A stretch of DNA of 64,000 nt, from positions 152,496 through 216,495 of IMG/VR virus record IMGVR_UViG_3300035183_000733. One strand, written 5' to 3'. Origin of the DNA: a virus. Below the pieces are notes generated by a model. It did no database searches. It saw only the letters and a list, made by a program, of their open reading frames with translations, and was not told the DNA's origin. This document shows positions 1 to 64,000 of the stretch, one piece after another. The position numbers and the translations under genes were made by a program. The first letter of the stretch is position 1, and each line of letters starts with the position of its first letter.

Positions 1-450
1 TATTCCGGTCAGCACGAGCTTGTTGAACCTCGCGGTCATTATGATGTGGCCCTCCTGGTTGAGGAAGTCGATGTTGAGGTCGTCGAAGTACGGCGGGTTC
101 TCCTCGAGGACCTCGAGGTACTTGAGCGCGTTCTCCATGAATATCCAGTAGTTGATGTATCCGTCGAGCGCCTTCATCGTCACCGTCATGTCGCGGGTGA
201 ACAGGTCGTACACGGGCTTGGAGTTCTTGTAGTTCTGCTCCTTGCCGAACTTCCTTGTCTGCGACACTGGCTCCATGCTGAGGCTCGGGAACGTAACCGA
301 CTGAACGTGCGCGTTCATCATGGTGTGCACCGTGTCGAACGGTAGCGGGTTGCGCTTCACATACGGCAAGTACTTGTCCTCGATGTCCTTGTCGAAGAAA
401 CCCCTCGGGAAGTTGAAGATAAAATTACTGCTCCTGCTATTGATAATCAT
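1..450 (-). CDS. Tail-tube-like virion protein, partial (runs off left edge)
   Basis: The ATG at 450 opens a frame of about 150 visible residues with no stop before the left edge, so the C-terminus is missing. The visible protein is rich in beta-type segments and ends with the stretch ARFNKLVLTGI; the overall look (small, one compact domain, next to tail genes) recalls the tail-tube or baseplate-tube proteins of contractile phages (T4 gp19/gp54 type). That is a resemblance only, not a motif match. It follows the 698-aa virion gene with an 11-nt gap and is probably in the same late transcript. Confidence 0.6.
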   Translation of the reverse strand, partial: MIINSRSSNFIFNFPRGFFDKDIEDKYLPYVKRNPLPFDTVHTMMNAHVQSVTFPSLSMEPVSQTRKFGKEQNYKNSKPVYDLFTRDMTVTMKALDGYINYWIFMENALKYLEVLEENPPYFDDLNIDFLNQEGHIIMTARFNKLVLTGI

Positions 451-461
451 CTACGTCGTTG

Positions 462-2558
462 TTACTTTGACTCTGAGTTGCCCTTGCTCTTTACCTCGAC
501 CTTTGTCTTGACCGGGGCCACCGGAGCCACCTGCGCGACTATCGATGTCTGCAGCGTTACCACAGCGGGTTTGACGCCCGGTATCTGCGCCTGGATCTCG
601 TTGGCCGTTACCGGATTAAGGTTGGAGGGCAACTTGATGCCGCCTTCTATCACAGGCTTCAGTTCATTCTTCACGTCGACCGTGCCCGTCGTTGTCTTTA
701 CCGAGCCGGCCTTTATCTGATGTAGAGCGGCCTCGAGCGCCTTGTTCTTCGCCTCGAGCGTGCGGATGACCTCCTCGCTCTTTGCGTTAGTGGAGGACTT
801 CTTGGCTATCTTGTCTTCGTTCGCCTGGTATTGCGCGCGTTCGTCCACGTGGTAGAACTTGCCCTGGTATATCGTCGTCTCTGATCCGTCTGGAAATCTC
901 GACGTTATCCAGAATTGTCTGTTCGACGACTTGAGGATCGTCTCCGCATCGGATCCCTGCACCTTGTACACGAGGTCACCCTTGGTCGGATCTCCTATTA
1001 CGGATTCGGGGAGATGGGGGAACCTGAGCTTCTCGCCGTTGTCGTTTATGAACACGAGGAAGTACTCCGCGTTCATGCCGAGGTCGAGCGGCACTGGGAC
1101 TCCGCCGGTTGATTTCTCCGTCCTGAGTATTGTGAACTTGAAGAAGTTGTCGAACGGCGCCAGTATTATTCCCGCTTCGCCTTGCCCGTAAACGGTCGAC
1201 GACGCAGCAGTCTTGTCCGCCCTGAGCTGTCCATTCTGGTCGAGGAACACCGTCTCCTTCGACACCGTCATTATGGACCTGTCGAAGAACGCCGGGGCGA
1301 CCTTCGTATTAACCGGAACCACCTCCGTCACCGTGTTCAAGAACGCCTCGTTCTGCATCACTGGGCCGGACACAATCTTGTTGTACACCTTCAGGGGCTC
1401 TGGCTCGTTGAGGAGCTGGATCTTCTGTATGTACCTGCCCCACATCTTGGGGTTGTAGCTCGTGACGCTCGCGACCCTGATGATCTGCATGGAGTCGAAC
1501 TTGTTGTACATCCTGACGGTGTATTCTATGGTGAAGCTGAATGCCGTAGCAGCGTTTAGTATGACCGGTCTAAACAGGTTCGGCCGGTCGAACGCGTCCT
1601 CCTGTATGGACTGCACACGAGCGGTCGTCTTGAAGTTGCTGCCTATCTGCTCTATGACTTGTATCTCGTGTATGACCACCCAGTTGTTCCCCGGAAGCGC
1701 GTTGGCGTTGAATATGAAGTCCTCGATGAACCCGCCGTCCCATGAGGCGAAGTACTCGTAGTAGTCGCCACCGTTGCTCTCTTGTATCACAGCGCTGAGG
1801 CTCGCGTACTCGTCGGCCTGGTTTATGGCCACCGTCTTTGATGGTCCCGTGTTGTAGATATTGTACCTCGCCGCACCGACCTTCTGCGCAGTGGTGCTAA
1901 CGATGTTGGTCGCAGTTATCTCGATTGGTGCGCCGCGGAGAAGTCCCATGCCATTGCTGGTTATCTTCGCGATAAGTGTGTTGACCTGCGACGGGTTGCC
2001 CTCAAGTGAGTAGTATATGTCGTTGTTGAGCTTGACGCTCGGTATCTTCACCACGAGGTACTTGTCGTACAACCTATCTCCGAGGAATATCGGTTTCGGA
2101 TTGTACTCGAACCAGTCGCCGTCCTTCAGGAACACGACCTCCATCATTGTCAGCTTCTTGCCGGATCGCTCGCTCGCTTTCACGTCGAGTATGACGCCGT
2201 CGAGCCCTTCAAAGTTGTACCCAGCAAGCAGGTGGAATATCACCGTGTCGTACGGGACATTAGCCGCCGTCACCGTGGATACGGCGAGCTGCGTGTCGTA
2301 GCTGAGCCAGTCCGGAACCTGGTCCTTGTCGAGGTCGGCGTGCTTTGCGGGCGATATTTTGATCGCGCTGCGCTCGCGCACGTTGTTGGTGACGGTCGTT
2401 GCCGAGTCCTGGTTCAGGATCTGGTTCTCGCCGGTGTGCCCGTTGATTACCTTCGTCAATGTATAGCTGAGGTTCTCTGGTAGCACGGGGTCCGTGTACC
2501 TGAACTCCATGAGGATGAAGTCGGTCAGCTGAATGAACTTGCTTGTGTAGTTTGCCAT
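462..2558 (-). CDS. Virion structural protein, 698 aa, unknown family
   Basis: I do not recognise the family. The protein has no signal peptide or membrane segment. Most of it looks beta-rich and repeated in style, as in tail or baseplate proteins. The last about 100 residues are different: a short coiled coil (around residues 590-615, EEVIRTLEAKNKALEAAL) followed by a low-complexity Ala/Pro/Val/Lys tail. It lies in a minus-strand block with the tail-tube-like gene downstream and coiled-coil genes upstream, so a tail or baseplate role is inferred. The start ATG at 2558 is preceded by an AT-rich leader without a Shine-Dalgarno, as elsewhere in this window. Confidence 0.8.
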   Translation of the reverse strand: MANYTSKFIQLTDFILMEFRYTDPVLPENLSYTLTKVINGHTGENQILNQDSATTVTNNVRERSAIKISPAKHADLDKDQVPDWLSYDTQLAVSTVTAANVPYDTVIFHLLAGYNFEGLDGVILDVKASERSGKKLTMMEVVFLKDGDWFEYNPKPIFLGDRLYDKYLVVKIPSVKLNNDIYYSLEGNPSQVNTLIAKITSNGMGLLRGAPIEITATNIVSTTAQKVGAARYNIYNTGPSKTVAINQADEYASLSAVIQESNGGDYYEYFASWDGGFIEDFIFNANALPGNNWVVIHEIQVIEQIGSNFKTTARVQSIQEDAFDRPNLFRPVILNAATAFSFTIEYTVRMYNKFDSMQIIRVASVTSYNPKMWGRYIQKIQLLNEPEPLKVYNKIVSGPVMQNEAFLNTVTEVVPVNTKVAPAFFDRSIMTVSKETVFLDQNGQLRADKTAASSTVYGQGEAGIILAPFDNFFKFTILRTEKSTGGVPVPLDLGMNAEYFLVFINDNGEKLRFPHLPESVIGDPTKGDLVYKVQGSDAETILKSSNRQFWITSRFPDGSETTIYQGKFYHVDERAQYQANEDKIAKKSSTNAKSEEVIRTLEAKNKALEAALHQIKAGSVKTTTGTVDVKNELKPVIEGGIKLPSNLNPVTANEIQAQIPGVKPAVVTLQTSIVAQVAPVAPVKTKVEVKSKGNSESK

Positions 2559-2571
2559 CTTTTATAATATT

Positions 2572-2619
2572 TTATGTTCCCACAGGAATCCACCTGCTTG
2601 CTTGATTTTGCCAGAACAT
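2572..2619 (-). CDS. Possible 15-aa leader peptide
   Basis: A 15-codon frame (MFWQNQASRWIPVGT) lies in the 104-nt gap between 2558 and 2663. Nothing but position and an intact ATG-stop frame supports it. It could be a translated leader or chance. Confidence 0.2.
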   Translation of the reverse strand: MFWQNQASRWIPVGT

Positions 2620-2662
2620 GTCGAATCTGTCCTAATAATTTTTTCCGCCTCTATTTCTATTT

Positions 2663-3472
2663 TTAAAATTGTATAGGGTCATAAGATAATCCTATCCCAA
2701 TAAATGGTCCTATCTTCATGTTGCCGCGGAGGTCGCTGCCGATGCCGAACCCAATCTGTGGTCCGATGCCGAAACGCTTCTTCTTCGCGACCGGTGTCGT
2801 TAGGTCCGGCTTCTTCGGTATCAATATCACGCCGTCGAGGTCGTTGAACTTAACAAGCGGTGATCCGGATCTTGCCCACACCTCGTAGTTGTCCTTGTTC
2901 TCCTTGAATCCCATGACCAGCTTTACCTTCATGTTGTTCTCAAATATGGTAGTCGTGCTCGAGAATATCGTGTTGTTGTCGAGCTTAAACTTGCTCTCGC
3001 CCCTGAGGTTCCACACGAGCGCGCTGTCCGCGTAAGTGTCCTTGAACGTCAGTCCGTATGTCTTGCCGTCCGGGTACCTCACAAGGTCATTCGATATTGT
3101 GATCTCTCCGCGGTCCACGCCGACGCCGGCCTTGACGAGGCTCTTGACCGTGCCTATCTCCTTCTTGAGCTCGGAGTACAAGTCGTTGTTCAGCTTCTCG
3201 AGGTCTTCCACCTTGGTGACGAACGAGCTCTTGACTGCCTCGAGTTCACCGGCGCGGTTCTTCATGTAGCGAACGGAGTCGTTGAGCGCCCTGATGTTCT
3301 GCGCGTTGACGAGCTCCTGTCTCTTCATCTCGTCCTTCAGTTGCGCCTGTTTCTGACATCCTCTGAAATAGAACATGACGAGCAGTACAATTGCCGCTAT
3401 CATCAAAAACTGTCTTTTGTTGGGGTTGCGGACCCAATCCATCAACCAATTAAATACGCTCGATGTATTCAT
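2663..3472 (-). CDS. Membrane-anchored coiled-coil protein, 269 aa
   Basis: One transmembrane helix near the N-terminus (about residues 22-40, FLMIAAIVLLVMFYF) is followed by a long charged coiled coil (about 45-110) and then a beta-rich C-terminal part with Gly-rich repeats (GIGPQIGFGIGS, GPFIGIGLSYD) that look like outer-membrane strand or glycine-zipper sequence. The layout (inner-membrane anchor, rod, outer-membrane-like end) resembles spanin-like lysis proteins or Bacteroidetes phage envelope proteins; this is inference. The start overlaps the upstream 98-aa gene by 23 nt, which suggests coupled translation. Confidence 0.75.
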   Translation of the reverse strand: MNTSSVFNWLMDWVRNPNKRQFLMIAAIVLLVMFYFRGCQKQAQLKDEMKRQELVNAQNIRALNDSVRYMKNRAGELEAVKSSFVTKVEDLEKLNNDLYSELKKEIGTVKSLVKAGVGVDRGEITISNDLVRYPDGKTYGLTFKDTYADSALVWNLRGESKFKLDNNTIFSSTTTIFENNMKVKLVMGFKENKDNYEVWARSGSPLVKFNDLDGVILIPKKPDLTTPVAKKKRFGIGPQIGFGIGSDLRGNMKIGPFIGIGLSYDPIQF

Positions 3473-3746
3473 TGTCTTGTGCTTTATTTTGTGTTTCTTC
3501 TACCCATTCCAAAGTGCGCGGGTCCAGCTTGCCGGGTCCGTATTTGAAGGCCATGTTGACCATCATCATTTCCTCGTCTGCCCTCGCGAGATCGAGCTCA
3601 GTGACGAGCATCTCCTTCCTCTCCTGCATCTCCTTCAGCTGCGACTCCAGGTCCATTATCTTGCCGTGCAGGTCCTTGTAGTTCGTCAACTTTTCTATTA
3701 TGGCGGCGAGGTCGTCCGCGGATAACTTTTTCCTAATCTGATCCAT
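3450..3746 (-). CDS. Small coiled-coil protein, 98 aa
   Basis: Almost entirely charged helix with heptad-like spacing (roughly residues 12-62), no membrane segment. It overlaps the membrane-anchored coiled-coil gene downstream by 23 nt, so the two may form a complex. Function unknown. It starts 14 nt after a late-promoter-like box and is the first gene of this minus-strand block, divergent from the plus-strand cluster. Confidence 0.7.
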   Translation of the reverse strand: MDQIRKKLSADDLAAIIEKLTNYKDLHGKIMDLESQLKEMQERKEMLVTELDLARADEEMMMVNMAFKYGPGKLDPRTLEWVEETQNKAQDNEYIERI

Positions 3747-3760
3747 GTTCTGCCTATTTT

Positions 3761-3770
3761 CTTATATATT
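3761..3770 (-). promoter_or_regulatory. Late-promoter-like box AATATATAAG
   Basis: Read on the minus strand, the box lies 14 nt before the ATG of the 98-aa coiled-coil gene and matches the TATATAAR element repeated before other minus-strand late genes here. Confidence 0.5.
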
Positions 3771-3848
3771 CGTATCAAAATAGGCACCCATGGACTTTAC
3801 AAGGTCGAAAGTTGCAAGCTCAGAGACAACCACACATGGGGCGATTTC

Positions 3849-4202
3849 GTGCTCGAGGACCTCGGAGAAGGCAAGGGCCAGATAATGATAAACTCAGACT
3901 ACGGCACCTGGACGTACTACTGGGGCGCGATGGACAAGGGCATCAGAGAATTCCTTATCGGCTGCGACACGTCGTACCTGATGGGCAAGTTCGGCGGTGC
4001 CAGGACATGGTTCGATTCGGAGGCCACGAGACAGAACTTCAAGAACACGCTCGACGAGAGCCTTAAGAACGGGGAACTAACCAAGGAGGATCACGAGGAG
4101 CTCATGGAGGAGATCGACAACTCGGATTTCAACTCCGCGGCAAAGACAGAGCGACGGTCAATTGACGAATTTGACAATTCACTTTTTGCCAAAGGAATCT
4201 GA
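3849..4202 (+). CDS. Unknown conserved-looking phage protein, about 117 aa or longer
   Basis: The frame contains a compact N-terminal domain with many aromatics (NSDYGTWTYYWGAMDKG) and an acidic C-terminal tail. GTG at 3849 is the only standard start, but the same frame stays open upstream to about 3750 and encodes sensible protein (HTWGDFVLEDLG begins before 3849), so the true start may be a rare codon such as ATA/ATT near 3775-3780 or be hidden by an indel. First gene of a plus-strand cluster with ATP-grasp and nucleotidyltransferase genes. Function unknown. Confidence 0.6.
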   Translation: MLEDLGEGKGQIMINSDYGTWTYYWGAMDKGIREFLIGCDTSYLMGKFGGARTWFDSEATRQNFKNTLDESLKNGELTKEDHEELMEEIDNSDFNSAAKTERRSIDEFDNSLFAKGI

Positions 4203-4235
4203 TGTCGCGTTGCATCCTAACATAAAAACAGAAAA

Positions 4236-5216
4236 ATGAAATTAAAAGTCCTATTCCCGTGCAACCCGCTTGAGAACAAGCAGGTCGACCCGGATTACCA
4301 AAGCGAATTCGCCGCGGTCAAGTTACTCGGGGGCGAGGTTCGTCTGTTCGATTTTGACGTCTTCAAGAAGGCCGTTCGCACGGCCGAGGAAGCCGACGGT
4401 GGTTCACCAGAGTTCAAGGAGGCGCTCGCCGAAATGACAATGTCGTTCCAGGACGGCAACCCCGGTAAAGAGTCGGTCGACTGGGTATACCGTGGCTGGA
4501 TGATGACGCCAACCGAGTACGAGTACTTCTACGACGCATGCAACGACCTTGGAATGAAGTTGCTGAACTCGCCAACGCAGTACGTGGCGTGCCACATGTA
4601 CCCGCTCGTACACAACTACATAAAGGAGTACGCCATCGACACGTACATCCAGGAGGAGACAGGCGACCAGTTCGACTACGAGAAGATGCGCAGTTACTTC
4701 GAGAACAAGTACGGCGGGCTGACGCTCGACCGCAAAGTGTTCGTCAAGGACTGGGTTAAATCCGCCAAGGAAACAGAGAACGCGTCCGTCATACAGGACT
4801 GGGAGGACGAAGCGGCAGCGAGGCAGACTGTTTCGAACATGCGCGCCGAGCGCGGGAATAGCTTCAACGAGGGCTACGTGTTCAAGAAGTACGTGGACTT
4901 CCGCAAGCGCCCCGACGGCAAGCCAGAGGAGTGGCGGGCATTCTTCGTTTACGACAGGCTCGTGAGCTTCTCGCCCACGCACGGGGTTGGAAGCTTGGAC
5001 ATAGCGCCGCCGCAGTGGCTGCTCGATATTGCCAAGAGGATACCGAGCGACTTCTACACAATAGACATCGGGATGCTTAACGATGGCGAGCTCGTGATAA
5101 TAGAGACCGGAGACGGAGGAGTGTCCGGATTGTCTCCAGATCAGCTCCCGGTATCTTTCTACTCGTCCGTATTATCGAAACTCGAGGAACACACTGTGCT
5201 CGTAAGAGAGAATTGA
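4236..5216 (+). CDS. ATP-grasp domain protein, R2K-like, 326 aa
   Basis: The C-terminal two-thirds resembles the phage-associated R2K clade of ATP-grasp enzymes: a core with RKVFVKDWVKSAK (about residues 165-177), a lysine-rich strand (VFKKYVDFRKRPDGKPEEWRA about 212-231) and a metal-binding end with D and E residues (YTIDIGMLNDGELVIIETGDG, about 272-292). ATP-grasp enzymes join a carboxylate to an amine or thiol by an acyl-phosphate. The substrate is unknown. The leader is A-rich (AAAAACAGAAAAATG), typical of Bacteroidetes starts. A second ATP-grasp gene (21622-22587) and an amidoligase (46893-48260) are present, which may form a peptide or protein modifying set. Confidence 0.75.
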   Translation: MKLKVLFPCNPLENKQVDPDYQSEFAAVKLLGGEVRLFDFDVFKKAVRTAEEADGGSPEFKEALAEMTMSFQDGNPGKESVDWVYRGWMMTPTEYEYFYDACNDLGMKLLNSPTQYVACHMYPLVHNYIKEYAIDTYIQEETGDQFDYEKMRSYFENKYGGLTLDRKVFVKDWVKSAKETENASVIQDWEDEAAARQTVSNMRAERGNSFNEGYVFKKYVDFRKRPDGKPEEWRAFFVYDRLVSFSPTHGVGSLDIAPPQWLLDIAKRIPSDFYTIDIGMLNDGELVIIETGDGGVSGLSPDQLPVSFYSSVLSKLEEHTVLVREN

Positions 5217-5217
5217 T

Positions 5218-5253
5218 ATGAATATATTTGAAACAATTAAAGAACATAATTGA
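5218..5253 (+). CDS. 11-codon upstream frame in phase with the nucleotidyltransferase gene
   Basis: ATG at 5218 encodes MNIFETIKEHN and ends in TGA at 5251-5253. The same frame then continues without a stop (GDDFAHATDIT) into the ATG at 5287 of the next gene. Either it is a tiny leader, or the real N-terminus of the nucleotidyltransferase is upstream and interrupted by an in-frame TGA. Confidence 0.35.
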   Translation: MNIFETIKEHN

Positions 5254-5286
5254 GGCGATGATTTCGCCCACGCCACTGATATAACA

Positions 5287-6300
5287 ATGGGAGGATCACT
5301 ATCAAACAAGAGGCTCGAGGCCCAAGAATTCGAACAGCTGACTATGAGGCTTGGACAGCGTCTGTGTAAAATACTCATACCGGCCGGAGTCATGTGGATG
5401 ATGGTCCCGTATTATCGAAAGAAGAAGGATTTCGGCGACGTCGACTACGTGGTGAAGGCCGATGCCGGGGACATAATCCCGCTCGTCGAACAGGAGTTCA
5501 ACCCGGAGTCCATGCTCGTGAACGACGGCATAATATCATTCACGTTCGAGGGGTTCCAGGTGGACCTTATATGCACCTCTAAAAATTTCGATACCTCCGT
5601 CGCATACTTCAGCTACAACGACATAGGCAACCTGCTCGGCAGGATATACCGCAAGCTCGGGCTGAAGTTCGGCCACGAGGGCCTGCTGTATCCGTTGCGC
5701 GACGAACGGGGCTCTGTGCGCAAGAACATAGTCGTGTCCACCGAGATGATAAAAATACTCGGGTTCATAGGGTGCAGCTACAAGACGTGGTCCGAGGGAT
5801 TCAGCACAATGGAGCAGATGTTCCGGTTCGTGGCGTCCAGCCAGTACTTCGACAGGTCCATATACGAGGGCGAGCTGTCCGCCATAAACAAGAAGCGAGA
5901 CAAGAAGCGCAAGACGTTCAGCTACTTCTTGAACTGGCTCGAGATAGCACAACCGGACAACAGGTACGCATTCAAGTCAAGGGACGCCCGGGACGAGTAC
6001 ATACCGTCGATAGAGGCGTATTTCGGGGTATCCATAGAGGATCAGCGCAAGGAGCTCGAAGCCGAGCTCGCCAAGGAGTCCAGGTTCAAAGAGAAGTTCA
6101 ACGGCGATTTGCTGATGATGCTGACGCCACTGAAGGGCCTACATCTTGGCCAGTTTGTCGGCATGTACAAGAAGAAGATGCTCGGTATCGAAGGCGAACT
6201 GACGAAAGACCACAATGACGCGTTCGAGGACCTCATCCTATCCATGGAGCAGGACGACATAAATATGAGCGTGATAAACTTTTACGACGGGATAAAATGA
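5287..6300 (+). CDS. Nucleotidyltransferase (pol-beta superfamily-like), 337 aa
   Basis: The N-terminal 110 residues carry the pol-beta nucleotidyltransferase pattern: KKKDFGDVDYVVK (about residues 42-54) with the DxD metal pair, then a third carboxylate in FEGFQVDLICT (about 88-98). Such enzymes transfer a nucleotide to RNA, protein or a small molecule; the acceptor here is unknown. The remainder is helical and charged. Translation probably starts at ATG 5287, but protein-like sequence continues upstream in phase beyond a TGA (see the 5218 entry). The stop overlaps the next start (ATGA). Confidence 0.75.
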   Translation: MGGSLSNKRLEAQEFEQLTMRLGQRLCKILIPAGVMWMMVPYYRKKKDFGDVDYVVKADAGDIIPLVEQEFNPESMLVNDGIISFTFEGFQVDLICTSKNFDTSVAYFSYNDIGNLLGRIYRKLGLKFGHEGLLYPLRDERGSVRKNIVVSTEMIKILGFIGCSYKTWSEGFSTMEQMFRFVASSQYFDRSIYEGELSAINKKRDKKRKTFSYFLNWLEIAQPDNRYAFKSRDARDEYIPSIEAYFGVSIEDQRKELEAELAKESRFKEKFNGDLLMMLTPLKGLHLGQFVGMYKKKMLGIEGELTKDHNDAFEDLILSMEQDDINMSVINFYDGIK

Positions 6301-6548
6301 ATCAGATCAACCAAAGGCTGAGGGACTTCATGAAGTCGGACCTCAAGGACATGCTGTCCAAGTGCACGCCTGGCGAACAACACCGCTTCAAGCAAATGTA
6401 CTCTCACAAAAACCTGGACATCGACATCAATACGGCCGTGGATAATTTCGTCGACGGCAATGGGATGTCCACACCCGACCTGCTGTGGAAGATCAACAAT
6501 GCGATGAACCAATGCGAGAGGACGATTAAGAAGAAGATTGAAGCATGA
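6297..6548 (+). CDS. Small protein of unknown function, 83 aa
   Basis: Helical, charged protein with no recognised motif. Its ATG overlaps the stop of the nucleotidyltransferase gene (ATGA) and its stop overlaps the start of the next, broken frame, so it is translationally coupled in this cluster. Confidence 0.65.
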   Translation: MNQINQRLRDFMKSDLKDMLSKCTPGEQHRFKQMYSHKNLDIDINTAVDNFVDGNGMSTPDLLWKINNAMNQCERTIKKKIEA

Positions 6549-6804
6549 TACTTATAGGCAGCCGTGCCATAAAGGAACACTTCCCTGATTTCAAACGTAC
6601 GCACCACCGGTGGTGGCGAGGGAGATCGCGAGCACGTCGAGCGCGTAGTACACGTACATTTTCCGGCACGACCTGTACATCCGATACACTGGATTTTACT
6701 GCAGCCAGGAGGGCACAGAGTGGGACTCGGATTTTGAGCAGGTGTTCCCGCGCAAAATAATCACAACTAATCCGCCGCCGAACGAGGTGATAAAACAGAC
6801 GAAG
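6545..6804 (+). pseudogene. Mosaic remnant: GSRAIK-type start joined to a decayed copy of the 6806 gene
   Basis: The first codons encode MILIGSRAIKEHFPDFKRT, which looks like the start of a phage nucleotidyltransferase family. From about 6609 the DNA instead resembles the middle and end of the neighbouring gene 6806-7195: the 17-base block GAGCACGTCGAGCGCGT is shared, and after one frame change the text reads RHDLYIRYTGFYCSQEG and FEQVFPRK, parallel to GDVHIRFTGYYDSNNG and FEYVLPRR in the intact gene. At least one frameshift (near 6662-6668) breaks it. It is therefore a fused, partly deleted duplicate, or a gene damaged by assembly errors. Confidence 0.6.
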
Positions 6805-6805
6805 C

Positions 6806-7195
6806 ATGAATACAGAATTGGGACAGCAGATAGTCGACTTCCTATACGCGCTCGCGGACGAGCGCGAGAAGGACATCCGGTGGGTAATCGAGAACTGGAT
6901 AGACGATGAGATCGACGAGGACCCGGAAGATGAGGACAACATCATAATACAGAAGATCGAGAAGATGTTCGGTAAGATGGAGTTTGTATCGTCCGACGGC
7001 GGTCACGAGGGTGGAGGAGAGCACGTCGAGCGCGTGATCAGATTCGGCGACGTTCACATTCGTTTCACCGGGTACTACGACAGTAATAACGGTATAGAAT
7101 TCGATGGAGGATTCGAATACGTGTTGCCTCGCAGGACTCTCAAGATGGTGTACGAAACGCCAGATGAACGAGGCGACAAAAAAGACGAAGTTTAG
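6806..7195 (+). CDS. Acidic protein of unknown function, 129 aa
   Basis: Strongly acidic first half (IDDEIDEDPEDEDN) and a beta-rich second half (VIRFGDVHIRFTGYYD...FEYVLPRRT). No family recognised. A decayed partial copy lies directly upstream. The stop overlaps the stop of the convergent T9SS-like gene by a few bases; I see no terminator hairpin between them. Confidence 0.65.
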   Translation: MNTELGQQIVDFLYALADEREKDIRWVIENWIDDEIDEDPEDEDNIIIQKIEKMFGKMEFVSSDGGHEGGGEHVERVIRFGDVHIRFTGYYDSNNGIEFDGGFEYVLPRRTLKMVYETPDERGDKKDEV

Positions 7196-8142
7196 TACTG
7201 CTTGGACGTGGTGCCGTCCTTGTATATTATTATCTTCAGGCCGGGCTCTGTCAACTGGACTTCCCTTCCGAGCACGTCCGTTATTTTCAAGATCTCCTTT
7301 ACTGGGGCCGCTGGGTTATTGACCACAATAATCCCGGAGTAGTCAAAAACGCCGTTAAAGTCGACTTGCCTGAACCTGTAGTAGTTGAATCCCCTCTGGT
7401 ACTTGTTGTCCACGAAGGAGTAGTTGGTAGTTGTATGACTGTTGCCGGCGCCGTTCACCGTTCCTATGACCGTCCAGTTTATTCCGTCTGTGCTGCGCTC
7501 GATCTCGAACCTGTCGTTGTTTATCTCGGTGGCACAAGACCATTTTAGTAGATTGCCCGTGTCGGTAGCTACGCCCTCAAATGATAGTAGTTCTATCGGC
7601 AGTATCGAGCACGAGAACGTGGCAGTCGTGTTGTACGCGCCCCAGTTCCAGTTCAAGTTAAATCCACTGTTGGCAGAAAAGTTGTCCACAAGTATTATGT
7701 ACGACTCCCCGGAATTGACCGTCATGGCCATCACCCATCTGTCGCCGAACACGTCTTCCGATAAATCGAGCGCGCCATTGCCAACTCCGGTGTTACCGCC
7801 TCCTGCTGCATAAGAACACCTCAATGGCGCTGTTGTCGGAGGGCAAGCTGGTGATGTACCCCACACAGCGAAATCGAAATCGTCCGAGTTCACATTTGGG
7901 TTTATACGAAACACCATTGTGCCGCCAGTGAGTATGTTAACCTGCAGCCACACCGAACGGTGCTCTATGCCGAGGCACCCGCGGTTCGTAGCGTTCAGCT
8001 CTTGTACGCCAGCATTACTTGGCGTGAAAGTGAAGGTGCTCGTGTTAAACAAGCAGTACGCTGGACAATCGCTCGACTGTCCGTACGATACTAATACCGC
8101 AAGCAGGAATCCTATTATCGTTATTATTCTCTTAAACTTCAT
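7192..8142 (-). CDS. Secreted protein with T9SS-like C-terminal sorting domain, 316 aa
   Basis: Begins with a Sec signal peptide (MKFKRIITIIGFLLAVLVSYG, cut near residue 21). A Cys-containing beta-rich region follows. Residues about 195-275 are of the type common in secreted Bacteroidetes proteins (LPIELLSFEGVATDTG, then ERSTDGINWTVIGTV and YYRFRQVDFNG). The end (ILKITDVLGREV...IIIYKDGTTSKQY) resembles a short type A T9SS sorting domain. T9SS exports such cargo to the cell surface in Bacteroidetes. In a phage it could mask receptors, change adhesion or be a host-derived cargo gene. Its start overlaps the stop of the 97-aa secreted protein gene. Confidence 0.8.
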   Translation of the reverse strand: MKFKRIITIIGFLLAVLVSYGQSSDCPAYCLFNTSTFTFTPSNAGVQELNATNRGCLGIEHRSVWLQVNILTGGTMVFRINPNVNSDDFDFAVWGTSPACPPTTAPLRCSYAAGGGNTGVGNGALDLSEDVFGDRWVMAMTVNSGESYIILVDNFSANSGFNLNWNWGAYNTTATFSCSILPIELLSFEGVATDTGNLLKWSCATEINNDRFEIERSTDGINWTVIGTVNGAGNSHTTTNYSFVDNKYQRGFNYYRFRQVDFNGVFDYSGIIVVNNPAAPVKEILKITDVLGREVQLTEPGLKIIIYKDGTTSKQY

Positions 8143-8432
8143 TTGATTGCCCTTTCGAACTTATCCACTGTGTAACCATGCTGCGCTGATTCTGCGCTGA
8201 ATGAGCTATCACCCACAAGAACGTACGACTCAAATTTGAACAGGTCAGTAGTGTCATTGAATATTGGGAACGTCTCGAACCTGTACCTAATGTATTCAGT
8301 AGCTTCCTTAGCACTGCCTATGTTGTCAACACCAGCAAGCCCAATGGTGTATTCGTACTTAGGTTTCTGCGGCGTCGGCAGAGTGAACCCAAGCGTGACC
8401 ATAACAGTTAGAAATGATAAAATGTACTTCAT
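8139..8432 (-). CDS. Small secreted protein, 97 aa
   Basis: An N-terminal signal peptide (MKYILSFLTVMVTLGFTLP) precedes a soluble domain of about 75 residues with no recognised motif. Stop and next start overlap (ATGA) with the T9SS-like gene downstream, so the two exported proteins are made together. Confidence 0.65.
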   Translation of the reverse strand: MKYILSFLTVMVTLGFTLPTPQKPKYEYTIGLAGVDNIGSAKEATEYIRYRFETFPIFNDTTDLFKFESYVLVGDSSFSAESAQHGYTVDKFERAIK

Positions 8433-8434
8433 GC

Positions 8435-8764
8435 TTACGAGTTTAGTTGTTGTGTTTCGTCTGGCAACGCCGGTTGGTCCGGATTGGCGACATCTCCTTG
8501 CGGCAGCTCCTTAGCTGAATCGGCGGGTGTTCCAGAGTCCTTGCTCTTGCGGTAGCCGAGCAAGCCGGCGCCGATGGTTATGACCACGATGCTCTGCGTC
8601 ATGATGTCGTTCTTGGAGTCTATGAAATAGTCGGTGACTCCTACGAGGAACCCTATAAGGCCCACGCCCATGGTGAATACGCCCATAGTTCCTGATCCGG
8701 ACGTTTTGCCGTCCGAGTTGGACGTCATCTGCGCCCAGGAGAATTTGTTTATGTCCGCTCTCAT
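8435..8764 (-). CDS. Small two-helix membrane protein (holin-like candidate), 109 aa
   Basis: Two hydrophobic helices (about residues 28-45, GVFTMGVGLIGFLVGVT, and 56-72, QSIVVITIGAGLLG) are followed by a Pro/Asp/Gln-rich hydrophilic tail. The size and two-helix plan would fit a class II holin, but the gene sits among virion genes and not beside the lysin (61 kb), so it may be a virion or envelope protein. Confidence 0.65.
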   Translation of the reverse strand: MRADINKFSWAQMTSNSDGKTSGSGTMGVFTMGVGLIGFLVGVTDYFIDSKNDIMTQSIVVITIGAGLLGYRKSKDSGTPADSAKELPQGDVANPDQPALPDETQQLNS

Positions 8765-8772
8765 CGTTTTAA

Positions 8773-9078
8773 TTAGTTATTTTGTTGGGGCTCCGGTGGA
8801 GTCGCCGGGTTCTGCTCGCGTATGTACGCTTGTATCTTTGCGAGGACGAACTTGTGCGCCTCCTCGTAGATGATGCCCTGCGCTTGGTCGAGCACCTCCT
8901 GCAGCGTGTATCCTTCGGAATCCAACTTGTTTATGTCGAACTTTACGGATACTATGCGACGCAAGTACTCGCAGTCGTGATAAGTCGTGTCTGCGGTCTT
9001 GACTTTTATCTTCGTCAGTATCGAGCGACCCTCCGGGTGTGATGCCAGCGTGGCATCTATTATCTCCATTGTGTTCAT
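8773..9078 (-). CDS. Small soluble protein, 101 aa
   Basis: Mixed alpha/beta protein with a Pro/Gln-rich end (PATPPEPQQNN); no family recognised. It lies 2 nt downstream of the tail-fibre gene and could be a fibre assembly chaperone, as small genes after fibres often are; that is inference from position only. Confidence 0.65.
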   Translation of the reverse strand: MNTMEIIDATLASHPEGRSILTKIKVKTADTTYHDCEYLRRIVSVKFDINKLDSEGYTLQEVLDQAQGIIYEEAHKFVLAKIQAYIREQNPATPPEPQQNN

Positions 9079-9080
9079 GA

Positions 9081-12000
9081 TTACAATCCGTGTTTGAATG
9101 CTCTGAAAAAGTATGAAAATGTAGCTGAACCAGACATTGTGAATGCACTACCATATCCGGGATATGTCGATTCCAACCTGACCGCGACTTTATTACCGGC
9201 CGGTACAAGAAATTCTATGCCACCATGGACATCGCTGAGTTGGCGACGATACATTGTTCCACCGGTACCGTTTAATCTTAATTCCCATATAACAAGACCG
9301 CTACTGTTACCACTACCGACCGCCACAATGGTTCTATCGTATGCGACAGCGGCAATCTCAAGATGAAATAATTGTACACCACTCGACACCGTTGTCGTAC
9401 CGACACCAGTTTTTGTAAACGTTACGATTAAAGCATCGCCTACGGTGGATTGGGTGGCAACTATTGGGGCAGATCCACCGGTTGATATTCCAACAAAGGA
9501 TGATGCAGTAGGACCAGGATTAACGAACGTGCTCTTAACTGCCTGCACAGAACCGTATGATTGTACAACGTCGGATGAGTTGGCGTTACCGAGCTGCACG
9601 GTGGCTCCTGATGATATGGACCCGATCGTTACCTGTGTCGACGGCGTTATGTTTACCGCGTATGTAGAACCGGCCGCTCCGACAGCCACGATACCGTTCA
9701 GTCCAGTGTTCGCTCCAGGACCTGCATCTATCAGCACGTGACCGCCCGTTGCTGGGCCGCCTCCGGTGTTCGCCGCACCGCCTGATATGCTGAGGGCTAT
9801 GCCGCTACCTCCAACAACGCCGTTCTGCGCGACGCTGATCTTCGGCTTGAAGAATTGTCCTATGAATTGCAGACCAGACGCGCTGAAGTTGGCGACTGGA
9901 TACAAACTCGCGCCGCTGTTTACGGCGATGGATATTCTACCGCGTTGGTTGGTCGGGTTCGTTCCCGATACCTCGTAGTACTCTCCCATGACTGCACCAA
10001 TGGACCTCTGCGCACCTGAGCCATTCTTGACCGCGTATTCCAGCATAACTGGAATGCCTGTGAGATAAGGGCTTGGACCTCCGCCAAAAGTAGTTCCCGT
10101 GTTCCTGCCCTCGAGCAGGAGTACACGCGCCATGTCGCCTACCTCCGATACTACGCCGAACTGCGGCACCGGCACAGCGGTGGATGCGAATATTATCGGG
10201 GAGGAACTGATCCTGTAGCGTGGAGTTCCAAAACTTATATCACCAGGCGCGAACAGTGTGGTGGCCAAGTACGAAGCGGGGCCTGCCGTGCTTGCGTGCG
10301 TGGCAGTCACGAGCGATATAGTGTTGGCGAATGTTGTGTTCACGACCGGAGATCCGCTCCAGCCTATCATTATCGCGTCGTTAGCGTTCGACTGGTTACC
10401 GTTGCCACCGAGGACAACGGACCTTAGCCCTGCCGCCTTGTTATTGGTACCTACCGTGAACGATACGTCGCCTACGTCGGAAGCGTAATTGAGAATGTTT
10501 GACCTCGATCCTATGGTCACGGCGCCGTAAACTTGGAACTTCGTCTGAGGCTTGGCCTCGACGACTGTTCCGGCCGTTAATGTCGCGTTTGCCGCTTGGA
10601 ATGGAACGAAATCAAGATAGTCTATGCCGTTGTGAACCGGCGCTCCACTCCACGGGCCCTTATACCACTTGCCGGTTGTGAGAACCGCAGGACCAGCGGT
10701 GATGTACTCGCTGAACCTGTCGCCTATACCCACGAATCCGTCTCCGAATCCCGAATAGTTGGTGCTGTCGTTTATTACAATCGACTTCTGACCAGTTGAC
10801 CAGTTGTACCCACTAAGGGTGGTGATGTCGTTCGCCCACATCTGTGTGACTGTAGGGTTGGACTGCGTGCCTGCGTAGACTGCGCCTGACCTGATTCGGA
10901 AGAATCCATTACCGTCGGACCTCGACCAGAAGTATGTCTCGCCATTTGACCAAGCCGATACCTGGTTTCTCATGCCGGCAGTAAGAGTATCGCCTGCCGC
11001 GAGGCTCGTCGACATCAGCCTTGTATTCGCGCTGTCCCATCCCTGGAATATGAGACCACCGTCCGATGCACTGCCGGAAGCGGGGTGCCCGGCCGTGATG
11101 CCGTGTATGGAATAATCGCCAGCGCCAGTTCCGGGCGCGAGGTGTATGTTCGAGTGTCCTGATGTACCGAATCCTGCGGCCGCGTTGTAGCTCTGCACGT
11201 TAAGCTTTGCACCTACAAGTCCGCCAAGCAGGGTTCCTGTCGCGGTCTTGATGTAGTCCGGGTCGCCCATCCACATGCGCGGGAGTCCGCCTCCGCCAGA
11301 TGGACCAGAGTCCGCCGCGAAGTAGTATCCGTCATTGGCCGTACCGCCTGTACCGAATCTTAATGCCGGCCTTGGTGGGTTGACGAATGTGAAGACTCCT
11401 ACGGTCGTGTTGGCAGATGTTGCGCCGCCTCCGAGTGCTATGAAGTGGTTATACGTGGCGTCGGTCTTGTGCTCTATGCGCATCTCCGAAGATCTCCACG
11501 GCATGCCGGAAGATTCGAAGAAGCTTCTCACGTTCCTGAAGTTGAGCTGGTCTGTGTTGAACCCCGATACTTTTGCCCTCCAGCGTGCCCACATGTTTGT
11601 GGCGCCGGCCGTTACCGGAAGCTGCACGTTGAGCTGGTCGTACCTGAAATCGTAAGGCGTAGCATCACCGGCGACGGCGTTGCTGAAAGCGTTGGCTACG
11701 CCTATGGACCCGCTGTCATTTATGGAGAACAACCTCTCGGTCGAACTCGTCAATGCGTTGTGTCCGCCCACGTGCCAGTTTAATCCGGATGGTGTGTTGT
11801 AGAACGACATCAACCTCTCGGTAGGGTTGAGCTGTATTTTGAACGCGTTGCTGTTGAACTCGTACCTGCTTATGCTGCCCGTGCCCGTCTGCTTTATTAA
11901 GTCGAGAGATGTTCCAAATGCAGAGAACTCGATGTTGCCGGTTGGGTTTACGAGCTCCCACGAGTATTCGGTATTTGCGATTATGGTATTTACGGAGATG

Positions 12001-12572
12001 TACGATTGCTTTGCCGCAAGGTTCTCTGCGCCAGACTCGAGCACACCGAACATCTGCTGTGGCGAGCCCGGAGATCCGATAAGTTTTAGCTTGTACGGCC
12101 CCGTCTGTGGCGCTCCAACGCCGTAGTTTATCGGGGATAGAACGAGGGACTTGAGCGGCGTAGGGCTGCTGAATATAACACGGTCAGAGTCACCGATGGC
12201 GTCCTTGAACACGCCGGAAACCGTGAGGTTGCCGATGAGCGTCCACGATGGGGGCGAACCCGCGTACTGGTAGATGTTGAGCGTATTAGTGTCGAACCAG
12301 TAATCGCCTTCGGCTGGAGCCGGCGTTATCGGACCAAACGAGATGGGGTCCGTGTTCTCCACGTACCACTTGGTGCCAGGCACGCCCGGGTCACCCTGGA
12401 ATCCCTGGATGCCCTGACTTCCAGGTACACCCTGGATGCCCTGGATGCCCTGAATACCTGGAGGACCCCCGCCCATATTCAAAATCTGGTCGAAGTTAAA
12501 GTTGCACTTGTCCGTGAACAACTGCTGGTCGTCGCTCGGTATAAGCCTGAATAGATTTAGTACGGTTGCCAT
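9081..12572 (-). CDS. Tail fibre with collagen-like repeats, 1163 aa
   Basis: Residues about 34-67 are Gly-x-y collagen repeats (GPPGIQGIQGIQGVPG and GDPGVPG), a common trimerisation motif of phage fibres. The rest is long, Gly/Ser/Thr/Asn-rich and beta-repetitive, ending in a compact C-terminal domain (LEIAAVAYDRTIVAVG, then MYRRQLSDVHGGIEFLVPAG) likely to be the receptor-binding tip. The protein probably trimerises and recognises the host surface. It starts 25 nt after a late-promoter-like box and heads a run of minus-strand genes (fibre, small proteins, exported proteins). Confidence 0.85.
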   Translation of the reverse strand: MATVLNLFRLIPSDDQQLFTDKCNFNFDQILNMGGGPPGIQGIQGIQGVPGSQGIQGFQGDPGVPGTKWYVENTDPISFGPITPAPAEGDYWFDTNTLNIYQYAGSPPSWTLIGNLTVSGVFKDAIGDSDRVIFSSPTPLKSLVLSPINYGVGAPQTGPYKLKLIGSPGSPQQMFGVLESGAENLAAKQSYISVNTIIANTEYSWELVNPTGNIEFSAFGTSLDLIKQTGTGSISRYEFNSNAFKIQLNPTERLMSFYNTPSGLNWHVGGHNALTSSTERLFSINDSGSIGVANAFSNAVAGDATPYDFRYDQLNVQLPVTAGATNMWARWRAKVSGFNTDQLNFRNVRSFFESSGMPWRSSEMRIEHKTDATYNHFIALGGGATSANTTVGVFTFVNPPRPALRFGTGGTANDGYYFAADSGPSGGGGLPRMWMGDPDYIKTATGTLLGGLVGAKLNVQSYNAAAGFGTSGHSNIHLAPGTGAGDYSIHGITAGHPASGSASDGGLIFQGWDSANTRLMSTSLAAGDTLTAGMRNQVSAWSNGETYFWSRSDGNGFFRIRSGAVYAGTQSNPTVTQMWANDITTLSGYNWSTGQKSIVINDSTNYSGFGDGFVGIGDRFSEYITAGPAVLTTGKWYKGPWSGAPVHNGIDYLDFVPFQAANATLTAGTVVEAKPQTKFQVYGAVTIGSRSNILNYASDVGDVSFTVGTNNKAAGLRSVVLGGNGNQSNANDAIMIGWSGSPVVNTTFANTISLVTATHASTAGPASYLATTLFAPGDISFGTPRYRISSSPIIFASTAVPVPQFGVVSEVGDMARVLLLEGRNTGTTFGGGPSPYLTGIPVMLEYAVKNGSGAQRSIGAVMGEYYEVSGTNPTNQRGRISIAVNSGASLYPVANFSASGLQFIGQFFKPKISVAQNGVVGGSGIALSISGGAANTGGGPATGGHVLIDAGPGANTGLNGIVAVGAAGSTYAVNITPSTQVTIGSISSGATVQLGNANSSDVVQSYGSVQAVKSTFVNPGPTASSFVGISTGGSAPIVATQSTVGDALIVTFTKTGVGTTTVSSGVQLFHLEIAAVAYDRTIVAVGSGNSSGLVIWELRLNGTGGTMYRRQLSDVHGGIEFLVPAGNKVAVRLESTYPGYGSAFTMSGSATFSYFFRAFKHGL

Positions 12573-12597
12573 CTATGTTTTATTCTCATTTATCTTC

Positions 12598-12607
12598 CTT
12601 ATATATC
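12598..12607 (-). promoter_or_regulatory. Late-promoter-like box GATATATAAG
   Basis: Minus-strand box 25 nt before the tail-fibre ATG. It sits just after the stop of the 1810-aa gene, so it would let the fibre be expressed separately. Confidence 0.55.
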
Positions 12608-12613
12608 CCTGAC

Positions 12614-15600
12614 TTATATTCGCCCGATGTCGAACGATATAGCTATGGACACCTCGGATGCGGTGTCAATCTTGTACTCGAAACTGTACAAGAAATCCGA
12701 AATCCTCGTCACTGTGAAGTTCTTGTCGTGCGAGTAGCCATTTATCAGCTTGTTGGCGTCCGAAAGGTCTCCCCTAACTATTGGCAATGCAAGGGTGTTG
12801 TCCTTGTACTTCTTCGTATAAGGGTCTGCCTGCTTCACCTCGTAAACCGGCAGCACGTTCAGCGTCAAGTATTCTACGACGTCGTCGTCGATGGAGTCCG
12901 GATCGCCGACGCCGAACTCTGGCATCAGGAGTTTTACGAACTCCGCATTGGCCCCTGTCTCCACGAAGAACCTGAGCAACCTCTTCTTTATGTTGACGAG
13001 CCCGCTGACGGTGGTAGCATTCTGCGTCCACGCAATCTCGGAATCCACGTTGTCCATGTTTATTAGGGCAAGCGTAGCTACCTCCTCCACGGTGAAGTCC
13101 TGCAACCTTATGCTGTCCTGCGTCTTCATTATCTTAGTGCCCATGAAGTTCTTGATCTCCTTCATCTCGCGAGTTCCCGCCTGGTTTACGAAGTTGGTCT
13201 TGCTGCTGAACATCCTCCAGAACCCAGGGTCCCAACTCGAGCGGAACACGAAGTGATCCTTCTGGTCTATAGCAATCTCGCCCACGAGCGGGTACAGTGA
13301 CTTGTATTTGTCGTTGTTCGCAAGATCGAGCACCTTGCTGTTGGACACCTTGAGGTAGTTCATGTTCTTTATCAGACCAAAGTCCTTCACGTTGGGATTG
13401 AAAGTGGCTTGCTTGAACGACAGGTCAAATGAAGGTCCTGCAATCTCGTCTTGCTTTTGTCCCTTGAAGAACAAAACGTTCCTGAATTTTGGTTCGTAAG
13501 GTCCGTCGTATCGGTACTGAATTGATGCAGAGTTGACCTTGGTCAGGTTCACCCCTATGATAGGCACGTTGTTGAATTCTTCTGGCTTGTCCTCATCAAT
13601 CAGCGGTATTAGCGATTCGAGCTTGTTTATAGTTGCTGGTTCGAGGAGTTCGAGATAGAATTCGTCGCTCGTCTCTACGTTGGTAAAACCGTTCCACCTG
13701 TACGTCTTATACTTGACGTACTGGCTGTACTCGTTTATCTTCTGTGCGATCGTTGCGAATGCCACCCTCTGCATTATAGGAGTGTAAAAGTTGGTTCCAC
13801 CTTCTTTTTGGTACGTTGCGAATCCCTGCCACTCGAAGGACGATCCGAACGGTATCGATATTGCGTTTGACGCAACAGGTAGGTCGAACTGATCGACGCT
13901 GAACGGTGCGTAAAAGTTGTCATACGGGGACGACGGATCCTGTGGGTATCCGGGTGTCCCTGGTATACCGAACAGGATTTGCGTCTGTGTGGTGCTGTGC
14001 GGGTATGGGAACTTGGTGTCGCCGAACACGAACTTGCCGTAGAAGGTGTTCTCCTTCCTGAAGTTCTGAATCTCGTCCCTGAGGTCCCAATCGTAGTCCG
14101 GATTGTTGTACACGTAAGCGTATGTGAAGGGGCCTATCGGCCCCGATGGTGAAGCCATGGTGAGCGATGTGCTCAGCTTGATGTCTCCAATCTGGTGCAC
14201 GTCGGTTCCGGTTAGCAGTAGAGTTCCGGAGTTGTTGTATATGTGCTCCACCTTCTTGCTCTTCAGTGAGTACAGAGTAATGTAATCTGTGGATATGTCC
14301 ACCAGATCCTGATACCTAACTTCCGGCGAGTATATGCTGCCCATGTTATTTGGATCGATGAGCGACAGCGTCCTGTAGTCCTCCAGTATTAGGTCTATCA
14401 CTATGGTCACGGTCTTGAACGTCTCGTTGTTGTAGACGTTTATAGTGACCGGAGATTCTACGACTTCTGGCGTCTCCTTGTGCACTCTCAGTATACATGA
14501 AAATTTGTAACCATCAAACTTAGTCGATCCCTGCTTGAACGGTGGTTTGATAGCGCGCAACTGAGGCGCAGCAGTGTCTCTGATTACTTCCTTTATCTGG
14601 ACCTTCACGCCACGGAAGAAAGTTTCGCACACACCGGTCTCCGAGTTGAAGTCGAATATGGTGTACCTGTCTTGGTCCGGAGTGTTTGCTGACGGTTGGA
14701 ATGTGAAATACTCCAAGAAGTAATCTTGTGCGCTCGGATCCGCATTATTGAGATCTGATATGTCCAGCTTGTCCGGAAAGAAGTAGTAGTTGTCGTTCAA
14801 TGACGATTCTGGATAGTTGTGCGGCTGCCCCTCGAGATAGTACCACTCGTGCGTGAACGCTTCCGGATTCTGTGTCTTCTGTGTGAAAGAAGGCGAGAAG
14901 TTGAACGATCCAAAAACTGGGTGCGTGTTGAGCCTGTATCCGTTATCGCGAATGTCTGTCCCACCTGAATAGACCCACTTGCTCGTGGACGGCATCATCC
15001 TCGACTTTATGGCAAACTCTTTAAGGAAGTTCTCCTTTAGGTAATCATATTCTGACGGTACCGTATTGAAGAAGAACTTGTCCCTCTGCGTGAATAACAG
15101 CGTGCTCTTGTCCACAGCCTCTTCCTCGACAGTCAAGAAATCCCTGAACGTAAAGAATCCCGGGAAAGAACGGATGTCGCCATCAAGTGTGCGAGCATCA
15201 AGATCAATTACGACAGGCGTGCCTATAGAATACGTGTATGTAGGAAACAGTGGCTGAGCTACAAAAGTAGATCCAGTATTGTAAACGGTAGGTGCGTTGT
15301 TGTTAAAAGGATCTACGTAGTTTATGGATTCTGTAGTATCACCGAGTACAACATACGTGTGACCGGCTATCAGTGTTTCATACGGCATCACCGCGCGTTG
15401 ATAGAATACAAGCGCCACGACCACTGGTGTTCCGTTAACGACCGTGAAGGAGTCAACGCCGGATACCCCGTAGAATGCGGCACCGCCGAACACGGAAGAA
15501 CCGTTGTAATCTATTTCGTCGGAAGGTTCGCCGAGTACGAGGTACCTGCGTCCGGCTACTATCATGTTAGGCTCGTCTGCCGGTATGTCGAAGTATCTGT

Positions 15601-18046
15601 GGTACTCTCTTATTGGAGTCCTCGAATACGATGAGCTGAAGAAGTCGCCGTCTATGTCCTTCAGGTTGAAGAACGAGAACAGACCGACTTTAGGCCTGAA
15701 CAGGTTGTACGCGGTGAACGTCTTCGTGGTTGTGCCAACGAGCGGTTCATCGAGCAGGTCATCGATATACGCGACGCCAAAATCGTTCCAGCCATCGAGA
15801 CCCGCTATGTCGCTACCACCGGTTTCGAGTATGGGATCGTCTACATATCTTCCGACGTGAACTATCTTTGCGAGTCCGAGCTTGGACTTAACGAATACCT
15901 CCCCGTTATTAGTGAGCCTCTCAAAGTTCTCGAGGTCGTACCTGAATCTTATCTTGTTGTTGTCGGTGCCTCCCTCGAAGTACACCTTCTGTGCCGAGCT
16001 CGTTACGAGCTGGCGCTGTAGTTCCATCCTGGTGAAGTCCGTTACATCAATGTTGCAGAAGAACGCATTCGGCGCGCTTGATCCTGAACGCATCCTTATC
16101 ACCACTTCGCTGTCTATTGCTATGGCGTCCCAAGTGCGTTGCTCTATCCTGTTGAATGCCGATGCTATTGACTGTGCAATCTCGGACAATGTCCCGTATG
16201 GGTGGAAGTAGATAGGGTTGTAGTTGTTAGCCGCGAGCGACTGGCCAGGACCCCATCCCTCTACAATGGATATGTGCCCATTTGTGGTGGTGAGGTCAAT
16301 TGGCAAGTTTATGTTGAACGTAGTATATCCCAGCGAGAACACTGCGGCCGAAACTATGGTTCTCTTGATGCGGACGTTCTGTCCGTATTGGATCTCTATC
16401 TCGTCGCCTACGTTGTAGTAGGGGACGTAGTTTCCGTATATCGACACAAGCGTGCCGTTGGCCGGAATCGTGAACACCCTGCGGAGGTCGTTAGCCGTTA
16501 TCTCGTCGAACGGCCCGTCGACGTCCGTCTGTGATCCGATGTTCCAGTGTATCTTTATTTTATCGCCGGGGTACAGTTGGTCCTTCACGTTCAGCACCAT
16601 GTACGATCTTCCCTTGTCGGTCAGCAGCGAACCGAACCCCTCAATCAGTCTCCTGCCTTCTCCTGCGAAGTCACCGAGGTTCACCGATTTGTTGCGGATC
16701 TGAATATCGGTGTCAGTTGTGTTGTACGTGCCGATGACCTCTGGGTTTTGGTTGAACGAGTAGAACAATCCTTTCTTGTCCTGCACCCAGTAGAGGCGCG
16801 GCTCGAAATTGGCACCGGTGAAATCGTTCGAACTCGGGATGAATCCGTCGGGGTTCATGTAATACAGTCGCACGCCGTCCTCGTTGTTCTGGTAGAACGC
16901 CTCGCCCTGGTCCCTGTAACCGCGGTTAGGACGCTTAGGTGCCGGAGTGTTGCCCGAAACACCTCTGTTTGCGAACAGTTTGTCGCCGTCGAGCTCGAAG
17001 CTTCCCGTAGGTATCTCGTTAACGTAAAACCCGAAGTACCTTGGTATGCTATAGAGGCTTGCCGACTCGTCGTTGAACAGGAACTCCATGTTGAGCAGGT
17101 GCGGACAAATAATGCCGTGCCTCTGGAACCCGTTAGTCACGTACTCCTCGAACTCCATCTGCGTCTGCGCGGACTGCCAGTATTTGCGCATAAACTCGCC
17201 CTTGCTCGATAGAATACCGTCCTGGTACGCTATTCCGTTCCAGGTAGTCATCAGCCCGTCCTCGAACTTAGTCGTTATAGGCGCGGCAGGAAATCTCGGG
17301 TTGTTCCTGAAATTACGTATGTACTGCCCTATCTTGCTCGAAGATGTGAGGTCGAACGTCTTTATTATCTGCGCTCTCTTCATTATGCTGTTGAACTGCG
17401 CAACGTCGTCAATTGGGAGGTCCTTGTTTTCATTCAAGCTCACGACCTTGCCGCTACCCTGGTAAACTGTATAGGTTGTAGAGACGTTGCTGGTGAAGGT
17501 GTCGCCGTCCACGTAGAGGTTGTTCTCATAGACCACCTGGTATCCATCCCCGACAACCTTGTATTCTGTAGGTGTATCAATAACTATAGACCCGCTCGGG
17601 ACGTCGTCGTTGTACGGGAAGTCTGTGGGTTCGTCTACCCTCAGGATTATGAAGTAGTTCGGTATGTCCTCCCTCAGCCACAACGGCGCGAGGTACGAAT
17701 ACGCCTCGTCGTAAAGTTTGCTGATTAGTGGTTCGGCACCCATTGAATAGAACAGCTCAAGCTGTGATGCGAACTTCGTGCCGGTGGACTCCGGATTGGA
17801 GTCCTGACGCACCTCGAACAATACTTCCGGTGGGACGGACCCGATGAAATCGCGCACGTCCACGTCGAAGCTGGAAGTTTGAGAGAGCCGGAACTTCTTG
17901 AACTCCGAACCGGACAGGACCTTGTTGGCGTCTATGGTGTTTAGCCAGATGTCGCCCTTGGAGTCAACCGTTAGTTTTATGTTTCCCGACAACTTCGGAT
18001 TGGTTCTCACCAATCCGAAGGACGAGGTCTTATCGCTTAAGTTCAT
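12614..18046 (-). CDS. Giant virion protein, 1810 aa
   Basis: I do not recognise a named family. The protein has no membrane segments and is a long series of beta-rich domains with frequent FY/NP-type turns. It lies between the fibre and a 1162-aa virion gene. Large proteins in this position in T4-like phages of Bacteroidetes are usually baseplate-periphery or fibre-network components. The start (ATG 18046) is 7 nt after the stop of the upstream gene, so it is part of an operon beginning near 21590. Confidence 0.8.
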   Translation of the reverse strand: MNLSDKTSSFGLVRTNPKLSGNIKLTVDSKGDIWLNTIDANKVLSGSEFKKFRLSQTSSFDVDVRDFIGSVPPEVLFEVRQDSNPESTGTKFASQLELFYSMGAEPLISKLYDEAYSYLAPLWLREDIPNYFIILRVDEPTDFPYNDDVPSGSIVIDTPTEYKVVGDGYQVVYENNLYVDGDTFTSNVSTTYTVYQGSGKVVSLNENKDLPIDDVAQFNSIMKRAQIIKTFDLTSSSKIGQYIRNFRNNPRFPAAPITTKFEDGLMTTWNGIAYQDGILSSKGEFMRKYWQSAQTQMEFEEYVTNGFQRHGIICPHLLNMEFLFNDESASLYSIPRYFGFYVNEIPTGSFELDGDKLFANRGVSGNTPAPKRPNRGYRDQGEAFYQNNEDGVRLYYMNPDGFIPSSNDFTGANFEPRLYWVQDKKGLFYSFNQNPEVIGTYNTTDTDIQIRNKSVNLGDFAGEGRRLIEGFGSLLTDKGRSYMVLNVKDQLYPGDKIKIHWNIGSQTDVDGPFDEITANDLRRVFTIPANGTLVSIYGNYVPYYNVGDEIEIQYGQNVRIKRTIVSAAVFSLGYTTFNINLPIDLTTTNGHISIVEGWGPGQSLAANNYNPIYFHPYGTLSEIAQSIASAFNRIEQRTWDAIAIDSEVVIRMRSGSSAPNAFFCNIDVTDFTRMELQRQLVTSSAQKVYFEGGTDNNKIRFRYDLENFERLTNNGEVFVKSKLGLAKIVHVGRYVDDPILETGGSDIAGLDGWNDFGVAYIDDLLDEPLVGTTTKTFTAYNLFRPKVGLFSFFNLKDIDGDFFSSSYSRTPIREYHRYFDIPADEPNMIVAGRRYLVLGEPSDEIDYNGSSVFGGAAFYGVSGVDSFTVVNGTPVVVALVFYQRAVMPYETLIAGHTYVVLGDTTESINYVDPFNNNAPTVYNTGSTFVAQPLFPTYTYSIGTPVVIDLDARTLDGDIRSFPGFFTFRDFLTVEEEAVDKSTLLFTQRDKFFFNTVPSEYDYLKENFLKEFAIKSRMMPSTSKWVYSGGTDIRDNGYRLNTHPVFGSFNFSPSFTQKTQNPEAFTHEWYYLEGQPHNYPESSLNDNYYFFPDKLDISDLNNADPSAQDYFLEYFTFQPSANTPDQDRYTIFDFNSETGVCETFFRGVKVQIKEVIRDTAAPQLRAIKPPFKQGSTKFDGYKFSCILRVHKETPEVVESPVTINVYNNETFKTVTIVIDLILEDYRTLSLIDPNNMGSIYSPEVRYQDLVDISTDYITLYSLKSKKVEHIYNNSGTLLLTGTDVHQIGDIKLSTSLTMASPSGPIGPFTYAYVYNNPDYDWDLRDEIQNFRKENTFYGKFVFGDTKFPYPHSTTQTQILFGIPGTPGYPQDPSSPYDNFYAPFSVDQFDLPVASNAISIPFGSSFEWQGFATYQKEGGTNFYTPIMQRVAFATIAQKINEYSQYVKYKTYRWNGFTNVETSDEFYLELLEPATINKLESLIPLIDEDKPEEFNNVPIIGVNLTKVNSASIQYRYDGPYEPKFRNVLFFKGQKQDEIAGPSFDLSFKQATFNPNVKDFGLIKNMNYLKVSNSKVLDLANNDKYKSLYPLVGEIAIDQKDHFVFRSSWDPGFWRMFSSKTNFVNQAGTREMKEIKNFMGTKIMKTQDSIRLQDFTVEEVATLALINMDNVDSEIAWTQNATTVSGLVNIKKRLLRFFVETGANAEFVKLLMPEFGVGDPDSIDDDVVEYLTLNVLPVYEVKQADPYTKKYKDNTLALPIVRGDLSDANKLINGYSHDKNFTVTRISDFLYSFEYKIDTASEVSIAISFDIGRI

Positions 18047-18053
18047 CTATTCG

Positions 18054-21000
18054 TTATTGAGCGTTGTTGTTAGTAGTCTGAGACCTGATAGCGCTTAGCC
18101 TGTCGAGTGCTACGTTAGGCACGAATACTGGCTGGACTAACGTATCTTGTTCGTACTTACATGACACCTCCACGTCGAAGGACACGAGCGACTCGTTCCT
18201 TATCTGTATGTCGATGCCTATTTTCTTTGTATAAGTAATGTTCGATATGTTTCCAGTAGAGCGATACCCGCCGACGTAAGCCAGCTTGTCCGAACACCTG
18301 AATTGGAACACCAGCGGTATGTTGACTGCTTTCTCCTCGCCGAACTCGAGTAGCCTCTTTGCGAGCTCCGTCGTTCCGTCCACCGCTATTGCTGTGTAGT
18401 CGAGAGGCGCGAGGAACAGGTATGCGCCGCACGTGTACCTTCCCACAAGGAACTCGTCGTTCTTGTAGAAGCCGAGCTTGGCCGGATAATGTGTAGGGTC
18501 GGTCGCGCCTGACGTGTAAACCGCCGGCTGCACGTAGGCGAGCTGCTGCTTAGGATCTGTCTGAGTCACGTCCTTCCAGAAGAAGTCCGAGTGCATGTAC
18601 TTAGGGTACAGCATAGGTGATGTTGATGACACGAATTGTGGAAGGAACGTAGAAGGTCCGAACGCACCCGTAATATCCGGGTGGTCTTTGTGCAAACAGA
18701 ATTCCGACAGAAATCCGCCGCCAGTGCCGATACCAGACCCGTTCCAGATGTTAGGGTCGACCGGACCCGTAGCCGTACCGGGATCGGTAGGGAACAGGTA
18801 GCATCCGTTTATCGGCGAAGACGGGTTGAGCACGCCAGGTACGCCCTGATTTGCCGTTGTCGCCATGCCACTGACGTTGACGGTCTTGCCGTATAGTATC
18901 TCGTCGAGACCCACGTTCTTGTACCTCATGTAAGCCCATAGTCCTTTCACCTGTGCCGACTGGAACGGTGACTGGTGGAATATGGAGTTGACGTTCGGCT
19001 GCACTATACCGGTGAGGGTGAGCGGAGCGTGGTCGTACCTCCTGTTGTTCGCGTAGTCTGTGTTGCTGTTACCGAACGAAGCGTCCACTATTGTTCCCTG
19101 GCCGCCGAACATGTAGCTGGCGAGCTCGAGTGCAGTGGCCGCGCTGTTCTCCACGCGCAGGATGTATGTCTTTGTTATGACCTTGCCGTGTTCGAATGTT
19201 ACGGATGTGCCAGAACCTGTCTTGATGAGGTCCTTGTAGTATCCCGCGAACAATGATGTCGAAGAGTTCGGCGTGACCTTGATGACGTTTCCATCTGAGT
19301 CGATGAGGTAAAGAACGAGTGTGCCCTTTGCCTTTTCGATGAGTTGTCTCAATGTTGTCAGTTCGGTGTCGATGCTCTTCAGCTTCTCAAACAGGTCGAT
19401 GACCTTACCCTCTGCAGTAAAGAATCCTGATTGTATGTCGGACGATGCGTGTGCATAGTACCTGTCTCCGCTCGTGAATGATGACAGCAAGTGTAAGTCG
19501 AGACCTCTGGCGTTCAGTTCCTCTTGGAACTTTACACGGGTCTCCTCATTAGCAGCCTCCGTCAAGGATGCCGCGTTGTCGTCCGCTATCTGGAGATCCT
19601 CCGGGAACGGCACGGTTATTATCGCGCTCCAGTCCGACTCGAGCGGGTTAAGGGGCCATCCGGCCTCCGATATTGACTTGATGCGTATCTGTACCTGCTC
19701 TCCCTTGGAGATCGGTATGTCCACCTGGTTGATGTTGACCGCCTCGTTGTCCTGCACGTCCTCTACGTCCCACTCATAGAAACCTGTGGTCTCGTTGTAG
19801 ATGCGCTTGCGAACATCTGATTTTATCTCGGTCCAGTTTGAAAATGAACCCGATTTTCTCGTCCCGTCGTTGTCGAGGAACGCCATCTCGCGGTTCTGTG
19901 GCGCGTTGCCGTCCTTCTTTATGTAGCGGTACGCTATCTTGAACTGTATAACCTCCTGATCGCCGGTCTTCGTGCTCGGCTTTGGTGCTGGTATCGGGAA
20001 GAACCCGCGTATAGCGTACTTGGTTGATGACAGAACGGTAGGGTTCTCCTTCGTCTTAGTCGCGAGCTCTTTCACGACCGAACTATACAAGTTCACCTTG
20101 GATATTTTCTCGCGAGCAAGCGTCTCAAGGTCGGCCTTTATCTTACGCTTCTCTGCGTCGGACTTGGTGCTCGAGTTATTGTTGAGATCGTTCTTCTTGT
20201 TGTTGATAGATTCGTCGATAGCGCGTATCTCGTTTTCGAGTTTAACCTTAGATGTCAGCTTCTGCTTGATCTCTTCGGCCTCTTTAGTATCCTTCTTGTG
20301 TTCGTTTATAGCAACTACCTGGAAGTTCGTCACGTCGAGCGTCGGCGCGTTTGGTATCTCTCCAAGTACGCTCGGTATGATCTTTTCCTTGGCAGCATTT
20401 ATGAACTGCATGCCGAAATCGACCACCTGTGTCTTATAGAACGTCTCGAGTGACAGGTTACCCGACGTTGTAGGTATTATGAGCTCATTGGTCCATACTC
20501 CAACGCCAGGCGAGTAGCTGCTCGCTGCCACATCAAAGTTAGCATCGATCGGCTTCAAGAATATCACCTGACGCTCGTCGAATCCGACGTTGACTTGCAC
20601 CTCTTTGCTCCTGAATGGTGGTGAGTATATCGTTAGTATGTCCGCGCCCAGTGTTATGGACTGCGATCCGGTGAGACGCTTGAATACCACAGAGTTCTCC
20701 GCAGCGTCGAGCGATTCTATCTCGTACTTGGAACCATCTTGGGTTATCACAGCATCCCCTATCTTGAGGGTCTTGGTGTTCTCGAGGCCGCTTAGTATGT
20801 CGGTGTACGAGAGCCTGTTGAGCTTGTACTTCCGCTTCTTTACAGTGATGGTCTTGCTGTTGGATGTGACGTCTACCTCCTCGTCGGAAATCTTGAGCAC
20901 GTCGAACGTGCCCTTGTACCTCACAACGGACAGCGGCAAATCCACCGTATCCTCGTCCACGAAGAACGCGATGTTCTGCCTGTCAAGGTCTATTAGAAAC

Positions 21001-21542
21001 TGTTGGAACTGGATGTCGTTCTTGCCCTTGTAATTGTCGTCGAAGAACTTTTTCTGCTCGTCGGTATTGGCCGCGACTATGATACGTTTCACGACCGCCC
21101 TGCGCATGTCTTCTGGGACGAGCCCGGTCACGTCAAACGATACGTAAAGCAACGGGTTAAGGAAACTCTCGAAGAACCAGTTGTTCTTGATACGGAACTC
21201 GGCTGGTACTTGCAGCGTGCTGATGGCAGCGGGATCCTTTAGGATTGACGCCTCGAATATCTTCTTGGTCGTGCCGTCCGGTAACTTCACGAGCGTCGAC
21301 GTGTCGCCGAGACCGGACAACTGTAGGATATTGTTGTCGATGCGGCTTATCTCTTGCTTGATGAAACCGAACGAAGGTATCACGTACTGCGTCTCCGTCC
21401 CGTCGTCCTGTATCACGGAGATAGGCACGGATTCTTGGTTGCTGGTAGTGGCCTCCGATATTTTTGATATGATCTCCAAGGAGTTCCTCTGGAGTATCAT
21501 GAACTGCTCAAGCAGCGAGGTTATCGAGTTTTTGGTTCCCAT
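18054..21542 (-). CDS. Large virion protein with coiled coil and FN3-like region, 1162 aa
   Basis: The N-terminal third is alpha/beta. A charged coiled coil spans about residues 415-490 (KDTKEAEEIKQKLTSKVKLE). A region around 520-650 reads like a fibronectin-III or purple-acid-type beta sandwich (GEQVQIRIKSISEAGWPLNP). The C-terminal third is Gly/Asn-rich. The mix of rod and sandwich domains fits a baseplate or tail-spike scaffold protein; function is inferred from size and neighbours. First gene of the operon with the 1810-aa protein. Confidence 0.8.
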   Translation of the reverse strand: MGTKNSITSLLEQFMILQRNSLEIISKISEATTSNQESVPISVIQDDGTETQYVIPSFGFIKQEISRIDNNILQLSGLGDTSTLVKLPDGTTKKIFEASILKDPAAISTLQVPAEFRIKNNWFFESFLNPLLYVSFDVTGLVPEDMRRAVVKRIIVAANTDEQKKFFDDNYKGKNDIQFQQFLIDLDRQNIAFFVDEDTVDLPLSVVRYKGTFDVLKISDEEVDVTSNSKTITVKKRKYKLNRLSYTDILSGLENTKTLKIGDAVITQDGSKYEIESLDAAENSVVFKRLTGSQSITLGADILTIYSPPFRSKEVQVNVGFDERQVIFLKPIDANFDVAASSYSPGVGVWTNELIIPTTSGNLSLETFYKTQVVDFGMQFINAAKEKIIPSVLGEIPNAPTLDVTNFQVVAINEHKKDTKEAEEIKQKLTSKVKLENEIRAIDESINNKKNDLNNNSSTKSDAEKRKIKADLETLAREKISKVNLYSSVVKELATKTKENPTVLSSTKYAIRGFFPIPAPKPSTKTGDQEVIQFKIAYRYIKKDGNAPQNREMAFLDNDGTRKSGSFSNWTEIKSDVRKRIYNETTGFYEWDVEDVQDNEAVNINQVDIPISKGEQVQIRIKSISEAGWPLNPLESDWSAIITVPFPEDLQIADDNAASLTEAANEETRVKFQEELNARGLDLHLLSSFTSGDRYYAHASSDIQSGFFTAEGKVIDLFEKLKSIDTELTTLRQLIEKAKGTLVLYLIDSDGNVIKVTPNSSTSLFAGYYKDLIKTGSGTSVTFEHGKVITKTYILRVENSAATALELASYMFGGQGTIVDASFGNSNTDYANNRRYDHAPLTLTGIVQPNVNSIFHQSPFQSAQVKGLWAYMRYKNVGLDEILYGKTVNVSGMATTANQGVPGVLNPSSPINGCYLFPTDPGTATGPVDPNIWNGSGIGTGGGFLSEFCLHKDHPDITGAFGPSTFLPQFVSSTSPMLYPKYMHSDFFWKDVTQTDPKQQLAYVQPAVYTSGATDPTHYPAKLGFYKNDEFLVGRYTCGAYLFLAPLDYTAIAVDGTTELAKRLLEFGEEKAVNIPLVFQFRCSDKLAYVGGYRSTGNISNITYTKKIGIDIQIRNESLVSFDVEVSCKYEQDTLVQPVFVPNVALDRLSAIRSQTTNNNAQ

Positions 21543-21584
21543 TATTTTTCCTATTTGAAAATTTTCTGCCCAATCTGGGCTTCA

Positions 21585-21596
21585 CTTATATATATT
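21585..21596 (-). promoter_or_regulatory. Late-promoter-like box AATATATATAAG
   Basis: Minus-strand box 42 nt before the ATG of the 1162-aa virion gene. A short hairpin (GCCC-AATCT-GGGC, 21568-21580) lies in the leader between box and start. It is divergent from the ATP-grasp gene at 21622. Confidence 0.5.
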
Positions 21597-21621
21597 ACAA
21601 GTAAAAACAAGCCCCATTTTA

Positions 21622-22587
21622 ATGGTCAATGATTTCGATAAGTTTTCCGGCGATTCAGAGATGGTCCAGATATTCAACACTGGTGACGTCAAAGCATTCT
21701 ACGGCCAGCCAGAATCCGACCATTTCGGCACCTTTTTGATAGTGCAAAAGTGCGACCTGGGCACGCCGGTGCTCGTTTACGATTGGGCTGCAGACTCGAA
21801 ACAGTTCCTGAATTTGCAGAAAGCGTTCACCAGAAACCTCTATAACAACTACACAGAAATTAAGCTCGGCAAGCTGAATACGCTCAGAAAGCTCGTTGCT
21901 GACGGCGTGTCTTGGCTGCCAAAGACGGCGTTTACCGCCGATGACGGGTGGGGTGGGGTGAAGTTCCCTGCTATATGCAAGGCCGCCAATTCGTACGATT
22001 CCAAGGGCGTTGAGAAGATAGACAAGAAGAGGGATGTGCCGGACTACATCGACATAGTGCAGGAGATCATCCCGATAGACAGGGAATTCAGGATAGTTGC
22101 CTTCAGGGGCAAGTCCAACGATACGATTCAGGTCCTACAGATACTCGAGAAATCGCCCAAGAACGAAAAGGCCAAGGACCTCCGCGTGGACGAAGCATTG
22201 TCCAAGGAGGATCTCAAGAACCGCCCCAATACAAAATTCAAGTGGACCCTGCTCGACCCGGCCAAGGAGAAGGCAATCATAGACGCATCCGCGAAGATAA
22301 TAAAGTACATATTCGCCGACAATCCCGGCCTGAATTTCTCCGGGTTCGATATAGCCGTAGATGTCGATGGTAAGGCTTGGTACATAGAGCACAACATGCT
22401 GCCGGCCCCGGTCGGCCCCACGTTCCTACTGCTATACAAGGCCATCTTTGAAGACTGGTATAAGAGGCGTCTCGGTCAAGACATGCGGACCAAGCTCGAA
22501 TCCCTCGCAACCAAATACTGCCAAGGCACCGCCAGGAAGATCGACTTCGAGTGGGACAACCCGATGCCAGAACCTATTTCCATATAA
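21622..22587 (+). CDS. ATP-grasp enzyme, RimK-like, 321 aa
   Basis: Clear ATP-grasp architecture: a phosphate-binding strand-loop (AICKAANSYDSKGVEKID, about residues 115-132), an adenine-binding VQEIIPIDREFRIVAF (about 142-157) and the metal-binding end FSGFDIAVDVDGKAWYIEHN (about 236-255) with D, D, E and N in place. Members ligate amino acids or peptides to carboxylates. Together with the R2K ATP-grasp at 4236 and the amidoligase at 46893 it suggests a phage peptide- or glutamate-ligating activity on an unknown target. Alone on the plus strand, flanked by minus-strand virion genes. Confidence 0.8.
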   Translation: MVNDFDKFSGDSEMVQIFNTGDVKAFYGQPESDHFGTFLIVQKCDLGTPVLVYDWAADSKQFLNLQKAFTRNLYNNYTEIKLGKLNTLRKLVADGVSWLPKTAFTADDGWGGVKFPAICKAANSYDSKGVEKIDKKRDVPDYIDIVQEIIPIDREFRIVAFRGKSNDTIQVLQILEKSPKNEKAKDLRVDEALSKEDLKNRPNTKFKWTLLDPAKEKAIIDASAKIIKYIFADNPGLNFSGFDIAVDVDGKAWYIEHNMLPAPVGPTFLLLYKAIFEDWYKRRLGQDMRTKLESLATKYCQGTARKIDFEWDNPMPEPISI

Positions 22588-22597
22588 CTTTTATTTT

Positions 22598-22620
22598 GTC
22601 AATAAAGTCTTTATCTTTGT
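22598..22620 (+). promoter_or_regulatory. Bacteroidetes-type promoter (TTG...TATCTTTG)
   Basis: TTG at about 22598 and TATCTTTG at about 22612-22619 match the -33 TTG / -7 TAnnTTTG promoter used by Bacteroidetes primary sigma factor. The next gene starts at 22645. This suggests early expression by host polymerase. Confidence 0.6.
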
Positions 22621-22644
22621 TTGTATAACTCAAAAAACAAGAAA

Positions 22645-23064
22645 ATGAAAAGAAACCAAGAAGGCCACGAGGCCGCCGTGTCCGAAATCTATAAACGGAC
22701 ATCCATCAAAAATCCTCGCAAATTGAACCTCGAACGCATCTGCAAGAAGCACAAAATTTGCCGCATCATCGGAAGATCGCTCATTTCAGCCGGGTACCTC
22801 GAGAGAATGGAAGACGGTCGCTACCGTTGGATCGGACGCAAGAATCCATCGATCCCATCTGTAGTCGAGGACGCGGTTAAATACAGCACCCAATACAAAT
22901 ACGGAAGCAGGCAGGTGATCAAACCTCAGCCGAAAAAAGCGAAGACGCCACGCGTTAATGTAACCGGCCACGGTCACAAGCAGCAGACCATCGAGCTTGC
23001 TAAAAAATTCGCGGGTCATGGAGAGATTGCTTTCGCCAACCAGTTGATGGACCGCATCAAATAA
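22645..23064 (+). CDS. Basic protein with winged-helix-like N-terminus, 139 aa
   Basis: Start chosen at ATG 22645 (MKRNQEG), preceded by an A-rich leader and the promoter at 22598-22620, rather than an upstream ATG at 22621. Residues about 30-65 (LERICKKHKICRIIGRSLISAG then YLERMEDGRYRWIG) read like a winged helix: recognition helix plus wing. The tail is Lys/Pro-rich. A DNA-binding regulator expressed early is plausible but not shown. Confidence 0.65.
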   Translation: MKRNQEGHEAAVSEIYKRTSIKNPRKLNLERICKKHKICRIIGRSLISAGYLERMEDGRYRWIGRKNPSIPSVVEDAVKYSTQYKYGSRQVIKPQPKKAKTPRVNVTGHGHKQQTIELAKKFAGHGEIAFANQLMDRIK

Positions 23065-23085
23065 TACCGGACTTAAACCAAAAAT

Positions 23086-23114
23086 AAAAAGCCGCTCTCG
23101 AAGCGGCTTTTTAT
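23086..23114. terminator. Bidirectional intrinsic terminator
   Basis: GCCGCT-CTCGA-AGCGGC stem-loop flanked by A-run and T-run, between convergent genes 22645-23064 and 23114-25192. Confidence 0.85.
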
Positions 23115-25192
23115 TATCGTATCTGGTCTATTATGAAAACGTAGTTGTCCGGGTCCACACAGGTGATGTCGAATATTGGTTTGTCTCCGGCGTCGTCGAA
23201 CTGCGCTCCGGTGAGCGCTCCTATTATGACCCCGTAAGATCCAGCACCGAGTCTGTTCTCCGAGTCTGTGACGAGGAGAATGCTGTACGTGCTCATGTCG
23301 AGTATGTCCTCGAACACCAGCCTAAATGTTTGTCCGCGCTGCCATCTCGTGCTCTTGTCTTCTATCCTTAGGTAGATGTCGCCCGTCGCCGTTATAGTCA
23401 GGCCATTTGTGAAGTGCCTGAAGTAGTTTGTGAATGGCTGCAGAACCACGGTGAGTCCGGTCGATACGTCACCCTGGTAAGGCACTGTAGACTGGATGTT
23501 GAATGCTTGGTTGGTGTTAGATAGCGTAACCTGGTTCGGAGTGCTCCTGTCAACGAGTAGTCCAAGTCCCTGCTTGATAACGTCAAGGTTGTACGATACG
23601 TCGAGGCTCGTCCTGCCTTGCACGAGGTTGTTCAGCTCGTCGATGTACTTGTTGATCAAGGCCATTATTGACCCGGAGTTGTCCAGCATCGCTTGGTTGG
23701 CGATGAGTGTCTCTTCCAGCTCGGTTATTCTGAGATCGAGCTCTTCGTACTGTTCCTGGTTGATGATGAGAGACTCGAGCTCAAGAATCTTGTCCTTGAG
23801 CGCGGCAATCTCCGCAACTTGGTCTGTTAGTATGGTTGACGCGTTCTGTAGGATATTCATCGTGTCGACGAACAGCTCCATAGAAAACGTGTTGTAATCG
23901 TTTATTGCTTTCTCTACACCTACGTTATCTACCGAGGTATCAAACTTGATATTGAGTTTGAAACCGTACGCGTTACCATTAAGTTTGGTTACTACGTTTG
24001 GCTTGAACTTCGCGAAGCGTGGTATCCCGTACTCCGTAGAGATCTGCTCTACGTTCTCAAGGAACAGCACACCGTATAGGTTGGTTGCGAAGTCCTCCGG
24101 GTTGTTCGGATCGTACACGTCGTAGTACACGAGTACGGCGTTGAACTCGAAAGGCTGTGCATCAACAGTGGAGTTGTACTCCATCAGAGTAGATATTCTC
24201 GGATTGTCCACGATCGGCTTGTAGCTGTTCGGGTCGAAGTCGAGCATGATACCGTCCAACCTGCTGCGGATGTAATCTACTTGGGTAGGTCCGTATATCT
24301 TCCTTATCTTGTCATTAAGTACGTCTGTGAATACCGGGTCGGTAAAGTAAGCGTTAGGACCAGACTTGGGATCATACCAGTTTTGCGGTATATCGTATGC
24401 GCTTGTGAATGTGTTATAGAAGAAGCTTTGTGGCTGAGTCAGTGTGTCCTGGTCGAAGAACGCATTTATTGATAGTCCGGCCGGGTGAACGTCGTAGTAG
24501 TGCCTGCCCTGTAGTATCTCGTTGTCGAGCGGGTCTACCGGTTCGTTTATGAACAGCCCGTCCTCCGGATAGTTTGCGTCCGCCAGCGTCTTGAACATGA
24601 CGAGCGGCGTGTTGCCGTCTGACGTAGGTATGTGTATGTATAGCTCCGAGTAGGCGTTTGTGCTGTTCTGCACGGAGTTCACTATCTCGATGTCGCCGAG
24701 GTACTGAACCACGCGGTAGTATCTGTTGGGGCCCGTAAGAACCTCAGGTTCCTCCGTATATCTCGGGTTGGTGAGCTGATTTAGCGTGCTCTGCATAGCG
24801 TTAGCCGCAACGAACCTTATTGCGCCGAGTTCCTTTAGCCACTTGAAGAATACGCGCTCTGATATGTTCTGCTTCACGTTCCGGTTGTACGTGTCCTGTG
24901 ATACGAGGGTTGCCTCGAGGTTAAGACAGTAGTTCTGGAACGATTCTGCGAGGTTCACGTCCTGATCCGGGTCGAGACCGTTGATCATGTGACCGTCGAT
25001 GGCCATGAACTGGATCTTGTTGTCCGAGAACGCAGGCGTGGCGATGTTCGGTATGTTCAAGAGCGCGAACTTCGTGAACTTGAACTTGTTGACGTTGCTG
25101 TTGAACGTCATCGCGATGTCTTCTGCAGAGGACGAGAAAGTGTAGAACGTTCCGCCCTGTACTTGTAATGGTTTTATGAATGGGGTGACCAT
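23114..25192 (-). CDS. Virion protein with central coiled coil, 692 aa
   Basis: The first 390 residues are mixed alpha/beta; residues about 410-520 form a coiled coil (ILTDQVAEIAALKDKILELE and LDLRITELEETLIANQ); the last 150 residues are beta-rich with a Cys (FDITCVDPDNYVFIID). A rod between globular ends fits a fibre, whisker or baseplate connector. It follows the 240-aa beta-rich gene with a 23-nt gap. Confidence 0.75.
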   Translation of the reverse strand: MVTPFIKPLQVQGGTFYTFSSSAEDIAMTFNSNVNKFKFTKFALLNIPNIATPAFSDNKIQFMAIDGHMINGLDPDQDVNLAESFQNYCLNLEATLVSQDTYNRNVKQNISERVFFKWLKELGAIRFVAANAMQSTLNQLTNPRYTEEPEVLTGPNRYYRVVQYLGDIEIVNSVQNSTNAYSELYIHIPTSDGNTPLVMFKTLADANYPEDGLFINEPVDPLDNEILQGRHYYDVHPAGLSINAFFDQDTLTQPQSFFYNTFTSAYDIPQNWYDPKSGPNAYFTDPVFTDVLNDKIRKIYGPTQVDYIRSRLDGIMLDFDPNSYKPIVDNPRISTLMEYNSTVDAQPFEFNAVLVYYDVYDPNNPEDFATNLYGVLFLENVEQISTEYGIPRFAKFKPNVVTKLNGNAYGFKLNIKFDTSVDNVGVEKAINDYNTFSMELFVDTMNILQNASTILTDQVAEIAALKDKILELESLIINQEQYEELDLRITELEETLIANQAMLDNSGSIMALINKYIDELNNLVQGRTSLDVSYNLDVIKQGLGLLVDRSTPNQVTLSNTNQAFNIQSTVPYQGDVSTGLTVVLQPFTNYFRHFTNGLTITATGDIYLRIEDKSTRWQRGQTFRLVFEDILDMSTYSILLVTDSENRLGAGSYGVIIGALTGAQFDDAGDKPIFDITCVDPDNYVFIIDQIR

Positions 25193-25215
25193 CTATACTT
25201 TCCTTTCTTTGATTA

Positions 25216-25938
25216 TTAGATAAGAGTCATCATGTTCTGACCGATAACAATCCAGCCAGCATTAGATACGCTGTACATGAGCGTGATGCTCGACTTGAAT
25301 GGATTGACGTCGAAGTCGATGCTGCCTGTGTTGTAGCCTACGATGTTCGCCACGTCGAGTCCGCATGCGCCAGTCCCCTTCTTTATCAATGTTATCGTGT
25401 GTCCGTCGAGGAGAGATCCGTCTGGTGATAGTGTCAGAAGTGCCGGGGATGCGGTTCCGTCAAATATGATAATCCTGTCGGAGTTGAGCACTGTGTGCGT
25501 GTTTGTCACGCCGATGTCGAGGTACCCGTTTACGAGACCGCCCTGTAACGCTACCACGTCGAGGAAGTCTGCCTGCCCTTGCTGCAACAGGGAGCCCTGG
25601 TTCGTTACGCTTCCGCCGAGTGATACATTAACGGTTGTAGCCGTCAGTGTTGATCCGAGTGTCAGGGATGTGGCGGTCATCAGTCCGCTCGATCCGGTCA
25701 GTGTTATGGTCGGAGATCCGTTTGCCGGCAACTGGATGGAGTTAAATGCTCCTACCTTTCCCTTAATCTGTCCACCTGTGGCGGCAGATACGTCAAGGTT
25801 ACCAGATGTCAGCGAGATGTTGAACACCGCCTCGAGGGTGTCTATCTCACTCTTGAGCGAGTTGAAGTTGGCGTTAATGGTGAGCCTCGAACCTGAGAAC
25901 GAGTCCGTGCCAAGTATCTCTGTGATAATTACGGCCAT
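25216..25938 (-). CDS. Beta-rich fibre-like virion protein, 240 aa
   Basis: Low-complexity, Gly/Ser/Thr/Leu-rich strands with short repeats (TLTGSSGLMTATSLTLGSTL) typical of phage fibres, and a compact end (SITLMYSVSNAGWIVIG) like the intertwined tips of fibre-type proteins. It is the first gene of a minus-strand pair with the 692-aa coiled-coil protein. Confidence 0.7.
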   Translation of the reverse strand: MAVIITEILGTDSFSGSRLTINANFNSLKSEIDTLEAVFNISLTSGNLDVSAATGGQIKGKVGAFNSIQLPANGSPTITLTGSSGLMTATSLTLGSTLTATTVNVSLGGSVTNQGSLLQQGQADFLDVVALQGGLVNGYLDIGVTNTHTVLNSDRIIIFDGTASPALLTLSPDGSLLDGHTITLIKKGTGACGLDVANIVGYNTGSIDFDVNPFKSSITLMYSVSNAGWIVIGQNMMTLI

Positions 25939-25963
25939 GGTAGTTTAGTTTTTATCTTTTGTA

Positions 25964-25973
25964 GTATATATCC
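25964..25973 (-). promoter_or_regulatory. Late-promoter-like box GGATATATAC
   Basis: Minus-strand box 25 nt before the ATG of the 240-aa fibre-like gene; weaker than the others (C instead of A after the box). Confidence 0.4.
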
Positions 25974-25997
25974 GGACCGAAAAAATGCCCCGTCTCA

Positions 25998-26182
25998 TTA
26001 AAGCAATTTGTACAGCGTATTTTCCTTCGGCATGTACACCTCTCGATCCAGCTTGATGGATCCACAGAAGCAGCTTCCATACGCTGCGTTTCCCTCCAGG
26101 GTGGTTTATCTTGTCGCCATGTTGCACACGAACACACACTATGCGCCGAATCCACCTTGGTCTCTATCCTTATCATTCTCAA
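25998..26182 (-). pseudogene. Degenerate small coding region
   Basis: Between 25939 and 26314 there is no clean gene. On the minus strand one frame from 26182 reads MRMIRIETKVDSAHSVC and a second frame ending in TAA at 25998 reads YGSCFCGSIKLDREVYMPKE, which both look protein-like. Joined by a frameshift they would give a short Cys-containing protein; I cannot tell decay from sequencing error. The plus-strand frame across the same DNA is unlikely. The rest of the gap (26183-26260) shows nothing. Confidence 0.3.
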
Positions 26183-26261
26183 TTTTATGCGGAAATTTGG
26201 TCAAGGTTTCCGCATTTTATATTATTGATTGCCAAGTGGTTACAATTATTTTGTTAAATTG

Positions 26262-26293
26262 TTTTTTATTTCAAATAAAGTTCGTATCTTTAC
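26262..26293 (+). promoter_or_regulatory. Bacteroidetes-type promoter (TATCTTTA)
   Basis: TATCTTTAC at about 26285-26293 matches the -7 TAnnTTTG element in all but the last base, with a T-rich -33 region upstream. The first ATG follows at 26315. Confidence 0.5.
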
Positions 26294-26314
26294 TATATCA
26301 AATCAAGCAAACAA

Positions 26315-26398
26315 ATGGAAAAATGTATTGTAACCCTTAAAAATGTGAAGACCTTCCGTGGGACCGAAGGAGATGAAGAAGCTCGAGAGAAAATTTGA
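26315..26398 (+). CDS. Short frame, probably the N-terminus of the next gene
   Basis: ATG 26315 encodes 27 residues (MEKCIVTLKNVKTFRG and on) then a stop. The text EEAREK before the stop runs smoothly into FDNHLIWG of the overlapping frame if one base of the AAAATTT run (26389-26395) is removed. One 88-aa protein interrupted by an indel is likely. Confidence 0.45.
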   Translation: MEKCIVTLKNVKTFRGTEGDEEAREKI

Positions 26399-26579
26399 CA
26401 ACCATCTTATATGGGGGATACCGGGCGCGGTAGCGTACACTCAGGTGAAGTTCCCAGCGTCCCTTTCTAAATATCCAACAGACAAGCTGCAGGCGGCCAT
26501 CGACAAATACAAGGTGAATTTCAAGCCGGGTGAGGTTTTTTGGAACACCAATTTGGAGGCATTAAAACTTAAAGCGTAA
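26373..26579 (+). CDS. Small protein, 68 aa in this frame
   Basis: Starts at ATG 26373 (MKKLERKFDN) or, if the indel explained in the preceding entry is real, at 26315. Contains YTQVKFPASLSKYPTDKLQ and no known motif. It is followed 20 nt later by the T9SS-type adhesin gene and may share its promoter. Confidence 0.5.
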   Translation: MKKLERKFDNHLIWGIPGAVAYTQVKFPASLSKYPTDKLQAAIDKYKVNFKPGEVFWNTNLEALKLKA

Positions 26580-26599
26580 CTAATCAACTCAAAAATAAA

Positions 26600-28702
26600 A
26601 TGAAAAAGTCAATTCTAATGTTGGCTATCGGCCTGATGGCCGGTACCATTAACGCTCAGACGTGGTTGCCTTGCGGCGCCGGTGTTAGTTATCTGGTTAA
26701 TTGCATGGAGGTTTATTCCGGTAATCTGTACATAACGAATTACACGAACCCCAATCCGGGCGACATCGACCGTTGGAACGGCACAACAATGACCAACGTG
26801 TACAACTCAATTTACCAGTACGGCGACCTCGCCACTTCTGGTTCTACAATTTACACCACTGGTTTAAGTATGGGTCAAGGCCTCTACAACTCTGCCACTG
26901 GCAATTCCGGAACGTGGACACAGATTGGCACATTCCTCGGAGGTCAAATGCAATTATGCTGGTTCAATGGCCAGCTATACCGCTCAAACATGTCCGGCGC
27001 CTCGGTGCAGCGCCTTGTTGGAACCACGTGGACCAACGTGCCATTGACCTATGCTTCGACCGTTGGAACGCCTGAAATCAAGGACCAGGGCTCGTTGCTA
27101 TACCTCGGCGGGCGATGGAACTTGGGCGCTACCTACTATGGTTTAACCACAATCAACACATCTAATGTGCAGGCCGCGTACGGACCTACAATCACCTCGG
27201 GCCAGACCGTGACCGATTTCGTATTCAGTGGAACAAACCTTTATGTTTGTATGAGTGGTGCCGGACCGCTTGGCGGTTTTTTCAGACAGAACGGTTCCAC
27301 ATGGGATCCTATCTTGACCGGATACAACTCGATTAGTCGTTGCGAGACATACGGAGGCAAGCTGTACTTTACTGCCGGAACTTCTCCGTGCACAATCTAC
27401 TGTTACGACCCAACTCAGATAATCAGTGGCACTAACCCGAGCACCATCGCGACTATTTCTGCCGGTGGTGTTACAGACATGCAAGTCTACAACAACTCGC
27501 TCTATATTGGAGGTTCGTTCACGAGCGTGAACACCGTTTCATCCGGAGTAGTCGCTGCCAATAACATCATACGTTATAGCGTGCCATTCCCGGCGGCCTC
27601 TTTCAGCACATCTCCAGGTTCACTATGTGGTCTTGGTACAATGACAACAACAAACACTTCAACAGGTGCAACATCATATCAATGGTATGTGAACGGAACA
27701 CCTTACGCGACATCAACCAACACAACCGTTAACGCATGGACATACACCAGTCCTACTCCGTTCGTGGCTGGCACGTTCACTGTTTGCCTTACCGCTATCA
27801 ATGGTCTTATTCGCGATTCAGTTACTCAAGTAATAAACACACTGGCTAATCCTATACCTCCAACGATTAGTGCGCTCGGCTCTACGACTTTTTGTAACGG
27901 TGGTAGCACAACTCTTCTGTGCTCTGCTTCTCCTAACTACTCTTGGAGTTCAGGCCAGACTACGTCGTCAATTTCTGCGACTACTTCCGGCACATACTAT
28001 TGTAATGCCGTGGCTGCGAACGGGTGTGCGACTCCATCCACTAATTCTATCACTGTAACTGTTTATGCCAACCCTACCGCGTCCATCACCGCGTCCGGTC
28101 CTACGACCTTCTGTGCTGGTGACAGCGTGACGTTGACAGGTTCTGGCGCCCCAAACTATTCGTGGTCGCCAACCGGCAGCACGAGCTCTACTATCAACGT
28201 CAACTCCACAGGAGCTTATATGTTGACCGTGACAGATTCAAACGGATGTATTGGCACTGCCACTCAGTCTGTGACCGTTAACCCGTTGCCAACGCCTACG
28301 ATCACGCAGGTTGGCGCGGATTTGACAACCGGTACTTACTCCACATATCAGTGGTTGTTAAACGGTAGCATCATACCTACAGCAAACACTCAGACGTGGA
28401 CACCAGTGTCAAACGGTAACTACCAGGTCGTAGTATTCAATGCGAGCGGCTGTTCGGATACGTCGGCCGTGTTTATTTGGATGAGCACGGGCATGAGTGA
28501 ATTTACGAACGGAACCGGATACACCATCACTAAGGTCGATGGAACGATCCGTGTGACGTTAGAAAAAAATGATAGGGTTGAGGTGTACGACTTGCTTGGC
28601 AACCTCGTATATTCGTCAACACAACAATACCACTCGATCGCTGTTACACCTGGAGTGTACGTGATCAGGGGAAGAAATTTTGTAAGGAAAGTTGGTTTGT
28701 GA
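26600..28702 (+). CDS. Secreted T9SS-type adhesin with PKD/Ig-like repeats, 700 aa
   Basis: Signal peptide (residues 1-19, ending INAQ). Residues about 20-330 look like a beta-propeller (repeats such as GGKLYFTAGTSPC, YNNSLYIGGSFT). Then three PKD/Ig-like repeats with a common beginning (PPTISALGSTTFCNGGSTTL, ASITASGPTTFCAGDSVTL). The end (VEVYDLLGNLVYSST then TPGVYVIRGRNFVRKVGL) is a typical T9SS type A sorting domain. The product should be exported and fixed on the host surface. Codon third positions and style match host surface proteins, so recent gain from a Bacteroidetes host is likely. Leader AAAATAAAATG is host-like. Confidence 0.85.
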   Translation: MKKSILMLAIGLMAGTINAQTWLPCGAGVSYLVNCMEVYSGNLYITNYTNPNPGDIDRWNGTTMTNVYNSIYQYGDLATSGSTIYTTGLSMGQGLYNSATGNSGTWTQIGTFLGGQMQLCWFNGQLYRSNMSGASVQRLVGTTWTNVPLTYASTVGTPEIKDQGSLLYLGGRWNLGATYYGLTTINTSNVQAAYGPTITSGQTVTDFVFSGTNLYVCMSGAGPLGGFFRQNGSTWDPILTGYNSISRCETYGGKLYFTAGTSPCTIYCYDPTQIISGTNPSTIATISAGGVTDMQVYNNSLYIGGSFTSVNTVSSGVVAANNIIRYSVPFPAASFSTSPGSLCGLGTMTTTNTSTGATSYQWYVNGTPYATSTNTTVNAWTYTSPTPFVAGTFTVCLTAINGLIRDSVTQVINTLANPIPPTISALGSTTFCNGGSTTLLCSASPNYSWSSGQTTSSISATTSGTYYCNAVAANGCATPSTNSITVTVYANPTASITASGPTTFCAGDSVTLTGSGAPNYSWSPTGSTSSTINVNSTGAYMLTVTDSNGCIGTATQSVTVNPLPTPTITQVGADLTTGTYSTYQWLLNGSIIPTANTQTWTPVSNGNYQVVVFNASGCSDTSAVFIWMSTGMSEFTNGTGYTITKVDGTIRVTLEKNDRVEVYDLLGNLVYSSTQQYHSIAVTPGVYVIRGRNFVRKVGL

Positions 28703-28724
28703 GTTTGGTTTGATTGATGGAAGA

Positions 28725-28752
28725 GACCCTGGCGAAAGCTGGGGCTTTTTCT
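28725..28752 (+). terminator. Intrinsic terminator after the adhesin gene
   Basis: ACCCTGGC-GAAA-GCTGGGGC hairpin with a GAAA loop followed by CTTTTTC on the plus strand; it closes the 26.3-28.7 kb unit before the convergent minus-strand genes. Confidence 0.7.
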
Positions 28753-28753
28753 T

Positions 28754-29032
28754 TTATCCAACCAGGGTGTTCGTGAAGGTGTCATCGAACTTGCTCTTCC
28801 AGGCCGTTTGCGCCGCCTCTGACGAGAAGAGAATCCCGTGCCTTGAGTACGCCAGGGCCTGTCCGCCTTTGACCACCACGACGCACGGTATCGGGTACAT
28901 GTTCCTGTACCCGGTGGTGGCTTTGAACCCGGAGTCTATCCCGTCCATGTACACCTCGTATCCTTTTATGCTTCCCTTGTGCGTCCCCTCTGGCATGTTG
29001 GGCAGGTCGTAGTATGGCTTTATGTTTCTCAT
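28754..29032 (-). CDS. Small protein of unknown function, 92 aa
   Basis: A compact alpha/beta protein (VYMDGIDSGFKATTGYRN, CVVVVKGGQALAYSRHGILF). No family recognised. It begins directly after the stop of the PhoH gene, so it is coexpressed with it. Confidence 0.65.
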   Translation of the reverse strand: MRNIKPYYDLPNMPEGTHKGSIKGYEVYMDGIDSGFKATTGYRNMYPIPCVVVVKGGQALAYSRHGILFSSEAAQTAWKSKFDDTFTNTLVG

Positions 29033-29815
29033 TTAATTCTTGTTCTTTGTGTCGGGCAGGGATCCTTCCGCCTGCGCCTTCTCGTAGTTGTCCACTATCT
29101 TTATGAGCAGCGGGTGACGCACGATGTCTTCCCTTGTGAACTTGAAGTTGAATACGAGTTCGTCCTCGCCGAGGATCTTCTCTATGAAGAAGTCGAACGC
29201 AACGTACCTCTTGTTGATGTCGTTCTGGTGCTGGTCTCCTATGAGCATCATCTTGGTGTTCTTGCCCATCCTCGTTACGAGTGTGAGCAGCTGCTTCACG
29301 TCGCAGTTCTGGAGCTCATCGGCAATGATGTAGCAGTCCTTAAGCGTACGGCCGCGCATGAACGCGATAGGAACGAATTCTATTACCTTGGAGAACATAG
29401 CGGACTTAAGGTCCTTGGGCTCCATCATCTCGTTGAGGTTGTCGAGGAACGATGCTACAAACGGTGCTACCTTTTCGTCGAGGTCGCCAGGTAGGAATCC
29501 AGTTTCCTCTCCGGAAGTTTCGAGCGGCTTCACCAGGTAGATCTTCTTTATCTCACCCTTGCGCAGAGCCTCGACCGCTGCATAACATGCAGTGAATGTC
29601 TTCGACGTTCCCGGGGGACCGGTGATGGTTGTGATTACGCTTTTCGATATACCCTTGTACAAGTCCTGCTGCTTCGGCGAAAGAACCACCTTTTTGAAGT
29701 GAGTGAACTCTTGTACCACCTTCGCGTCGTCGTATGCTTCCTGCATTTCGTAGTTGGACAGCTTCTTCTTGCCGTTCTTCTTGATGCGGTCTTTGCTCTC
29801 TTTGGATAAACCCAT
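29033..29815 (-). CDS. phoH: PhoH-like ATPase, 260 aa
   Basis: P-loop NTPase of the PhoH family, common in phages. Walker A is GPPGTSKT (residues 66-73), with Ser where most have Gly; Walker B is CYIIADELQN (about 164-173); a third conserved motif is MMLIGDQHQND (about 191-201). PhoH proteins are RNA/DNA-stimulated ATPases, sometimes with helicase activity. A basic N-terminal 30 residues precede the core. Its late-promoter-like box overlaps the stop codon of the upstream ADP-ribosyltransferase gene. Confidence 0.9.
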   Translation of the reverse strand: MGLSKESKDRIKKNGKKKLSNYEMQEAYDDAKVVQEFTHFKKVVLSPKQQDLYKGISKSVITTITGPPGTSKTFTACYAAVEALRKGEIKKIYLVKPLETSGEETGFLPGDLDEKVAPFVASFLDNLNEMMEPKDLKSAMFSKVIEFVPIAFMRGRTLKDCYIIADELQNCDVKQLLTLVTRMGKNTKMMLIGDQHQNDINKRYVAFDFFIEKILGEDELVFNFKFTREDIVRHPLLIKIVDNYEKAQAEGSLPDTKNKN

Positions 29816-29834
29816 TATGTTTAAGTTGGTTATG

Positions 29835-29845
29835 CTTTATATATC
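29835..29845 (-). promoter_or_regulatory. Late-promoter-like box GATATATAAAG overlapping a stop codon
   Basis: The box lies 19 nt before the phoH ATG and includes the last codons and stop of the upstream gene (GAT ATA TAA). Confidence 0.6.
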
Positions 29846-30466
29846 GTCGCGTCCCTTGAGATGCTTCAGCTTCTTCTCTACCTTTTTTATCTTTATTATC
29901 TCAGGGTTGTACACCACAAGGTGGTACACCTGCGGCAGCTTATGCAGATATGCGTCGTATCCTATGGCCGTCATCGATTTTCCGAATTCCTTCGAGTCTC
30001 TGCCATACAGGTCGTTGTACAGCCCGAGCGCCGCGTCGAGCATGTTGTCGTTGTCCATGGCGGCCTCTACTGCCATCTCCTTCGCCATATCGATGTCCTG
30101 CGCGTAATTCTGCAGGTTCATCTCGAGCTCCTCTTTGTCCGGATACAGGTCTATGAACTTCCTGAGCTTAGCCTCGTCCGGTTTAGTCTTCTTGTCGAGC
30201 ACGCGTTCCGGATCGAGCTCCATGGTTGCGGTGTATATCCAGCCTGGGTCCGATCCGTAGCTTCCCTCTGCATAACCAGACGCCTGCCACTTGAGCCTGC
30301 TCCAGTATATGCCGGGTCCCATCGCGTTCCTGTCGCGGGAATAGTCTTCGGCGTCGAGGTAACGGCCGACGAAGGTGTCAAGCTTCTGCCTGTCCCCGTG
30401 ATACCACAATCCGTCTATGAGTTTCTTGCTTATCATTTGTTGTCGAGAAATCTTTTTTACATGCAC
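29837..30466 (-). CDS. ADP-ribosyltransferase-like protein 1, 209 aa
   Basis: Shows the start of an ART fold: LWYHGD (about residues 20-25) as the first NAD-binding strand with His, then GPGIYWSRLKWQASGYAEG (about 51-69) as the second motif with an aromatic, as in the H-Y-[EDQ] group of ADP-ribosyltransferases. A helical insertion (about 90-150) and VYHLVVYNPEII near the end may supply the third motif. Likely modifies host protein or nucleic acid with ADP-ribose, as T4 Alt and Mod do. Unlike the other two ARTs it lacks a clear capsid-targeting peptide. The start may be M1 or M11; the 5' end overlaps the M43-like fragment. Confidence 0.6.
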   Translation of the reverse strand: MHVKKISRQQMISKKLIDGLWYHGDRQKLDTFVGRYLDAEDYSRDRNAMGPGIYWSRLKWQASGYAEGSYGSDPGWIYTATMELDPERVLDKKTKPDEAKLRKFIDLYPDKEELEMNLQNYAQDIDMAKEMAVEAAMDNDNMLDAALGLYNDLYGRDSKEFGKSMTAIGYDAYLHKLPQVYHLVVYNPEIIKIKKVEKKLKHLKGRDDI

Positions 30467-30752
30467 TTATTGTCCGTGTAATCCGTGTAATCCATATTTG
30501 CTTCTTAAGTAAGGAGTCGTTGCAGTCGAGATAATCCGTGTAGAGCACGTGATACACGACTGGTATTCTTACGACCTTCTTCCTGAACGGACCGTTTATA
30601 GATGCGCCCGAAGCCTCGTTCTCGAGGAACCTATCGACCTCCTTGTTGACCTTGTTTTTCTGAACCGCCGTTATTTTTGAACCGCATGGATCTTGCGCGA
30701 AAAGCGACAGTGACATCATAATCGCAGCGAATAGTGATAACAGCTTCTTCAT
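30378..30752 (-). pseudogene. Secreted M43-type metalloprotease fragment, 124 aa
   Basis: Signal peptide (MKKLLSLFAAIMMSLSLFAQ) followed by RKKVVRIPVVYHVLYTD, which matches the beginning of the catalytic domain of cytophagalysin-type M43 proteases of Bacteroidetes (IPVVxHVxY). The zinc site HExxH, expected about 80 residues later, is absent because the frame runs into the ART gene. The end has lost similarity after DCNDSLLKKQ; a 9-bp tandem GATTACACG lies there. Probably a truncated host-derived exported protease; a short intact secreted protein is the alternative. Confidence 0.5.
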
Positions 30753-30765
30753 AACTGTTTAGTTT

Positions 30766-33700
30766 TTATTTGAGGTCTAATGGAGTTTTGCCGAATGTTT
30801 TGTATCCGGACGCTTTCACGTATCCCTTGCGCAGCACGTGCGCGGGGTTGCCATGCGTATCGTCTACCCAGCATTCTATAGAATATGTCGACTCTTCGAT
30901 GAAGTTGAATATCAAGTTCTCGTGCTTTACGTCTATGACGGTCTCGCCGGTGGCCTCGTTGATGATGACCCACCTGGTGTTGTCTTTTCCAGGTATCTCG
31001 GAGTGGTTGTGGATGAAGAACACAGGCACGCCAAGTGGGACCTCGAAATCGTCCTTGAATACTCTGAGGTCGTTGTTGCTGAATGACTGTGATCCAGCCC
31101 AAGACGGTAGGTGCCCACGGTGCTGTGCCCATGGAGTAGGGTATTCTGGACCGAGCGGCTCGGTCTTCACAAATCCCTTTGCCTGCCAGTACGCATAGCT
31201 GCTCGACGCATTACTTATCAGGTCCTGCAAAGGCGTGTCGAGGAACAGCATGTTAGGATCTATAGACGGGTAAGTCGCGAGTAAATTCGTCAAGTCGTTC
31301 TGCTGCACGAGCCACGTAGGATACGTCCAGCTGTATGGGTCTCCCACGATGCCGCCAGGTGACGACGCCTGCATATAGTCGACGAAGTGCCAACCGTCCG
31401 CCCCGCTCGCCTTGGCGCTCGCCTTGATGTACGGAGGTGATGCTGGCCCCTCGAACACGTGGAAGTCGAACTTCATCAATCCTGGATTTGTGGACGCCTG
31501 TAGCTGCGCAACCGCCTCGAACAGATCGAGCGGCGCTATCGATGGCGACTGATCCACAAACGTGAACCAAGGATAATCGTCTATCCTTATCTGGTCTCCG
31601 ATCTGCGGGTTGTATATCTTGAATCCGCCGAGGAAGTCGCCGTGGTAGTCCATCATGTCCCACGTCGAGTGGTACAGCTCGTCCCATGACACGTCCATGT
31701 TCATCCACCTGAGCGCGTATGTGGTACCGAACCTTCTCGCCGGGTTGTCTTTCTCCTCGCTCTCCGCTATGACGACGTTGAGGTCCGCGTAGTTGCCGGT
31801 GTACGGACTTAGTATCTGCGCGTCCTCTTGGTTCCTGTAGCGCTTCCAGTTTATCAGCTGTTCGTGCACGGGTGAATTGTAAAGGCTGATGCCCTCTATA
31901 GGAAACTCCCACGTAGAACCGGCGAGGTCGTCCCAGGTGTCTGTGGTGCTGTCCCACTGGTATACTGGGAAGTTTCTCCATCTTGCGAATGCTGCAATCT
32001 GCAGCTCCCTTGCGAGGACTTCTATGTATTCGTTCTTTATCTCTACTGACTTTGCGTTGAACATGTCGTACATGTTCATAGTGACCCTGTACTTGCCTGT
32101 GTACGGCAGAAAGTGTGGGAGGTTGTAGTAGTCCTGTATCCTACCCCTTATAGAGAAGTAATAAGGCCTGTCCCCGAATTTCTCTATTATCCACTCTATC
32201 TCGTAGAACATGGAGAAGTCTATCGTATCCCAGGTGAAAGTATTGACATCAGTATCGTCCCATGCGATGTCCAGGTCATCCCACGTGAATTGGGAGATCT
32301 TGCCCTTTAGAATGACGGGACAGCCTGCGACTACGCCCGGCTCGTCCTCTATGTACTTGTCCTTCTCGTCTCTGTACGGCCACGGGAATTTCTTGAGCTC
32401 GTCGTAGAATTCGGTTATGGATTCTAACAGCCCTGGCACGGCGTACGGCGGATAGTGCTGGCCCGTACTGTACGGGTTCACGAGGTTGTCGTAATTGTCG
32501 ACTGGCAGGTCGAGTCCTGGACTGAACCTCGTGGTCATGAACCTGCGGATGTCGCGGATGTAACCCACCTGCGGGTCCGCCTCGAATTCTATATCGGCGC
32601 CGACTTTCTGCGGTATGACCTTGAGCTCGTCGGTCCAGCTTCTGGTGCCGTACCTTTCAAAGTAGATACCCTCGCCGACTATGTCGACTATCCTCGCGTT
32701 AAGCGGTACGTACTCGCGCTTGAGTTTCTCTTTGAGAGCGAAAAGCTTCAAGAGCACCTCCTCGTTAGAGAACATGAATGCGTTTTGTGTCCCCGGTATT
32801 CCGAACTGGTCCACCTCTCCGGTCTCCACCGTTATGTCATAGAACAGACCGAAATTGCCGGTCTTCCTGTATGTCTTGCTCGGTATTAGCGGGTGCTTTA
32901 ACAGCGGCTTGTTCGTCTCGTTGAACAGCTGATCTATCTGCATCTGCAATACTTTACCGTAGTTCTCTGAGCTCTCGTCCACATTCAGCCAGTACTCCTT
33001 GATGCGCATGTCCTGGTAGCCGAAGAACCTCACTATGTTGATGAGACCCTTGTACGCGCCCATGTACGGGAATATGTCCTCTCCCGCGACGAACATCTCC
33101 TTACGCTTCTCGTTCAGCATCTGGTAGTCCGGGAGCGCCTCTTTTATGTCGTAATCGCGAAGCATTATCGCGTCGCTGTGCGTGAGCTTGCGACCGAAGT
33201 TCTCGAGCATCAATCTCAATCGGTCGTCCTCGCCGACGGTCTCGCCCTGTAGGGCTATCTTCGCGACTATCCTCGGCGTAGGGAACGACATGTCCTCGAT
33301 GATGAGCGTACGGTCGTATATGTCCTCGTCTGGTGACGTGAATCCGAGGTTTATCTTTAGTGGCTCGGAGTTGATGCTCACCACTATCTTCTGCTCATCA
33401 GGACTTATCTCCGTGTACGCTACTGCTGGGTTGCCGTAGTCTATGGTCTCGTACCTCGTAATGTATGGAACACCGTCTTCCTCGGTGACCTGAAACTGGA
33501 ATATGTTGGCCTCAGCATCGTTGGTCTCCCACCTCGCACGCCAAACTTCCTGTGTCGGGGATGTCTGTTGACCCAGTACTGGGAATGTGAGCGTGTCTGC
33601 TCCAGGAGATCCGTATATTACGTTCTCGAGTATGAATATGTGTTCGTTTTCGTACAGGCCAATTGACACCTTGGAGAAGTACATATTGCCCTCCCAGTAT

Positions 33701-33774
33701 CCGGTCTCCTCGTTGAAGGAGAAGTTCAGGTTATTGCCGGTCTTATCGTAAAATTTCAGGTGCTTATATGACAT
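30766..33774 (-). CDS. Large baseplate/tail virion protein, 1002 aa
   Basis: No membrane segment or named motif. N-terminal 200 residues are beta-rich, followed by a helical stretch (about 205-300, DIKEALPDYQMLNEKRKEMF) and further beta domains rich in Trp/Asp (FTWDDLDIAWDDTDVNTFTW). Placement between late genes and size suggest a baseplate component. It starts 17 nt after the stop of ART protein 2 with no separate promoter seen. Confidence 0.75.
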   Translation of the reverse strand: MSYKHLKFYDKTGNNLNFSFNEETGYWEGNMYFSKVSIGLYENEHIFILENVIYGSPGADTLTFPVLGQQTSPTQEVWRARWETNDAEANIFQFQVTEEDGVPYITRYETIDYGNPAVAYTEISPDEQKIVVSINSEPLKINLGFTSPDEDIYDRTLIIEDMSFPTPRIVAKIALQGETVGEDDRLRLMLENFGRKLTHSDAIMLRDYDIKEALPDYQMLNEKRKEMFVAGEDIFPYMGAYKGLINIVRFFGYQDMRIKEYWLNVDESSENYGKVLQMQIDQLFNETNKPLLKHPLIPSKTYRKTGNFGLFYDITVETGEVDQFGIPGTQNAFMFSNEEVLLKLFALKEKLKREYVPLNARIVDIVGEGIYFERYGTRSWTDELKVIPQKVGADIEFEADPQVGYIRDIRRFMTTRFSPGLDLPVDNYDNLVNPYSTGQHYPPYAVPGLLESITEFYDELKKFPWPYRDEKDKYIEDEPGVVAGCPVILKGKISQFTWDDLDIAWDDTDVNTFTWDTIDFSMFYEIEWIIEKFGDRPYYFSIRGRIQDYYNLPHFLPYTGKYRVTMNMYDMFNAKSVEIKNEYIEVLARELQIAAFARWRNFPVYQWDSTTDTWDDLAGSTWEFPIEGISLYNSPVHEQLINWKRYRNQEDAQILSPYTGNYADLNVVIAESEEKDNPARRFGTTYALRWMNMDVSWDELYHSTWDMMDYHGDFLGGFKIYNPQIGDQIRIDDYPWFTFVDQSPSIAPLDLFEAVAQLQASTNPGLMKFDFHVFEGPASPPYIKASAKASGADGWHFVDYMQASSPGGIVGDPYSWTYPTWLVQQNDLTNLLATYPSIDPNMLFLDTPLQDLISNASSSYAYWQAKGFVKTEPLGPEYPTPWAQHRGHLPSWAGSQSFSNNDLRVFKDDFEVPLGVPVFFIHNHSEIPGKDNTRWVIINEATGETVIDVKHENLIFNFIEESTYSIECWVDDTHGNPAHVLRKGYVKASGYKTFGKTPLDLK

Positions 33775-33790
33775 GTATTATAATCCTTGC

Positions 33791-34651
33791 TTAATTATAC
33801 CACTTTATGTTCGGTAGTTCCATTATTTCCTTGCCCATTTCTGACAGCATCTTGCCCATGGAACTGTAAGTGAGCGCACGCCAGTGTAAAGGTGTCTTGC
33901 CCGTCTTAGAGTTCAGCACGATTTTCAACCGTTCGCCGGATAGATTCTTCTCACTCATTCCGAGCGCTTTGAGCATATTCGGCTTGCTACTGAACCCGAC
34001 CTTTTGTGGCTTGATCTTACCGTCTTGTATTGTCAGCCTATAATAATCATCGCCAAGCAGAACCATGTTGGCATCCTGTGCATCGGTATTGTCTGCTTTT
34101 TTCCTACCGTATGATAATACTCTCTGTATCGGTATCGCGTAGAGCCTGGTCGTCCCATCCGGTTGTTTCTCCCCGGTCATTAGTATCATGCTCCCGAGTC
34201 CGGCCTTCGTAAAATTCTCGTTGACATTCTCGTTCATTATCTCTGCATCATCTTGATCGAACACTGCAACCATGTTACCGTCGCGTACCGTGTGACCGTC
34301 GAACTTCTGTAAACGTTCTTTGATGAACAGCGCGTCGTATCCCTGTGATATTAGCTTGGCCTTCCAATTTTTGAAAAACTCGGTATCCTTGGTGTGCTCC
34401 ATTCGTATTGCGTCCCACTCGTCCATAGTTATAACTTTCGGATTCTCGTAAGTCAGCTTGCATTTCATGATGTTCTCTCCGAACATCTTGGCAAGCTCTG
34501 CATCATCAGCAAACCAAATACCGAAAGCCGATGGGCCGCTCTTAGTTTTTGACATATCAAACTTGTCAAACTTACTGTCGGTACCATGATACCAAACAGA
34601 ACCATCGGTATTCTCGGACTCAAATAAGCTATAAGTTTTTATGTGCTTCAT
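33791..34651 (-). CDS. ADP-ribosyltransferase-like protein 2 with capsid-targeting-like N-terminus, 286 aa
   Basis: I place the start at ATG 34651 (MKHIKTYSLFE), not the longer frame, because this peptide recurs at the start of many neighbours and the start overlaps the upstream stop. After the peptide come ART motifs: VWYHGTDSKFDKF (about residues 18-30) and AFGIWFADDAELAKMFG (about 43-59), and a later VAVFDQDDAEIM (about 128-139) with the acidic catalytic-type residue. Prohead-protease-type cleavage would fall after SLFE. Analogy: T4 Alt, an ART packaged in the head and injected. A C-terminal domain of about 140 residues is unrecognised. Confidence 0.7.
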   Translation of the reverse strand: MKHIKTYSLFESENTDGSVWYHGTDSKFDKFDMSKTKSGPSAFGIWFADDAELAKMFGENIMKCKLTYENPKVITMDEWDAIRMEHTKDTEFFKNWKAKLISQGYDALFIKERLQKFDGHTVRDGNMVAVFDQDDAEIMNENVNENFTKAGLGSMILMTGEKQPDGTTRLYAIPIQRVLSYGRKKADNTDAQDANMVLLGDDYYRLTIQDGKIKPQKVGFSSKPNMLKALGMSEKNLSGERLKIVLNSKTGKTPLHWRALTYSSMGKMLSEMGKEIMELPNIKWYN

Positions 34652-35742
34652 ATCTTTGGTTTTCCCACCATTAGTTTTATGTGTTCTTTTCCGCCTATAT
34701 CGCGACCGTACCATCCGTCGCCTAGCATATCTGGGTCCGTAGGATGTTTGCCATAGAACATTATATCTTTACCTGGCATCAACTTTTTTATCTCGTCCTT
34801 GTCGTTGATGACGTTGATGTGATACTTGTTTATCAATATCTGCGCGAGCTTGCCGGACACCTCACTGTAGTAACCTATCTTAGATAAATCTTTAGCCTTA
34901 TGCTCAAGATACACTTTCTTCGTGTCCTTCTGTCCGTCGTGTCCGACTCCGGAGAATTTTATACCGTATTTTGTCTTCTGTCCGAACACAATTAGATCGA
35001 GGTCGGGGCTTCCATGAATATCGACTCCGCTCCAGAAGTTCCAATCCTTGTCGGCAAAGACGTCCTCTGGCTTTTTGATTTTTGCATGACCACCTATTTC
35101 TGAGTACGCTGTCGATATTAGATCGAAGAACTCCTTAGAAAGTTCCGGGTGTTCCTTTGGATTTATCTCCACCCACTGGTTTCTCTTCGGATCGAGTATC
35201 TCGCCAGACTTCTCGTCCATCTTAACGAGCTGCAGCACGTGTTTCTGGAATTCTTCGCGAGAAATACGGTGCTCGAGATCGTCCATTATTATCTCAGTGT
35301 TCCCGCTGTAATTATCGGCGAGCCACTTCTTCGTAATATTGGGGTCTATCCATGTATCCTTCTTGCCGAGTATAACAGTCATAGTCGGGGTGGCGCTTGC
35401 TGTTCGGTCCACTTGCACATCGGTCGATTGCTTATGCAAAGCCGGGTTGAATAATATGCCTGGAACGTTCAGCTTTCTGCACAGCCAAAACGCGAGGAAC
35501 CCGCCCATCGAGTTGCCTATTATCAATGATACTTCCTTACCTTTTAAAAGATTTATTATTTGGTTGAATATGGTGGATCCTTCCCTCCTATAATCCACAT
35601 GTGGCATAATCACATTGCTGAAATGCGACGCGAGCCATTCCCCCTTATCGCCTGGATTGGAATCAAGTCCGTGCAGATATAATATAACTGGGCCGTCCTT
35701 TTGTTCGGCCTCGAATAGTCTGAAGTTTATTAGGTGTCTCAT
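34648..35742 (-). CDS. Alpha/beta hydrolase plus unknown C-terminal domain, capsid-targeting-like N-terminus, 364 aa
   Basis: Residues 1-11 (MRHLINFRLFE) are the shared N-terminal peptide. Residues about 18-170 form an alpha/beta hydrolase: LYLHGLDSNPGDKG (oxyanion region), nucleophile elbow GNSMGG with Ser78, and DLEHRIS with a likely catalytic His. This is close in style to the YqiA/UPF0227 esterases. Residues about 180-364 form another domain (DLDLIVFGQKTKYGIKFSG; KKLMPGKDIMFYGK) that I do not recognise. The product may be a packaged, injected enzyme. Overlaps the ART 2 start by 4 nt. Confidence 0.75.
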   Translation of the reverse strand: MRHLINFRLFEAEQKDGPVILYLHGLDSNPGDKGEWLASHFSNVIMPHVDYRREGSTIFNQIINLLKGKEVSLIIGNSMGGFLAFWLCRKLNVPGILFNPALHKQSTDVQVDRTASATPTMTVILGKKDTWIDPNITKKWLADNYSGNTEIIMDDLEHRISREEFQKHVLQLVKMDEKSGEILDPKRNQWVEINPKEHPELSKEFFDLISTAYSEIGGHAKIKKPEDVFADKDWNFWSGVDIHGSPDLDLIVFGQKTKYGIKFSGVGHDGQKDTKKVYLEHKAKDLSKIGYYSEVSGKLAQILINKYHINVINDKDEIKKLMPGKDIMFYGKHPTDPDMLGDGWYGRDIGGKEHIKLMVGKPKI

Positions 35743-35745
35743 TGT

Positions 35746-36600
35746 TTATTTATTTGTATCTACGAACACGAACTCTATGTCAGATCCCGTCATCTCCGCT
35801 TTCATCGATGGGTTGTCGTCATAGTGTCTTATAGAACCGAGCTTCTCAAGGAACGGTCTCTTCGGCCTATCATTGGTGCATATAATTCCATCCACTGGGA
35901 GGTTATTCTCTTTTACGAATTGTTTAACCCATGGGTTTGGCCCGCCGTTCGGCATAGAATCTCTGGCAGTGACTATGTATATCGTGTGAGTCTTTGCCTC
36001 CTCGCGCATCTTGTCAATCATCTCGTCATTCGGAGTCCACAGTTCCGGACTCGGCAGAGGGTGTATTGTACCAGGGTAGATCCCAGTATGGAGCACACCA
36101 TCAAAGTCGAATGTGACCACCGACTTTTTATTCTCCGATTCGTACACAAGCTGCCTGCTTATGTGTATTGTTTTCTTATCTCCCATCAGTTCCCATTTAT
36201 ATGTGTCTGGTAAATCCTTTATCATCATCTTGTATATGCGGTCCCTCTTAGAAGGTCCGTTGTCATCATCGTCCTTGACACCTATGAACTCCACCTCGTA
36301 CTCCACCTCGTACTCCGCATTCTCATCGAGAAACGCAATAACAATATCGAGAACCGTTGCGAGCACTCTCATAGCGTTGTCGGCATTACCGAACCCGGTG
36401 GCGTTGACTCCGTACTTATCGGACTCGAACGTCACCTTGTACGTGTTGTCGTACCCGCTCGACATGAACTCGACGAAGTATCTGTCGTCATCCGAATTGA
36501 ACGTCGCGACCCTATTGGTGGTAGCAGGGATGGTCGTCCACTTCCACATGTATGGATTGGCGTTCATCTCGAACAGATTGTATGCGGTGAGGTGCCTCAT
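35746..36600 (-). CDS. HAD-type phosphatase with capsid-targeting-like N-terminus, 284 aa
   Basis: Begins with MRHLTAYNLFE. The middle is unrecognised; the C-terminal third is a HAD hydrolase: VTFDFDGVLHTG (DxD nucleophile motif I, around residue 162), YIVTARDS (motif II), and a late Lys/Asp region (RHYDDNPSMK, motif IV-type DD). Substrate unknown; nucleotide or phosphorylated protein is possible. The next start overlaps or abuts on both sides, in one operon with other tagged enzymes. Confidence 0.75.
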   Translation of the reverse strand: MRHLTAYNLFEMNANPYMWKWTTIPATTNRVATFNSDDDRYFVEFMSSGYDNTYKVTFESDKYGVNATGFGNADNAMRVLATVLDIVIAFLDENAEYEVEYEVEFIGVKDDDDNGPSKRDRIYKMMIKDLPDTYKWELMGDKKTIHISRQLVYESENKKSVVTFDFDGVLHTGIYPGTIHPLPSPELWTPNDEMIDKMREEAKTHTIYIVTARDSMPNGGPNPWVKQFVKENNLPVDGIICTNDRPKRPFLEKLGSIRHYDDNPSMKAEMTGSDIEFVFVDTNK

Positions 36601-36845
36601 TAGTTCTTGTCGCGGTAGTTCTTGGGTACTATGTAGTTGGCGTGGTTCTTTATGGTCTTCACGCGCTCGATCAGCTCGTATACCACGTCTTCGAGGTACG
36701 TGAGTATCTGTGTTCGCTTCTCCTCTGCGAACAGGAATTTGGACATAGTCCTCTCGAAGAGCCTGCCCTTGTAGTTGAATCCCTTGTGTAGAACGCGGCG
36801 CTTCCTGCTCTCCGCTATGTCGTATAAACTTTGCTTAAGCGGCAT
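36600..36845 (-). CDS. Small basic protein, 81 aa
   Basis: Lys/Arg-rich helical protein (KQSLYDIAESRKRRVLHKGF). No family recognised and no capsid-targeting-like start. Overlaps the 2H phosphoesterase gene by 11 nt and touches the HAD gene. Confidence 0.6.
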   Translation of the reverse strand: MPLKQSLYDIAESRKRRVLHKGFNYKGRLFERTMSKFLFAEEKRTQILTYLEDVVYELIERVKTIKNHANYIVPKNYRDKN

Positions 36846-37386
36846 TTTGTACTATCGGCATTTTTGTTTGGTTCCTGTCGGCGTCTGAGTATATAAACTC
36901 TTTCGGCTTCACTTTGTACAATAGACCGTTAAAAAGCGCAACGTACTTCTGCCCGAGCCCTGGCTTCAGGTATGCGAGCGTGCAGTGAGGTTTGTAGTCT
37001 GGATACTCGTTTGTGTGTGGCAGTTCCTTCAGCTCTCTGTTAGTGGCATGCAGCCAATCCCCGATGGCATCGAACTTTAGCACGTCGAACTTGTCGTTGG
37101 AGAATACTGAAACGGGCCCGAGCGTTATGTCGCCGCAGCCGTCCTCGCCCATGCAATTGCGCATGCACGCGAAGGCTTGTTCCGCCGTGACCTCGTCCTG
37201 GTGAAGGCCGAACAGCAGCGTTACGTGCGGCTCATCCTCGAATCCTTTCTCGTCGAGGTCCTCCTTGTCTATGGCAGAGTGCAGCGTCTTGAGAAGTGGC
37301 ACGTCGAATGATACGAGCGCGCACGCGAGCTTCTTCTCACTATTCTCGCTCTCAAAGAGCCCGGCGTATGTCTTTAGAAATCTCAT
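36835..37386 (-). CDS. 2H phosphoesterase with capsid-targeting-like N-terminus, 183 aa
   Basis: Starts MRFLKTYAGLFE. Two HxT motifs define the 2H (LigT/CPDase) fold: PHVTLLFG (His54) and PHCTLAYL (His134), spaced as usual. Such enzymes open 2',3'-cyclic phosphates or cut 2'-5' or cyclic oligonucleotides; phage members include Acb1, which destroys CBASS signals. If cleaved after LFE and injected with the DNA, this enzyme could act against host nucleotide-signal defence from the first minute; that is inference. It overlaps the gp6-like gene by 1 nt. Confidence 0.8.
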   Translation of the reverse strand: MRFLKTYAGLFESENSEKKLACALVSFDVPLLKTLHSAIDKEDLDEKGFEDEPHVTLLFGLHQDEVTAEQAFACMRNCMGEDGCGDITLGPVSVFSNDKFDVLKFDAIGDWLHATNRELKELPHTNEYPDYKPHCTLAYLKPGLGQKYVALFNGLLYKVKPKEFIYSDADRNQTKMPIVQNAA

Positions 37387-39116
37387 TATCCTCTAAGATT
37401 AGATTTGGTGTTCTGGTTTACCCCCGTGTTGTACGTCTTCGGTATGACCTTCTTGATGACGATGTTAACCGAGCTCGGTACCTCGTCGTCTACGTCCTTC
37501 TCGTATGTTATGCCTCTCCTGTCGGTCCATCCTCCGCGCACTATGGCGAGCTCGCCCGGCTGTATGAGTATGTCGCCGAACTCGTCAATGCGAGGCGGCT
37601 CCAAGTTGGCGGTCGAGCTCCTTCCCGACGTCAGCGAAAGCTGATACTGGCGCTCGTCTATCTCTGACACTATCGAGATGTTGACCGAGTCTATCCCCGG
37701 TATGTTCTCCAATATTGAGATGAGGTCGGAGCGCGGGATACGGTCCCTTCGCCTGATGTTCAAGAAGTAGTCGCTCAGCTTCTCTATGACGTCCTGCTTT
37801 ATTATATCCTGCGGGATGTCGTCAAAAACTATCAGCGCTATGTTTATGACGAACCTGCTTATCTTGGGGTCCACTATCTGCAGCTCGGTGCTCACTATCT
37901 TCTGCCCGGATCTCTCAAACAACGTCAGCACCTTCTCCTTCTGGAAGTCGTTGAGTGTGAACCTCGACTCGTCTATGTTGAAGTAGTTCTCGTTAGACTT
38001 CAGCTTCTTCTTGACGTCTGGCACGAGGAACAGGTAGATTATCTTGTCGTCGGTCAGGTCCGCATCATTCGGCGTGGTGTACGCGTCTATGATGGAGAAC
38101 TGGTTGAACTTCTCGAGGAACACGATGCAGTGGTCCTCGTTAGCGAGCGTGTACGACCTGGAAGTCTTCGGCGCTATGAGCCTGGTGAGCTCGAGCAGCT
38201 CCGGGTTGGACCCAAAGTCCGGTGCGTTGATACTCCTGACTGTCAGAAGTTCGTTTAGGTCGAGCTCCTCACCGTACAGATTGTACCCTACGTCGTCCCA
38301 CTTGTACACGGCCTCCTCGTCTGTGGCGAGCACGAGGTTACCGTTGAGACCGGATGACACCACGTACTCGACGAGTATCTCGGCGCCGAGCTCAGGCATC
38401 TTGCCGAAGTGACCGTTGCCGAATATAACGTCTATACCGGAATTTATGCCAGTCTTGACAAGGCATCCTTTAGCCTCGCGCGGCATGTCGTACATTGAGT
38501 CGTACAGCTTCCACTTCTCCCCGTTGACGTACACGTTGACACGATAGTGTTCAACGAGCACTGTCTGGTTGAAGTTGGGAGAGAACGACTGTAATGGCTT
38601 GCCCGTACCGGTAGTGCTCTGCGATTCGAGCAGGCCCTGGATTATGTTCACTGGCGTGCCGTTCTTCGACCCGTCCAGAGGTATGCGCACCTCGTCGCCA
38701 GGTAGGTCGAGCATGTATGTCTGGCCGTTGTTCACACACTTTATCTTGGTCCAGTTCGGCAGTATGACGGTGCCCCCCGGTATGTCTATGTCCGCCCCGG
38801 CCTTTATCGAGAGACCGATCTCGCCGACGGCAGAGATCGCCCTCGTAGAGTTGTGCCCGGCGAGACGCGCAAGACCGGTGACCGAGTTGGCCCTGGTAGC
38901 CGTGTTAATGTTTAGCTCGGTTATGGAGTCCTCAATGTAGTACAGTATCATCTGCGCCAGGTTGTGCAGGACAAAGATTATCTGGCCATAAGCGGATGCT
39001 ACCGTGAAGTTGGTCCTGCTCTGGCGGAACTTGTCGACGGTGAAGTTTATCGAGTCCTCGATGAGCAGTTCTATCGCGAGTCGGTTCTTCTTGAATATGC
39101 TTGGTTGCTCTGCCAT
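37386..39116 (-). CDS. Baseplate wedge protein, gp6/J-like, 576 aa
   Basis: Matches the plan of T4 gp6 and P2 J-type baseplate wedge proteins: an N-terminal helical region, a central beta domain with a Gly-rich turn (VIFGNGHFGKMPELGAEILVE), then a tandem alpha/beta domain (FERSGQKIVSTELQIVDPKISR, about 410-431) and the SILENIPGIDSVNIS segment. It forms the inner wedge ring with gp25 (41167-41529). It has its own late-promoter-like box and terminator upstream. Confidence 0.8.
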   Translation of the reverse strand: MAEQPSIFKKNRLAIELLIEDSINFTVDKFRQSRTNFTVASAYGQIIFVLHNLAQMILYYIEDSITELNINTATRANSVTGLARLAGHNSTRAISAVGEIGLSIKAGADIDIPGGTVILPNWTKIKCVNNGQTYMLDLPGDEVRIPLDGSKNGTPVNIIQGLLESQSTTGTGKPLQSFSPNFNQTVLVEHYRVNVYVNGEKWKLYDSMYDMPREAKGCLVKTGINSGIDVIFGNGHFGKMPELGAEILVEYVVSSGLNGNLVLATDEEAVYKWDDVGYNLYGEELDLNELLTVRSINAPDFGSNPELLELTRLIAPKTSRSYTLANEDHCIVFLEKFNQFSIIDAYTTPNDADLTDDKIIYLFLVPDVKKKLKSNENYFNIDESRFTLNDFQKEKVLTLFERSGQKIVSTELQIVDPKISRFVINIALIVFDDIPQDIIKQDVIEKLSDYFLNIRRRDRIPRSDLISILENIPGIDSVNISIVSEIDERQYQLSLTSGRSSTANLEPPRIDEFGDILIQPGELAIVRGGWTDRRGITYEKDVDDEVPSSVNIVIKKVIPKTYNTGVNQNTKSNLRG

Positions 39117-39136
39117 CCTAAATGCGGTTCTATTTT

Positions 39137-39146
39137 CTTATATATC
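39137..39146 (-). promoter_or_regulatory. Late-promoter-like box GATATATAAG
   Basis: Minus-strand box 20 nt before the gp6-like ATG, just downstream of the terminator at 39153-39186. Confidence 0.6.
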
Positions 39147-39152
39147 ACTAAT

Positions 39153-39186
39153 AAAAAAGCCCGCCGTTTAAATGGGCGGGCTTTTT
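39153..39186. terminator. Bidirectional intrinsic terminator
   Basis: AGCCCGCC-GTTTAAAT-GGGCGGGCT type stem with A-run on the left and T-run on the right. It ends the 39.2-40.2 kb minus-strand unit before the gp6 promoter. Confidence 0.85.
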
Positions 39187-39207
39187 AACTTCAAAATTTA
39201 CTCTTAT

Positions 39208-39314
39208 TTAGCGGCTATCTGCGGTGTCGTTTTTTGTGTACTCGCCCTTCTTGGCTTCCACGTAATCTACCACGGCCTTTGCTGCCGCGACTATGCCCCT
39301 CAGGTGTGTTTCAT
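39208..39314 (-). CDS. Possible 35-aa protein interrupted by a frame change
   Basis: A sensible C-terminal text (AAAKAVVDYVEAKKGEY) ends in TAA at 39208. The only near ATG (39314, MKHT) is in another phase and would need a one-base change in CACACCTG. Low certainty. Confidence 0.3.
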
Positions 39315-39316
39315 TG

Positions 39317-39688
39317 TTATTCTGGTTTTTGTTCGAGGACCGCGTCGAGTCCCTCCTGGTTCGGGCTTATCTCGTCGGTCTCGATCTTCTGGATCTTCTT
39401 GAGGCTCGCGACGTACGCTTTGGTAGAGTTCAGAACCTTCCCCTTGCCCTCCTGGTCCATGCCGAGCACCTTCTGGATGAACTTAGACTTATCGCGCTCC
39501 TTGTCGAAGTGCGAGTAAAGCGAATACGCAGCATTGAGTATGGCCTTCCTGACCGGCGTATCCTTGTCCCCAAAGTCTGCCACCTTAGCATCTTCCACGA
39601 ACTTGATGTCCTGCGGATCGACAGTGATGAACCTGGATATAAGCGACTCGTTCAGTTCGAAATCGGATATGTCCTTGATCTTGCGCAT
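39317..39688 (-). CDS. Small helical protein with capsid-targeting-like N-terminus, 123 aa
   Basis: Begins MRKIKDISDFELNE, a variant of the shared peptide with a possible protease site after LNE. The rest is helical and charged with no known motif. It abuts the upstream 166-aa gene. Confidence 0.65.
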   Translation of the reverse strand: MRKIKDISDFELNESLISRFITVDPQDIKFVEDAKVADFGDKDTPVRKAILNAAYSLYSHFDKERDKSKFIQKVLGMDQEGKGKVLNSTKAYVASLKKIQKIETDEISPNQEGLDAVLEQKPE

Positions 39689-40189
39689 TTACTTGAGCCT
39701 TGTTGCTTGTCCTGATAGTTCTTTGAGGATGGACTGGATTGCATCAACTATCATCTCGCGACGATCGTCCTCCATGTCATCGATGCCGTTGTCGGTGCAG
39801 ATCTTGTCGAACGCCTCCTGCAATATCGTTCCATTTATTCCCCCATCCCTGTCGCTGGCCTTTGACATCTCGAACGCCTCGGCTATGATTGCCTTAGCGT
39901 GCTCCTCCGCGATGTCACCAACGTCGAGGTCCATCTCGTATCCCTCACCGATCATCTTGGTCTTGTACTGGTTGAGCTCTTCCTGGGTCTTGTAAAATGA
40001 GCCAACGTTAGGTCCGGCCACTTCCTTCCAGCCTTTGCTTTCCTTGACGATCTTTATCTTCTTAGGCTCGTCAAGCGTGTTTGAGTAGTGATCGTCCACA
40101 ACCTGGTCGCCCTTCTCAATCTTTACCTTGTTCTTGAGGAACTCCTCGAAGGACATGGTCTTTCTCTTTTTTACGTTGTTGTTATCCAT
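39689..40189 (-). CDS. Helical protein of unknown function, 166 aa
   Basis: Lys-rich start (MDNNNVKKRKTMSFEEFLKN) that could be a divergent form of the shared tag, followed by an acidic helical body (DLDVGDIAEEHAKAIIAEAF). No family recognised. First gene after a late-promoter-like box. Confidence 0.65.
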   Translation of the reverse strand: MDNNNVKKRKTMSFEEFLKNKVKIEKGDQVVDDHYSNTLDEPKKIKIVKESKGWKEVAGPNVGSFYKTQEELNQYKTKMIGEGYEMDLDVGDIAEEHAKAIIAEAFEMSKASDRDGGINGTILQEAFDKICTDNGIDDMEDDRREMIVDAIQSILKELSGQATRLK

Positions 40190-40209
40190 ATTGAACGGGT
40201 TTGTTTGAT

Positions 40210-41145
40210 TTATATATCGAAGCTGTCTATGCTTTTTATGTGAATTCCCTCGTATATATTACTCGTCCCCGGGTCGAACCTGCCGTTGTTGTCGACGCTC
40301 TTTATGTTCTTCGAGTCGAATACGCAGTACTGGCTCACCCTGGAGTTCTTACTCGGTGCGTCGTACCGGGTATCTACTATGGCAAAACCGTCGTGCTGGC
40401 TGTCGGTCAGCTCCTTCAATAGCTTAAGGTTTGCCTCCTTCTTGTTAGTGTTGATGTACCTCTCGAGCCATGCGCCAGGCTTCCCCTTCTGACCGTTTAT
40501 GTATTCTGTGTATTTGTCCCTGTAGTTCATGAACTGCTCGAATGAATCCGTGTGCTTCAGCAGCCTGATCTGGTCGTGCAGGTCCTTCATCTGCCTCTCT
40601 ATCTTGTAGAACTTCTCGCGCTTGTCTGGCGTCATATCGTTGACTGACCAGCCGAGTGAGACCTTGTCCACGTTCAAGTCGTGTATTGTCTGCTCCAGTG
40701 CGTCTATCTCTGATTGGTTGAACAGAGCCGGCTTGAATACCTTGGGGTTCCTCATGTTTAGGAACACCTCGTAGATGCCACCCTTAGACGAATTGAACAT
40801 GAATTCCTTTGCCACGCGCAGGTCGTTCGTGAACCAGATGCCGAGGTCGTTCGTCTCGTTGTCAGTCGCCCTTGCCATCTTGTAGTCATTCATGAACTCC
40901 TTGAATCCAAATGACGGAGTTCCGTGGTACACGACCATGGGCTCGCCGTTCTTGTCCACAACCTTGCTCGAGTTCTCCGGGTCGTTCTCCCAGTCACCGA
41001 ACCAGGTCTTGAACTCCGGCGTACGGACCATCGCGTGCAAATTCGCGGGCAGGGAGGACTTCTTGCCGTTCGGTGCTTTCAAAGCAGCGTCGAGCGCGGT
41101 CTCACCAGGCCCCCCGAATTCTGATATGTCCTTCAGTTTCTTCAT
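40210..41145 (-). CDS. ADP-ribosyltransferase-like protein 3 (PolyVal type) with tag-like N-terminus, 311 aa
   Basis: N-terminus MKKLKDISEF is a variant of the shared peptide (ISE). FKTWFGDWENDPENSSKVVD (about residues 50-69) is the lead-in typical of phage polyvalent-protein ARTs, followed by VVYHGTPSFGFKEF (about 79-92), NDLGIWFTNDLRVAKEF (about 105-121) and the C-terminal RVSQYCVFDSKNIKSV (about 268-283). This order is the usual H-Y-[ED] ART layout. A coiled helical insert lies between. Likely an injected or late-made host-modifying enzyme. Confidence 0.75.
   Translation of the reverse strand: MKKLKDISEFGGPGETALDAALKAPNGKKSSLPANLHAMVRTPEFKTWFGDWENDPENSSKVVDKNGEPMVVYHGTPSFGFKEFMNDYKMARATDNETNDLGIWFTNDLRVAKEFMFNSSKGGIYEVFLNMRNPKVFKPALFNQSEIDALEQTIHDLNVDKVSLGWSVNDMTPDKREKFYKIERQMKDLHDQIRLLKHTDSFEQFMNYRDKYTEYINGQKGKPGAWLERYINTNKKEANLKLLKELTDSQHDGFAIVDTRYDAPSKNSRVSQYCVFDSKNIKSVDNNGRFDPGTSNIYEGIHIKSIDSFDI
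40211..40219 (-). promoter_or_regulatory. Late-promoter-like box GATATATAA overlapping a stop codon
   Basis: The box contains the last codons and stop of ART protein 3 (GAT ATA TAA) and lies 21 nt before the ATG at 40189. Confidence 0.6.
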
Positions 41146-41166
41146 TTATTTGTAAGTTGCGCTGGA

Positions 41167-41529
41167 TTATTTTATCAGCACGCCGAACGCCGGCCTGTTG
41201 TTTATGTATATGTCTATCAGGCACATGTCCCTGACCGTGCCCCTTGCGAACTTTACGTCGAAGTCGACGCTGTAGTTTACGGACCTCGGTATGAACTTGA
41301 GTGTCTGGTCCCTCAGCATTTGCCTCAGCGAGTACTCGTTCAGACCGAAGGTGAAGAGCATCTCCTCGAGGTTGGCGCCAAAGTCAGGCGCGCCGAGCAC
41401 CTCACCGCGGTTGGTATACAACATCATTTTAATTTCCGCGATCAAGGCCTCCATTTCGTCACTTATTTCGAGGATGCCTTCTTTGTAATTCGGATCCGTG
41501 GCAGGATCCCTCATGTAAAGATCCCTCAT
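41167..41529 (-). CDS. Baseplate wedge protein, gp25-like, 120 aa
   Basis: Matches the gp25/GpW baseplate family: MLYTNRGEVLGAPDFGANLEEMLF (residues about 37-60, shown here to 20: NRGEVLGAPDFGANLEEMLF) contains the conserved EPR-like GxP-x-FG core; the end RPAFGVLIK is also typical. It joins gp6 in the inner baseplate ring. The start abuts the HNH remnant upstream (overlap of stop and start). Confidence 0.85.
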   Translation of the reverse strand: MRDLYMRDPATDPNYKEGILEISDEMEALIAEIKMMLYTNRGEVLGAPDFGANLEEMLFTFGLNEYSLRQMLRDQTLKFIPRSVNYSVDFDVKFARGTVRDMCLIDIYINNRPAFGVLIK

Positions 41530-41696
41530 TATACTGATATATTATTTTTCCACTTTCGAGCAACTAAGTTATCTTGATCATCTGAGCCACTCATTGAGCG
41601 CATAACAATATGGTGAGACTCATAGTAAACATCATCCATAAGAATTCTGTTCTCCCGAGTCTCGATAAGATTGTTATATGCCTTTAGATAATCCAT
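41529..41696 (-). pseudogene. Truncated HNH homing endonuclease, 55 aa
   Basis: Reads MDYLKAYNNLIETRENR then YYESHHIVMRSMSGSDDQDN and LVARKWKNNISV, stop. The HHI...GGS..DNLV pattern is the first half of the HNH nuclease domain of phage homing endonucleases; the expected LTAREHFxAHxL half is missing and replaced by an unrelated end. This is a decayed free-standing homing endonuclease next to the gp25 gene. Confidence 0.7.
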
Positions 41697-41705
41697 GTAA
41701 TAATG

Positions 41706-42128
41706 TTACTCCTCTGTATTTTCGGCTTTCTTGCCCTTGATCTCGTCAGCTGGTTCCTTTGGCTCATCCTCGATGGCCGCGAGCTTGTCGTAGTACTTAG
41801 GATCTTCCATCAGGTGGTCGAGCGCTATCTCGCACGCGACCTTCTCGTCGTCTGTGTGCTCGAGCTCAACCTTCTTGCCCCTTTCGAGCTGGACGTTTAC
41901 CTCCTCCACAGAGACGTTGTGCTTTGACGCCACGTCGGCAGCGGTCTTGCCCGATGCGAGTCCACCTGGTATTTCCTCCCGCGGTGCTGCAGCAGCTACG
42001 GCTTCGGCACCCGGGATTTCGGCCGTCTGCGTTTGTTCGCCGCCCGCGCCCGCGAGGCCCTGGTCGACGAGTTCGTTCTCGTCGAGCCACTCGTTGAATC
42101 TCATAACCTTTTTGTTCATCTTGTCCAT
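41706..42128 (-). CDS. DUF5661-like protein with tag-like N-terminus, 140 aa
   Basis: N-terminus MDKMNKKVMRFNEWLDENE may be a longer form of the capsid-targeting peptide (LDE). An Ala/Gly/Pro linker follows, then a C-terminal domain ELEHTDDEKVACEIALDHLM and PKYYDKLAAIE, the pattern I know from DUF5661, a short helical domain of unknown function often found in phages. Overlap-free but tightly spaced operon. Confidence 0.65.
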   Translation of the reverse strand: MDKMNKKVMRFNEWLDENELVDQGLAGAGGEQTQTAEIPGAEAVAAAAPREEIPGGLASGKTAADVASKHNVSVEEVNVQLERGKKVELEHTDDEKVACEIALDHLMEDPKYYDKLAAIEDEPKEPADEIKGKKAENTEE

Positions 42129-42131
42129 TAT

Positions 42132-42449
42132 TTAGTCGGTTGTTTGTACCGGGGCTGATTGCGCTATCTCGATAACGTCCGTCTCCGACAGCTTCTTTTT
42201 CTTCTCTATCAGGTACTTCCTGAGTCCGGTGACGTCGTCGGGTGTGGACATTCCGCCGTCCTCGAGTATCTTGGGTGTTATCGTGAACACACACTTGCCG
42301 TCGCCGTCCCTGACCTCGCCGGAGAACCCCTCGGTGCTGCTGTCGAACATATACAGATAGTACGTGTTGCCTGATCCGCCCGTCTTTTCCGGGTATGGAT
42401 CGGCGAAGTTCTCCACGATGAAGCTCTCGAATGTCTTAAGTCTTTTCAT
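42132..42449 (-). CDS. Small protein with capsid-targeting-like N-terminus, 105 aa
   Basis: Start taken at ATG 42449 (MKRLKTFESFIVE) and not the frame start at 42479, because the peptide fits the shared tag with a cut site after IVE and the late-promoter-like box would fall inside a longer gene. Domain after the tag: YYLYMFDSSTEGFSGEVRDG and a Lys-rich helix; no family recognised. Confidence 0.65.
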   Translation of the reverse strand: MKRLKTFESFIVENFADPYPEKTGGSGNTYYLYMFDSSTEGFSGEVRDGDGKCVFTITPKILEDGGMSTPDDVTGLRKYLIEKKKKLSETDVIEIAQSAPVQTTD

Positions 42450-42467
42450 CCTGTCGGAAGTAGTTTT

Positions 42468-42477
42468 TTTATATATC
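42468..42477 (-). promoter_or_regulatory. Late-promoter-like box GATATATAAA
   Basis: Minus-strand box 18 nt before the ATG at 42449, divergent from smpB. Confidence 0.55.
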
Positions 42478-42485
42478 ACAGATTT

Positions 42486-42500
42486 TTATTATCTTCGTAC
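42486..42500 (+). promoter_or_regulatory. Possible Bacteroidetes-type -7 element TATCTTCG before smpB
   Basis: TATCTTCG at 42490-42497 is one base from TAnnTTTG and close to the smpB ATG at 42506; no clear -33 TTG. If used, the leader would be nearly absent. Confidence 0.3.
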
Positions 42501-42505
42501 CAATT

Positions 42506-42958
42506 ATGGCAGACAACAACATACGATTCGAGAACCGCAAGGCGAAGTTCGAGTACGAATTCATAGAGGAGTACGAGGCCGGCATCATGCTGGTGGGCAC
42601 GGAAATCAAGTCTATACGCCAGGGCCACGCGAGCATAAACGAGGCGTACGCCTACATAGACGGGGGCGAGGTGTTCATCAAGGGGATGCGGGTGGACCCG
42701 CTCCAGGATGCCGCGGACAACCACGACCCATTGAGAGTTAGGAAGTTACTGCTGAACAAGACCGAAATAAAGAGGATTGCCGGCAAGCTCATAAAGGGCA
42801 CTACCGTGGTGGTGAAGTCGATGTACCTCAACCAGAGGGGAATCTGCAAGCTCGGTATAGCCGTTGCCAAGGGCAAGAAGCTCCACGACAAGCGCGAGAC
42901 GATAAAGAACCGCGAGGCGGATAGAGAGATGAACCGCTTAAATAAGCATAACCAGTAA
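42506..42958 (+). CDS. smpB: SmpB, tmRNA-binding trans-translation factor, 150 aa
   Basis: Full-length SmpB (usual length about 145-160). Signature sections are intact: NRKAKFEYEFIEEYEAGI (residues 10-27), GTEIKSIRQGHASINEAY (31-48), HDPLRVRKLLLNKTEI (73-88), KLGIAVAKGKKLHDKRETIK (115-134). The C-terminal tail that reads the empty mRNA channel is present. SmpB delivers tmRNA to stalled ribosomes. Wording such as GTEIKS and AKGKKLHDKRET is of Bacteroidetes type, so host origin is likely. Alone on the plus strand between minus-strand late genes. No tmRNA gene was found in this window, so it would use host tmRNA or one elsewhere in the phage. Confidence 0.95.
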   Translation: MADNNIRFENRKAKFEYEFIEEYEAGIMLVGTEIKSIRQGHASINEAYAYIDGGEVFIKGMRVDPLQDAADNHDPLRVRKLLLNKTEIKRIAGKLIKGTTVVVKSMYLNQRGICKLGIAVAKGKKLHDKRETIKNREADREMNRLNKHNQ

Positions 42959-42959
42959 G

Positions 42960-43078
42960 TTATTTGGATTTCCAAATGCGTACGTTTAGCACACCGTCGC
43001 CCTTATCCACATGATATTTTATGCCATCATGTTCGGATTCGGTTAACAGCCTTGGTCCAATATCTTGATGTGTCTCAT
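42960..43078 (-). CDS. Small tagged protein interrupted by a frame change
   Basis: ATG 43078 starts MRHIKILDQ, a tag-like N-terminus, then hits a stop in that phase. In the neighbouring phase the text continues RLLTESEHDGIKYHV and ends VRIWKSK at 42960. A one-base change near GGACCAAGG (about 43049-43057) joins them into a 39-aa protein. The ATG follows the stop of the next gene directly (TAAATG). Confidence 0.45.
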
Positions 43079-43513
43079 TTATTGTTGTGGCTGGAGTCCA
43101 CCCATTGCAAACGGCCTCTCTGCGAGCGCATTTAACCTGCCCTGAACTATAGTGTGGAACACGGTCTCGGCGCAATACTGCGTCCTGAAGTTCCTGTTCT
43201 TGCAGTTGAAGACTATCAGGTCGAACTCGTCCTGCCTCTCGTTGACAACCTTGTCGATGACCTCCTTTAGCCTGTCGAGCATGGTGAAGTTCTTCTCAGA
43301 TATTGACAAGAAGTCCATACCAATGTTGAAACAAGCGTCCCTCACTGTCTGGTAGTAGTCGTCTCGTATCGGTTCCAACTGCCCGGACATCATATAATAA
43401 TTATTCAGCCCGAGTGGATTCTGCGGAGAACGTCTGCGAACGGCCACGGTAATATTGGTGGGTCCGCTCCCATTGAGCTGTATCGATTCGTTTATGTCCT
43501 TGATGTACTTCAT
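43079..43513 (-). CDS. Small enzyme-like protein with capsid-targeting-like N-terminus, 144 aa
   Basis: Begins MKYIKDINESIQLNG; a cut after INE would fit the protease rule. Body is alpha/beta (FDLIVFNCKNRNFRTQYC). No family recognised. Coupled to the next gene (start/stop overlap at 43513). Confidence 0.65.
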   Translation of the reverse strand: MKYIKDINESIQLNGSGPTNITVAVRRRSPQNPLGLNNYYMMSGQLEPIRDDYYQTVRDACFNIGMDFLSISEKNFTMLDRLKEVIDKVVNERQDEFDLIVFNCKNRNFRTQYCAETVFHTIVQGRLNALAERPFAMGGLQPQQ

Positions 43514-43863
43514 TAGACCGATGCCTGCAGTAGCTTTATCAATTCTTCGAGGACGTACTGCGCCTTGTACTTAACCTCGCTCTTGCCGACCTTGCCGACC
43601 CTCGAGTTTATCTCGGTCTCCACGATCTTGCCAATTTCTTCCACTATGGCATCGAGCTCCGGAGCATCGTCCTTCACAATTCCTTCGGCAACAATGTGGT
43701 TCTGCGAGTACTCGCCGAACCTCTCCTTGTACTGCTCCTGTATCGCCTGGAGCGCAATCCTGGCTGCATCCTGTTGCGACTTGAGCGGATTGGTCTTGAT
43801 GATGTGCATCATCTCGTTCATCTGTGTGACGAAACGGAGTCTGTCGAATTCTTTCTTTTCCAT
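43513..43863 (-). CDS. Helical protein of unknown function, 116 aa
   Basis: Charged helices throughout (LRFVTQMNEMMHIIKTN; VKYKAQYVLEELIKLLQ). No tag and no known motif. First gene after a late-promoter-like box. Confidence 0.65.
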   Translation of the reverse strand: MEKKEFDRLRFVTQMNEMMHIIKTNPLKSQQDAARIALQAIQEQYKERFGEYSQNHIVAEGIVKDDAPELDAIVEEIGKIVETEINSRVGKVGKSEVKYKAQYVLEELIKLLQASV

Positions 43864-43880
43864 TTATTTTCGGTTGGTTT

Positions 43881-43893
43881 CTTTATATATCAC
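43881..43893 (-). promoter_or_regulatory. Late-promoter-like box GTGATATATAAAG overlapping a stop codon
   Basis: 17 nt before the ATG at 43863; includes the TGA stop of the nucleotidyltransferase gene (43890-43892). Confidence 0.6.
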
Positions 43894-44522
43894 TTGACCG
43901 CGGCCAATTTCTCGTTGGCTTCATACAGCACCTCTTGCGGGACTACCTGAGAAAGGGTCTCGTAGCTGTCCGCATCCGCCCTGGTTATCCCGAGCCACTT
44001 GAGGAACTCGTCGGGATCCGACGTTATCTCAACCGACGACGACCATACGCTCTCCGCCTTCATTGCGCCCTTGTTGAGGTCGAACTTGACGCCCCTGCTC
44101 TTGGCGAGCGCACACAGCAACCAGTTCCTGTGTGCGCTCTTCGCCTTGCCGGTCACCTTCGCGTACACGAATTTGGACCATTCTGGGTAGTACACCGGTA
44201 TGAGGTCTACCTGCACCATCCCGTTGATCGCCTTGCCACATATCGGGAATCCGAAGCTGTACACTGATATTCCCGGCATCGCCTTGCCCTGGACGGTCTT
44301 GCCAAGCTTGGCGCTCATGACCCATGTAAAGTCCTGCTTCGGATCGACTCTCACACCAAGATCCAGGTCGCCGGACAGTCCCTCCTCCCGGTGCCACGCT
44401 GATCCTATTAGCATGACCGTCTCGACCTTCGAGTGATCGAGGAACCTCTTTAATGGAGAGAGTGTCTGGCGTGCCTCGTCACCAGTTATCTTTCTAACAC
44501 CTTGTATCGCATATCCCCCCAT
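43890..44522 (-). CDS. Nucleotidyltransferase (pol-beta superfamily), 210 aa
   Basis: Motif VMLIGSAWHREEGLSGDLDL (about residues 36-55) has the GS...DxD signature of pol-beta nucleotidyltransferases, and MVQVDLIPVYY (about 106-116) supplies the third carboxylate. Acceptor unknown. No tag at the N-terminus. A second, unrelated enzyme of this superfamily is at 5287. Abuts the tagged 44522 gene. Confidence 0.75.
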   Translation of the reverse strand: MGGYAIQGVRKITGDEARQTLSPLKRFLDHSKVETVMLIGSAWHREEGLSGDLDLGVRVDPKQDFTWVMSAKLGKTVQGKAMPGISVYSFGFPICGKAINGMVQVDLIPVYYPEWSKFVYAKVTGKAKSAHRNWLLCALAKSRGVKFDLNKGAMKAESVWSSSVEITSDPDEFLKWLGITRADADSYETLSQVVPQEVLYEANEKLAAVK

Positions 44523-44815
44523 TATCTTGTAGTTTCTGTCTTTGCAAGTTCCAATGCCTCCTTGTACGTATTATTGTCGGGGTATAGTCTGCAGAGCTTG
44601 CCTATCCATGATACTATCTGGTCCTTCTTGTCCTTGGTGAATATGCCCTTGCCTACCGAGATGTAATGAAAATTGCTCAGGACATCCTCCTTGGAAATAC
44701 TCGGATGGTCCTCAAACGCGCTAAGCTCCTCTTCAGTCGGTTCTCTGTACAGAGTACGATCGAACACCATGATTGGTTTCTCATTGAAACTTTCGTATAG
44801 TTTTAGATGTTTCAT
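44522..44815 (-). CDS. Small protein with tag-like N-terminus, 97 aa
   Basis: Start taken at ATG 44815 (MKHLKLYESFNEKP), since it matches the shared peptide; the frame could begin six codons earlier. The potential cut site SFNE departs from the (L/I)xE rule at the first position. Body: short helical protein (EDHPSISKEDVLSNFHYI), unknown. Confidence 0.6.
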   Translation of the reverse strand: MKHLKLYESFNEKPIMVFDRTLYREPTEEELSAFEDHPSISKEDVLSNFHYISVGKGIFTKDKKDQIVSWIGKLCRLYPDNNTYKEALELAKTETTR

Positions 44816-44870
44816 ATTAGATTGCCACTCCAACCATGCCCCGCTTCATAGTCGTCCATCAACAAAATAT

Positions 44871-46020
44871 CTACTTTATAGTTTTAACACCCTTACCGTT
44901 ATATATCCAAAACTCGAACTTAATACCAAGTGCTTCTGCTGCTTGTTTTTTTAATAAGTTCAATGGAAGGTTTGTTTTTAATGTATAGTCGCACTTAACC
45001 TCCACTATTCTATTCTCAGATATTATATAAATATCGGGGTAGTACTTGCGTTTAATTCCTACAGAATCGACATACCAGATGCGCCCCGTGTGCTTCTCTA
45101 TCTCTGCGTTCGACACCACTATGTCGTCCTCCACATACCCCATGTTAAGCAGGTCGTTGATAGCAAACCCTTCGTACCCTTGGATCTTCTCGAGCCTACC
45201 AGACGGGAACATGTATAATTTCTTCTTGAACTGTGCTGACTTGTTAGCATCAAACGACGGAGCGTGCTGCATGATGTGCTCTACGCCATACCGCTCCACC
45301 ATCGTCTCCCTGAACTTGGCCCTGAAATCCTTGGACTGTGTGTACCAGTCTGCACCGTGCTTTGACCTGTTTGTGTTGCGAGCCTTTTCTTTCACCACAT
45401 CCGAACACATCGATGACGCGCCTCCGTACCTCTCCTTGTTTGTATTTTGTAACTTCTTCATTACGGACTTGTTTTGTAGCACATGGTCTACACCGTACTT
45501 GGCACGGACCGTATCGATCTTCCTCTTCTTTGACTGGTCGGATTGCGTGTGGTGCTCGACTCCGTACTTTTTGATATAAGTTAACTTTGACTTTATCCTT
45601 GAAGTTCTGAGATTGCGTCTGGTGATCACAACCGTACCGCTCGCGGTTTGTCGCTATGACCTTTTCTTTGCATTCTTTGGTCTCAAAATAATTGTCGACT
45701 CCATACTTAGCTTTCACTGCTTCCTGCGTCTTATCTAAGTTATACTTCTTCTTGCATTCTATAGCAGTACATGTAGCGTAATAGTTAACTGCATTTGTTG
45801 GCTTGATGCCATACCGATCGATGGAGAATTTTCTCATCTTTGAAAACTCTCGCGGGGCCGAACAATATGGACAAACCTCAATCTCATAGCTGGAAAACCA
45901 CACGTGGTAGAACCGCTGTTGTATGGAAATATTTTCTGCTGGTGCATACATCTCGTCGAGAAACCGGGTCAGTTCTCGCAGCTCCGCCACATGTTCAGGG
46001 TTCTTCGATATACACTGCAT
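44871..46020 (-). pseudogene. PD-(D/E)xK homing-endonuclease-like gene split by a one-base shift
   Basis: The 5' part (ATG 46020) has Cys pairs (VCPYCSAPREF; CTAIECKKKY) and repeats of the type KxKVIATNRERYGCDHQTQS. At about 45587 the repeat continues only after skipping one G (KDKVK then LTYIKKYGVEHHTQS), giving five or six repeats in all of the form ERYGVxHxxQ. The 3' part ends with a nuclease core YPDIYIISENRIVEVKCDYT, the PD...ExK active site. Repeats plus this nuclease are typical of phage-borne mobile endonucleases. Either inactivated or a sequencing indel. Confidence 0.7.
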
Positions 46021-46071
46021 GATTGAGCCAAAGGCCTTGCCTGTCTTGGATCTCCACTGATAAGTTTGTTT

Positions 46072-46083
46072 ATCTATATATCT
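46072..46083 (-). promoter_or_regulatory. Late-promoter-like box GATATATAGATA
   Basis: 51 nt before the ATG of the homing-endonuclease-like gene; weaker match. Confidence 0.35.
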
Positions 46084-46092
46084 CTTAATTTT

Positions 46093-46824
46093 TCAACTCC
46101 ACAGTAAAAACCATGCAGGAGAGTTCTCGCTGTCTATCTGTGCCAGAATTTTCTCGAGCTCCTCTTTGCCGTCCTGTTTGATGCCGTCGAAGTTTATCTG
46201 TACACCGCCTGGCAGGTTGTAGTTGAATATGGATAACGTGCGTCCGAGGTTTATCTTGGCCATCGCCAGGCAGTAGCGAACGAACAGCTCGTCGTCATAA
46301 AGATTCTCTTCTGGTATCTTCACCATCGTGCGTATTACTGCGCTCCTGAACGGGTTGCGGCCCATAACAGTTATTCTCTTCGTGTTCTTGTTGAAGCTGT
46401 ATGCTATGGTCTCGAGAAGGTAAGCCCTTGCGAGGTCGAAGTAGCTGTACATCGCCGTCCTGTAAACGAGGTTGTCACCTTGGAATGGTGAAAGGAATAT
46501 CTCGGCTCCGAGGAGCTTTGAGTCCGAGAAGTCTCTTTCCGGCTGGCCCACGAGTCCGAGACCGGTGATTTCGCGCATATCGTACACCGACATGACGCAG
46601 TCTGGAAGTATTATCTCGCGCTTGGTCTTGAAGCTCTCGTGCTGGAATATGCCCTCTGGTATCAGGATGAACCTGTCCTCGACGGCATATTGGTAGTTAT
46701 CGTAGAAATACTCGCGGGCCCTCTTTATGATACGCTTGACTTCCGCCTCGTTGAGCGAGTACGGGAGCGCGCACGATAGGGTGAGCTCGTTGTTTATTTC
46801 TTGAATTAGTTGCGCCTCTGTCAT
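46093..46824 (-). CDS. Virion structural protein (neck/head-completion candidate), 243 aa
   Basis: A helical start (AQLIQEINNELTLSCALPYS) and alpha/beta body (FLSPFQGDNLVYRTAMYSYF; KRITVMGRNPFRSAVIRTM). The size and style recall neck or connector proteins of T4-like phages (gp13/gp14 class), but no firm motif. Coupled with a 22-codon ORF upstream. Confidence 0.6.
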   Translation of the reverse strand: MTEAQLIQEINNELTLSCALPYSLNEAEVKRIIKRAREYFYDNYQYAVEDRFILIPEGIFQHESFKTKREIILPDCVMSVYDMREITGLGLVGQPERDFSDSKLLGAEIFLSPFQGDNLVYRTAMYSYFDLARAYLLETIAYSFNKNTKRITVMGRNPFRSAVIRTMVKIPEENLYDDELFVRYCLAMAKINLGRTLSIFNYNLPGGVQINFDGIKQDGKEELEKILAQIDSENSPAWFLLWS

Positions 46825-46827
46825 TTT

Positions 46828-46896
46828 TTAATAACCTTTTCTTTTTAGCTTGGCAATATATTTCGGGTCGTCAAGTTCCTTTATCCATCGTTTCAT
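46828..46896 (-). CDS. 22-aa basic peptide gene
   Basis: MKRWIKELDDPKYIAKLKRK plus two residues; its ATG overlaps the amidoligase stop (ATGA) and its own stop is 3 nt before the next ATG, so it fits neatly between two coupled genes. Function unknown. Confidence 0.5.
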   Translation of the reverse strand: MKRWIKELDDPKYIAKLKRKGY

Positions 46897-48260
46897 AGTT
46901 TATTTATGCCGAGCTCGGTCTTGCCGTGAGTGTTTGGCGTTCCCTTGTCGTCTTTGTTGTCGGCCTTGAGCACCTGCTCTATGACCTCGGTCTCCTTTGA
47001 TATTTTTGCCAGCTGGCCTATCTCGCCGGACCTTATGATACCACCCTCGACCTTACCGTTTATTATTCGCTTCTTGTTGTCGATGTAGCAACTGTGCGCT
47101 TCATTGTACGCGTGGAATGGCGTGTTAATTATCTTTGACTTCGACACGATATTGCCGGAGTACAGGTTGGAGTCTGCGACGTGCGCGTTAGTTATCACGC
47201 ACCTGTACAGGTCGCACCCGAGTATGTTGCCCTGTAGCTTGGAGTCAAATAATTCAAGTTCCTTTATGTCGAATCCCTTCTGTATTATGGCGTCCTTGAG
47301 TTGATACCTTCCGGCATCTGCGTCGTAGTTTAGGATGCCCTTACGCATGCCACAGTTGACGATGAGATCGAACAGCTTCTCCCTCAGTACCGGGTAGTAC
47401 GTCTTAATCACTTGCGGCTCACCCTTCAGGTCCACAAACAGCTTTATGTTCGGGTAGTTGTAGAAGAACGCCTCCATGTCCGAGAACGAGGATACCACCT
47501 TCTTGTGCTCGACTATGACGCTCTTGAGCCTCGACAGTTCCGCATCAGTATAGATGTTGTTGTTCTGTAGCACGTTATACGTGAACGTGCCGATATAATT
47601 TATTATCTGGAGCAGGTCGTGTGCTTTCTTCTCGTAGCTTCGCCCGCCGCAGTACCTGACCTCGAAGTATCCCTTCGAGAGCTTGGAGAAATTGATGCCG
47701 TAGTACTTGTCGCTCGGCAGCTTGTAGTTCTCTTTGTGTATCTGTGTGATGTTCTCGTTGAAAATGAACTTGTTTACCGGCAGTATCTGGTTGATGCTCC
47801 TGGCGTACATCGAGTTCTTCCTTTTCGGGAATCTGTCGTATATGAACTGCTCGTCGAACCCGAGTATGAACTTGAGCTTGTTTATGAACTGCAGCTTGTT
47901 CTTAAGGTCTATCTTGAACTCGTCGAACGACATGTTGACGTGCAGCGCGCACTTCTCGTCGGTCCACCCGTTGTCCCGTATCCACCCAAGCACCTTGGTC
48001 AAACAAGATATTGCCTCGTAGTACGGCATCGGTTCTGTGATGATCTCGTTCATGCGGACGCCGCCGGAGAAGTCAGGTTCGACCTTCCATTCGCCATCGC
48101 CGAGCGGAGTCTCGGAGTGGTACACCTCGCCGACCTTAATCTTCTTCCTGACGATGGCGCCGAGCTCCTTGGAGAGCTCCTTCCTCGTCTTGTTGGTGTA
48201 CATCTCGAACTCGAACCCAATGACCAGGCCGTTCAGTATTTTGCTTTCTTGTATGTTCAT
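46893..48260 (-). CDS. Amidoligase family protein, 455 aa
   Basis: Matches the putative amidoligase family (glutamine synthetase-like, Amidoligase_2): GFEFEMYTN (residues about 15-23), EPDFSGGVRMNEIITEPM (about 61-78), CALHVNMSFDEF (about 103-114) and a basic GGRSYEKKAHD (about 203-213). These enzymes are thought to form amide bonds with glutamate or peptides and often occur with ATP-grasp genes, two of which are in this window. The C-terminal 150 residues are a separate, Cys-containing region. Preceded by two tiny coupled ORFs. Confidence 0.75.
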   Translation of the reverse strand: MNIQESKILNGLVIGFEFEMYTNKTRKELSKELGAIVRKKIKVGEVYHSETPLGDGEWKVEPDFSGGVRMNEIITEPMPYYEAISCLTKVLGWIRDNGWTDEKCALHVNMSFDEFKIDLKNKLQFINKLKFILGFDEQFIYDRFPKRKNSMYARSINQILPVNKFIFNENITQIHKENYKLPSDKYYGINFSKLSKGYFEVRYCGGRSYEKKAHDLLQIINYIGTFTYNVLQNNNIYTDAELSRLKSVIVEHKKVVSSFSDMEAFFYNYPNIKLFVDLKGEPQVIKTYYPVLREKLFDLIVNCGMRKGILNYDADAGRYQLKDAIIQKGFDIKELELFDSKLQGNILGCDLYRCVITNAHVADSNLYSGNIVSKSKIINTPFHAYNEAHSCYIDNKKRIINGKVEGGIIRSGEIGQLAKISKETEVIEQVLKADNKDDKGTPNTHGKTELGINKL

Positions 48261-48335
48261 CTAAGACCCAATTTTAATAATAAGTCGGCACCCGTTCCCA
48301 TCCTCGCAGCTGTTTGTGATAATGACATTCCTCAT
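48261..48335 (-). CDS. 24-aa leader ORF before the amidoligase
   Basis: MRNVIITNSCEDGNGCRLII and four more residues; its stop (TAG) directly precedes the amidoligase ATG (TAGATG), giving likely translational coupling. Its start overlaps the end of the 16-aa ORF. Confidence 0.45.
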   Translation of the reverse strand: MRNVIITNSCEDGNGCRLIIKIGS

Positions 48336-48385
48336 CATGTTATTTCGTTAGCTTGTTCTGGCTTCAGTTGTTCCATCTTCTTCAT
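48335..48385 (-). CDS. 16-aa leader ORF
   Basis: MKKMEQLKPEQANEIT, stop overlapping the next start. It begins only one base after the late-promoter-like box, so it may be untranslated if that box is a true -10. Confidence 0.3.
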   Translation of the reverse strand: MKKMEQLKPEQANEIT

Positions 48386-48386
48386 G

Positions 48387-48397
48387 TTTTATATATC
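48387..48397 (-). promoter_or_regulatory. Late-promoter-like box GATATATAAAA
   Basis: Just downstream of the S1/ncRNA terminator and before the leader ORFs of the amidoligase unit. Confidence 0.55.
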
Positions 48398-48401
48398 GTG
48401 T

Positions 48402-48437
48402 AAAATAAAAAGAGGGACCAGTTTTAATGGTCCCTCT
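48402..48437 (-). terminator. Intrinsic terminator of the S1/ncRNA transcript
   Basis: AGAGGGACCA-GTTTTAA-TGGTCCCTCT stem of 10 bp followed on the minus strand by TTTTTATTTT. It lies directly after the structured RNA. Confidence 0.9.
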
Positions 48438-48438
48438 C

Positions 48439-48571
48439 ATCTAAGATTGAGTGCCTAACAGTGAGCAGGCCGTATCTATCGTTCGCGATTTGGCCCCTGT
48501 GTCTGTACGTCGCGACTCGCTCAGGGTTCCTGGTTTACACTCGGTATTTCGACCCCTTATTCCCCTTAGAT
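48439..48571 (-). ncRNA. Unidentified structured RNA between the S1 gene and its terminator
   Basis: The 133-nt segment is closed by complementary ends: ATCTAAG (48571-48565) with CTTAGAT (48445-48439). A second helix GAGTG/CACTC is nested inside, then CCCTG/CAGGG, with two copies of the self-complementary TCGCGA that could pair with each other as a kissing contact. It begins at the S1 stop codon and is followed at once by a strong terminator, so it is at least a 3' UTR element of the S1 transcript. It does not match tmRNA, SRP RNA or RNase P RNA patterns that I know. Confidence 0.65.
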
Positions 48572-49668
48572 TACTCTTCGTCGGCCTTCAGGTAGATCTT
48601 GCGAGCCGAAACATCCACGAATTTCACGTAAACGTCCACGTCGTCGCCGACTTTGAGACGTCCGAGTTTCTTTAGTTCCTTGGTAGGTAACAATCCAGTC
48701 ACCTTGTTCTTCATCTCAACAAAGGCCCCGAACTGCTTGATGTCCTTGATCTCTCCCGTCACAATCTCTCCCTCGTACTTGGCCTTGAACTCGGTCAGCG
48801 CCATAATCTCAGGCGATGGACCCTTCTGACTTAGTATGATACGGTTGTTCTCGCGTATCTCCTTTATGTAGAACTTCATCTGGTCTCCCGGCTTTATGTT
48901 CCTCCAGTCGCCGTCAGTAATCTCGGATTCGTGCAGGAGCCCTGTGAACATCTCGTCCCACTCCACGAACACGCCGTAGTCCACAGTCCCAGTTGCGATC
49001 CCGGTAAATTGCGCTCCGAGGTCGAGTTCCTTTATCTTCGAAGGGATTATCTTCTGTATGTACTTCTTGTTCGACACTACGAACATGTCGGACGATTCGA
49101 GGTAGTTTTCCACCATTACCATGACCTCCCTGCCGAGCATTGACTCGAAGTTGAGGACCTTGTTGGCGGCAGCCAGGGATCCTGGCATGAAGCAGTCGAG
49201 CCCGGCGATGTCGACCATGAAGCCGCCATCGTTTATGGACTTGATGGTGCCCTTGTAAGCGGTAAACTCTGTTTTCATAGAATCGAATAGGTCTCGCTTC
49301 AGGGTTATCATGTACGCCTTCTCTATAGAGCCGTAGTAATTGCCCCTGTTGATTGTCTCGAGCAGGACATCCACTTGCAGCCCCGGCTTGAGCGTGTGCC
49401 CGGTTTTCTCGAGGAATCTGCTTTCCTTCTGGTAGTCGAGGAATATGTTCGCGGACGATTCCGTTGTAACAACGACGATCGATCCGTCGACTTTGTCTAC
49501 TCTGGCCTTGCATATCTGGCCCACAACCATGTCTTTGGGGACTATGGAGCGGCCCTCGAAGTAGGCCTGGTATTTGTCGTAAAGTTCTTGCGCGTATGGT
49601 TCCTGGCAGTATACCTTGTGGCTTGGGTCCTTGGTTATTACTGACTTGTTCTCTATGAGTCTGCCCAT
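48571..49668 (-). CDS. Ribosomal protein S1-like, four S1 domains, 365 aa
   Basis: Four S1 RNA-binding domains at about residues 48-123, 137-200, 217-281 and 301-362; the last two are the most typical (GTVDYGVFVEWDEMFTGLLH; GEIKDIKQFGAFVEMKNKVT). The two N-terminal domains are divergent, as are the ribosome-binding domains of cellular S1. Bacterial S1 has six domains (four to six in other phyla), helps mRNA onto the 30S subunit and also binds tmRNA. The phage copy could redirect initiation, replace host S1 or act with SmpB. Transcribed with the structured RNA downstream. Confidence 0.9.
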   Translation of the reverse strand: MGRLIENKSVITKDPSHKVYCQEPYAQELYDKYQAYFEGRSIVPKDMVVGQICKARVDKVDGSIVVVTTESSANIFLDYQKESRFLEKTGHTLKPGLQVDVLLETINRGNYYGSIEKAYMITLKRDLFDSMKTEFTAYKGTIKSINDGGFMVDIAGLDCFMPGSLAAANKVLNFESMLGREVMVMVENYLESSDMFVVSNKKYIQKIIPSKIKELDLGAQFTGIATGTVDYGVFVEWDEMFTGLLHESEITDGDWRNIKPGDQMKFYIKEIRENNRIILSQKGPSPEIMALTEFKAKYEGEIVTGEIKDIKQFGAFVEMKNKVTGLLPTKELKKLGRLKVGDDVDVYVKFVDVSARKIYLKADEE

Positions 49669-49737
49669 TGAGATTTTAATTTTGGTGGTTAAACAATAGT
49701 TATCTGCGTATCGTATCTTTATTATATACTCAAACCT

Positions 49738-49758
49738 ATAAAAGCTTCGGCTTTTTTA
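49738..49758. terminator. Short hairpin terminator
   Basis: AAAAGC-TTCG-GCTTTTTT; T-run on the plus strand, shorter T-run on the minus strand. It follows the small gene at 49763. Confidence 0.5.
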
Positions 49759-49762
49759 AGAA

Positions 49763-49918
49763 TTATTTGAGCTTCTCCTCCAAAACGAGAGTGCCGTCCT
49801 TTTTTATCTTATCCGCGAGCTCCCTCGTTATGACATACGTCTCCATTCTCTTGGGTGTCAACGATTTCTTCATCTTGAATTTGGCTATCTCCGGGTGGCT
49901 CGATTTGTACACGGACAC
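49763..49918 (-). CDS. Small basic protein, about 51 aa
   Basis: GTG at 49918 starts VSVYKSSHPEIAKFKMKKSL and the frame ends VLEEKLK at 49763. The frame is open further upstream into the SprT stop region, but without a standard start. Unknown function; its codon pattern and Lys/Glu content look coding. Confidence 0.5.
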   Translation of the reverse strand: MSVYKSSHPEIAKFKMKKSLTPKRMETYVITRELADKIKKDGTLVLEEKLK

Positions 49919-49928
49919 CGTAAGCTTC

Positions 49929-50480
49929 CTAAAAATATGCAGACCGTATTTTTTTTAGCCACACAATAAAGTCCGCCAGGTTATTATCGGTTATCAGGTC
50001 TACCGGCACGACTACGAGACTGATAGCCTCGATTTCGTCAAATATGACGACCCCGTATTCCTTTATCCTCGCATAGCTCGAAACCTCGAACTCCTCGGCG
50101 TTCTCCGACTTGACTATGTTGTATTCTGGGAATTTTTTGTTCAGTTCCTCCCTCATCCTCATGAATCTCGGGCCGTGCGCGTCCCGCTCCCTCACCCCCG
50201 TTTGCTCAAGGTATGCGTGTATCATCTCGTGCGCGAGAACGTTCCTGAGCTCCTGGAGTGACATCTTGTAGTAGTACGATATGCCTATGTCTCGGATATT
50301 CTGCCCGTCGTAGCTCATGAGCCCTACGGTGTTCTTCGAGTTCATCCACCTCAGCGGCACCGGTTTAACTTTGCCGTCGAACTGGCGCGTATTGATATGG
50401 TCGAATTCGGCACGGAGGTCGATTTTCTTGTAGTTAATGTGTTCGGCCTCAAACAGTCCTATGTCCTTGATGTATTTCAC
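49929..50480 (-). CDS. SprT-like zinc metalloprotease with capsid-targeting-like N-terminus, 183 aa
   Basis: N-terminus MKYIKDIGLFE fits the shared tag with a cut after LFE. The body has the SprT/Wss1-type metalloprotease core: LAHEMIHAYLEQTG (His84, Glu85, His88) and RERDAHGPRF (His102), the third zinc ligand. SprT-like proteases cut DNA-bound proteins. A packaged protease could enter with the DNA. An upstream paralogue is broken (50495-50858). Confidence 0.8.
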   Translation of the reverse strand: MKYIKDIGLFEAEHINYKKIDLRAEFDHINTRQFDGKVKPVPLRWMNSKNTVGLMSYDGQNIRDIGISYYYKMSLQELRNVLAHEMIHAYLEQTGVRERDAHGPRFMRMREELNKKFPEYNIVKSENAEEFEVSSYARIKEYGVVIFDEIEAISLVVVPVDLITDNNLADFIVWLKKIRSAYF

Positions 50481-50494
50481 GCTTTATATCGCTC

Positions 50495-50858
50495 GAATCC
50501 ACAGTAAGTGGGATCCTTACGATACCTTTGGCATTGAGCATCCTCGGATCCTGTGGAACTCCGTGCCGTGCGCTGCGTTGTCGCGTATGTCAAACTGTGC
50601 AAGATACTGATGGACATTTCGTGAGCGAGTATGCCACGCATGTCCTCTTCCGTTTTTGTGTAGAACCCGGACAGCTCTATGTACATCGGGGTCTTGGTAA
50701 ATACTCGCTTGCCGTTGACGAAGCTGGAAGACGTCTTGGACACGAACAGACCGCCCCTGCTTTTAGTGTGATGCTTAGTTCTATCGGCTCGAGCACCCCG
50801 TCAAACAGCACCGTATTTAGGTACGCGTGGTGCTCGTACAGGTCAAATTAGGTATTCA
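50495..50858 (-). pseudogene. Frameshifted SprT-like paralogue
   Basis: Three phases must be joined: LYEHHAYLNTVLFDGVLEPI, then GLFVSKTSSSFVNGKR and GILAHEM, then HQYLAQFDIRDNAAHGTEFH, then RMLNAKGIVRIPLTVDSSDI. Together they give LAHEM-x-HQYLAQF...DNAAHG, i.e. the same HExxH...H site as the intact neighbour. Breaks fall at AGGGGCGG (about 50753), ATGTCCATC (about 50618) and ATCCGAGG (about 50547); there is also a TAA close to the only ATG. Decayed tandem copy, or several assembly indels. Confidence 0.7.
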
Positions 50859-52265
50859 TCGCCTCACAATATAGAGTAGGTCCGTTGGCCTGGTGTATGC
50901 CGTGTATTTAATCCTATTCCTCTCGTACACGTTCCTGTTGTAGTTGATGTCGTCCTCTATTATGAATGTGTTGGTGTACGTAGAACCCTGCGCCTTGTGC
51001 GCCGTGATTGCGTAGTTGTAGCTCACGTCCGCGAACTTCCGTAAGAAATCGTAGTACTTGACCCAAGAGCGGTCCTTACCCTTTAGTTTGATGGCCTCAC
51101 TCTTTAGGTACGCTGCGTGCCTGTTGAAGTCCCCCTCTGAATCCTCGTGCAGTATTTCTACTTCCCTTGTGATCTCGCGTCCGTCGATGTCGATATGTCT
51201 GACCTTGACCTCGTATATCTGGAGCTTCACCGCCTCGTCATAGTTATTCCTCGCGTAGTTCCTCGTGCGTATGTCGTACGATACAACCTCGAATTCATCG
51301 TTGGTGGTGAATATGATTGTGTCGTAATCCGACACCACCGGCTTGTTCGCTATCAGCTTCTCGCCAGGCATTATCTTAGCCAGGTCGGTCTGCTTGTATA
51401 TTATAGAGCGTATAATGCGGTTTAGGTTGTCCACCGTTACGTTCCTCCACGCGATTATCTTGGCGTAGTCGGGGTTCGCGGTGAACTCAGGCGAATCGAA
51501 CTTCTCAGTAAAGAGCTCGGTGAGTTTGTCGCGCTCCTCCTTTTTATTAGCATCTATTATCACGACGCCCTTGCCGTCGCATCCGAGCGTTGTCTGCCTC
51601 GGGACGTCCGGGTGGACATCCGACTTCAGGTCATTCCTGATAGCGAAAGCCGCAGCGAGTATGGGGTTGCCCTCCGCCTGGCGCATGGTCTCCGTGAGCG
51701 TGCACCTGTCCATGACGTACTTCTCCCTCTCCTCCGGTATAAATGGAATGCAGTCCGGCTTTCCTACCGGTGGAATCTGTGCCGGGTCGCCCATGTATAG
51801 CAGCTTAACGTGCCCGCTGTGCCTGTACAGCTCTACGAACAGCTCGTCGCTTAGCATGGACACCTCGTCGACTATGACGAAGTGGAAGTCCTCTATGGTC
51901 GAATCCTCCTCGTTCTGCCTTACGAATACTTGTTTGCCGTCATTGGTTATTTGCTCCTTCAGGCCGAGTAGCTTGTGTATGGTCTGAAACTCGAGCTTGC
52001 GGTCCTTCATGCTGCTCGATTTCTGCAGGACCTTCACCGCTTTGTTGGTAGGCGCGGTCACGGCTATCTTCCATCCTGGAAATTTGGTCAGCACGTGCCT
52101 GATTATCTTGGATACGAGGTAGGTCTTGCCGGTGCCCGCGTATCCCTCGAGCAAGAACATAGAATCACCGCCGGCCTCGAGAAAGTGCACAATCTTCTTA
52201 AATGCCTCGCGCTGGCCGGTGTTAAGGTCTATCGGTATCAGTAATTTTTTGGTGTCTTCGCTCAT
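50856..52265 (-). CDS. dda: Dda-like SF1B helicase, 469 aa
   Basis: Start placed at ATG 52265 (MSEDTKKLL); the longer frame lacks similarity and overlaps upstream DNA. Motifs of RecD/Dda helicases are clear: GYAGTGKTYLV (Walker A), VIVDEVSMLSD (Walker B), LLYMGDPAQIPPVG (motif III), and late NYAITAHKAQGSTYTNTF (motif V) and YTAYTRPTDLLYIV (motif VI). T4 Dda moves 5'-3' and acts at replication start and on bound proteins. Operon with the broken SprT copy downstream. Confidence 0.9.
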   Translation of the reverse strand: MSEDTKKLLIPIDLNTGQREAFKKIVHFLEAGGDSMFLLEGYAGTGKTYLVSKIIRHVLTKFPGWKIAVTAPTNKAVKVLQKSSSMKDRKLEFQTIHKLLGLKEQITNDGKQVFVRQNEEDSTIEDFHFVIVDEVSMLSDELFVELYRHSGHVKLLYMGDPAQIPPVGKPDCIPFIPEEREKYVMDRCTLTETMRQAEGNPILAAAFAIRNDLKSDVHPDVPRQTTLGCDGKGVVIIDANKKEERDKLTELFTEKFDSPEFTANPDYAKIIAWRNVTVDNLNRIIRSIIYKQTDLAKIMPGEKLIANKPVVSDYDTIIFTTNDEFEVVSYDIRTRNYARNNYDEAVKLQIYEVKVRHIDIDGREITREVEILHEDSEGDFNRHAAYLKSEAIKLKGKDRSWVKYYDFLRKFADVSYNYAITAHKAQGSTYTNTFIIEDDINYNRNVYERNRIKYTAYTRPTDLLYIVRR

Positions 52266-52311
52266 GCGGGTTATACGGCAAAAGATACCCAATGTTGCCC
52301 CCAATCTTCCA

Positions 52312-55300
52312 TCAAGGATTCTCAAAAAATCCGCACGTTTTCTTGCCCTGCCTGCACCACTCGTCGAGGAAGCACACGAACAGGAAGTTGTCGAGGGTGA
52401 ACCTTTCCCATGGCGGGAGGTCGTCGCTCGTGAGCACTGGGTGCAGCTGCTTGAATAATTGCGGCGCTATCGCGACAGCTGGGTACGGGGTTAGCGATAT
52501 GGTCTTAACCACCGCCATCGCAGCCGCCATCGCTTCCGGCGTGACAGTGGGTATGCGCGAGTGGTCGAGGTTCAGTTTCTTTAGGCCGAGCAGTTCGGCA
52601 AAGCTCTTATCTTTCGCATTCTGGAATCCCTGCGCTATGTCGAGGAACGGTCCGAGCTTATCCTCTACGGGCTTAAACGAATCCTCCACTATGGATACCA
52701 TAATTTGTTTAAGATCTATCGGACTCAGCGTCGGGAATGGAACCGTCTGGGCAGGGAACGCGTTCATGATGCCCTCGACGCCGACCTTCAACGAACCTCT
52801 CAGCAGCTCGCCCGGCACGGATATTCTTATCTGCGGCGGCTTAGTAGGGTCCGGCAGGCTCGGCAGTTGCATCTTGACAACCATTTTAACCGAGTCCTTG
52901 AGCATGTCCTTTATAGACACCTTCGACGGGTTTGGTACCTCCACGTTAGGCATGGTGCCGAGAACGTTCCTTGCCAGCTCTTTTAAATTACCCGGCAACG
53001 CCGGCCTGTTGCCAAGCAGCTTCAGCATGTTCTCGGTCGATATACCGTTGACTGCGGCGAGCGTCAGTTGGTCGAGCACGGCGAGTCCAATCAATACCGG
53101 CCCCGGTATTGGCGGCAACGATAAACCCTTAGTCGTGCCCTTGCACTGGTACGGGTTTACGAACACAACGCCCTCGATCCCTATCTCCGCGAGGATGCCG
53201 AGCCCTTCCGGTGTTATCTTTGATTTCGCTTTACCTATGAACTTCACCAATGCCTCGCGCACCTTCTTCAGATAATCGTTAAGCTCGTTCGGCACTTCCG
53301 GCAACCGCGGTATCGAAGGCAGCTCTACGTCTTCCAGCCCAAGCTTGTCTATCTCCGCGAGCAACTTCGTCTTAAGATTCATCTTCTCGACGGACGGCAC
53401 CATCAACTGAGGCAGATTAAGCTTAGCCGCCTTCTTCAGCTGGTCAATGATCTCCGTTATCGGAGGTGGTTTCGGATTTACGGTTGATCCGTCTTTCGGG
53501 AACTTTAGGTCCGGTATTTTTATCTTGTCTATCTCGGCCAGTATTGCGTTCTTGAGCTCAGCACGCTTCTGGTCTATCGACGCGTTAGGATCGAGTGCGT
53601 TGAGCCGCGCCGTGCTTGGCAACTGCGGCAGCTTCTGTATGTTTTTTATTATCTTGTCCTTTATGTCCTCGAGCAATCCAGACGAACCGTCCGGGTTCAG
53701 CAGAGGCTGGAAGCCTGGCACCTGTATTTGATTTATCAGGTTTTTTATCGGGGCCTTGATGCCGACGCCGAGCTTGTCTATGGTCTTTATTATCGACTCC
53801 TCCGCGTTTGCTCCGAAGTCATCACCTGGCCTCAGCGATATTATGAACTTCTTCTCGCCGTTCGGCCCTATGTAGAACACGACCGGTGAAGGACATATAC
53901 CACACAGCCCAATGAATATTACGAATATTCCCACCTGCAGCGGTATAACGGCTATAGGTATCCAGATTATCGGGAGGGGTATTTTTATCAGTCCGCTCGG
54001 ATTAGGTATTGTAAGCCCTATCGGCCAGTACCTGAAACCACCGCTACCAGGCAGCGGCAGTATATTGACGGCAGTTGCGTATGCAGCAAAGCGCACCCAG
54101 TAGCACCACTTTGTAGGGTTGGGTTTTGACGGGTCCATACTCAGTAGAGACTCCGCACCGAGCGGGTCGCTGCCGGCTCCGTCCGGCTCCGTCTGTTCTG
54201 GCGGCGCGGTATTTAATGCGCATGGAACTGTCAAGTACTGGCCGCGCTTTGTCGTGATGTCCGCGATAACCTTCTTGTGCGATTCTTGCACGAACAGAAA
54301 ATCGGATCTCAGCTCCTGCGTCTTTGCCATGTACCGCTCGGACGACTGCCTAACATATTCTATTATGTTGCCGAGCCATTGCACGTCGGCTGGCAACTGT
54401 TCGTATGCGTTTCCGTATGCGAGGAGGTACTCGACCTCACTAACAGCAAATAACTCGAGCGCGCTGATAAGATCGGCATGCGCCGGGTTTATCACGTTCT
54501 CTTTGGTAAACGACACCTTGTTCTCCCACTCCTGTGTGAAGTTCTCATAGAACGCCCTGAACTTGGACACGTCGCCTATGAAGCTGCCCTTGAATACTTC
54601 GGCGCCGGAGCCCTTAAGGTTTGACGCGGCGTCCGCGGCGTTTGCGGTTAATCCCCTCTCCTCCCTCGTGAAAAATTTCTCGTCGTCATCCCATATATTG
54701 TATAGCCTGTCATACAGAATACCGTGCGGTGTCTCGTTAGGCGGTACAGGCAATATGGTGGTGTCCTGGTCGGAGAACATGTAAGTCTTCGGTCGTCCGG
54801 CGAGAATATTGGCCCTGTCTATGGGGGTGTATTTTATTTCGAGCCTGAACGATTCGTTTGTGTTAGAGTTGTTGCTGTTCTGCTGCTGCACAGCAGTCGT
54901 CCTGGTCGTGAACGTCGTTATCCTGGTGTATATTGAATCGCCTGCGCCGCTGAACAGCCCTGCGAGACGTTGCTCGAGGAACCTGAACCTCTCGTACTCT
55001 GCGTTGCTGCCGTACTGCTGCGTGTTGACTGTCGTGACGTCGGTGTTAAGGAACGGAGCTATCTTGTTCTGCTCCATTGTGAGGTTGTCCTTGGTGGTCT
55101 GCAAATCCGCTTTCAGCTGATTCAGATATGCCTCGTCGTCCTCAAATAATTTCTTGGCGGCTTGCCAGTCTGAGTATTGTTGCTGCGAGTACTGAGGCGT
55201 ATAAGTTGCGTTCGACGCGTTTTGCGCGGCGCCAGCAATCCCGCTTAACCCCGCGTCTCCGGCGGCCGTGGACACTGCACCAGCCACACTGCTCACAGCA

Positions 55301-56106
55301 TTTGCTGTTGCGTTCCCTATGGCGTTAGCTATGCCGGACACGTTGGACGTATAGTTCTGGGGGTTTATTATCTTGTCGAGCTCGATGAACTTATCTCTGT
55401 CGTCGTCGCGGATGGGCTGGAACCTGTCTATCTCCGCCTCAAGCCTTCGCTTCTCTATGATTAACGGGTCGAATATGCCGAGTATCTCATCGAGCCTCTG
55501 TACACGTTTTTTGTAGTACCGCTCGAATATGCTGAAGTTGTAGTAGAGTTCCTCGAGATTTATCTCGGTCTCCCTGACCTTTGTCTCCCTGTCTATCAGG
55601 ACGTTCAGCTCGTCCGCTATGCTTTGCATCTTGCCGACGCAGTCGAGCATCTTATTCTTATCCTCGTCCTGAAGTTCGAGTATCTGGTCGAGCTCCTTCT
55701 CAAGCTGACTTATCTCCGCATTCAACTCGAGAAGATCCTTATCCGATGGTGCGGCGTCCGGGTCGTCGGAGTTAGGGTCCGGGAATTCGTTGGGCACCTC
55801 GCAGGATATGGCGGCGTCAAGCTCCTCTTGTGTGTACACGAGCGGCACACCGTCCTCCGGGCATTCGAGCACCCCTATTTGCGCTTCCACTATCTTGGCC
55901 GTCTCGTTCTCGAGTGCTATCGCCTCCCTGCTCTGTTTATCGAAGTCTATGTCTACGTAAAGTATTTCGCCTGCCTCGAGCAGCAACGTATCGAGGTCGC
56001 GCGAGGTGTTTACGTTCGAATAGTCGAGGTCCGGGAATTTCTCCTTGGCGAGCGCCAATGCGGTCTCGTATGGAAAGTCCAGCGTATGTGAAAATGCAAG
56101 TATCAT
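52312..56106 (-). CDS. Very large virion protein with coiled coil and hydrophobic segment, 1264 aa
   Basis: N-terminal globular part, then a long coiled coil (about residues 120-245 and 320-360; ELNAEISQLEKELDQILELQ). A marked hydrophobic stretch lies near residues 715-760 (IPLPIIWIPIAVIPLQVGIF), followed by repeated Pro/Leu/Lys segments (PGFQPLLNPDG; LPSIPRLPEVPNELNDYLKK). Hydrophobic plus helical parts suggest a tape-measure or baseplate hub protein, but no family is recognised. ATG 56106 is 5 nt after the promoter-like box. Confidence 0.75.
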   Translation of the reverse strand: MILAFSHTLDFPYETALALAKEKFPDLDYSNVNTSRDLDTLLLEAGEILYVDIDFDKQSREAIALENETAKIVEAQIGVLECPEDGVPLVYTQEELDAAISCEVPNEFPDPNSDDPDAAPSDKDLLELNAEISQLEKELDQILELQDEDKNKMLDCVGKMQSIADELNVLIDRETKVRETEINLEELYYNFSIFERYYKKRVQRLDEILGIFDPLIIEKRRLEAEIDRFQPIRDDDRDKFIELDKIINPQNYTSNVSGIANAIGNATANAVSSVAGAVSTAAGDAGLSGIAGAAQNASNATYTPQYSQQQYSDWQAAKKLFEDDEAYLNQLKADLQTTKDNLTMEQNKIAPFLNTDVTTVNTQQYGSNAEYERFRFLEQRLAGLFSGAGDSIYTRITTFTTRTTAVQQQNSNNSNTNESFRLEIKYTPIDRANILAGRPKTYMFSDQDTTILPVPPNETPHGILYDRLYNIWDDDEKFFTREERGLTANAADAASNLKGSGAEVFKGSFIGDVSKFRAFYENFTQEWENKVSFTKENVINPAHADLISALELFAVSEVEYLLAYGNAYEQLPADVQWLGNIIEYVRQSSERYMAKTQELRSDFLFVQESHKKVIADITTKRGQYLTVPCALNTAPPEQTEPDGAGSDPLGAESLLSMDPSKPNPTKWCYWVRFAAYATAVNILPLPGSGGFRYWPIGLTIPNPSGLIKIPLPIIWIPIAVIPLQVGIFVIFIGLCGICPSPVVFYIGPNGEKKFIISLRPGDDFGANAEESIIKTIDKLGVGIKAPIKNLINQIQVPGFQPLLNPDGSSGLLEDIKDKIIKNIQKLPQLPSTARLNALDPNASIDQKRAELKNAILAEIDKIKIPDLKFPKDGSTVNPKPPPITEIIDQLKKAAKLNLPQLMVPSVEKMNLKTKLLAEIDKLGLEDVELPSIPRLPEVPNELNDYLKKVREALVKFIGKAKSKITPEGLGILAEIGIEGVVFVNPYQCKGTTKGLSLPPIPGPVLIGLAVLDQLTLAAVNGISTENMLKLLGNRPALPGNLKELARNVLGTMPNVEVPNPSKVSIKDMLKDSVKMVVKMQLPSLPDPTKPPQIRISVPGELLRGSLKVGVEGIMNAFPAQTVPFPTLSPIDLKQIMVSIVEDSFKPVEDKLGPFLDIAQGFQNAKDKSFAELLGLKKLNLDHSRIPTVTPEAMAAAMAVVKTISLTPYPAVAIAPQLFKQLHPVLTSDDLPPWERFTLDNFLFVCFLDEWCRQGKKTCGFFENP

Positions 56107-56111
56107 CTCAA

Positions 56112-56121
56112 CTTATATATT
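56112..56121 (-). promoter_or_regulatory. Late-promoter-like box AATATATAAG
   Basis: Only 5 nt before the ATG of the 1264-aa gene, which would make the mRNA almost leaderless if this is a real -10 element. Confidence 0.4.
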
Positions 56122-56128
56122 GAGATCT

Positions 56129-56362
56129 TTAGATAGTCGTTTTCAACGACACGGTCATTATGGGTACCATGTAGCTGGTACTGCCGAAGAAATCTATCTG
56201 GGTGTCGTGAACGTACCAGCGCTCGTTGCGGACCCAGTCCGGCACCTGGTCCACGTCATGAAACGTCATGACCGTTTTTTCGGCCGGCTGCATACCAAGC
56301 TCCGTATCAATCTGGTATGATTGATCTCTCCCAGACCCCCTGAATATAATCTTTGTCTTCAT
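56129..56362 (-). CDS. Small protein, 77 aa
   Basis: Beta-rich protein (KIIFRGSGRDQSYQIDTEL; MVPIMTVSLKTTI). No family recognised. Its start overlaps the upstream gene by 56 nt. Confidence 0.6.
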   Translation of the reverse strand: MKTKIIFRGSGRDQSYQIDTELGMQPAEKTVMTFHDVDQVPDWVRNERWYVHDTQIDFFGSTSYMVPIMTVSLKTTI

Positions 56363-56879
56363 CGCTCAGCGTGTTTATGAATTCGTGGTATGTTTTTATT
56401 TCGTACCCGAGGAGCTGTGCCTCCTCGACGTGGTGTTTGTACCGCTTGGCGAGTCTCTTGTGTGCTTCTTCGTCCATCCTCCGGTGGAGCTCGGCCTGTA
56501 TGTTCTTAAAGTCGTACAGCTCGTTCTCTCGGCCGCGCATCACAGATATTACGTGATCTGCGAGATTCACCATGGACTCCACCATAACGAGCTTGTCGTC
56601 CGGGAACGTCTCGAGTTCGTCGATGTCCAAGCCATTGTATACGACACGGTCGTTGGCGATGTCTATTACATATAGCAAGTTCTGCCCGTTCATGGGGTTA
56701 GCTGCGTTGTACTTTATCCTCAGCCGCACTTCGAGATCGTCATTGAACCACATTGGGTACACCGACATGTGCCAAGACATAGACTCTATGCCGAGGTACT
56801 TCTTGCCCATGCCCTCCGGCTTAAGGCGCCACTCATTTATCATGCGGAGCAGTCGCTCGTCTTCTCTTAGTCCCACCAT
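56307..56879 (-). CDS. Protein of unknown function, 190 aa
   Basis: Alpha/beta first half (WHMSVYPMWFNDDLEVRLRI; LLYVIDIANDRVVYNGLD) and a helical, charged second half (ELHRRMDEEAHKRLAKRYKH). No known motif. Overlaps the neighbours on both sides. Confidence 0.65.
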   Translation of the reverse strand: MVGLREDERLLRMINEWRLKPEGMGKKYLGIESMSWHMSVYPMWFNDDLEVRLRIKYNAANPMNGQNLLYVIDIANDRVVYNGLDIDELETFPDDKLVMVESMVNLADHVISVMRGRENELYDFKNIQAELHRRMDEEAHKRLAKRYKHHVEEAQLLGYEIKTYHEFINTLSDEDKDYIQGVWERSIIPD

Positions 56880-57031
56880 AGTCTGAACCAGTTTTCGTTA
56901 TCTTGCCTTGTGAATTCGTCCGGGCGCCACGCGTGTATGTGCACCATTAGGCTCGCCAGGTCCGTACTGTTGTTTATCCTGAAGAATATTGTATCGGCTG
57001 CCCCATCATTCACGTCGAATCTCAGCAACAC
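56867..57031 (-). CDS. Small protein, about 54 aa
   Basis: The credible coding part starts at GTG 57031 or GTG 57013 (VNDGAADTIFF), overlapping the upstream stop (GTGAATGA), and ends WFRLWWD. The longer frame from 57070 is less likely. Unknown function. Confidence 0.55.
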   Translation of the reverse strand: MLLRFDVNDGAADTIFFRINNSTDLASLMVHIHAWRPDEFTRQDNENWFRLWWD

Positions 57032-57293
57032 CAAGATTCTTGAATTTCTCGAGATACTCAATGGCATCACGCCTACCTTGTAAGTAGTTTGTCTCGAAGG
57101 AGAATTCCTCGTTATCTATGAACTCCTCCAACGTTACGAGGTTGCCGTAATATGATCCTATGTCAGGGCGCATATCCGTGTCCTTATGTACCTGGACGAT
57201 TGTTAGCAGCGAAACATCGGTGTCGTTGCCGTGCAGGATCTTGGGACCGCCGTTCGCGGATATGTCCCCTGTGTATATGAATCTTCTAAGCAT
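57006..57293 (-). CDS. Small protein, 95 aa
   Basis: RFIYTGDISANGGPKILHGN and LVTLEEFIDNEEFSFETNYL; no family recognised. Begins 12 nt after the 3' end of the RNase P RNA and could share its transcript. Confidence 0.65.
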   Translation of the reverse strand: MLRRFIYTGDISANGGPKILHGNDTDVSLLTIVQVHKDTDMRPDIGSYYGNLVTLEEFIDNEEFSFETNYLQGRRDAIEYLEKFKNLGVAEIRRE

Positions 57294-57305
57294 GTTTTAA
57301 AAATA

Positions 57306-57537
57306 AGAAGGCCTATAATCGCGTTTCTGTTCCTCTTGCGAGGCGCCGTACATTTGACTATGCCCCAACCCGACCATCATCGACCTGCTCACCGCCTAAG
57401 TCTGTTTGGGTTGCATCTCGGAAGGACTTTCACTTACGGTGGTACTATACCGGCATTGCTGCCTCCCACTCCTCCTAAGCAGAGATGACGCGAATTTCCT
57501 CAGCGTGCAACAGCCCGCCGCGTACGACCGGCCTTCT
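57306..57537 (-). ncRNA. rnpB: RNase P RNA (catalytic RNA of tRNA 5' processing)
   Basis: Read on the minus strand, the 232-nt segment has the conserved skeleton of bacterial RNase P RNA. P1: AGAAGGCC (57537-57530) pairs with GGCCTTCT (57313-57306). P2: CGTAC near the 5' end pairs with GTACG just after the TAGTCAAATG block. CR-I GAGGAAATTCGCG (57501-57489) and CR-V AACAGAAACGCGATTATAGG are present, and UCGCGU/ACGCGA form P4 with different bases from E. coli, i.e. compensatory change. Also present: a GTAAG block (57437-57433) and GATGCAACCCAAA. It is much shorter than cellular RNAs (about 350-400 nt), so peripheral helices are missing. The rnpA protein gene is not in the window. Confidence 0.85.
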
Positions 57538-57558
57538 ATAAATATAAATATAGCCGTT

Positions 57559-58290
57559 TTATTCGACAATGTCAAACGAGATGTACGGAAGAAAGTCTCC
57601 AATCTCCGTGATCGAGTACTTTACATCCACGCTCTCGATGTCATGACTCTCGTCGATCTTGTAATCCTCGACCTCCGGAGTATCGCATTTTATGAATATG
57701 CCGTTCTCCTCCATTGACCCCTTGCGACCCACGATTACACGATTGCCAACCGGGCTGATGAAAAACTTAAGGCCGCCTGCGTTCGGGTCCGGCTGGTAGA
57801 ACTTGTTCTTGGTCTCTCCATCCGGGAAGAACAGACGTTTGTATGTGGATTCGCTGACGAGCGCGAAGTTTGCCGGCCCCCTCCTGCCCATTACCGCGAT
57901 CATATTGGAGACCGCGAGTATGCGGGCGAATATCTTGCGGTGCGCGTTACCGTCGAGCTTCAGGTTTATGCCGGTAGGAAACCTGTCGTTGACGAGCTTC
58001 CCGTTTTCTGCCGAGATCTCCAATAGCCTGTCAAACGCTTTGTCGATGACGTGCTCGGCAACATCTGCCATTGGATCGCCAGCAATCTTTATGTTCTCCG
58101 ATATGGTCTCTATGTCTTTGACCGCTGTGGATAGGTGGACCTCAGTAACGCCCCGCAACTCGTGATCCGGCGGTGCGGACTTGGCCGGCGCCTCGTTGAA
58201 TTTCAGGTGCATTATGCTGCTCTTGTCACTGGGCACGTAATTAAACACCCCGAAGTCAAAGAACGACGACATCTTGTCTTGCGTATTCAT
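57559..58290 (-). CDS. HK97-fold capsid-like protein (vertex or minor capsid candidate), 243 aa
   Basis: Start placed at ATG 58290 (MNTQDKMSSFFDFG), after the terminator and promoter-like region, not in the longer frame that crosses them. The segment KIFARILAVSNMIAVMGRRG then PANFALVSESTYKRLF resembles the RRGxxNFxVxS block of T4 gp23-type capsid proteins, and NGIFIKCDTPEVEDY resembles their C-terminal end. It is shorter than a full major capsid protein, so a vertex (gp24-like) or decoration-type paralogue is possible. Lies directly upstream of rnpB. Confidence 0.55.
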   Translation of the reverse strand: MNTQDKMSSFFDFGVFNYVPSDKSSIMHLKFNEAPAKSAPPDHELRGVTEVHLSTAVKDIETISENIKIAGDPMADVAEHVIDKAFDRLLEISAENGKLVNDRFPTGINLKLDGNAHRKIFARILAVSNMIAVMGRRGPANFALVSESTYKRLFFPDGETKNKFYQPDPNAGGLKFFISPVGNRVIVGRKGSMEENGIFIKCDTPEVEDYKIDESHDIESVDVKYSITEIGDFLPYISFDIVE

Positions 58291-58320
58291 ATTGTAAAAT
58301 TTACTTATTATACCGCGCAG

Positions 58321-58350
58321 AAAAAAAAGTTCCGGATTTCTCCGGAACTT
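58321..58350 (-). terminator. Intrinsic terminator
   Basis: GTTCCGG-AGAAAT-CCGGAAC stem followed on the minus strand by eight T. It ends the 58370-59155 unit. Confidence 0.9.
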
Positions 58351-58369
58351 TCGAATATAAGATTTATCT

Positions 58370-59155
58370 TTAGGCCGCTGCTTGCGCGAGCTTCTCCATC
58401 TCCTCCGCATCCATGCCGACTTCCTTCTCGGCCTCGGCCTTCTTGTTGGCCGCGCTCTTGATGAGCTCATTCACTTCTTTGTAGATGTGCGCGAGCTCGG
58501 CCGACTTGCCAACAAGGCCGGTCAACGAAAGAACCCACCAAAGTATTCCAGAACCCAGAACCGGGAAGTGTATAATGCCGAGTGTGAACAGGAATATTAC
58601 GAGAGCACCCATTCCGAGAAGTGCCGACGTCTTCTGTCCGGTTTCATTGGCGCCGAGCTTCTTGGCAACCCATGAGAAAAATTTACCAATGGCCTTGCCG
58701 GGCAGTCCCGTTACTTTCTTCAATGCTCCGAAGATCTTGTTCATGGTGTCCTTGACCTTCTCGCCGTCGACCGGCTTACCGGTCAGCTTCTCGAGCTTCT
58801 TGAACAAGAATTCGAGAAACGCAGAATTGCCGAGCAAGTTACCAGCGACCTCCACTACATGTATGATGCCACCTGCGTTCTCGTTAATAGGTTGGTCCCT
58901 GATGGTCATACCCTCCTTCACGTCCTTCTTAAGCTGTTCTGGATCTATCTCCTCGAGGTCCCCGTCATTCTCAATAGCCTGCAAAAGGATTGCGGCCTTG
59001 AGCTCGTCGTCCTTAGCGCCTTCCTTGCCGAGCTCGTCCATGACGTCCTTGACTTCGCCCTGAATGTCCTTGATGTCGCCTGTTACAGATTCACACAGGG
59101 CTTCAAATGCGCTCGCCGTGTTGAACTGCTCAAATAGCATTGTTCTCCTCTTCAT
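58370..59155 (-). CDS. Membrane protein with capsid-targeting-like N-terminus, 261 aa
   Basis: Begins MKRRTMLFEQFN, with LFE as a possible prohead-protease site. An acidic helical region (about 25-90) is followed by two hydrophobic helices (about residues 178-198 GMGALVIFLFTLGIIHFPV and 200-216) and a Lys/Glu/Ala-rich tail. If packaged and injected, it could insert in the host inner membrane or plug the injection site (superinfection exclusion is one idea). No family recognised. Confidence 0.7.
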   Translation of the reverse strand: MKRRTMLFEQFNTASAFEALCESVTGDIKDIQGEVKDVMDELGKEGAKDDELKAAILLQAIENDGDLEEIDPEQLKKDVKEGMTIRDQPINENAGGIIHVVEVAGNLLGNSAFLEFLFKKLEKLTGKPVDGEKVKDTMNKIFGALKKVTGLPGKAIGKFFSWVAKKLGANETGQKTSALLGMGALVIFLFTLGIIHFPVLGSGILWWVLSLTGLVGKSAELAHIYKEVNELIKSAANKKAEAEKEVGMDAEEMEKLAQAAA

Positions 59156-59175
59156 TGTATGATGATAATTTGTTT

Positions 59176-59187
59176 CTTTATATATTC
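59176..59187 (-). promoter_or_regulatory. Late-promoter-like box GAATATATAAAG
   Basis: 20 nt before the ATG at 59155. Confidence 0.55.
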
Positions 59188-59192
59188 GGAGG

Positions 59193-59584
59193 TTAATCCC
59201 AGTATTCCCAAAATTCTCCGTTGACGTACATAACGCTGCCGTCCCAATCGAACTTTATGGATACTTCTTGAACATGTAGTGTTTTTTGATGTCTCCTCCA
59301 CCTTCTCGCGCGGCATTTTAAGCGCGAGGTCGAGATCTGAGGAATCGAATTTTTTTAGTGATGTAGGTCACGGCTTGGCTGCCGAGTCCCCAATTCTGGG
59401 TGTCCTTGTGAGACTCTTTGTACTTGGATTTCTTCCAGCCGGCCAGTAGTAGTTTTAGGAGGTCCTCGTTCAGACCCTCCTTCACGCAGGTCTCTTTGAA
59501 CTTCTTGAACGCTGCGTCGAATTTGCCGGTGATCAACTCGTTCTCGAAATCATAGCTGTAATTGAGGTAGCTGAGCGGGCTCAT
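59193..59584 (-). CDS. Small protein split by two shifts at A-runs
   Basis: ATG 59584 begins MSPLSYLNYSYDFENELITG. The frame leaves the likely path at an A7 run (near 59345-59352: ITKK then FDSSDLDLALKMPREK in the next phase) and again at an A6 run (near 59282-59288), after which it ends VSIKFDWDGSVMYVNGEFWE plus YWD at 59193. The joined product is about 130 aa, unknown function. Two breaks in homopolymers point to sequencing error. Confidence 0.5.
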
Positions 59585-59768
59585 CCGCACGCCTCGAGTA
59601 TCTTGGCGCTTTTCGGATCCACGCAATCCCATCCGCGAGACTCGCATGTAACCGGGTGCTCGACATATCCCTCCTTGTAGTTGTATATCTTCTCCTGATT
59701 ACCGAACCCCAGATGAGTTTCGCATCGGTAAAGACTTTCTTGAAGGCTTTCATGAAAGCCTGCTTCAT
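59581..59768 (-). CDS. Small protein split at a G-run
   Basis: ATG 59768 encodes MKQAFMKAFKKVFTDAKLIW and continues as FGNQEKIYNYKEGYVEHPVT in the next phase after TGGGGTTC (about 59706-59713), ending KILEACG. With one extra G the product is about 62 aa. The stop overlaps the next ATG (ATGA). Unknown. Confidence 0.5.
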
Positions 59769-59811
59769 GTCCCTCGGACAGATCCGAAAACACGCGGCCA
59801 AATTTAGAAAG

Positions 59812-59885
59812 TGGAGCAGAAGGGACTCGAACCCTCATAAGCCTGCTTGCAAAGGCAGGTGACCAGCCAGTTGGACCACCGCCCC
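59812..59885 (-). tRNA. tRNA-Ala (anticodon UGC)
   Basis: Seven-pair acceptor stem with the G3-U70 identity pair, A73, T-arm GAGGG-TTCGAGT-CCCTT. Anticodon stem CCTGC/GCAGG encloses CTTTGCAA, eight bases rather than seven, so the loop is odd or one base is a sequencing insertion. Confidence 0.8.
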
Positions 59886-59890
59886 ATGAA

Positions 59891-60014
59891 AAACGAGAGC
59901 CTTGGAGAGGTGGAAGGAATCATCCGAACACTCGGTCCTGATGGGCAGCCAGACGGGTTTCCCGGACAATCAGATCCCTCTTTGTCCAACACTTTCCAGC
60001 GCGCGCTCTCGTTT
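59891..60014 (-). ncRNA. Folded spacer RNA 1 between tRNAs
   Basis: The 124-nt spacer is closed by a perfect 10-bp stem: AAACGAGAGC with GCTCTCGTTT, ending 2 and 5 nt from the flanking tRNAs. Inside: TGGAA/TTCCA, GGACAA/TTGTCC, CGGG-AAA-CCCG and CCGA/TCGG hairpins. No tRNA or known RNA pattern. T4 makes two stable RNAs (C and D, about 140 and 120 nt) in its tRNA cluster, a possible parallel. Confidence 0.6.
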
Positions 60015-60016
60015 AG

Positions 60017-60090
<74 letters not shown>

Positions 60091-60138
60091 ATTTATCTGC
60101 GTCTTTCACCGCGGCGCGCTAATATAGCGTTTTTGTAG

Positions 60139-60222
60139 TACTCCCGACGGGGATCGAACCCGCTCACGGCTTGTAGCCTCCAGATTGAAAGTCTGGTGCC
60201 CTACCAAATAGGCGACAGGAGC
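60139..60222 (-). tRNA. Class II-like tRNA with anticodon UUC
   Basis: Acceptor GCTCCTG/CGGGAGT, T-arm GCGGG-TTCGATC-CCCGT, anticodon arm CCAGA-CTTTCAA-TCTGG, giving UUC (Glu). The variable arm is long (AGGCTACAAGCCGTGA with a GGCT/AGCC hairpin), a class II trait of Ser, Leu and Tyr tRNAs, which does not fit Glu. Confidence 0.75.
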
Positions 60223-60233
60223 ATGCCTTCTTG

Positions 60234-60312
60234 AGCACCTGGCCGGATTCGAACCGGCGGTCTTATGTACGGTTTTGCAGACCGTTGCTTTGGGCCTCTC
60301 AGCCACAGGTGC
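60234..60312 (-). tRNA. tRNA-Cys (anticodon GCA)
   Basis: Acceptor GCACCTG/CAGGTGC, discriminator U73 as in Cys tRNAs, anticodon arm ACGGT-CTGCAAA-ACCGT, T-arm GCCGG-TTCGAAT-CCGGC; variable region about 10 nt. Confidence 0.85.
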
Positions 60313-60335
60313 ATTTTAGTCGTTCTTGTAATATG

Positions 60336-60409
60336 TGGAGCCTATGGGACTCGAACCCGTGATCTCTTGCCTGCCAGGCAAACGCTTTAGCCATCTAAGC
60401 TAAGGCCCC
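60336..60409 (-). tRNA. tRNA-Ala (anticodon GGC)
   Basis: Acceptor GGGGCCT/AGGCTCC with the G3-U70 Ala identity pair and A73; anticodon loop CTGGCAG; T-arm ACGGG-TTCGAGT-CCCAT. Confidence 0.85.
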
Positions 60410-60432
60410 AAAATGGTCGCGGCACATCCAGC

Positions 60433-60520
60433 AAAGCAAGGACCCGGTGGCTCCACTAAGAGGATAGTCCTATGCGCGAGTTGTCTAATCTCGGCACGCC
60501 TTACCTCAGGCCCCACTTTT
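60433..60520 (-). ncRNA. Folded spacer RNA 2 between tRNAs
   Basis: In the 140-nt spacer 60410-60549, AAAG and GGGCC (60520-60509) pair with GGTCC and CTTT (60445-60433). Inside are the stem TGC-CGAG/CTCG-C-GCA with a 9-nt loop, AGGA-CTA-TCCT and GTGG-AG-CCAC. Weaker case than the other two spacers because the closing stem is not flush with the tRNAs. Confidence 0.4.
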
Positions 60521-60549
60521 ACACTACCAATATCAAAGAACAAACTCGG

Positions 60550-60618
60550 CGGTAGCGACGGGGATCGAACTCGCTATCCCGAGAGAGACAGTCCCGGACC
60601 TTGCCATCAGGCGCCACC
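60550..60618 (-). tRNA. Unusual tRNA-Asp-like gene (anticodon GUC)
   Basis: Acceptor GGTGGCG/CGCTACC with G73, the Asp discriminator, and anticodon stem CGGGA/TCTCG with loop CTGTCTC. The D-arm region is only 15 nt, position 37 is U and the T-stem has a mismatch, so it may be degenerate or inactive. Confidence 0.55.
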
Positions 60619-60622
60619 AATT

Positions 60623-60742
60623 AACACTCTCTGGCGGGATTCGGACAACAGTCATTTCCTACTGCGCCAGTATCGAGGACTCCCACCTCGGACCGTATTC
60701 CCTACAGTGCCTTGCCTCCGTCGGCCATCGGCCTCGAGTGTT
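60623..60742 (-). ncRNA. Folded spacer RNA 3 between tRNAs
   Basis: The 120-nt spacer is closed by AACACTC/GAGTGTT, 1 and 4 nt from the flanking tRNAs. Inside: CTGGCG/CGCCAG containing CAGT/ACTG, CGAGG-TGGGAGT-CCTCG and GGCC-GAT-GGCC. Same design as spacer RNA 1. Confidence 0.6.
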
Positions 60743-60743
60743 G

Positions 60744-60820
60744 CGGTCTATGTCGGGATCGAACCGACCTGAATCTCCCGCGTGACAGGCGGGCGGCCAC
60801 ACCCTGCAGCCCCATAGACC
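60744..60820 (-). tRNA. tRNA-Asp (anticodon GUC)
   Basis: Acceptor GGTCTAT/ATAGACC, G73, anticodon arm CCCGC-CTGTCAC-GCGGG, T-arm GTCGG-TTCGATC-CCGAC. First gene of the cluster, right after a terminator. Confidence 0.9.
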
Positions 60821-60826
60821 ATAAAT

Positions 60827-60854
60827 AAAAAAGCCCTGAATTTCTTCAGGGCTT
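60827..60854 (-). terminator. Intrinsic terminator upstream of the tRNA cluster
   Basis: AAGCCCTGAA-GAA-ATTCAGGGCTT type stem with six T on the minus strand. It ends the short ORF at 60881; the tRNA cluster begins 7 nt later. Confidence 0.85.
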
Positions 60855-60880
60855 GTTAAGTATCGCGTGAATAAAATATC

Positions 60881-60973
60881 TTATCGCATCGTTAGCTCAA
60901 CAAGCCCAATGTTATCCTCTTCCGCGCAATCCGCAGCAGTAAGCATAAACAGGTATGTCGAGTTAGTTTTCAT
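60881..60973 (-). CDS. 30-aa peptide gene
   Basis: MKTNSTYLFMLTAADCAEED plus ten residues, with its own late-promoter-like box and terminator, so it is a complete small transcription unit. The remainder of the gap 60821-61111 shows nothing else. Confidence 0.5.
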   Translation of the reverse strand: MKTNSTYLFMLTAADCAEEDNIGLVELTMR

Positions 60974-60986
60974 TGCTTGTTATATT

Positions 60987-60995
60987 CTATATATC
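60987..60995 (-). promoter_or_regulatory. Late-promoter-like box GATATATAG
   Basis: 13 nt before the ATG of the 30-aa ORF at 60973. Confidence 0.45.
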
Positions 60996-61111
60996 TTTTT
61001 GTTTCGTAATTGTACTGCAAATAAAGAACTTTTTCTGATACGTCCGACGAAGGCCCCCATAAATTTTTCCAGCGGGTCCTGGGGATATATACCAAAACAA
61101 CACCAAATTAC

Positions 61112-61843
61112 ATGAAAATAGACATACCAGCAATCCAGAAGGTTTTCCAGGCCAAATCATACACGTGGGACCCGCAGATCAACCTCGTCGGCGTGAGGAC
61201 CACTCTACAGGTGGCGGACGTGTTCAACGACCTTATGTGCACCGTGTGGCGCCAGGAGGTCATGCCCGATGGATTGACTCCTGCGGAAAAACAGAACTGG
61301 CTGAACATTAACCTGTTCGTCGGCAGCGACCTCAAGCCGCTGAAGGTGGACGGGGACTTCGGACCGAAGTCGCAGTATGCGATGGAACAGTACCTGCTCG
61401 TGGCGGGTAAGATGAGAATGAAATCGTACGTCATAACGACGGACCCGGGAATATACTGGCTTAACAACCCGATGAGCAAGCTCGGCACGGCCGTGCTCAA
61501 GCCGGGACAGTACGTGAACAGCCACGCCATTGGATTCCACCAGAACAAGCCGGAGCACAGGGCTCTCGTGCAGGTTGGGAAGGTCACGGTTTACCGCGAC
61601 GGGGACAAGGACGGCGTCGCAGAGGCGTCGGCCACTACGGAGACCGGACTGTTCGGCATCAATATCCACGGGGCCAACAAGGGGATGATCTCTTACAACA
61701 TCGGGAAGTGGAGCGCAGGGTGCCAGGTATTCCAGAACTGGTTTCACAAGGAGGAGTTCCTCGGCATCTGCGACAAGTTCAGGGTGACGAAGGGCAACAA
61801 ATTCACGTATACGCTCATCGAGGAGAAAGACCTCGCAGCATAA
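61112..61843 (+). CDS. Cell-wall enzyme (endolysin candidate), 243 aa
   Basis: The N-terminal part (LKVDGDFGPKSQYAMEQYL, about residues 75-94) resembles a peptidoglycan-binding repeat. The C-terminal part has FGINIHGANKG (His near residue 187) and IGKWSAGCQVFQNW (Cys near 209), a H...SxGC arrangement like the active site of YkuD-type L,D-transpeptidase/peptidases. Phage proteins with this pair are probably lysins. No signal peptide. Isolated on the plus strand; A-rich leader before ATG 61112. Confidence 0.65.
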   Translation: MKIDIPAIQKVFQAKSYTWDPQINLVGVRTTLQVADVFNDLMCTVWRQEVMPDGLTPAEKQNWLNINLFVGSDLKPLKVDGDFGPKSQYAMEQYLLVAGKMRMKSYVITTDPGIYWLNNPMSKLGTAVLKPGQYVNSHAIGFHQNKPEHRALVQVGKVTVYRDGDKDGVAEASATTETGLFGINIHGANKGMISYNIGKWSAGCQVFQNWFHKEEFLGICDKFRVTKGNKFTYTLIEEKDLAA

Positions 61844-61873
61844 ACTCATCTTTAGTGTGTCGGAGTCCAAGTT

Positions 61874-62207
61874 TCATATAAGTTTCATATTTACTGACTT
61901 CCTTTTTCTGAGTTACAAACCTGACACATAGGCTGATAGTTATCTATGTGGTCCGGACCGCTGAGTATCCTCGGCTTGATATGATCCTTTCCTTCTTCGT
62001 AAGCCCCCGCTCCTTGGCGAAGAACTTGCCCTCTTCAGCTCGAACTTGTAGCGGTCGGACCCGAGCTTTATGGGACGCCGTCGAACACTGCCACGTCCTT
62101 CTTGGTGTGGTGCATCTCGACGAGCGCGCAGCAGGGCGTCGACCGGGTACCGGATGTATAGTTGCCAAATAGCACCCGAGCTCGTGCAGCTCGTATGTTT
62201 TATTCAT
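61874..62207 (-). pseudogene. Broken HNH endonuclease gene
   Basis: ATG 62207 starts MNKTYELHELGCYLATI. Protein-like pieces then appear in different phases: VEMHHTKKDVAVFDGV, IKLGSDRYKFELKR, GKFFAKERGLTKKERI, and KPRILSGPDHIDNYQPMCQ, the last being the end of an HNH fold (HI.PR..GGPDHIDN.Q.MC). Three or more shifts are needed and the Cys pair usually found before the HNH is missing. Decayed mobile endonuclease, or a mix of decay and indels. Stop at 61874. Confidence 0.55.
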
Positions 62208-62320
62208 AAATTCTTTATTCTAAATTTTTTGGTTCCGTAAACGAACATGCTGTCGTTGCGAACGGGAGTCCACTCCGGACAATATTGTACGCACACATGC
62301 TCTGCACCCTTGGGACGCAT
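62204..62320 (-). CDS. 38-aa protein gene
   Basis: MRPKGAEHVCVQYCPEWTPV then RNDSMFVYGTKKFRIKNL; the stop overlaps the next ATG (ATGA) and the start lies directly after a terminator. The C-x4-C could bind metal. Unknown. Confidence 0.5.
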   Translation of the reverse strand: MRPKGAEHVCVQYCPEWTPVRNDSMFVYGTKKFRIKNL

Positions 62321-62355
62321 AAAGGCCTGGTTATCTTATTGATAACCAGGCCTTT
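62321..62355. terminator. Strong bidirectional intrinsic terminator
   Basis: AAAGGCCTGGTTATC-TTATT-GATAACCAGGCCTTT, 15-bp perfect stem with a 5-nt loop. Confidence 0.9.
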
Positions 62356-62389
62356 CCAATAAAGTTTCTAACAGCTTACTGTTTGGGCT

Positions 62390-62427
62390 GCGTTTCAATG
62401 ATGTTTTAGCGTTTCAATGATGTTTTA
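62390..62427. repeat. Perfect 19-bp tandem repeat, two copies
   Basis: GCGTTTCAATGATGTTTTA at 62390-62408 and 62409-62427. The second copy encodes the end of the 33-aa gene; the first follows its stop. A recent slippage duplication. Confidence 0.9.
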
Positions 62428-62507
62428 GTGACACCGGCCTTGACATGCTTACCAACATCGTCCATGTTCTTGAATCCCGGGTACTCGTACAACAGTATCT
62501 TGGCCAT
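62406..62507 (-). CDS. 33-aa protein gene
   Basis: MAKILLYEYPGFKNMDDVGK then HVKAGVTKTSLKR. Its ATG overlaps the stop of the 171-aa gene (TGATG). The last codons lie in the 19-bp tandem repeat, so its C-terminus may have been changed by the duplication. Confidence 0.5.
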   Translation of the reverse strand: MAKILLYEYPGFKNMDDVGKHVKAGVTKTSLKR

Positions 62508-63022
62508 CAGAACAGCTTCTTAATCTTCTTGGCCATAGCCTTAGCCACAAGCTCTTCCTTATCGAGTATGTCCGCCATCTGCTGTTTGGTGTCGGCATCT
62601 TTTATGGTCTCATAGAACTCGGTCAGCGCGAAGTAGTTTATTATCGGCGAGCACAAGCTCCTAAGAGAGCTTATCATGGCGTACAGGTACTCCTTCTCCT
62701 GCTTGTGATTAGCCTTGGTGAAGTGCTGCAGGTTTGCATACACGTCGGAGCCGTTGGCCGCCTTAGCATGGCACAGTCCGCCCGTGCTCGGCTTTATTAT
62801 TCGTAGCAGCTCTCCCGCGGGAACCTCTTCGTTGGTCTTGCCGGTCTGGTCGTGGTAGTGGTGCACAACGTCGCCCATCGGCACGTAAACCGATATGGTT
62901 CCCTCGCGTATGGTGTCCTTCCTCTCGAGGTCCGCTATAATTGTGTCCATCAGCTCACCTGGACCTATAGTCACTGCGAGCGTGTTCTTCAATTCTTCAA
63001 TTGAGTAGTATGCTGCTTTCAT
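62507..63022 (-). CDS. Protein of unknown function, 171 aa
   Basis: Alpha/beta N-terminal part (TISVYVPMGDVVHHYHDQTG with closely spaced His) and helical C-terminal part (LYAMISSLRSLCSPIINYFA), Lys-rich end. No family recognised. Translationally coupled to the 33-aa gene downstream. Confidence 0.65.
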   Translation of the reverse strand: MKAAYYSIEELKNTLAVTIGPGELMDTIIADLERKDTIREGTISVYVPMGDVVHHYHDQTGKTNEEVPAGELLRIIKPSTGGLCHAKAANGSDVYANLQHFTKANHKQEKEYLYAMISSLRSLCSPIINYFALTEFYETIKDADTKQQMADILDKEELVAKAMAKKIKKLF

Positions 63023-63032
63023 GTTACTAAAT

Positions 63033-63500
63033 TTACAACAAATATTTTAAAACGGTGTCCCAATTCGGAAACCTCTCTGTGCCAAAATGGATATGCTCAC
63101 CATTGAACCTGTCGACGCCGTACTTTATACGGTCGTCAATCAACGCCCTGCCGGTGAACTGTCCCTTGTCGTGTGTCTGCGTTAACTTTTTATACACGGA
63201 GTCTCCGAGATACTTAACACACCACTGTTGCTTCTCGCCCCAACTGTGTGGATTGTCCCAGCTCGGGGCCGTGAGTATCTCGACGTGGTACTTGCTCCTC
63301 AGTGCGTGGTACGCCTCAATTGCGCCGTCTATCGGCTTCAGCGAGTAGTAGAACCCCTTGATCAGCTGACAGTCGTCAATCATCTTCTTGCGCTCTGGCG
63401 TATCCTCCGGCGGGAGTTCCTGCCCGAGGACCTCAATAGCTCTGCCGAGGAAGTCGCACATCACCCCGTCCATGTCTATGTAAATCTTTTCTAACATCAT
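63033..63500 (-). CDS. 5'(3')-deoxyribonucleotidase-like HAD enzyme, 155 aa
   Basis: HAD motif I IYIDMDGVMCDF (residues about 6-17), motif II VEILTAPSW (about 93-101, TAPS), and an acidic motif near RALIDDRIKYG (about 134-144, DD). The layout matches the NT5C family that removes phosphate from deoxynucleotides, common in T4-like phages for nucleotide pools. Overlaps the zinc-ribbon gene by 4 nt. Confidence 0.8.
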   Translation of the reverse strand: MMLEKIYIDMDGVMCDFLGRAIEVLGQELPPEDTPERKKMIDDCQLIKGFYYSLKPIDGAIEAYHALRSKYHVEILTAPSWDNPHSWGEKQQWCVKYLGDSVYKKLTQTHDKGQFTGRALIDDRIKYGVDRFNGEHIHFGTERFPNWDTVLKYLL

Positions 63501-63760
63501 GCTGTCCCCGTTCCTTCGATGTTAAACTTCGATTTCGCCTGGTTCTCCTCCGGCATCCCTGGTATTGACTTGTAGATGAAGCTCGGGACTTTGTTACATG
63601 CGCAACAAACGAATACAGGCACAGGCACGTGCTGGTCCTCGCGCTGCCCGGTCCGCAGACCAGACACTCGCTTGAACATCATCTTCTCAACAAATATAGT
63701 CCCGCCACAATCGCACTGTTGCCATGGCTGGTCGCTTAGCTTTACTTTTGGTGTATCCAT
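63497..63760 (-). CDS. Zinc-ribbon protein, 87 aa
   Basis: Two Cys pairs (QQCDCGGTIF, and FVCCACNKVP about 30 residues later) make a likely zinc ribbon. The linking part MMFKRVSGLRTGQREDQHVP is typical of small phage zinc-ribbon proteins of unknown function. Coupled with the nucleotidase downstream. Confidence 0.7.
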   Translation of the reverse strand: MDTPKVKLSDQPWQQCDCGGTIFVEKMMFKRVSGLRTGQREDQHVPVPVFVCCACNKVPSFIYKSIPGMPEENQAKSKFNIEGTGTA

Positions 63761-63764
63761 AATT

Positions 63765-64000
63765 ATTTCTTTTTAAAATATACACAGCCGAAGGTCTTGG
63801 AGTTGAACTCAACGTCTCTAAGCTCCGGCAAATTCTTGTTCCCGCATTTGCCCCAATCACTCTGATCCTGCTCAAACAAGCTGTGGTTGTCAACGAGCGT
63901 CTTGATCTCATCCTCTGATAGAGTCGGATGCTTCGTCTTGACAAAGTCGTACCGGTCCTTCCACCCGAGCTTTGGACTCTTGTGGAACTTAAAGTACTTG
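63765..64000 (-). CDS. Protein of unknown function, partial (5' end outside window)
   Basis: An open frame enters from the right edge and ends in TAA at 63765. It reads KFHKSPKLGWKDRYDFVKTK, HPTLSEDEIKTLVDNHSLFE and DWGKCGNKNLPEL, ending FGCVYFKKK. No family recognised; probably upstream in the same operon as the zinc-ribbon gene (4-nt gap). Confidence 0.6.

Follow-up and report, generated by a model that had tools for sequence, protein, structure and literature searches.

A common N-terminal peptide on unrelated proteins of a huge phage, probably a capsid-targeting tag of the T4 internal-protein type

Head-targeting leaders in described phages

The T4 internal proteins Ip1-3 have an N-terminal leader alone in common, and this leader directs their packaging (PMC12373910; also PMC5694885 and PMC9958956). 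At least 10 internal cargoes have been reported for T4-like phages (PMC12373910). In phiKZ and SPN3US, many head proteins are cut by the prohead protease and ejected, which resembles what we propose below, and their propeptides mostly exceed 100 residues and are largely not shared (PMC5694885). The literature that we found describes head targeting of the T4 and phiKZ types only, with no account of the tag in huge phages.

We analyzed a 64,000-nucleotide window of a huge phage genome, whose host is probably a member of the Bacteroidota, together with further stretches of that genome and related sequences. Nearly identical peptides of 10-14 residues stand at the front of otherwise unrelated proteins. 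We consider it probable (roughly 0.83), judging from sequence, that this peptide is a removable head-loading propeptide like those of the T4 internal proteins, by which proteins would be delivered with the DNA. Our best reading is a known principle in expanded form, with an estimated 30-45 cargoes per genome, many of them enzymes, vs. a handful in T4. As with T4 IPI-III and the head protein Alt, a short peptide precedes unrelated proteins and (L/I)xE stands before A or S; a gp21-type protease and ADP-ribosyltransferases (ARTs) among the predicted cargo are further points in common. However, the T4 peptide is MKTYQEFIAE, whereas the one found here is longer and different, MKHIKLFExF(I/V/L)NE, and the protease of this phage is fused to its scaffold. 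No T4 N-terminus reached 6 bits against the clade's tag matrix, and FIAE↓A of T4 and FINE↓A of this clade share a short likeness only (the arrow marks the predicted cut). The T4 parallel drawn in a first-pass annotation thus survives as a shared design with an F-I-x-E↓A end but not as T4's own sequence.

The comparison with the polyvalent injected proteins of Iyer and colleagues (PMC5512222, PMC7824862) is of another kind. The ART domain belongs to the same family (PF18760), but elsewhere the homologous domain lies within open frames of 750-2270 aa, whereas here each copy sits in a protein of its own, with its own tag and a length of about 250-480 aa. Several conflict domains joined in one long polypeptide, the hallmark of that group, were not found: the ARTs are separate, and one tagged protein combines a GNAT with an ART domain.

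The tag in the window and in related genomes

All eleven N-terminal peptides listed by the first-pass annotation were recovered from the sequence and gene calls, each on the minus strand. MKHIKTYSLFE↓S (34619..34651) begins an ART-PolyVal ADP-ribosyltransferase (gene 33791-34651), MRHLINFRLFE↓A (35710..35742) a UPF0227/YqiA-like esterase (gene 34648-35742), and MRHLTAYNLFE↓M (36568..36600) a protein ending in a HAD-like domain (gene 35746-36600; phrog_415 match over residues 150-266, with an FDFDGVL motif in the sequence). The tag of a 2H phosphodiesterase (gene 36835-37386), MRFLKTYAGLFE↓S, lies at 37351..37386. This gene overlaps by one base an untagged baseplate wedge gene on the same strand (37386..39116; phrog_219), and since the tagged run directly adjoins that gene, the tagged genes sit in a virion gene block. 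On its other side, MRKIKDISDFELNE↓S (39647..39688) heads a small uncharacterized protein (gene 39317-39688), with the tag preserved in the L280 and L281 orthologs. A second ART-PolyVal (gene 40210-41145) starts with MKKLKDISEF (41116..41145), a form without a clean (L/I)xE end that is nevertheless preserved in the orthologs of L280-L282.

Uncharacterized proteins follow with MKRLKTFESFIVE↓N (42411..42449; gene 42132-42449), whose L281 ortholog begins MQYMKTFESF, with the partial tag MKYIKDINE↓S (43487..43513; gene 43079-43513), and with MKHLKLYESFNE↓K (44780..44815; gene 44522-44815), the top matrix score of the genome sample at 24 bits. A SprT-like metalloprotease (gene 49929-50480) carries VKYIKDIGLFE↓A (50448..50480), its start codon at 50480 being GTG. 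The possible variant MKRRTMLFE(QF) (59129..59155) lies on a membrane protein encoded by gene 58370-59155; by resemblance alone, and outside the matrix scoring, MKRRTMLFEQF could be read as ...LFEQF with one residue added. We also noted a possible extra tag, absent from the earlier list: MRNIKPYYDLPNMPE (28988..29032, minus strand) on a 92-aa uncharacterized protein (gene 28754-29032), which scores 11.3 bits with the matrix described next.

Enrichment was assessed on a 244-kb sample of the genome, taken as stretches and comprising 300 called N-termini. A first pattern, composed post hoc from the window examples, matched 30/300 N-termini vs. 13/1460 internal Met (Fisher 1e-14), and 500 residue shuffles gave a mean of 3.5 matches and a maximum of 10. 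Because this pattern was post hoc, we trained an out-of-sample matrix on the relative G001 alone (482 kb). At a threshold of at least 8 bits, this matrix again showed the tag to be enriched: 20/300 N-termini of the sample vs. 1/1520 internal Met, and 7/63 vs. 0/341 inside the window. Beyond the 33791-50480 span, the tag occurs at genome positions 21050, 36106, 98280, 102743, 135947, 136327, and elsewhere, recurring at 136857, 140732, 151591, 334023, and 337547. Its spread is both genome-wide and clade-wide; 19 tagged proteins lie within one 12-kb run of a relative.

We then searched viral contigs with the exact eight-residue start MKHIKLFE, leaving positions past residue 8 out of the search. 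At least 155 exact starts were found, and one viral-contig scan gave at least 95 unrelated clusters with the tag. Through the positions left out, the motif of these unrelated proteins grows to the full consensus. Among the matches listed, position 10 is aromatic in 87/92 unrelated proteins and position 13 is E in 58/92, and conservation across these 92 ends at residue 13, right behind the Glu. Across 257 Gb of cellular genomes, the pattern was nearly absent, appearing at four places; two of these fall within phage-like runs of tagged genes, so we do not count the tag as a cellular trait. Tag use was not clearly above background in the stretches of RaK2, Atu_ph07, and Syn9, and PTm1 has a fused protease-scaffold and no tag. 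Related-locus searches gave no matches with the esterase, and with the SprT-like protein they gave short homologs only, all without the tag.

Prohead protease, cleavage-type sequences and rival readings

The T4-type reading calls for a prohead protease, and the genome encodes a predicted one of the gp21 type (PF03420, E 3.4e-11; 5jbl, E 1e-4), as the first-pass annotation had anticipated. Its catalytic His and Ser are conserved, GELDHP and ISSRA aligning with GELNHP and VSSRG of T4. The protease domain (genome 111219-113207) is joined in one protein to the scaffold, which contains 11 LAE-type repeats. The major capsid protein has an LNE↓S site conserved in 62/67 sequences (context YHSLNESAIH), and tag ends such as LFE↓S, LNE↓S, and LFE↓A match it. 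Cleavage-type sequences agree among tag, capsid protein, and scaffold, and tags mostly have L or I at P3. A clean (L/I)xE is wanting in some tags (41145, 43513, and several in G001).

An independent parallel comes from the Sphingomonas phage PAU (JQ362498), in which an N-terminal peptide of the type MKTLSKLYEAKLNEA is common to 18/294 proteins. These include the scaffold and 4/5 proteins labelled "internal capsid proteins" (p 5e-5), labels that are the depositor's and for which the record gives no basis; gp70 is so labelled and lacks the tag. The PAU tag differs in wording, protease and scaffold are separate genes, and the PAU record is silent on the tag. The same observations bear on the reading that the peptide localizes proteins to another phage-made site, such as a replication compartment, membrane, or protein body. 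Other compartments also have sorting signals common to unrelated proteins, but the tag is borne by the PAU scaffold and labelled internal capsid proteins, it ends in the cleavage-type sequence of the capsid protein, and the replication and tail proteins of the window are without it. We regard this reading as unlikely.

It is less plausible still that the peptide boosts translation or protein stability, or marks turnover, with no sorting role. Its position at the start codon, its A-rich composition, and the scarcity of Shine-Dalgarno sites (8/58 genes) would suit such a role. However, the amino acids are conserved while synonymous codons vary freely among tags, conservation extends as far as residue 13, with variable spacing and a Glu at its end, and most genes of the same operons lack the tag. 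On the codon variation we also reject a DNA- or RNA-level cause. Some tagged proteins are paralogous (the five ARTs of the genome; a repeat family at 95834/96082/265517), as expected if all were one diverged family with a remnant N-terminus, but the mature parts fall into Pfam families unrelated to one another and show next to no pairwise similarity, and on this ground we reject a single family as hardly credible. Chance or composition in the gene calls has a negligible likelihood given the out-of-sample counts, the shuffles, and the exact eight-residue starts, even though the initial pattern was composed with examples in view.

Predicted loading, delivery and cargo

Under the head-loading reading, we infer docking, cleavage, packaging, injection, and a function for each cargo. 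During prohead assembly on the core, the basic and aromatic M(K/R)x(I/L)KxF part would dock cargo into the scaffold-protease core. After shell closure, the gp21-type protease would act behind (L/I/V/F)xE on three kinds of substrate: scaffold, major capsid protein (LNE↓S), and tags. The mature cargo would stay in the head once its tags are cut. At infection it would pass into the host along with the DNA, and enzymes and many small uncharacterized proteins would act on the host ahead of phage gene expression.

We give even odds to the wider proposal of a payload system built on a general N-terminal head-loading code and used by a broad group of huge phages, most of them uncultured and with Bacteroidota as their probable hosts. 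If so, dozens of independently tagged effectors would replace one giant polyvalent injected protein and could be swapped by adding a 13-codon label. The T4 idea of a few small internal proteins would be scaled to modular enzyme delivery under a portable 13-residue label. N-termini alone would predict the injected proteins for a large class of huge phages that have not been cultured, so that effector sets could be read from sequence, and the mostly uncharacterized proteins acting in infection's first moments would be a source of anti-defense and takeover factors. Such sets might include an anti-CBASS cyclic-nucleotide phosphodiesterase arriving before phage gene expression.

The recognizable tagged cargo of the genome comprises five ARTs (5/5 tagged), a 2H phosphodiesterase, and NUDIX, SprT-like, esterase, and HAD-like proteins. 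The window holds six tagged proteins with a recognizable enzyme domain (two ARTs, the UPF0227 esterase, the HAD-like protein, the 2H phosphodiesterase, and the SprT-like protein), and its remaining tagged proteins are small uncharacterized proteins and one membrane protein. The earlier figure of about a dozen enzymes is thus too high for the window but is approached genome-wide. Gene 36835-37386 has a 2H phosphoesterase fold with both HxT motifs invariant. It scores 26.1 bits with the anti-CBASS family Acb1 (cut-off 27) and 27.7 with 2_5_RNA_ligase2 (cut-off 27), and its nearest folds are Usb1 and then poxvirus cGAMP phosphodiesterase, Acb1 ranking 15. An untagged paralog lies in the same genome. 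In the AlphaFold2 model of the tagged protein, residues 1-16, which contain the tag, are disordered, and the folded enzyme lies behind them.

The tag in this genome and its relatives

All eleven window N-termini that the first-pass annotation had described as sharing a peptide were found at the starts it gave. A pattern derived post hoc from these eleven matched 30 of the 300 N-termini called in a 244-kb sample (about 65% of the genome), compared with 13 of 1,460 internal methionines and an average of 3.5 matches among shuffled N-termini; genes were called with a simple custom script, and a few starts may be off. We then used a matrix trained solely on G001, a 482-kb relative, with a threshold of 8 bits. 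In this out-of-sample test it recovered 20 of the 300 N-termini versus 1 of 1,520 internal methionines; tagged starts also occur outside the window. The same matrix and threshold gave no hits in stretches of T4, RaK2, Atu_ph07, and Syn9. On the basis of this rate and extra copies from domain searches, we estimate 30-45 tagged proteins in the whole genome.

Paralogous repeat-built proteins (genome 95834-96969 and 265517-266647; MKxVKLFTQSxWETFEYDKLSDISAEFKKRGI) have starts that fit the pattern, but these proteins probably represent something else. A 416-aa protein (L150:517-1764, on a stretch of this genome; genome about 4330-5577) begins with the tag and contains another tag-like stretch, MNHLRKYNDFADDGDE, mid-protein, ahead of GNAT and ART domains; it looks like two tagged proteins joined in frame or a mis-set start.

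G001 has 19 pattern-positive genes inside 12 kb, most starting like MKHIKLFEGFLNE. This dense island (L142:7768-19896, a G001 stretch; genome about 457,800-469,900) consists of nineteen small, uncharacterized genes, nearly all with an MKHIKLFExF(L/I)NE start and unrelated bodies. Scanning IMG/VR for DNA encoding MKHIKLFE returned, as lower bounds, at least 120 stretches and at least 155 ORF starts; among the matches listed, 152 of 155 starts lay at most 23 codons from an in-frame stop, and the proteins behind the peptide formed at least 95 clusters. In 92 of these proteins, again among the matches listed, positions that had not been part of the search were also constrained: residue 10 was aromatic in 87, residue 11 was I/V/L in 54, and residue 13 was E in 58, with no constraint from residue 14 onward. 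Such an abrupt stop after hydrophobic-x-Glu is as expected of a protease site. In cellular genomes (bacterial and archaeal, 257 Gb in all), the pattern occurred in four places. One is L293 (CAIWBA010000291.1), a 254-kb contig filed in a Bacteroidetes MAG; the run of tagged genes that it bears suggests a contig from a huge phage, placed in the same bin as its possible host.

A putatively removable protein-level module

Among the G001 tags, synonymous codons differ at almost every position, and the mature parts behind them have almost no pairwise similarity except for evident paralogs. Judged by sequence, the tag is conserved as protein and not as DNA. Domain matches start directly behind it, at residue 19 for ART, residue 20 for UPF0227, and residue 24 for the SprT-like domain. 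Elsewhere in this genome (322761), the tagged 2H phosphodiesterase (window 36835-37386) has a paralog that lacks the tag and opens with the domain itself; three further contigs encode tagged homologs (40-45% identity). In the AlphaFold2 model of the window protein, residues 1-16 have pLDDT below 50, and confidence begins at about residue 20. Orthologs of window 39317-39688 and 40210-41145 on the stretches L280/L281 keep the tag with altered residues (MRKIKDISDFELNE, MKKIQSLDDFKINE, MKIIKSLDTFRLNE). Remoter ART homologs are untagged and embedded in open frames of 750-2270 aa.

Prohead protease, cleavage-type sites, and head proteins

The gp21-type protease anticipated by the first pass is present as a Peptidase_S77 domain (genome 112767-113126). 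It belongs to a 662-aa protein (genome 111219-113207, outside the window) with a fused scaffold of about eleven near-identical YSEYLAENLDKNI-type repeats, every one containing an LAE-like site. This fusion is common to dozens of relatives, an uncultured 462-kb phage, and PTm1, where the record labels it "prohead core scaffolding protein and protease." The domain matched the T4 gp21 structure 5jbl (E 1e-4), and the T4 motifs GELNHP and VSSRG line up with GELDHP and ISSRA here; in gp21 these motifs contain the catalytic His and Ser. The major capsid protein (MCP; genome 109686-111200) has an LNE↓S site near its N-terminus; in an alignment of 67 sequences, the Glu is present 62 times, the P3 Leu 63 times, and the P1′ Ser 60 times. 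Tags terminate in sequences of this kind (LFE↓S, LFE↓A, LNE↓S, INE↓S).

Sphingomonas phage PAU (JQ362498) has five proteins labeled "internal capsid protein," and a shared peptide, MK(T/S/G)(L/I)xxL(Y/F)E, heads four of them (Fisher 5e-5). It also heads the PAU scaffold and 13 others, for a total of 18 of 294 proteins, and was found at none of 1,290 internal methionines. The record states no basis for the labels, which were probably assigned independently of the tag, since 14 tagged proteins lack the label and one labeled protein is untagged.

In T4, the ADP-ribosyltransferase Alt is a head protein (PMC5694885), and Ip1-3 are injected inhibitors whose only shared part is the N-terminal leader (PMC12373910). 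The tag appears to work like the T4 capsid-targeting sequence; common descent is unproven because the T4 peptide scores without significance. The existence of a shared label is established at the sequence level, and that it addresses proteins to the head is strongly supported (probability about 0.8). Injection of the tagged cargo into the host would follow from the T4 precedent. The novelty lies in scale, in a cargo that includes enzymes, and in a peptide distinct from that of T4.

Cargo, phage, and host

The genome encodes five ART-PolyVal copies, and every one is tagged; one has an additional GNAT domain. Further tagged proteins are the 2H phosphodiesterase, a UPF0227 esterase, a SprT-like protease, a HAD-like enzyme, NUDIX, a weak ParB-like match, and possibly an AAA protein. 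Tagged proteins in other phages include GNAT enzymes, another 2H/Acb1-like protein, and a cytidylyltransferase-like protein. The folds nearest to the 2H protein are those of Usb1 and a cGAMP phosphodiesterase from a poxvirus; Acb1 ranks 15th.

The window covers bases 152,496-216,495 of a 373,759-bp virus record. Among named phages, the MCP is closest to that of the uncultured 462-kb phage (45%); Lak megaphages come next at about 40%, then Tenacibaculum jumbo phages at about 31-36%. The top IMG/VR match of the MCP is 77%. Only 8 of 58 window genes have Shine-Dalgarno sites. Missing sites are typical of Bacteroidota translation, and the host is therefore probably a member of the Bacteroidota. 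GC content is 51% here versus 30 to 47% across relatives. Six predicted tRNA genes cluster at window 59811-60820 (-); for one of them an unusual anticodon of four bases was called. Amid the tail genes, N-termini resembling secretory signal peptides, such as MKKLLSLFAAIMMSLSLFAQ, occur at window 7192-8142 (-), 26600-28702 (+), and 30378-30752 (-).
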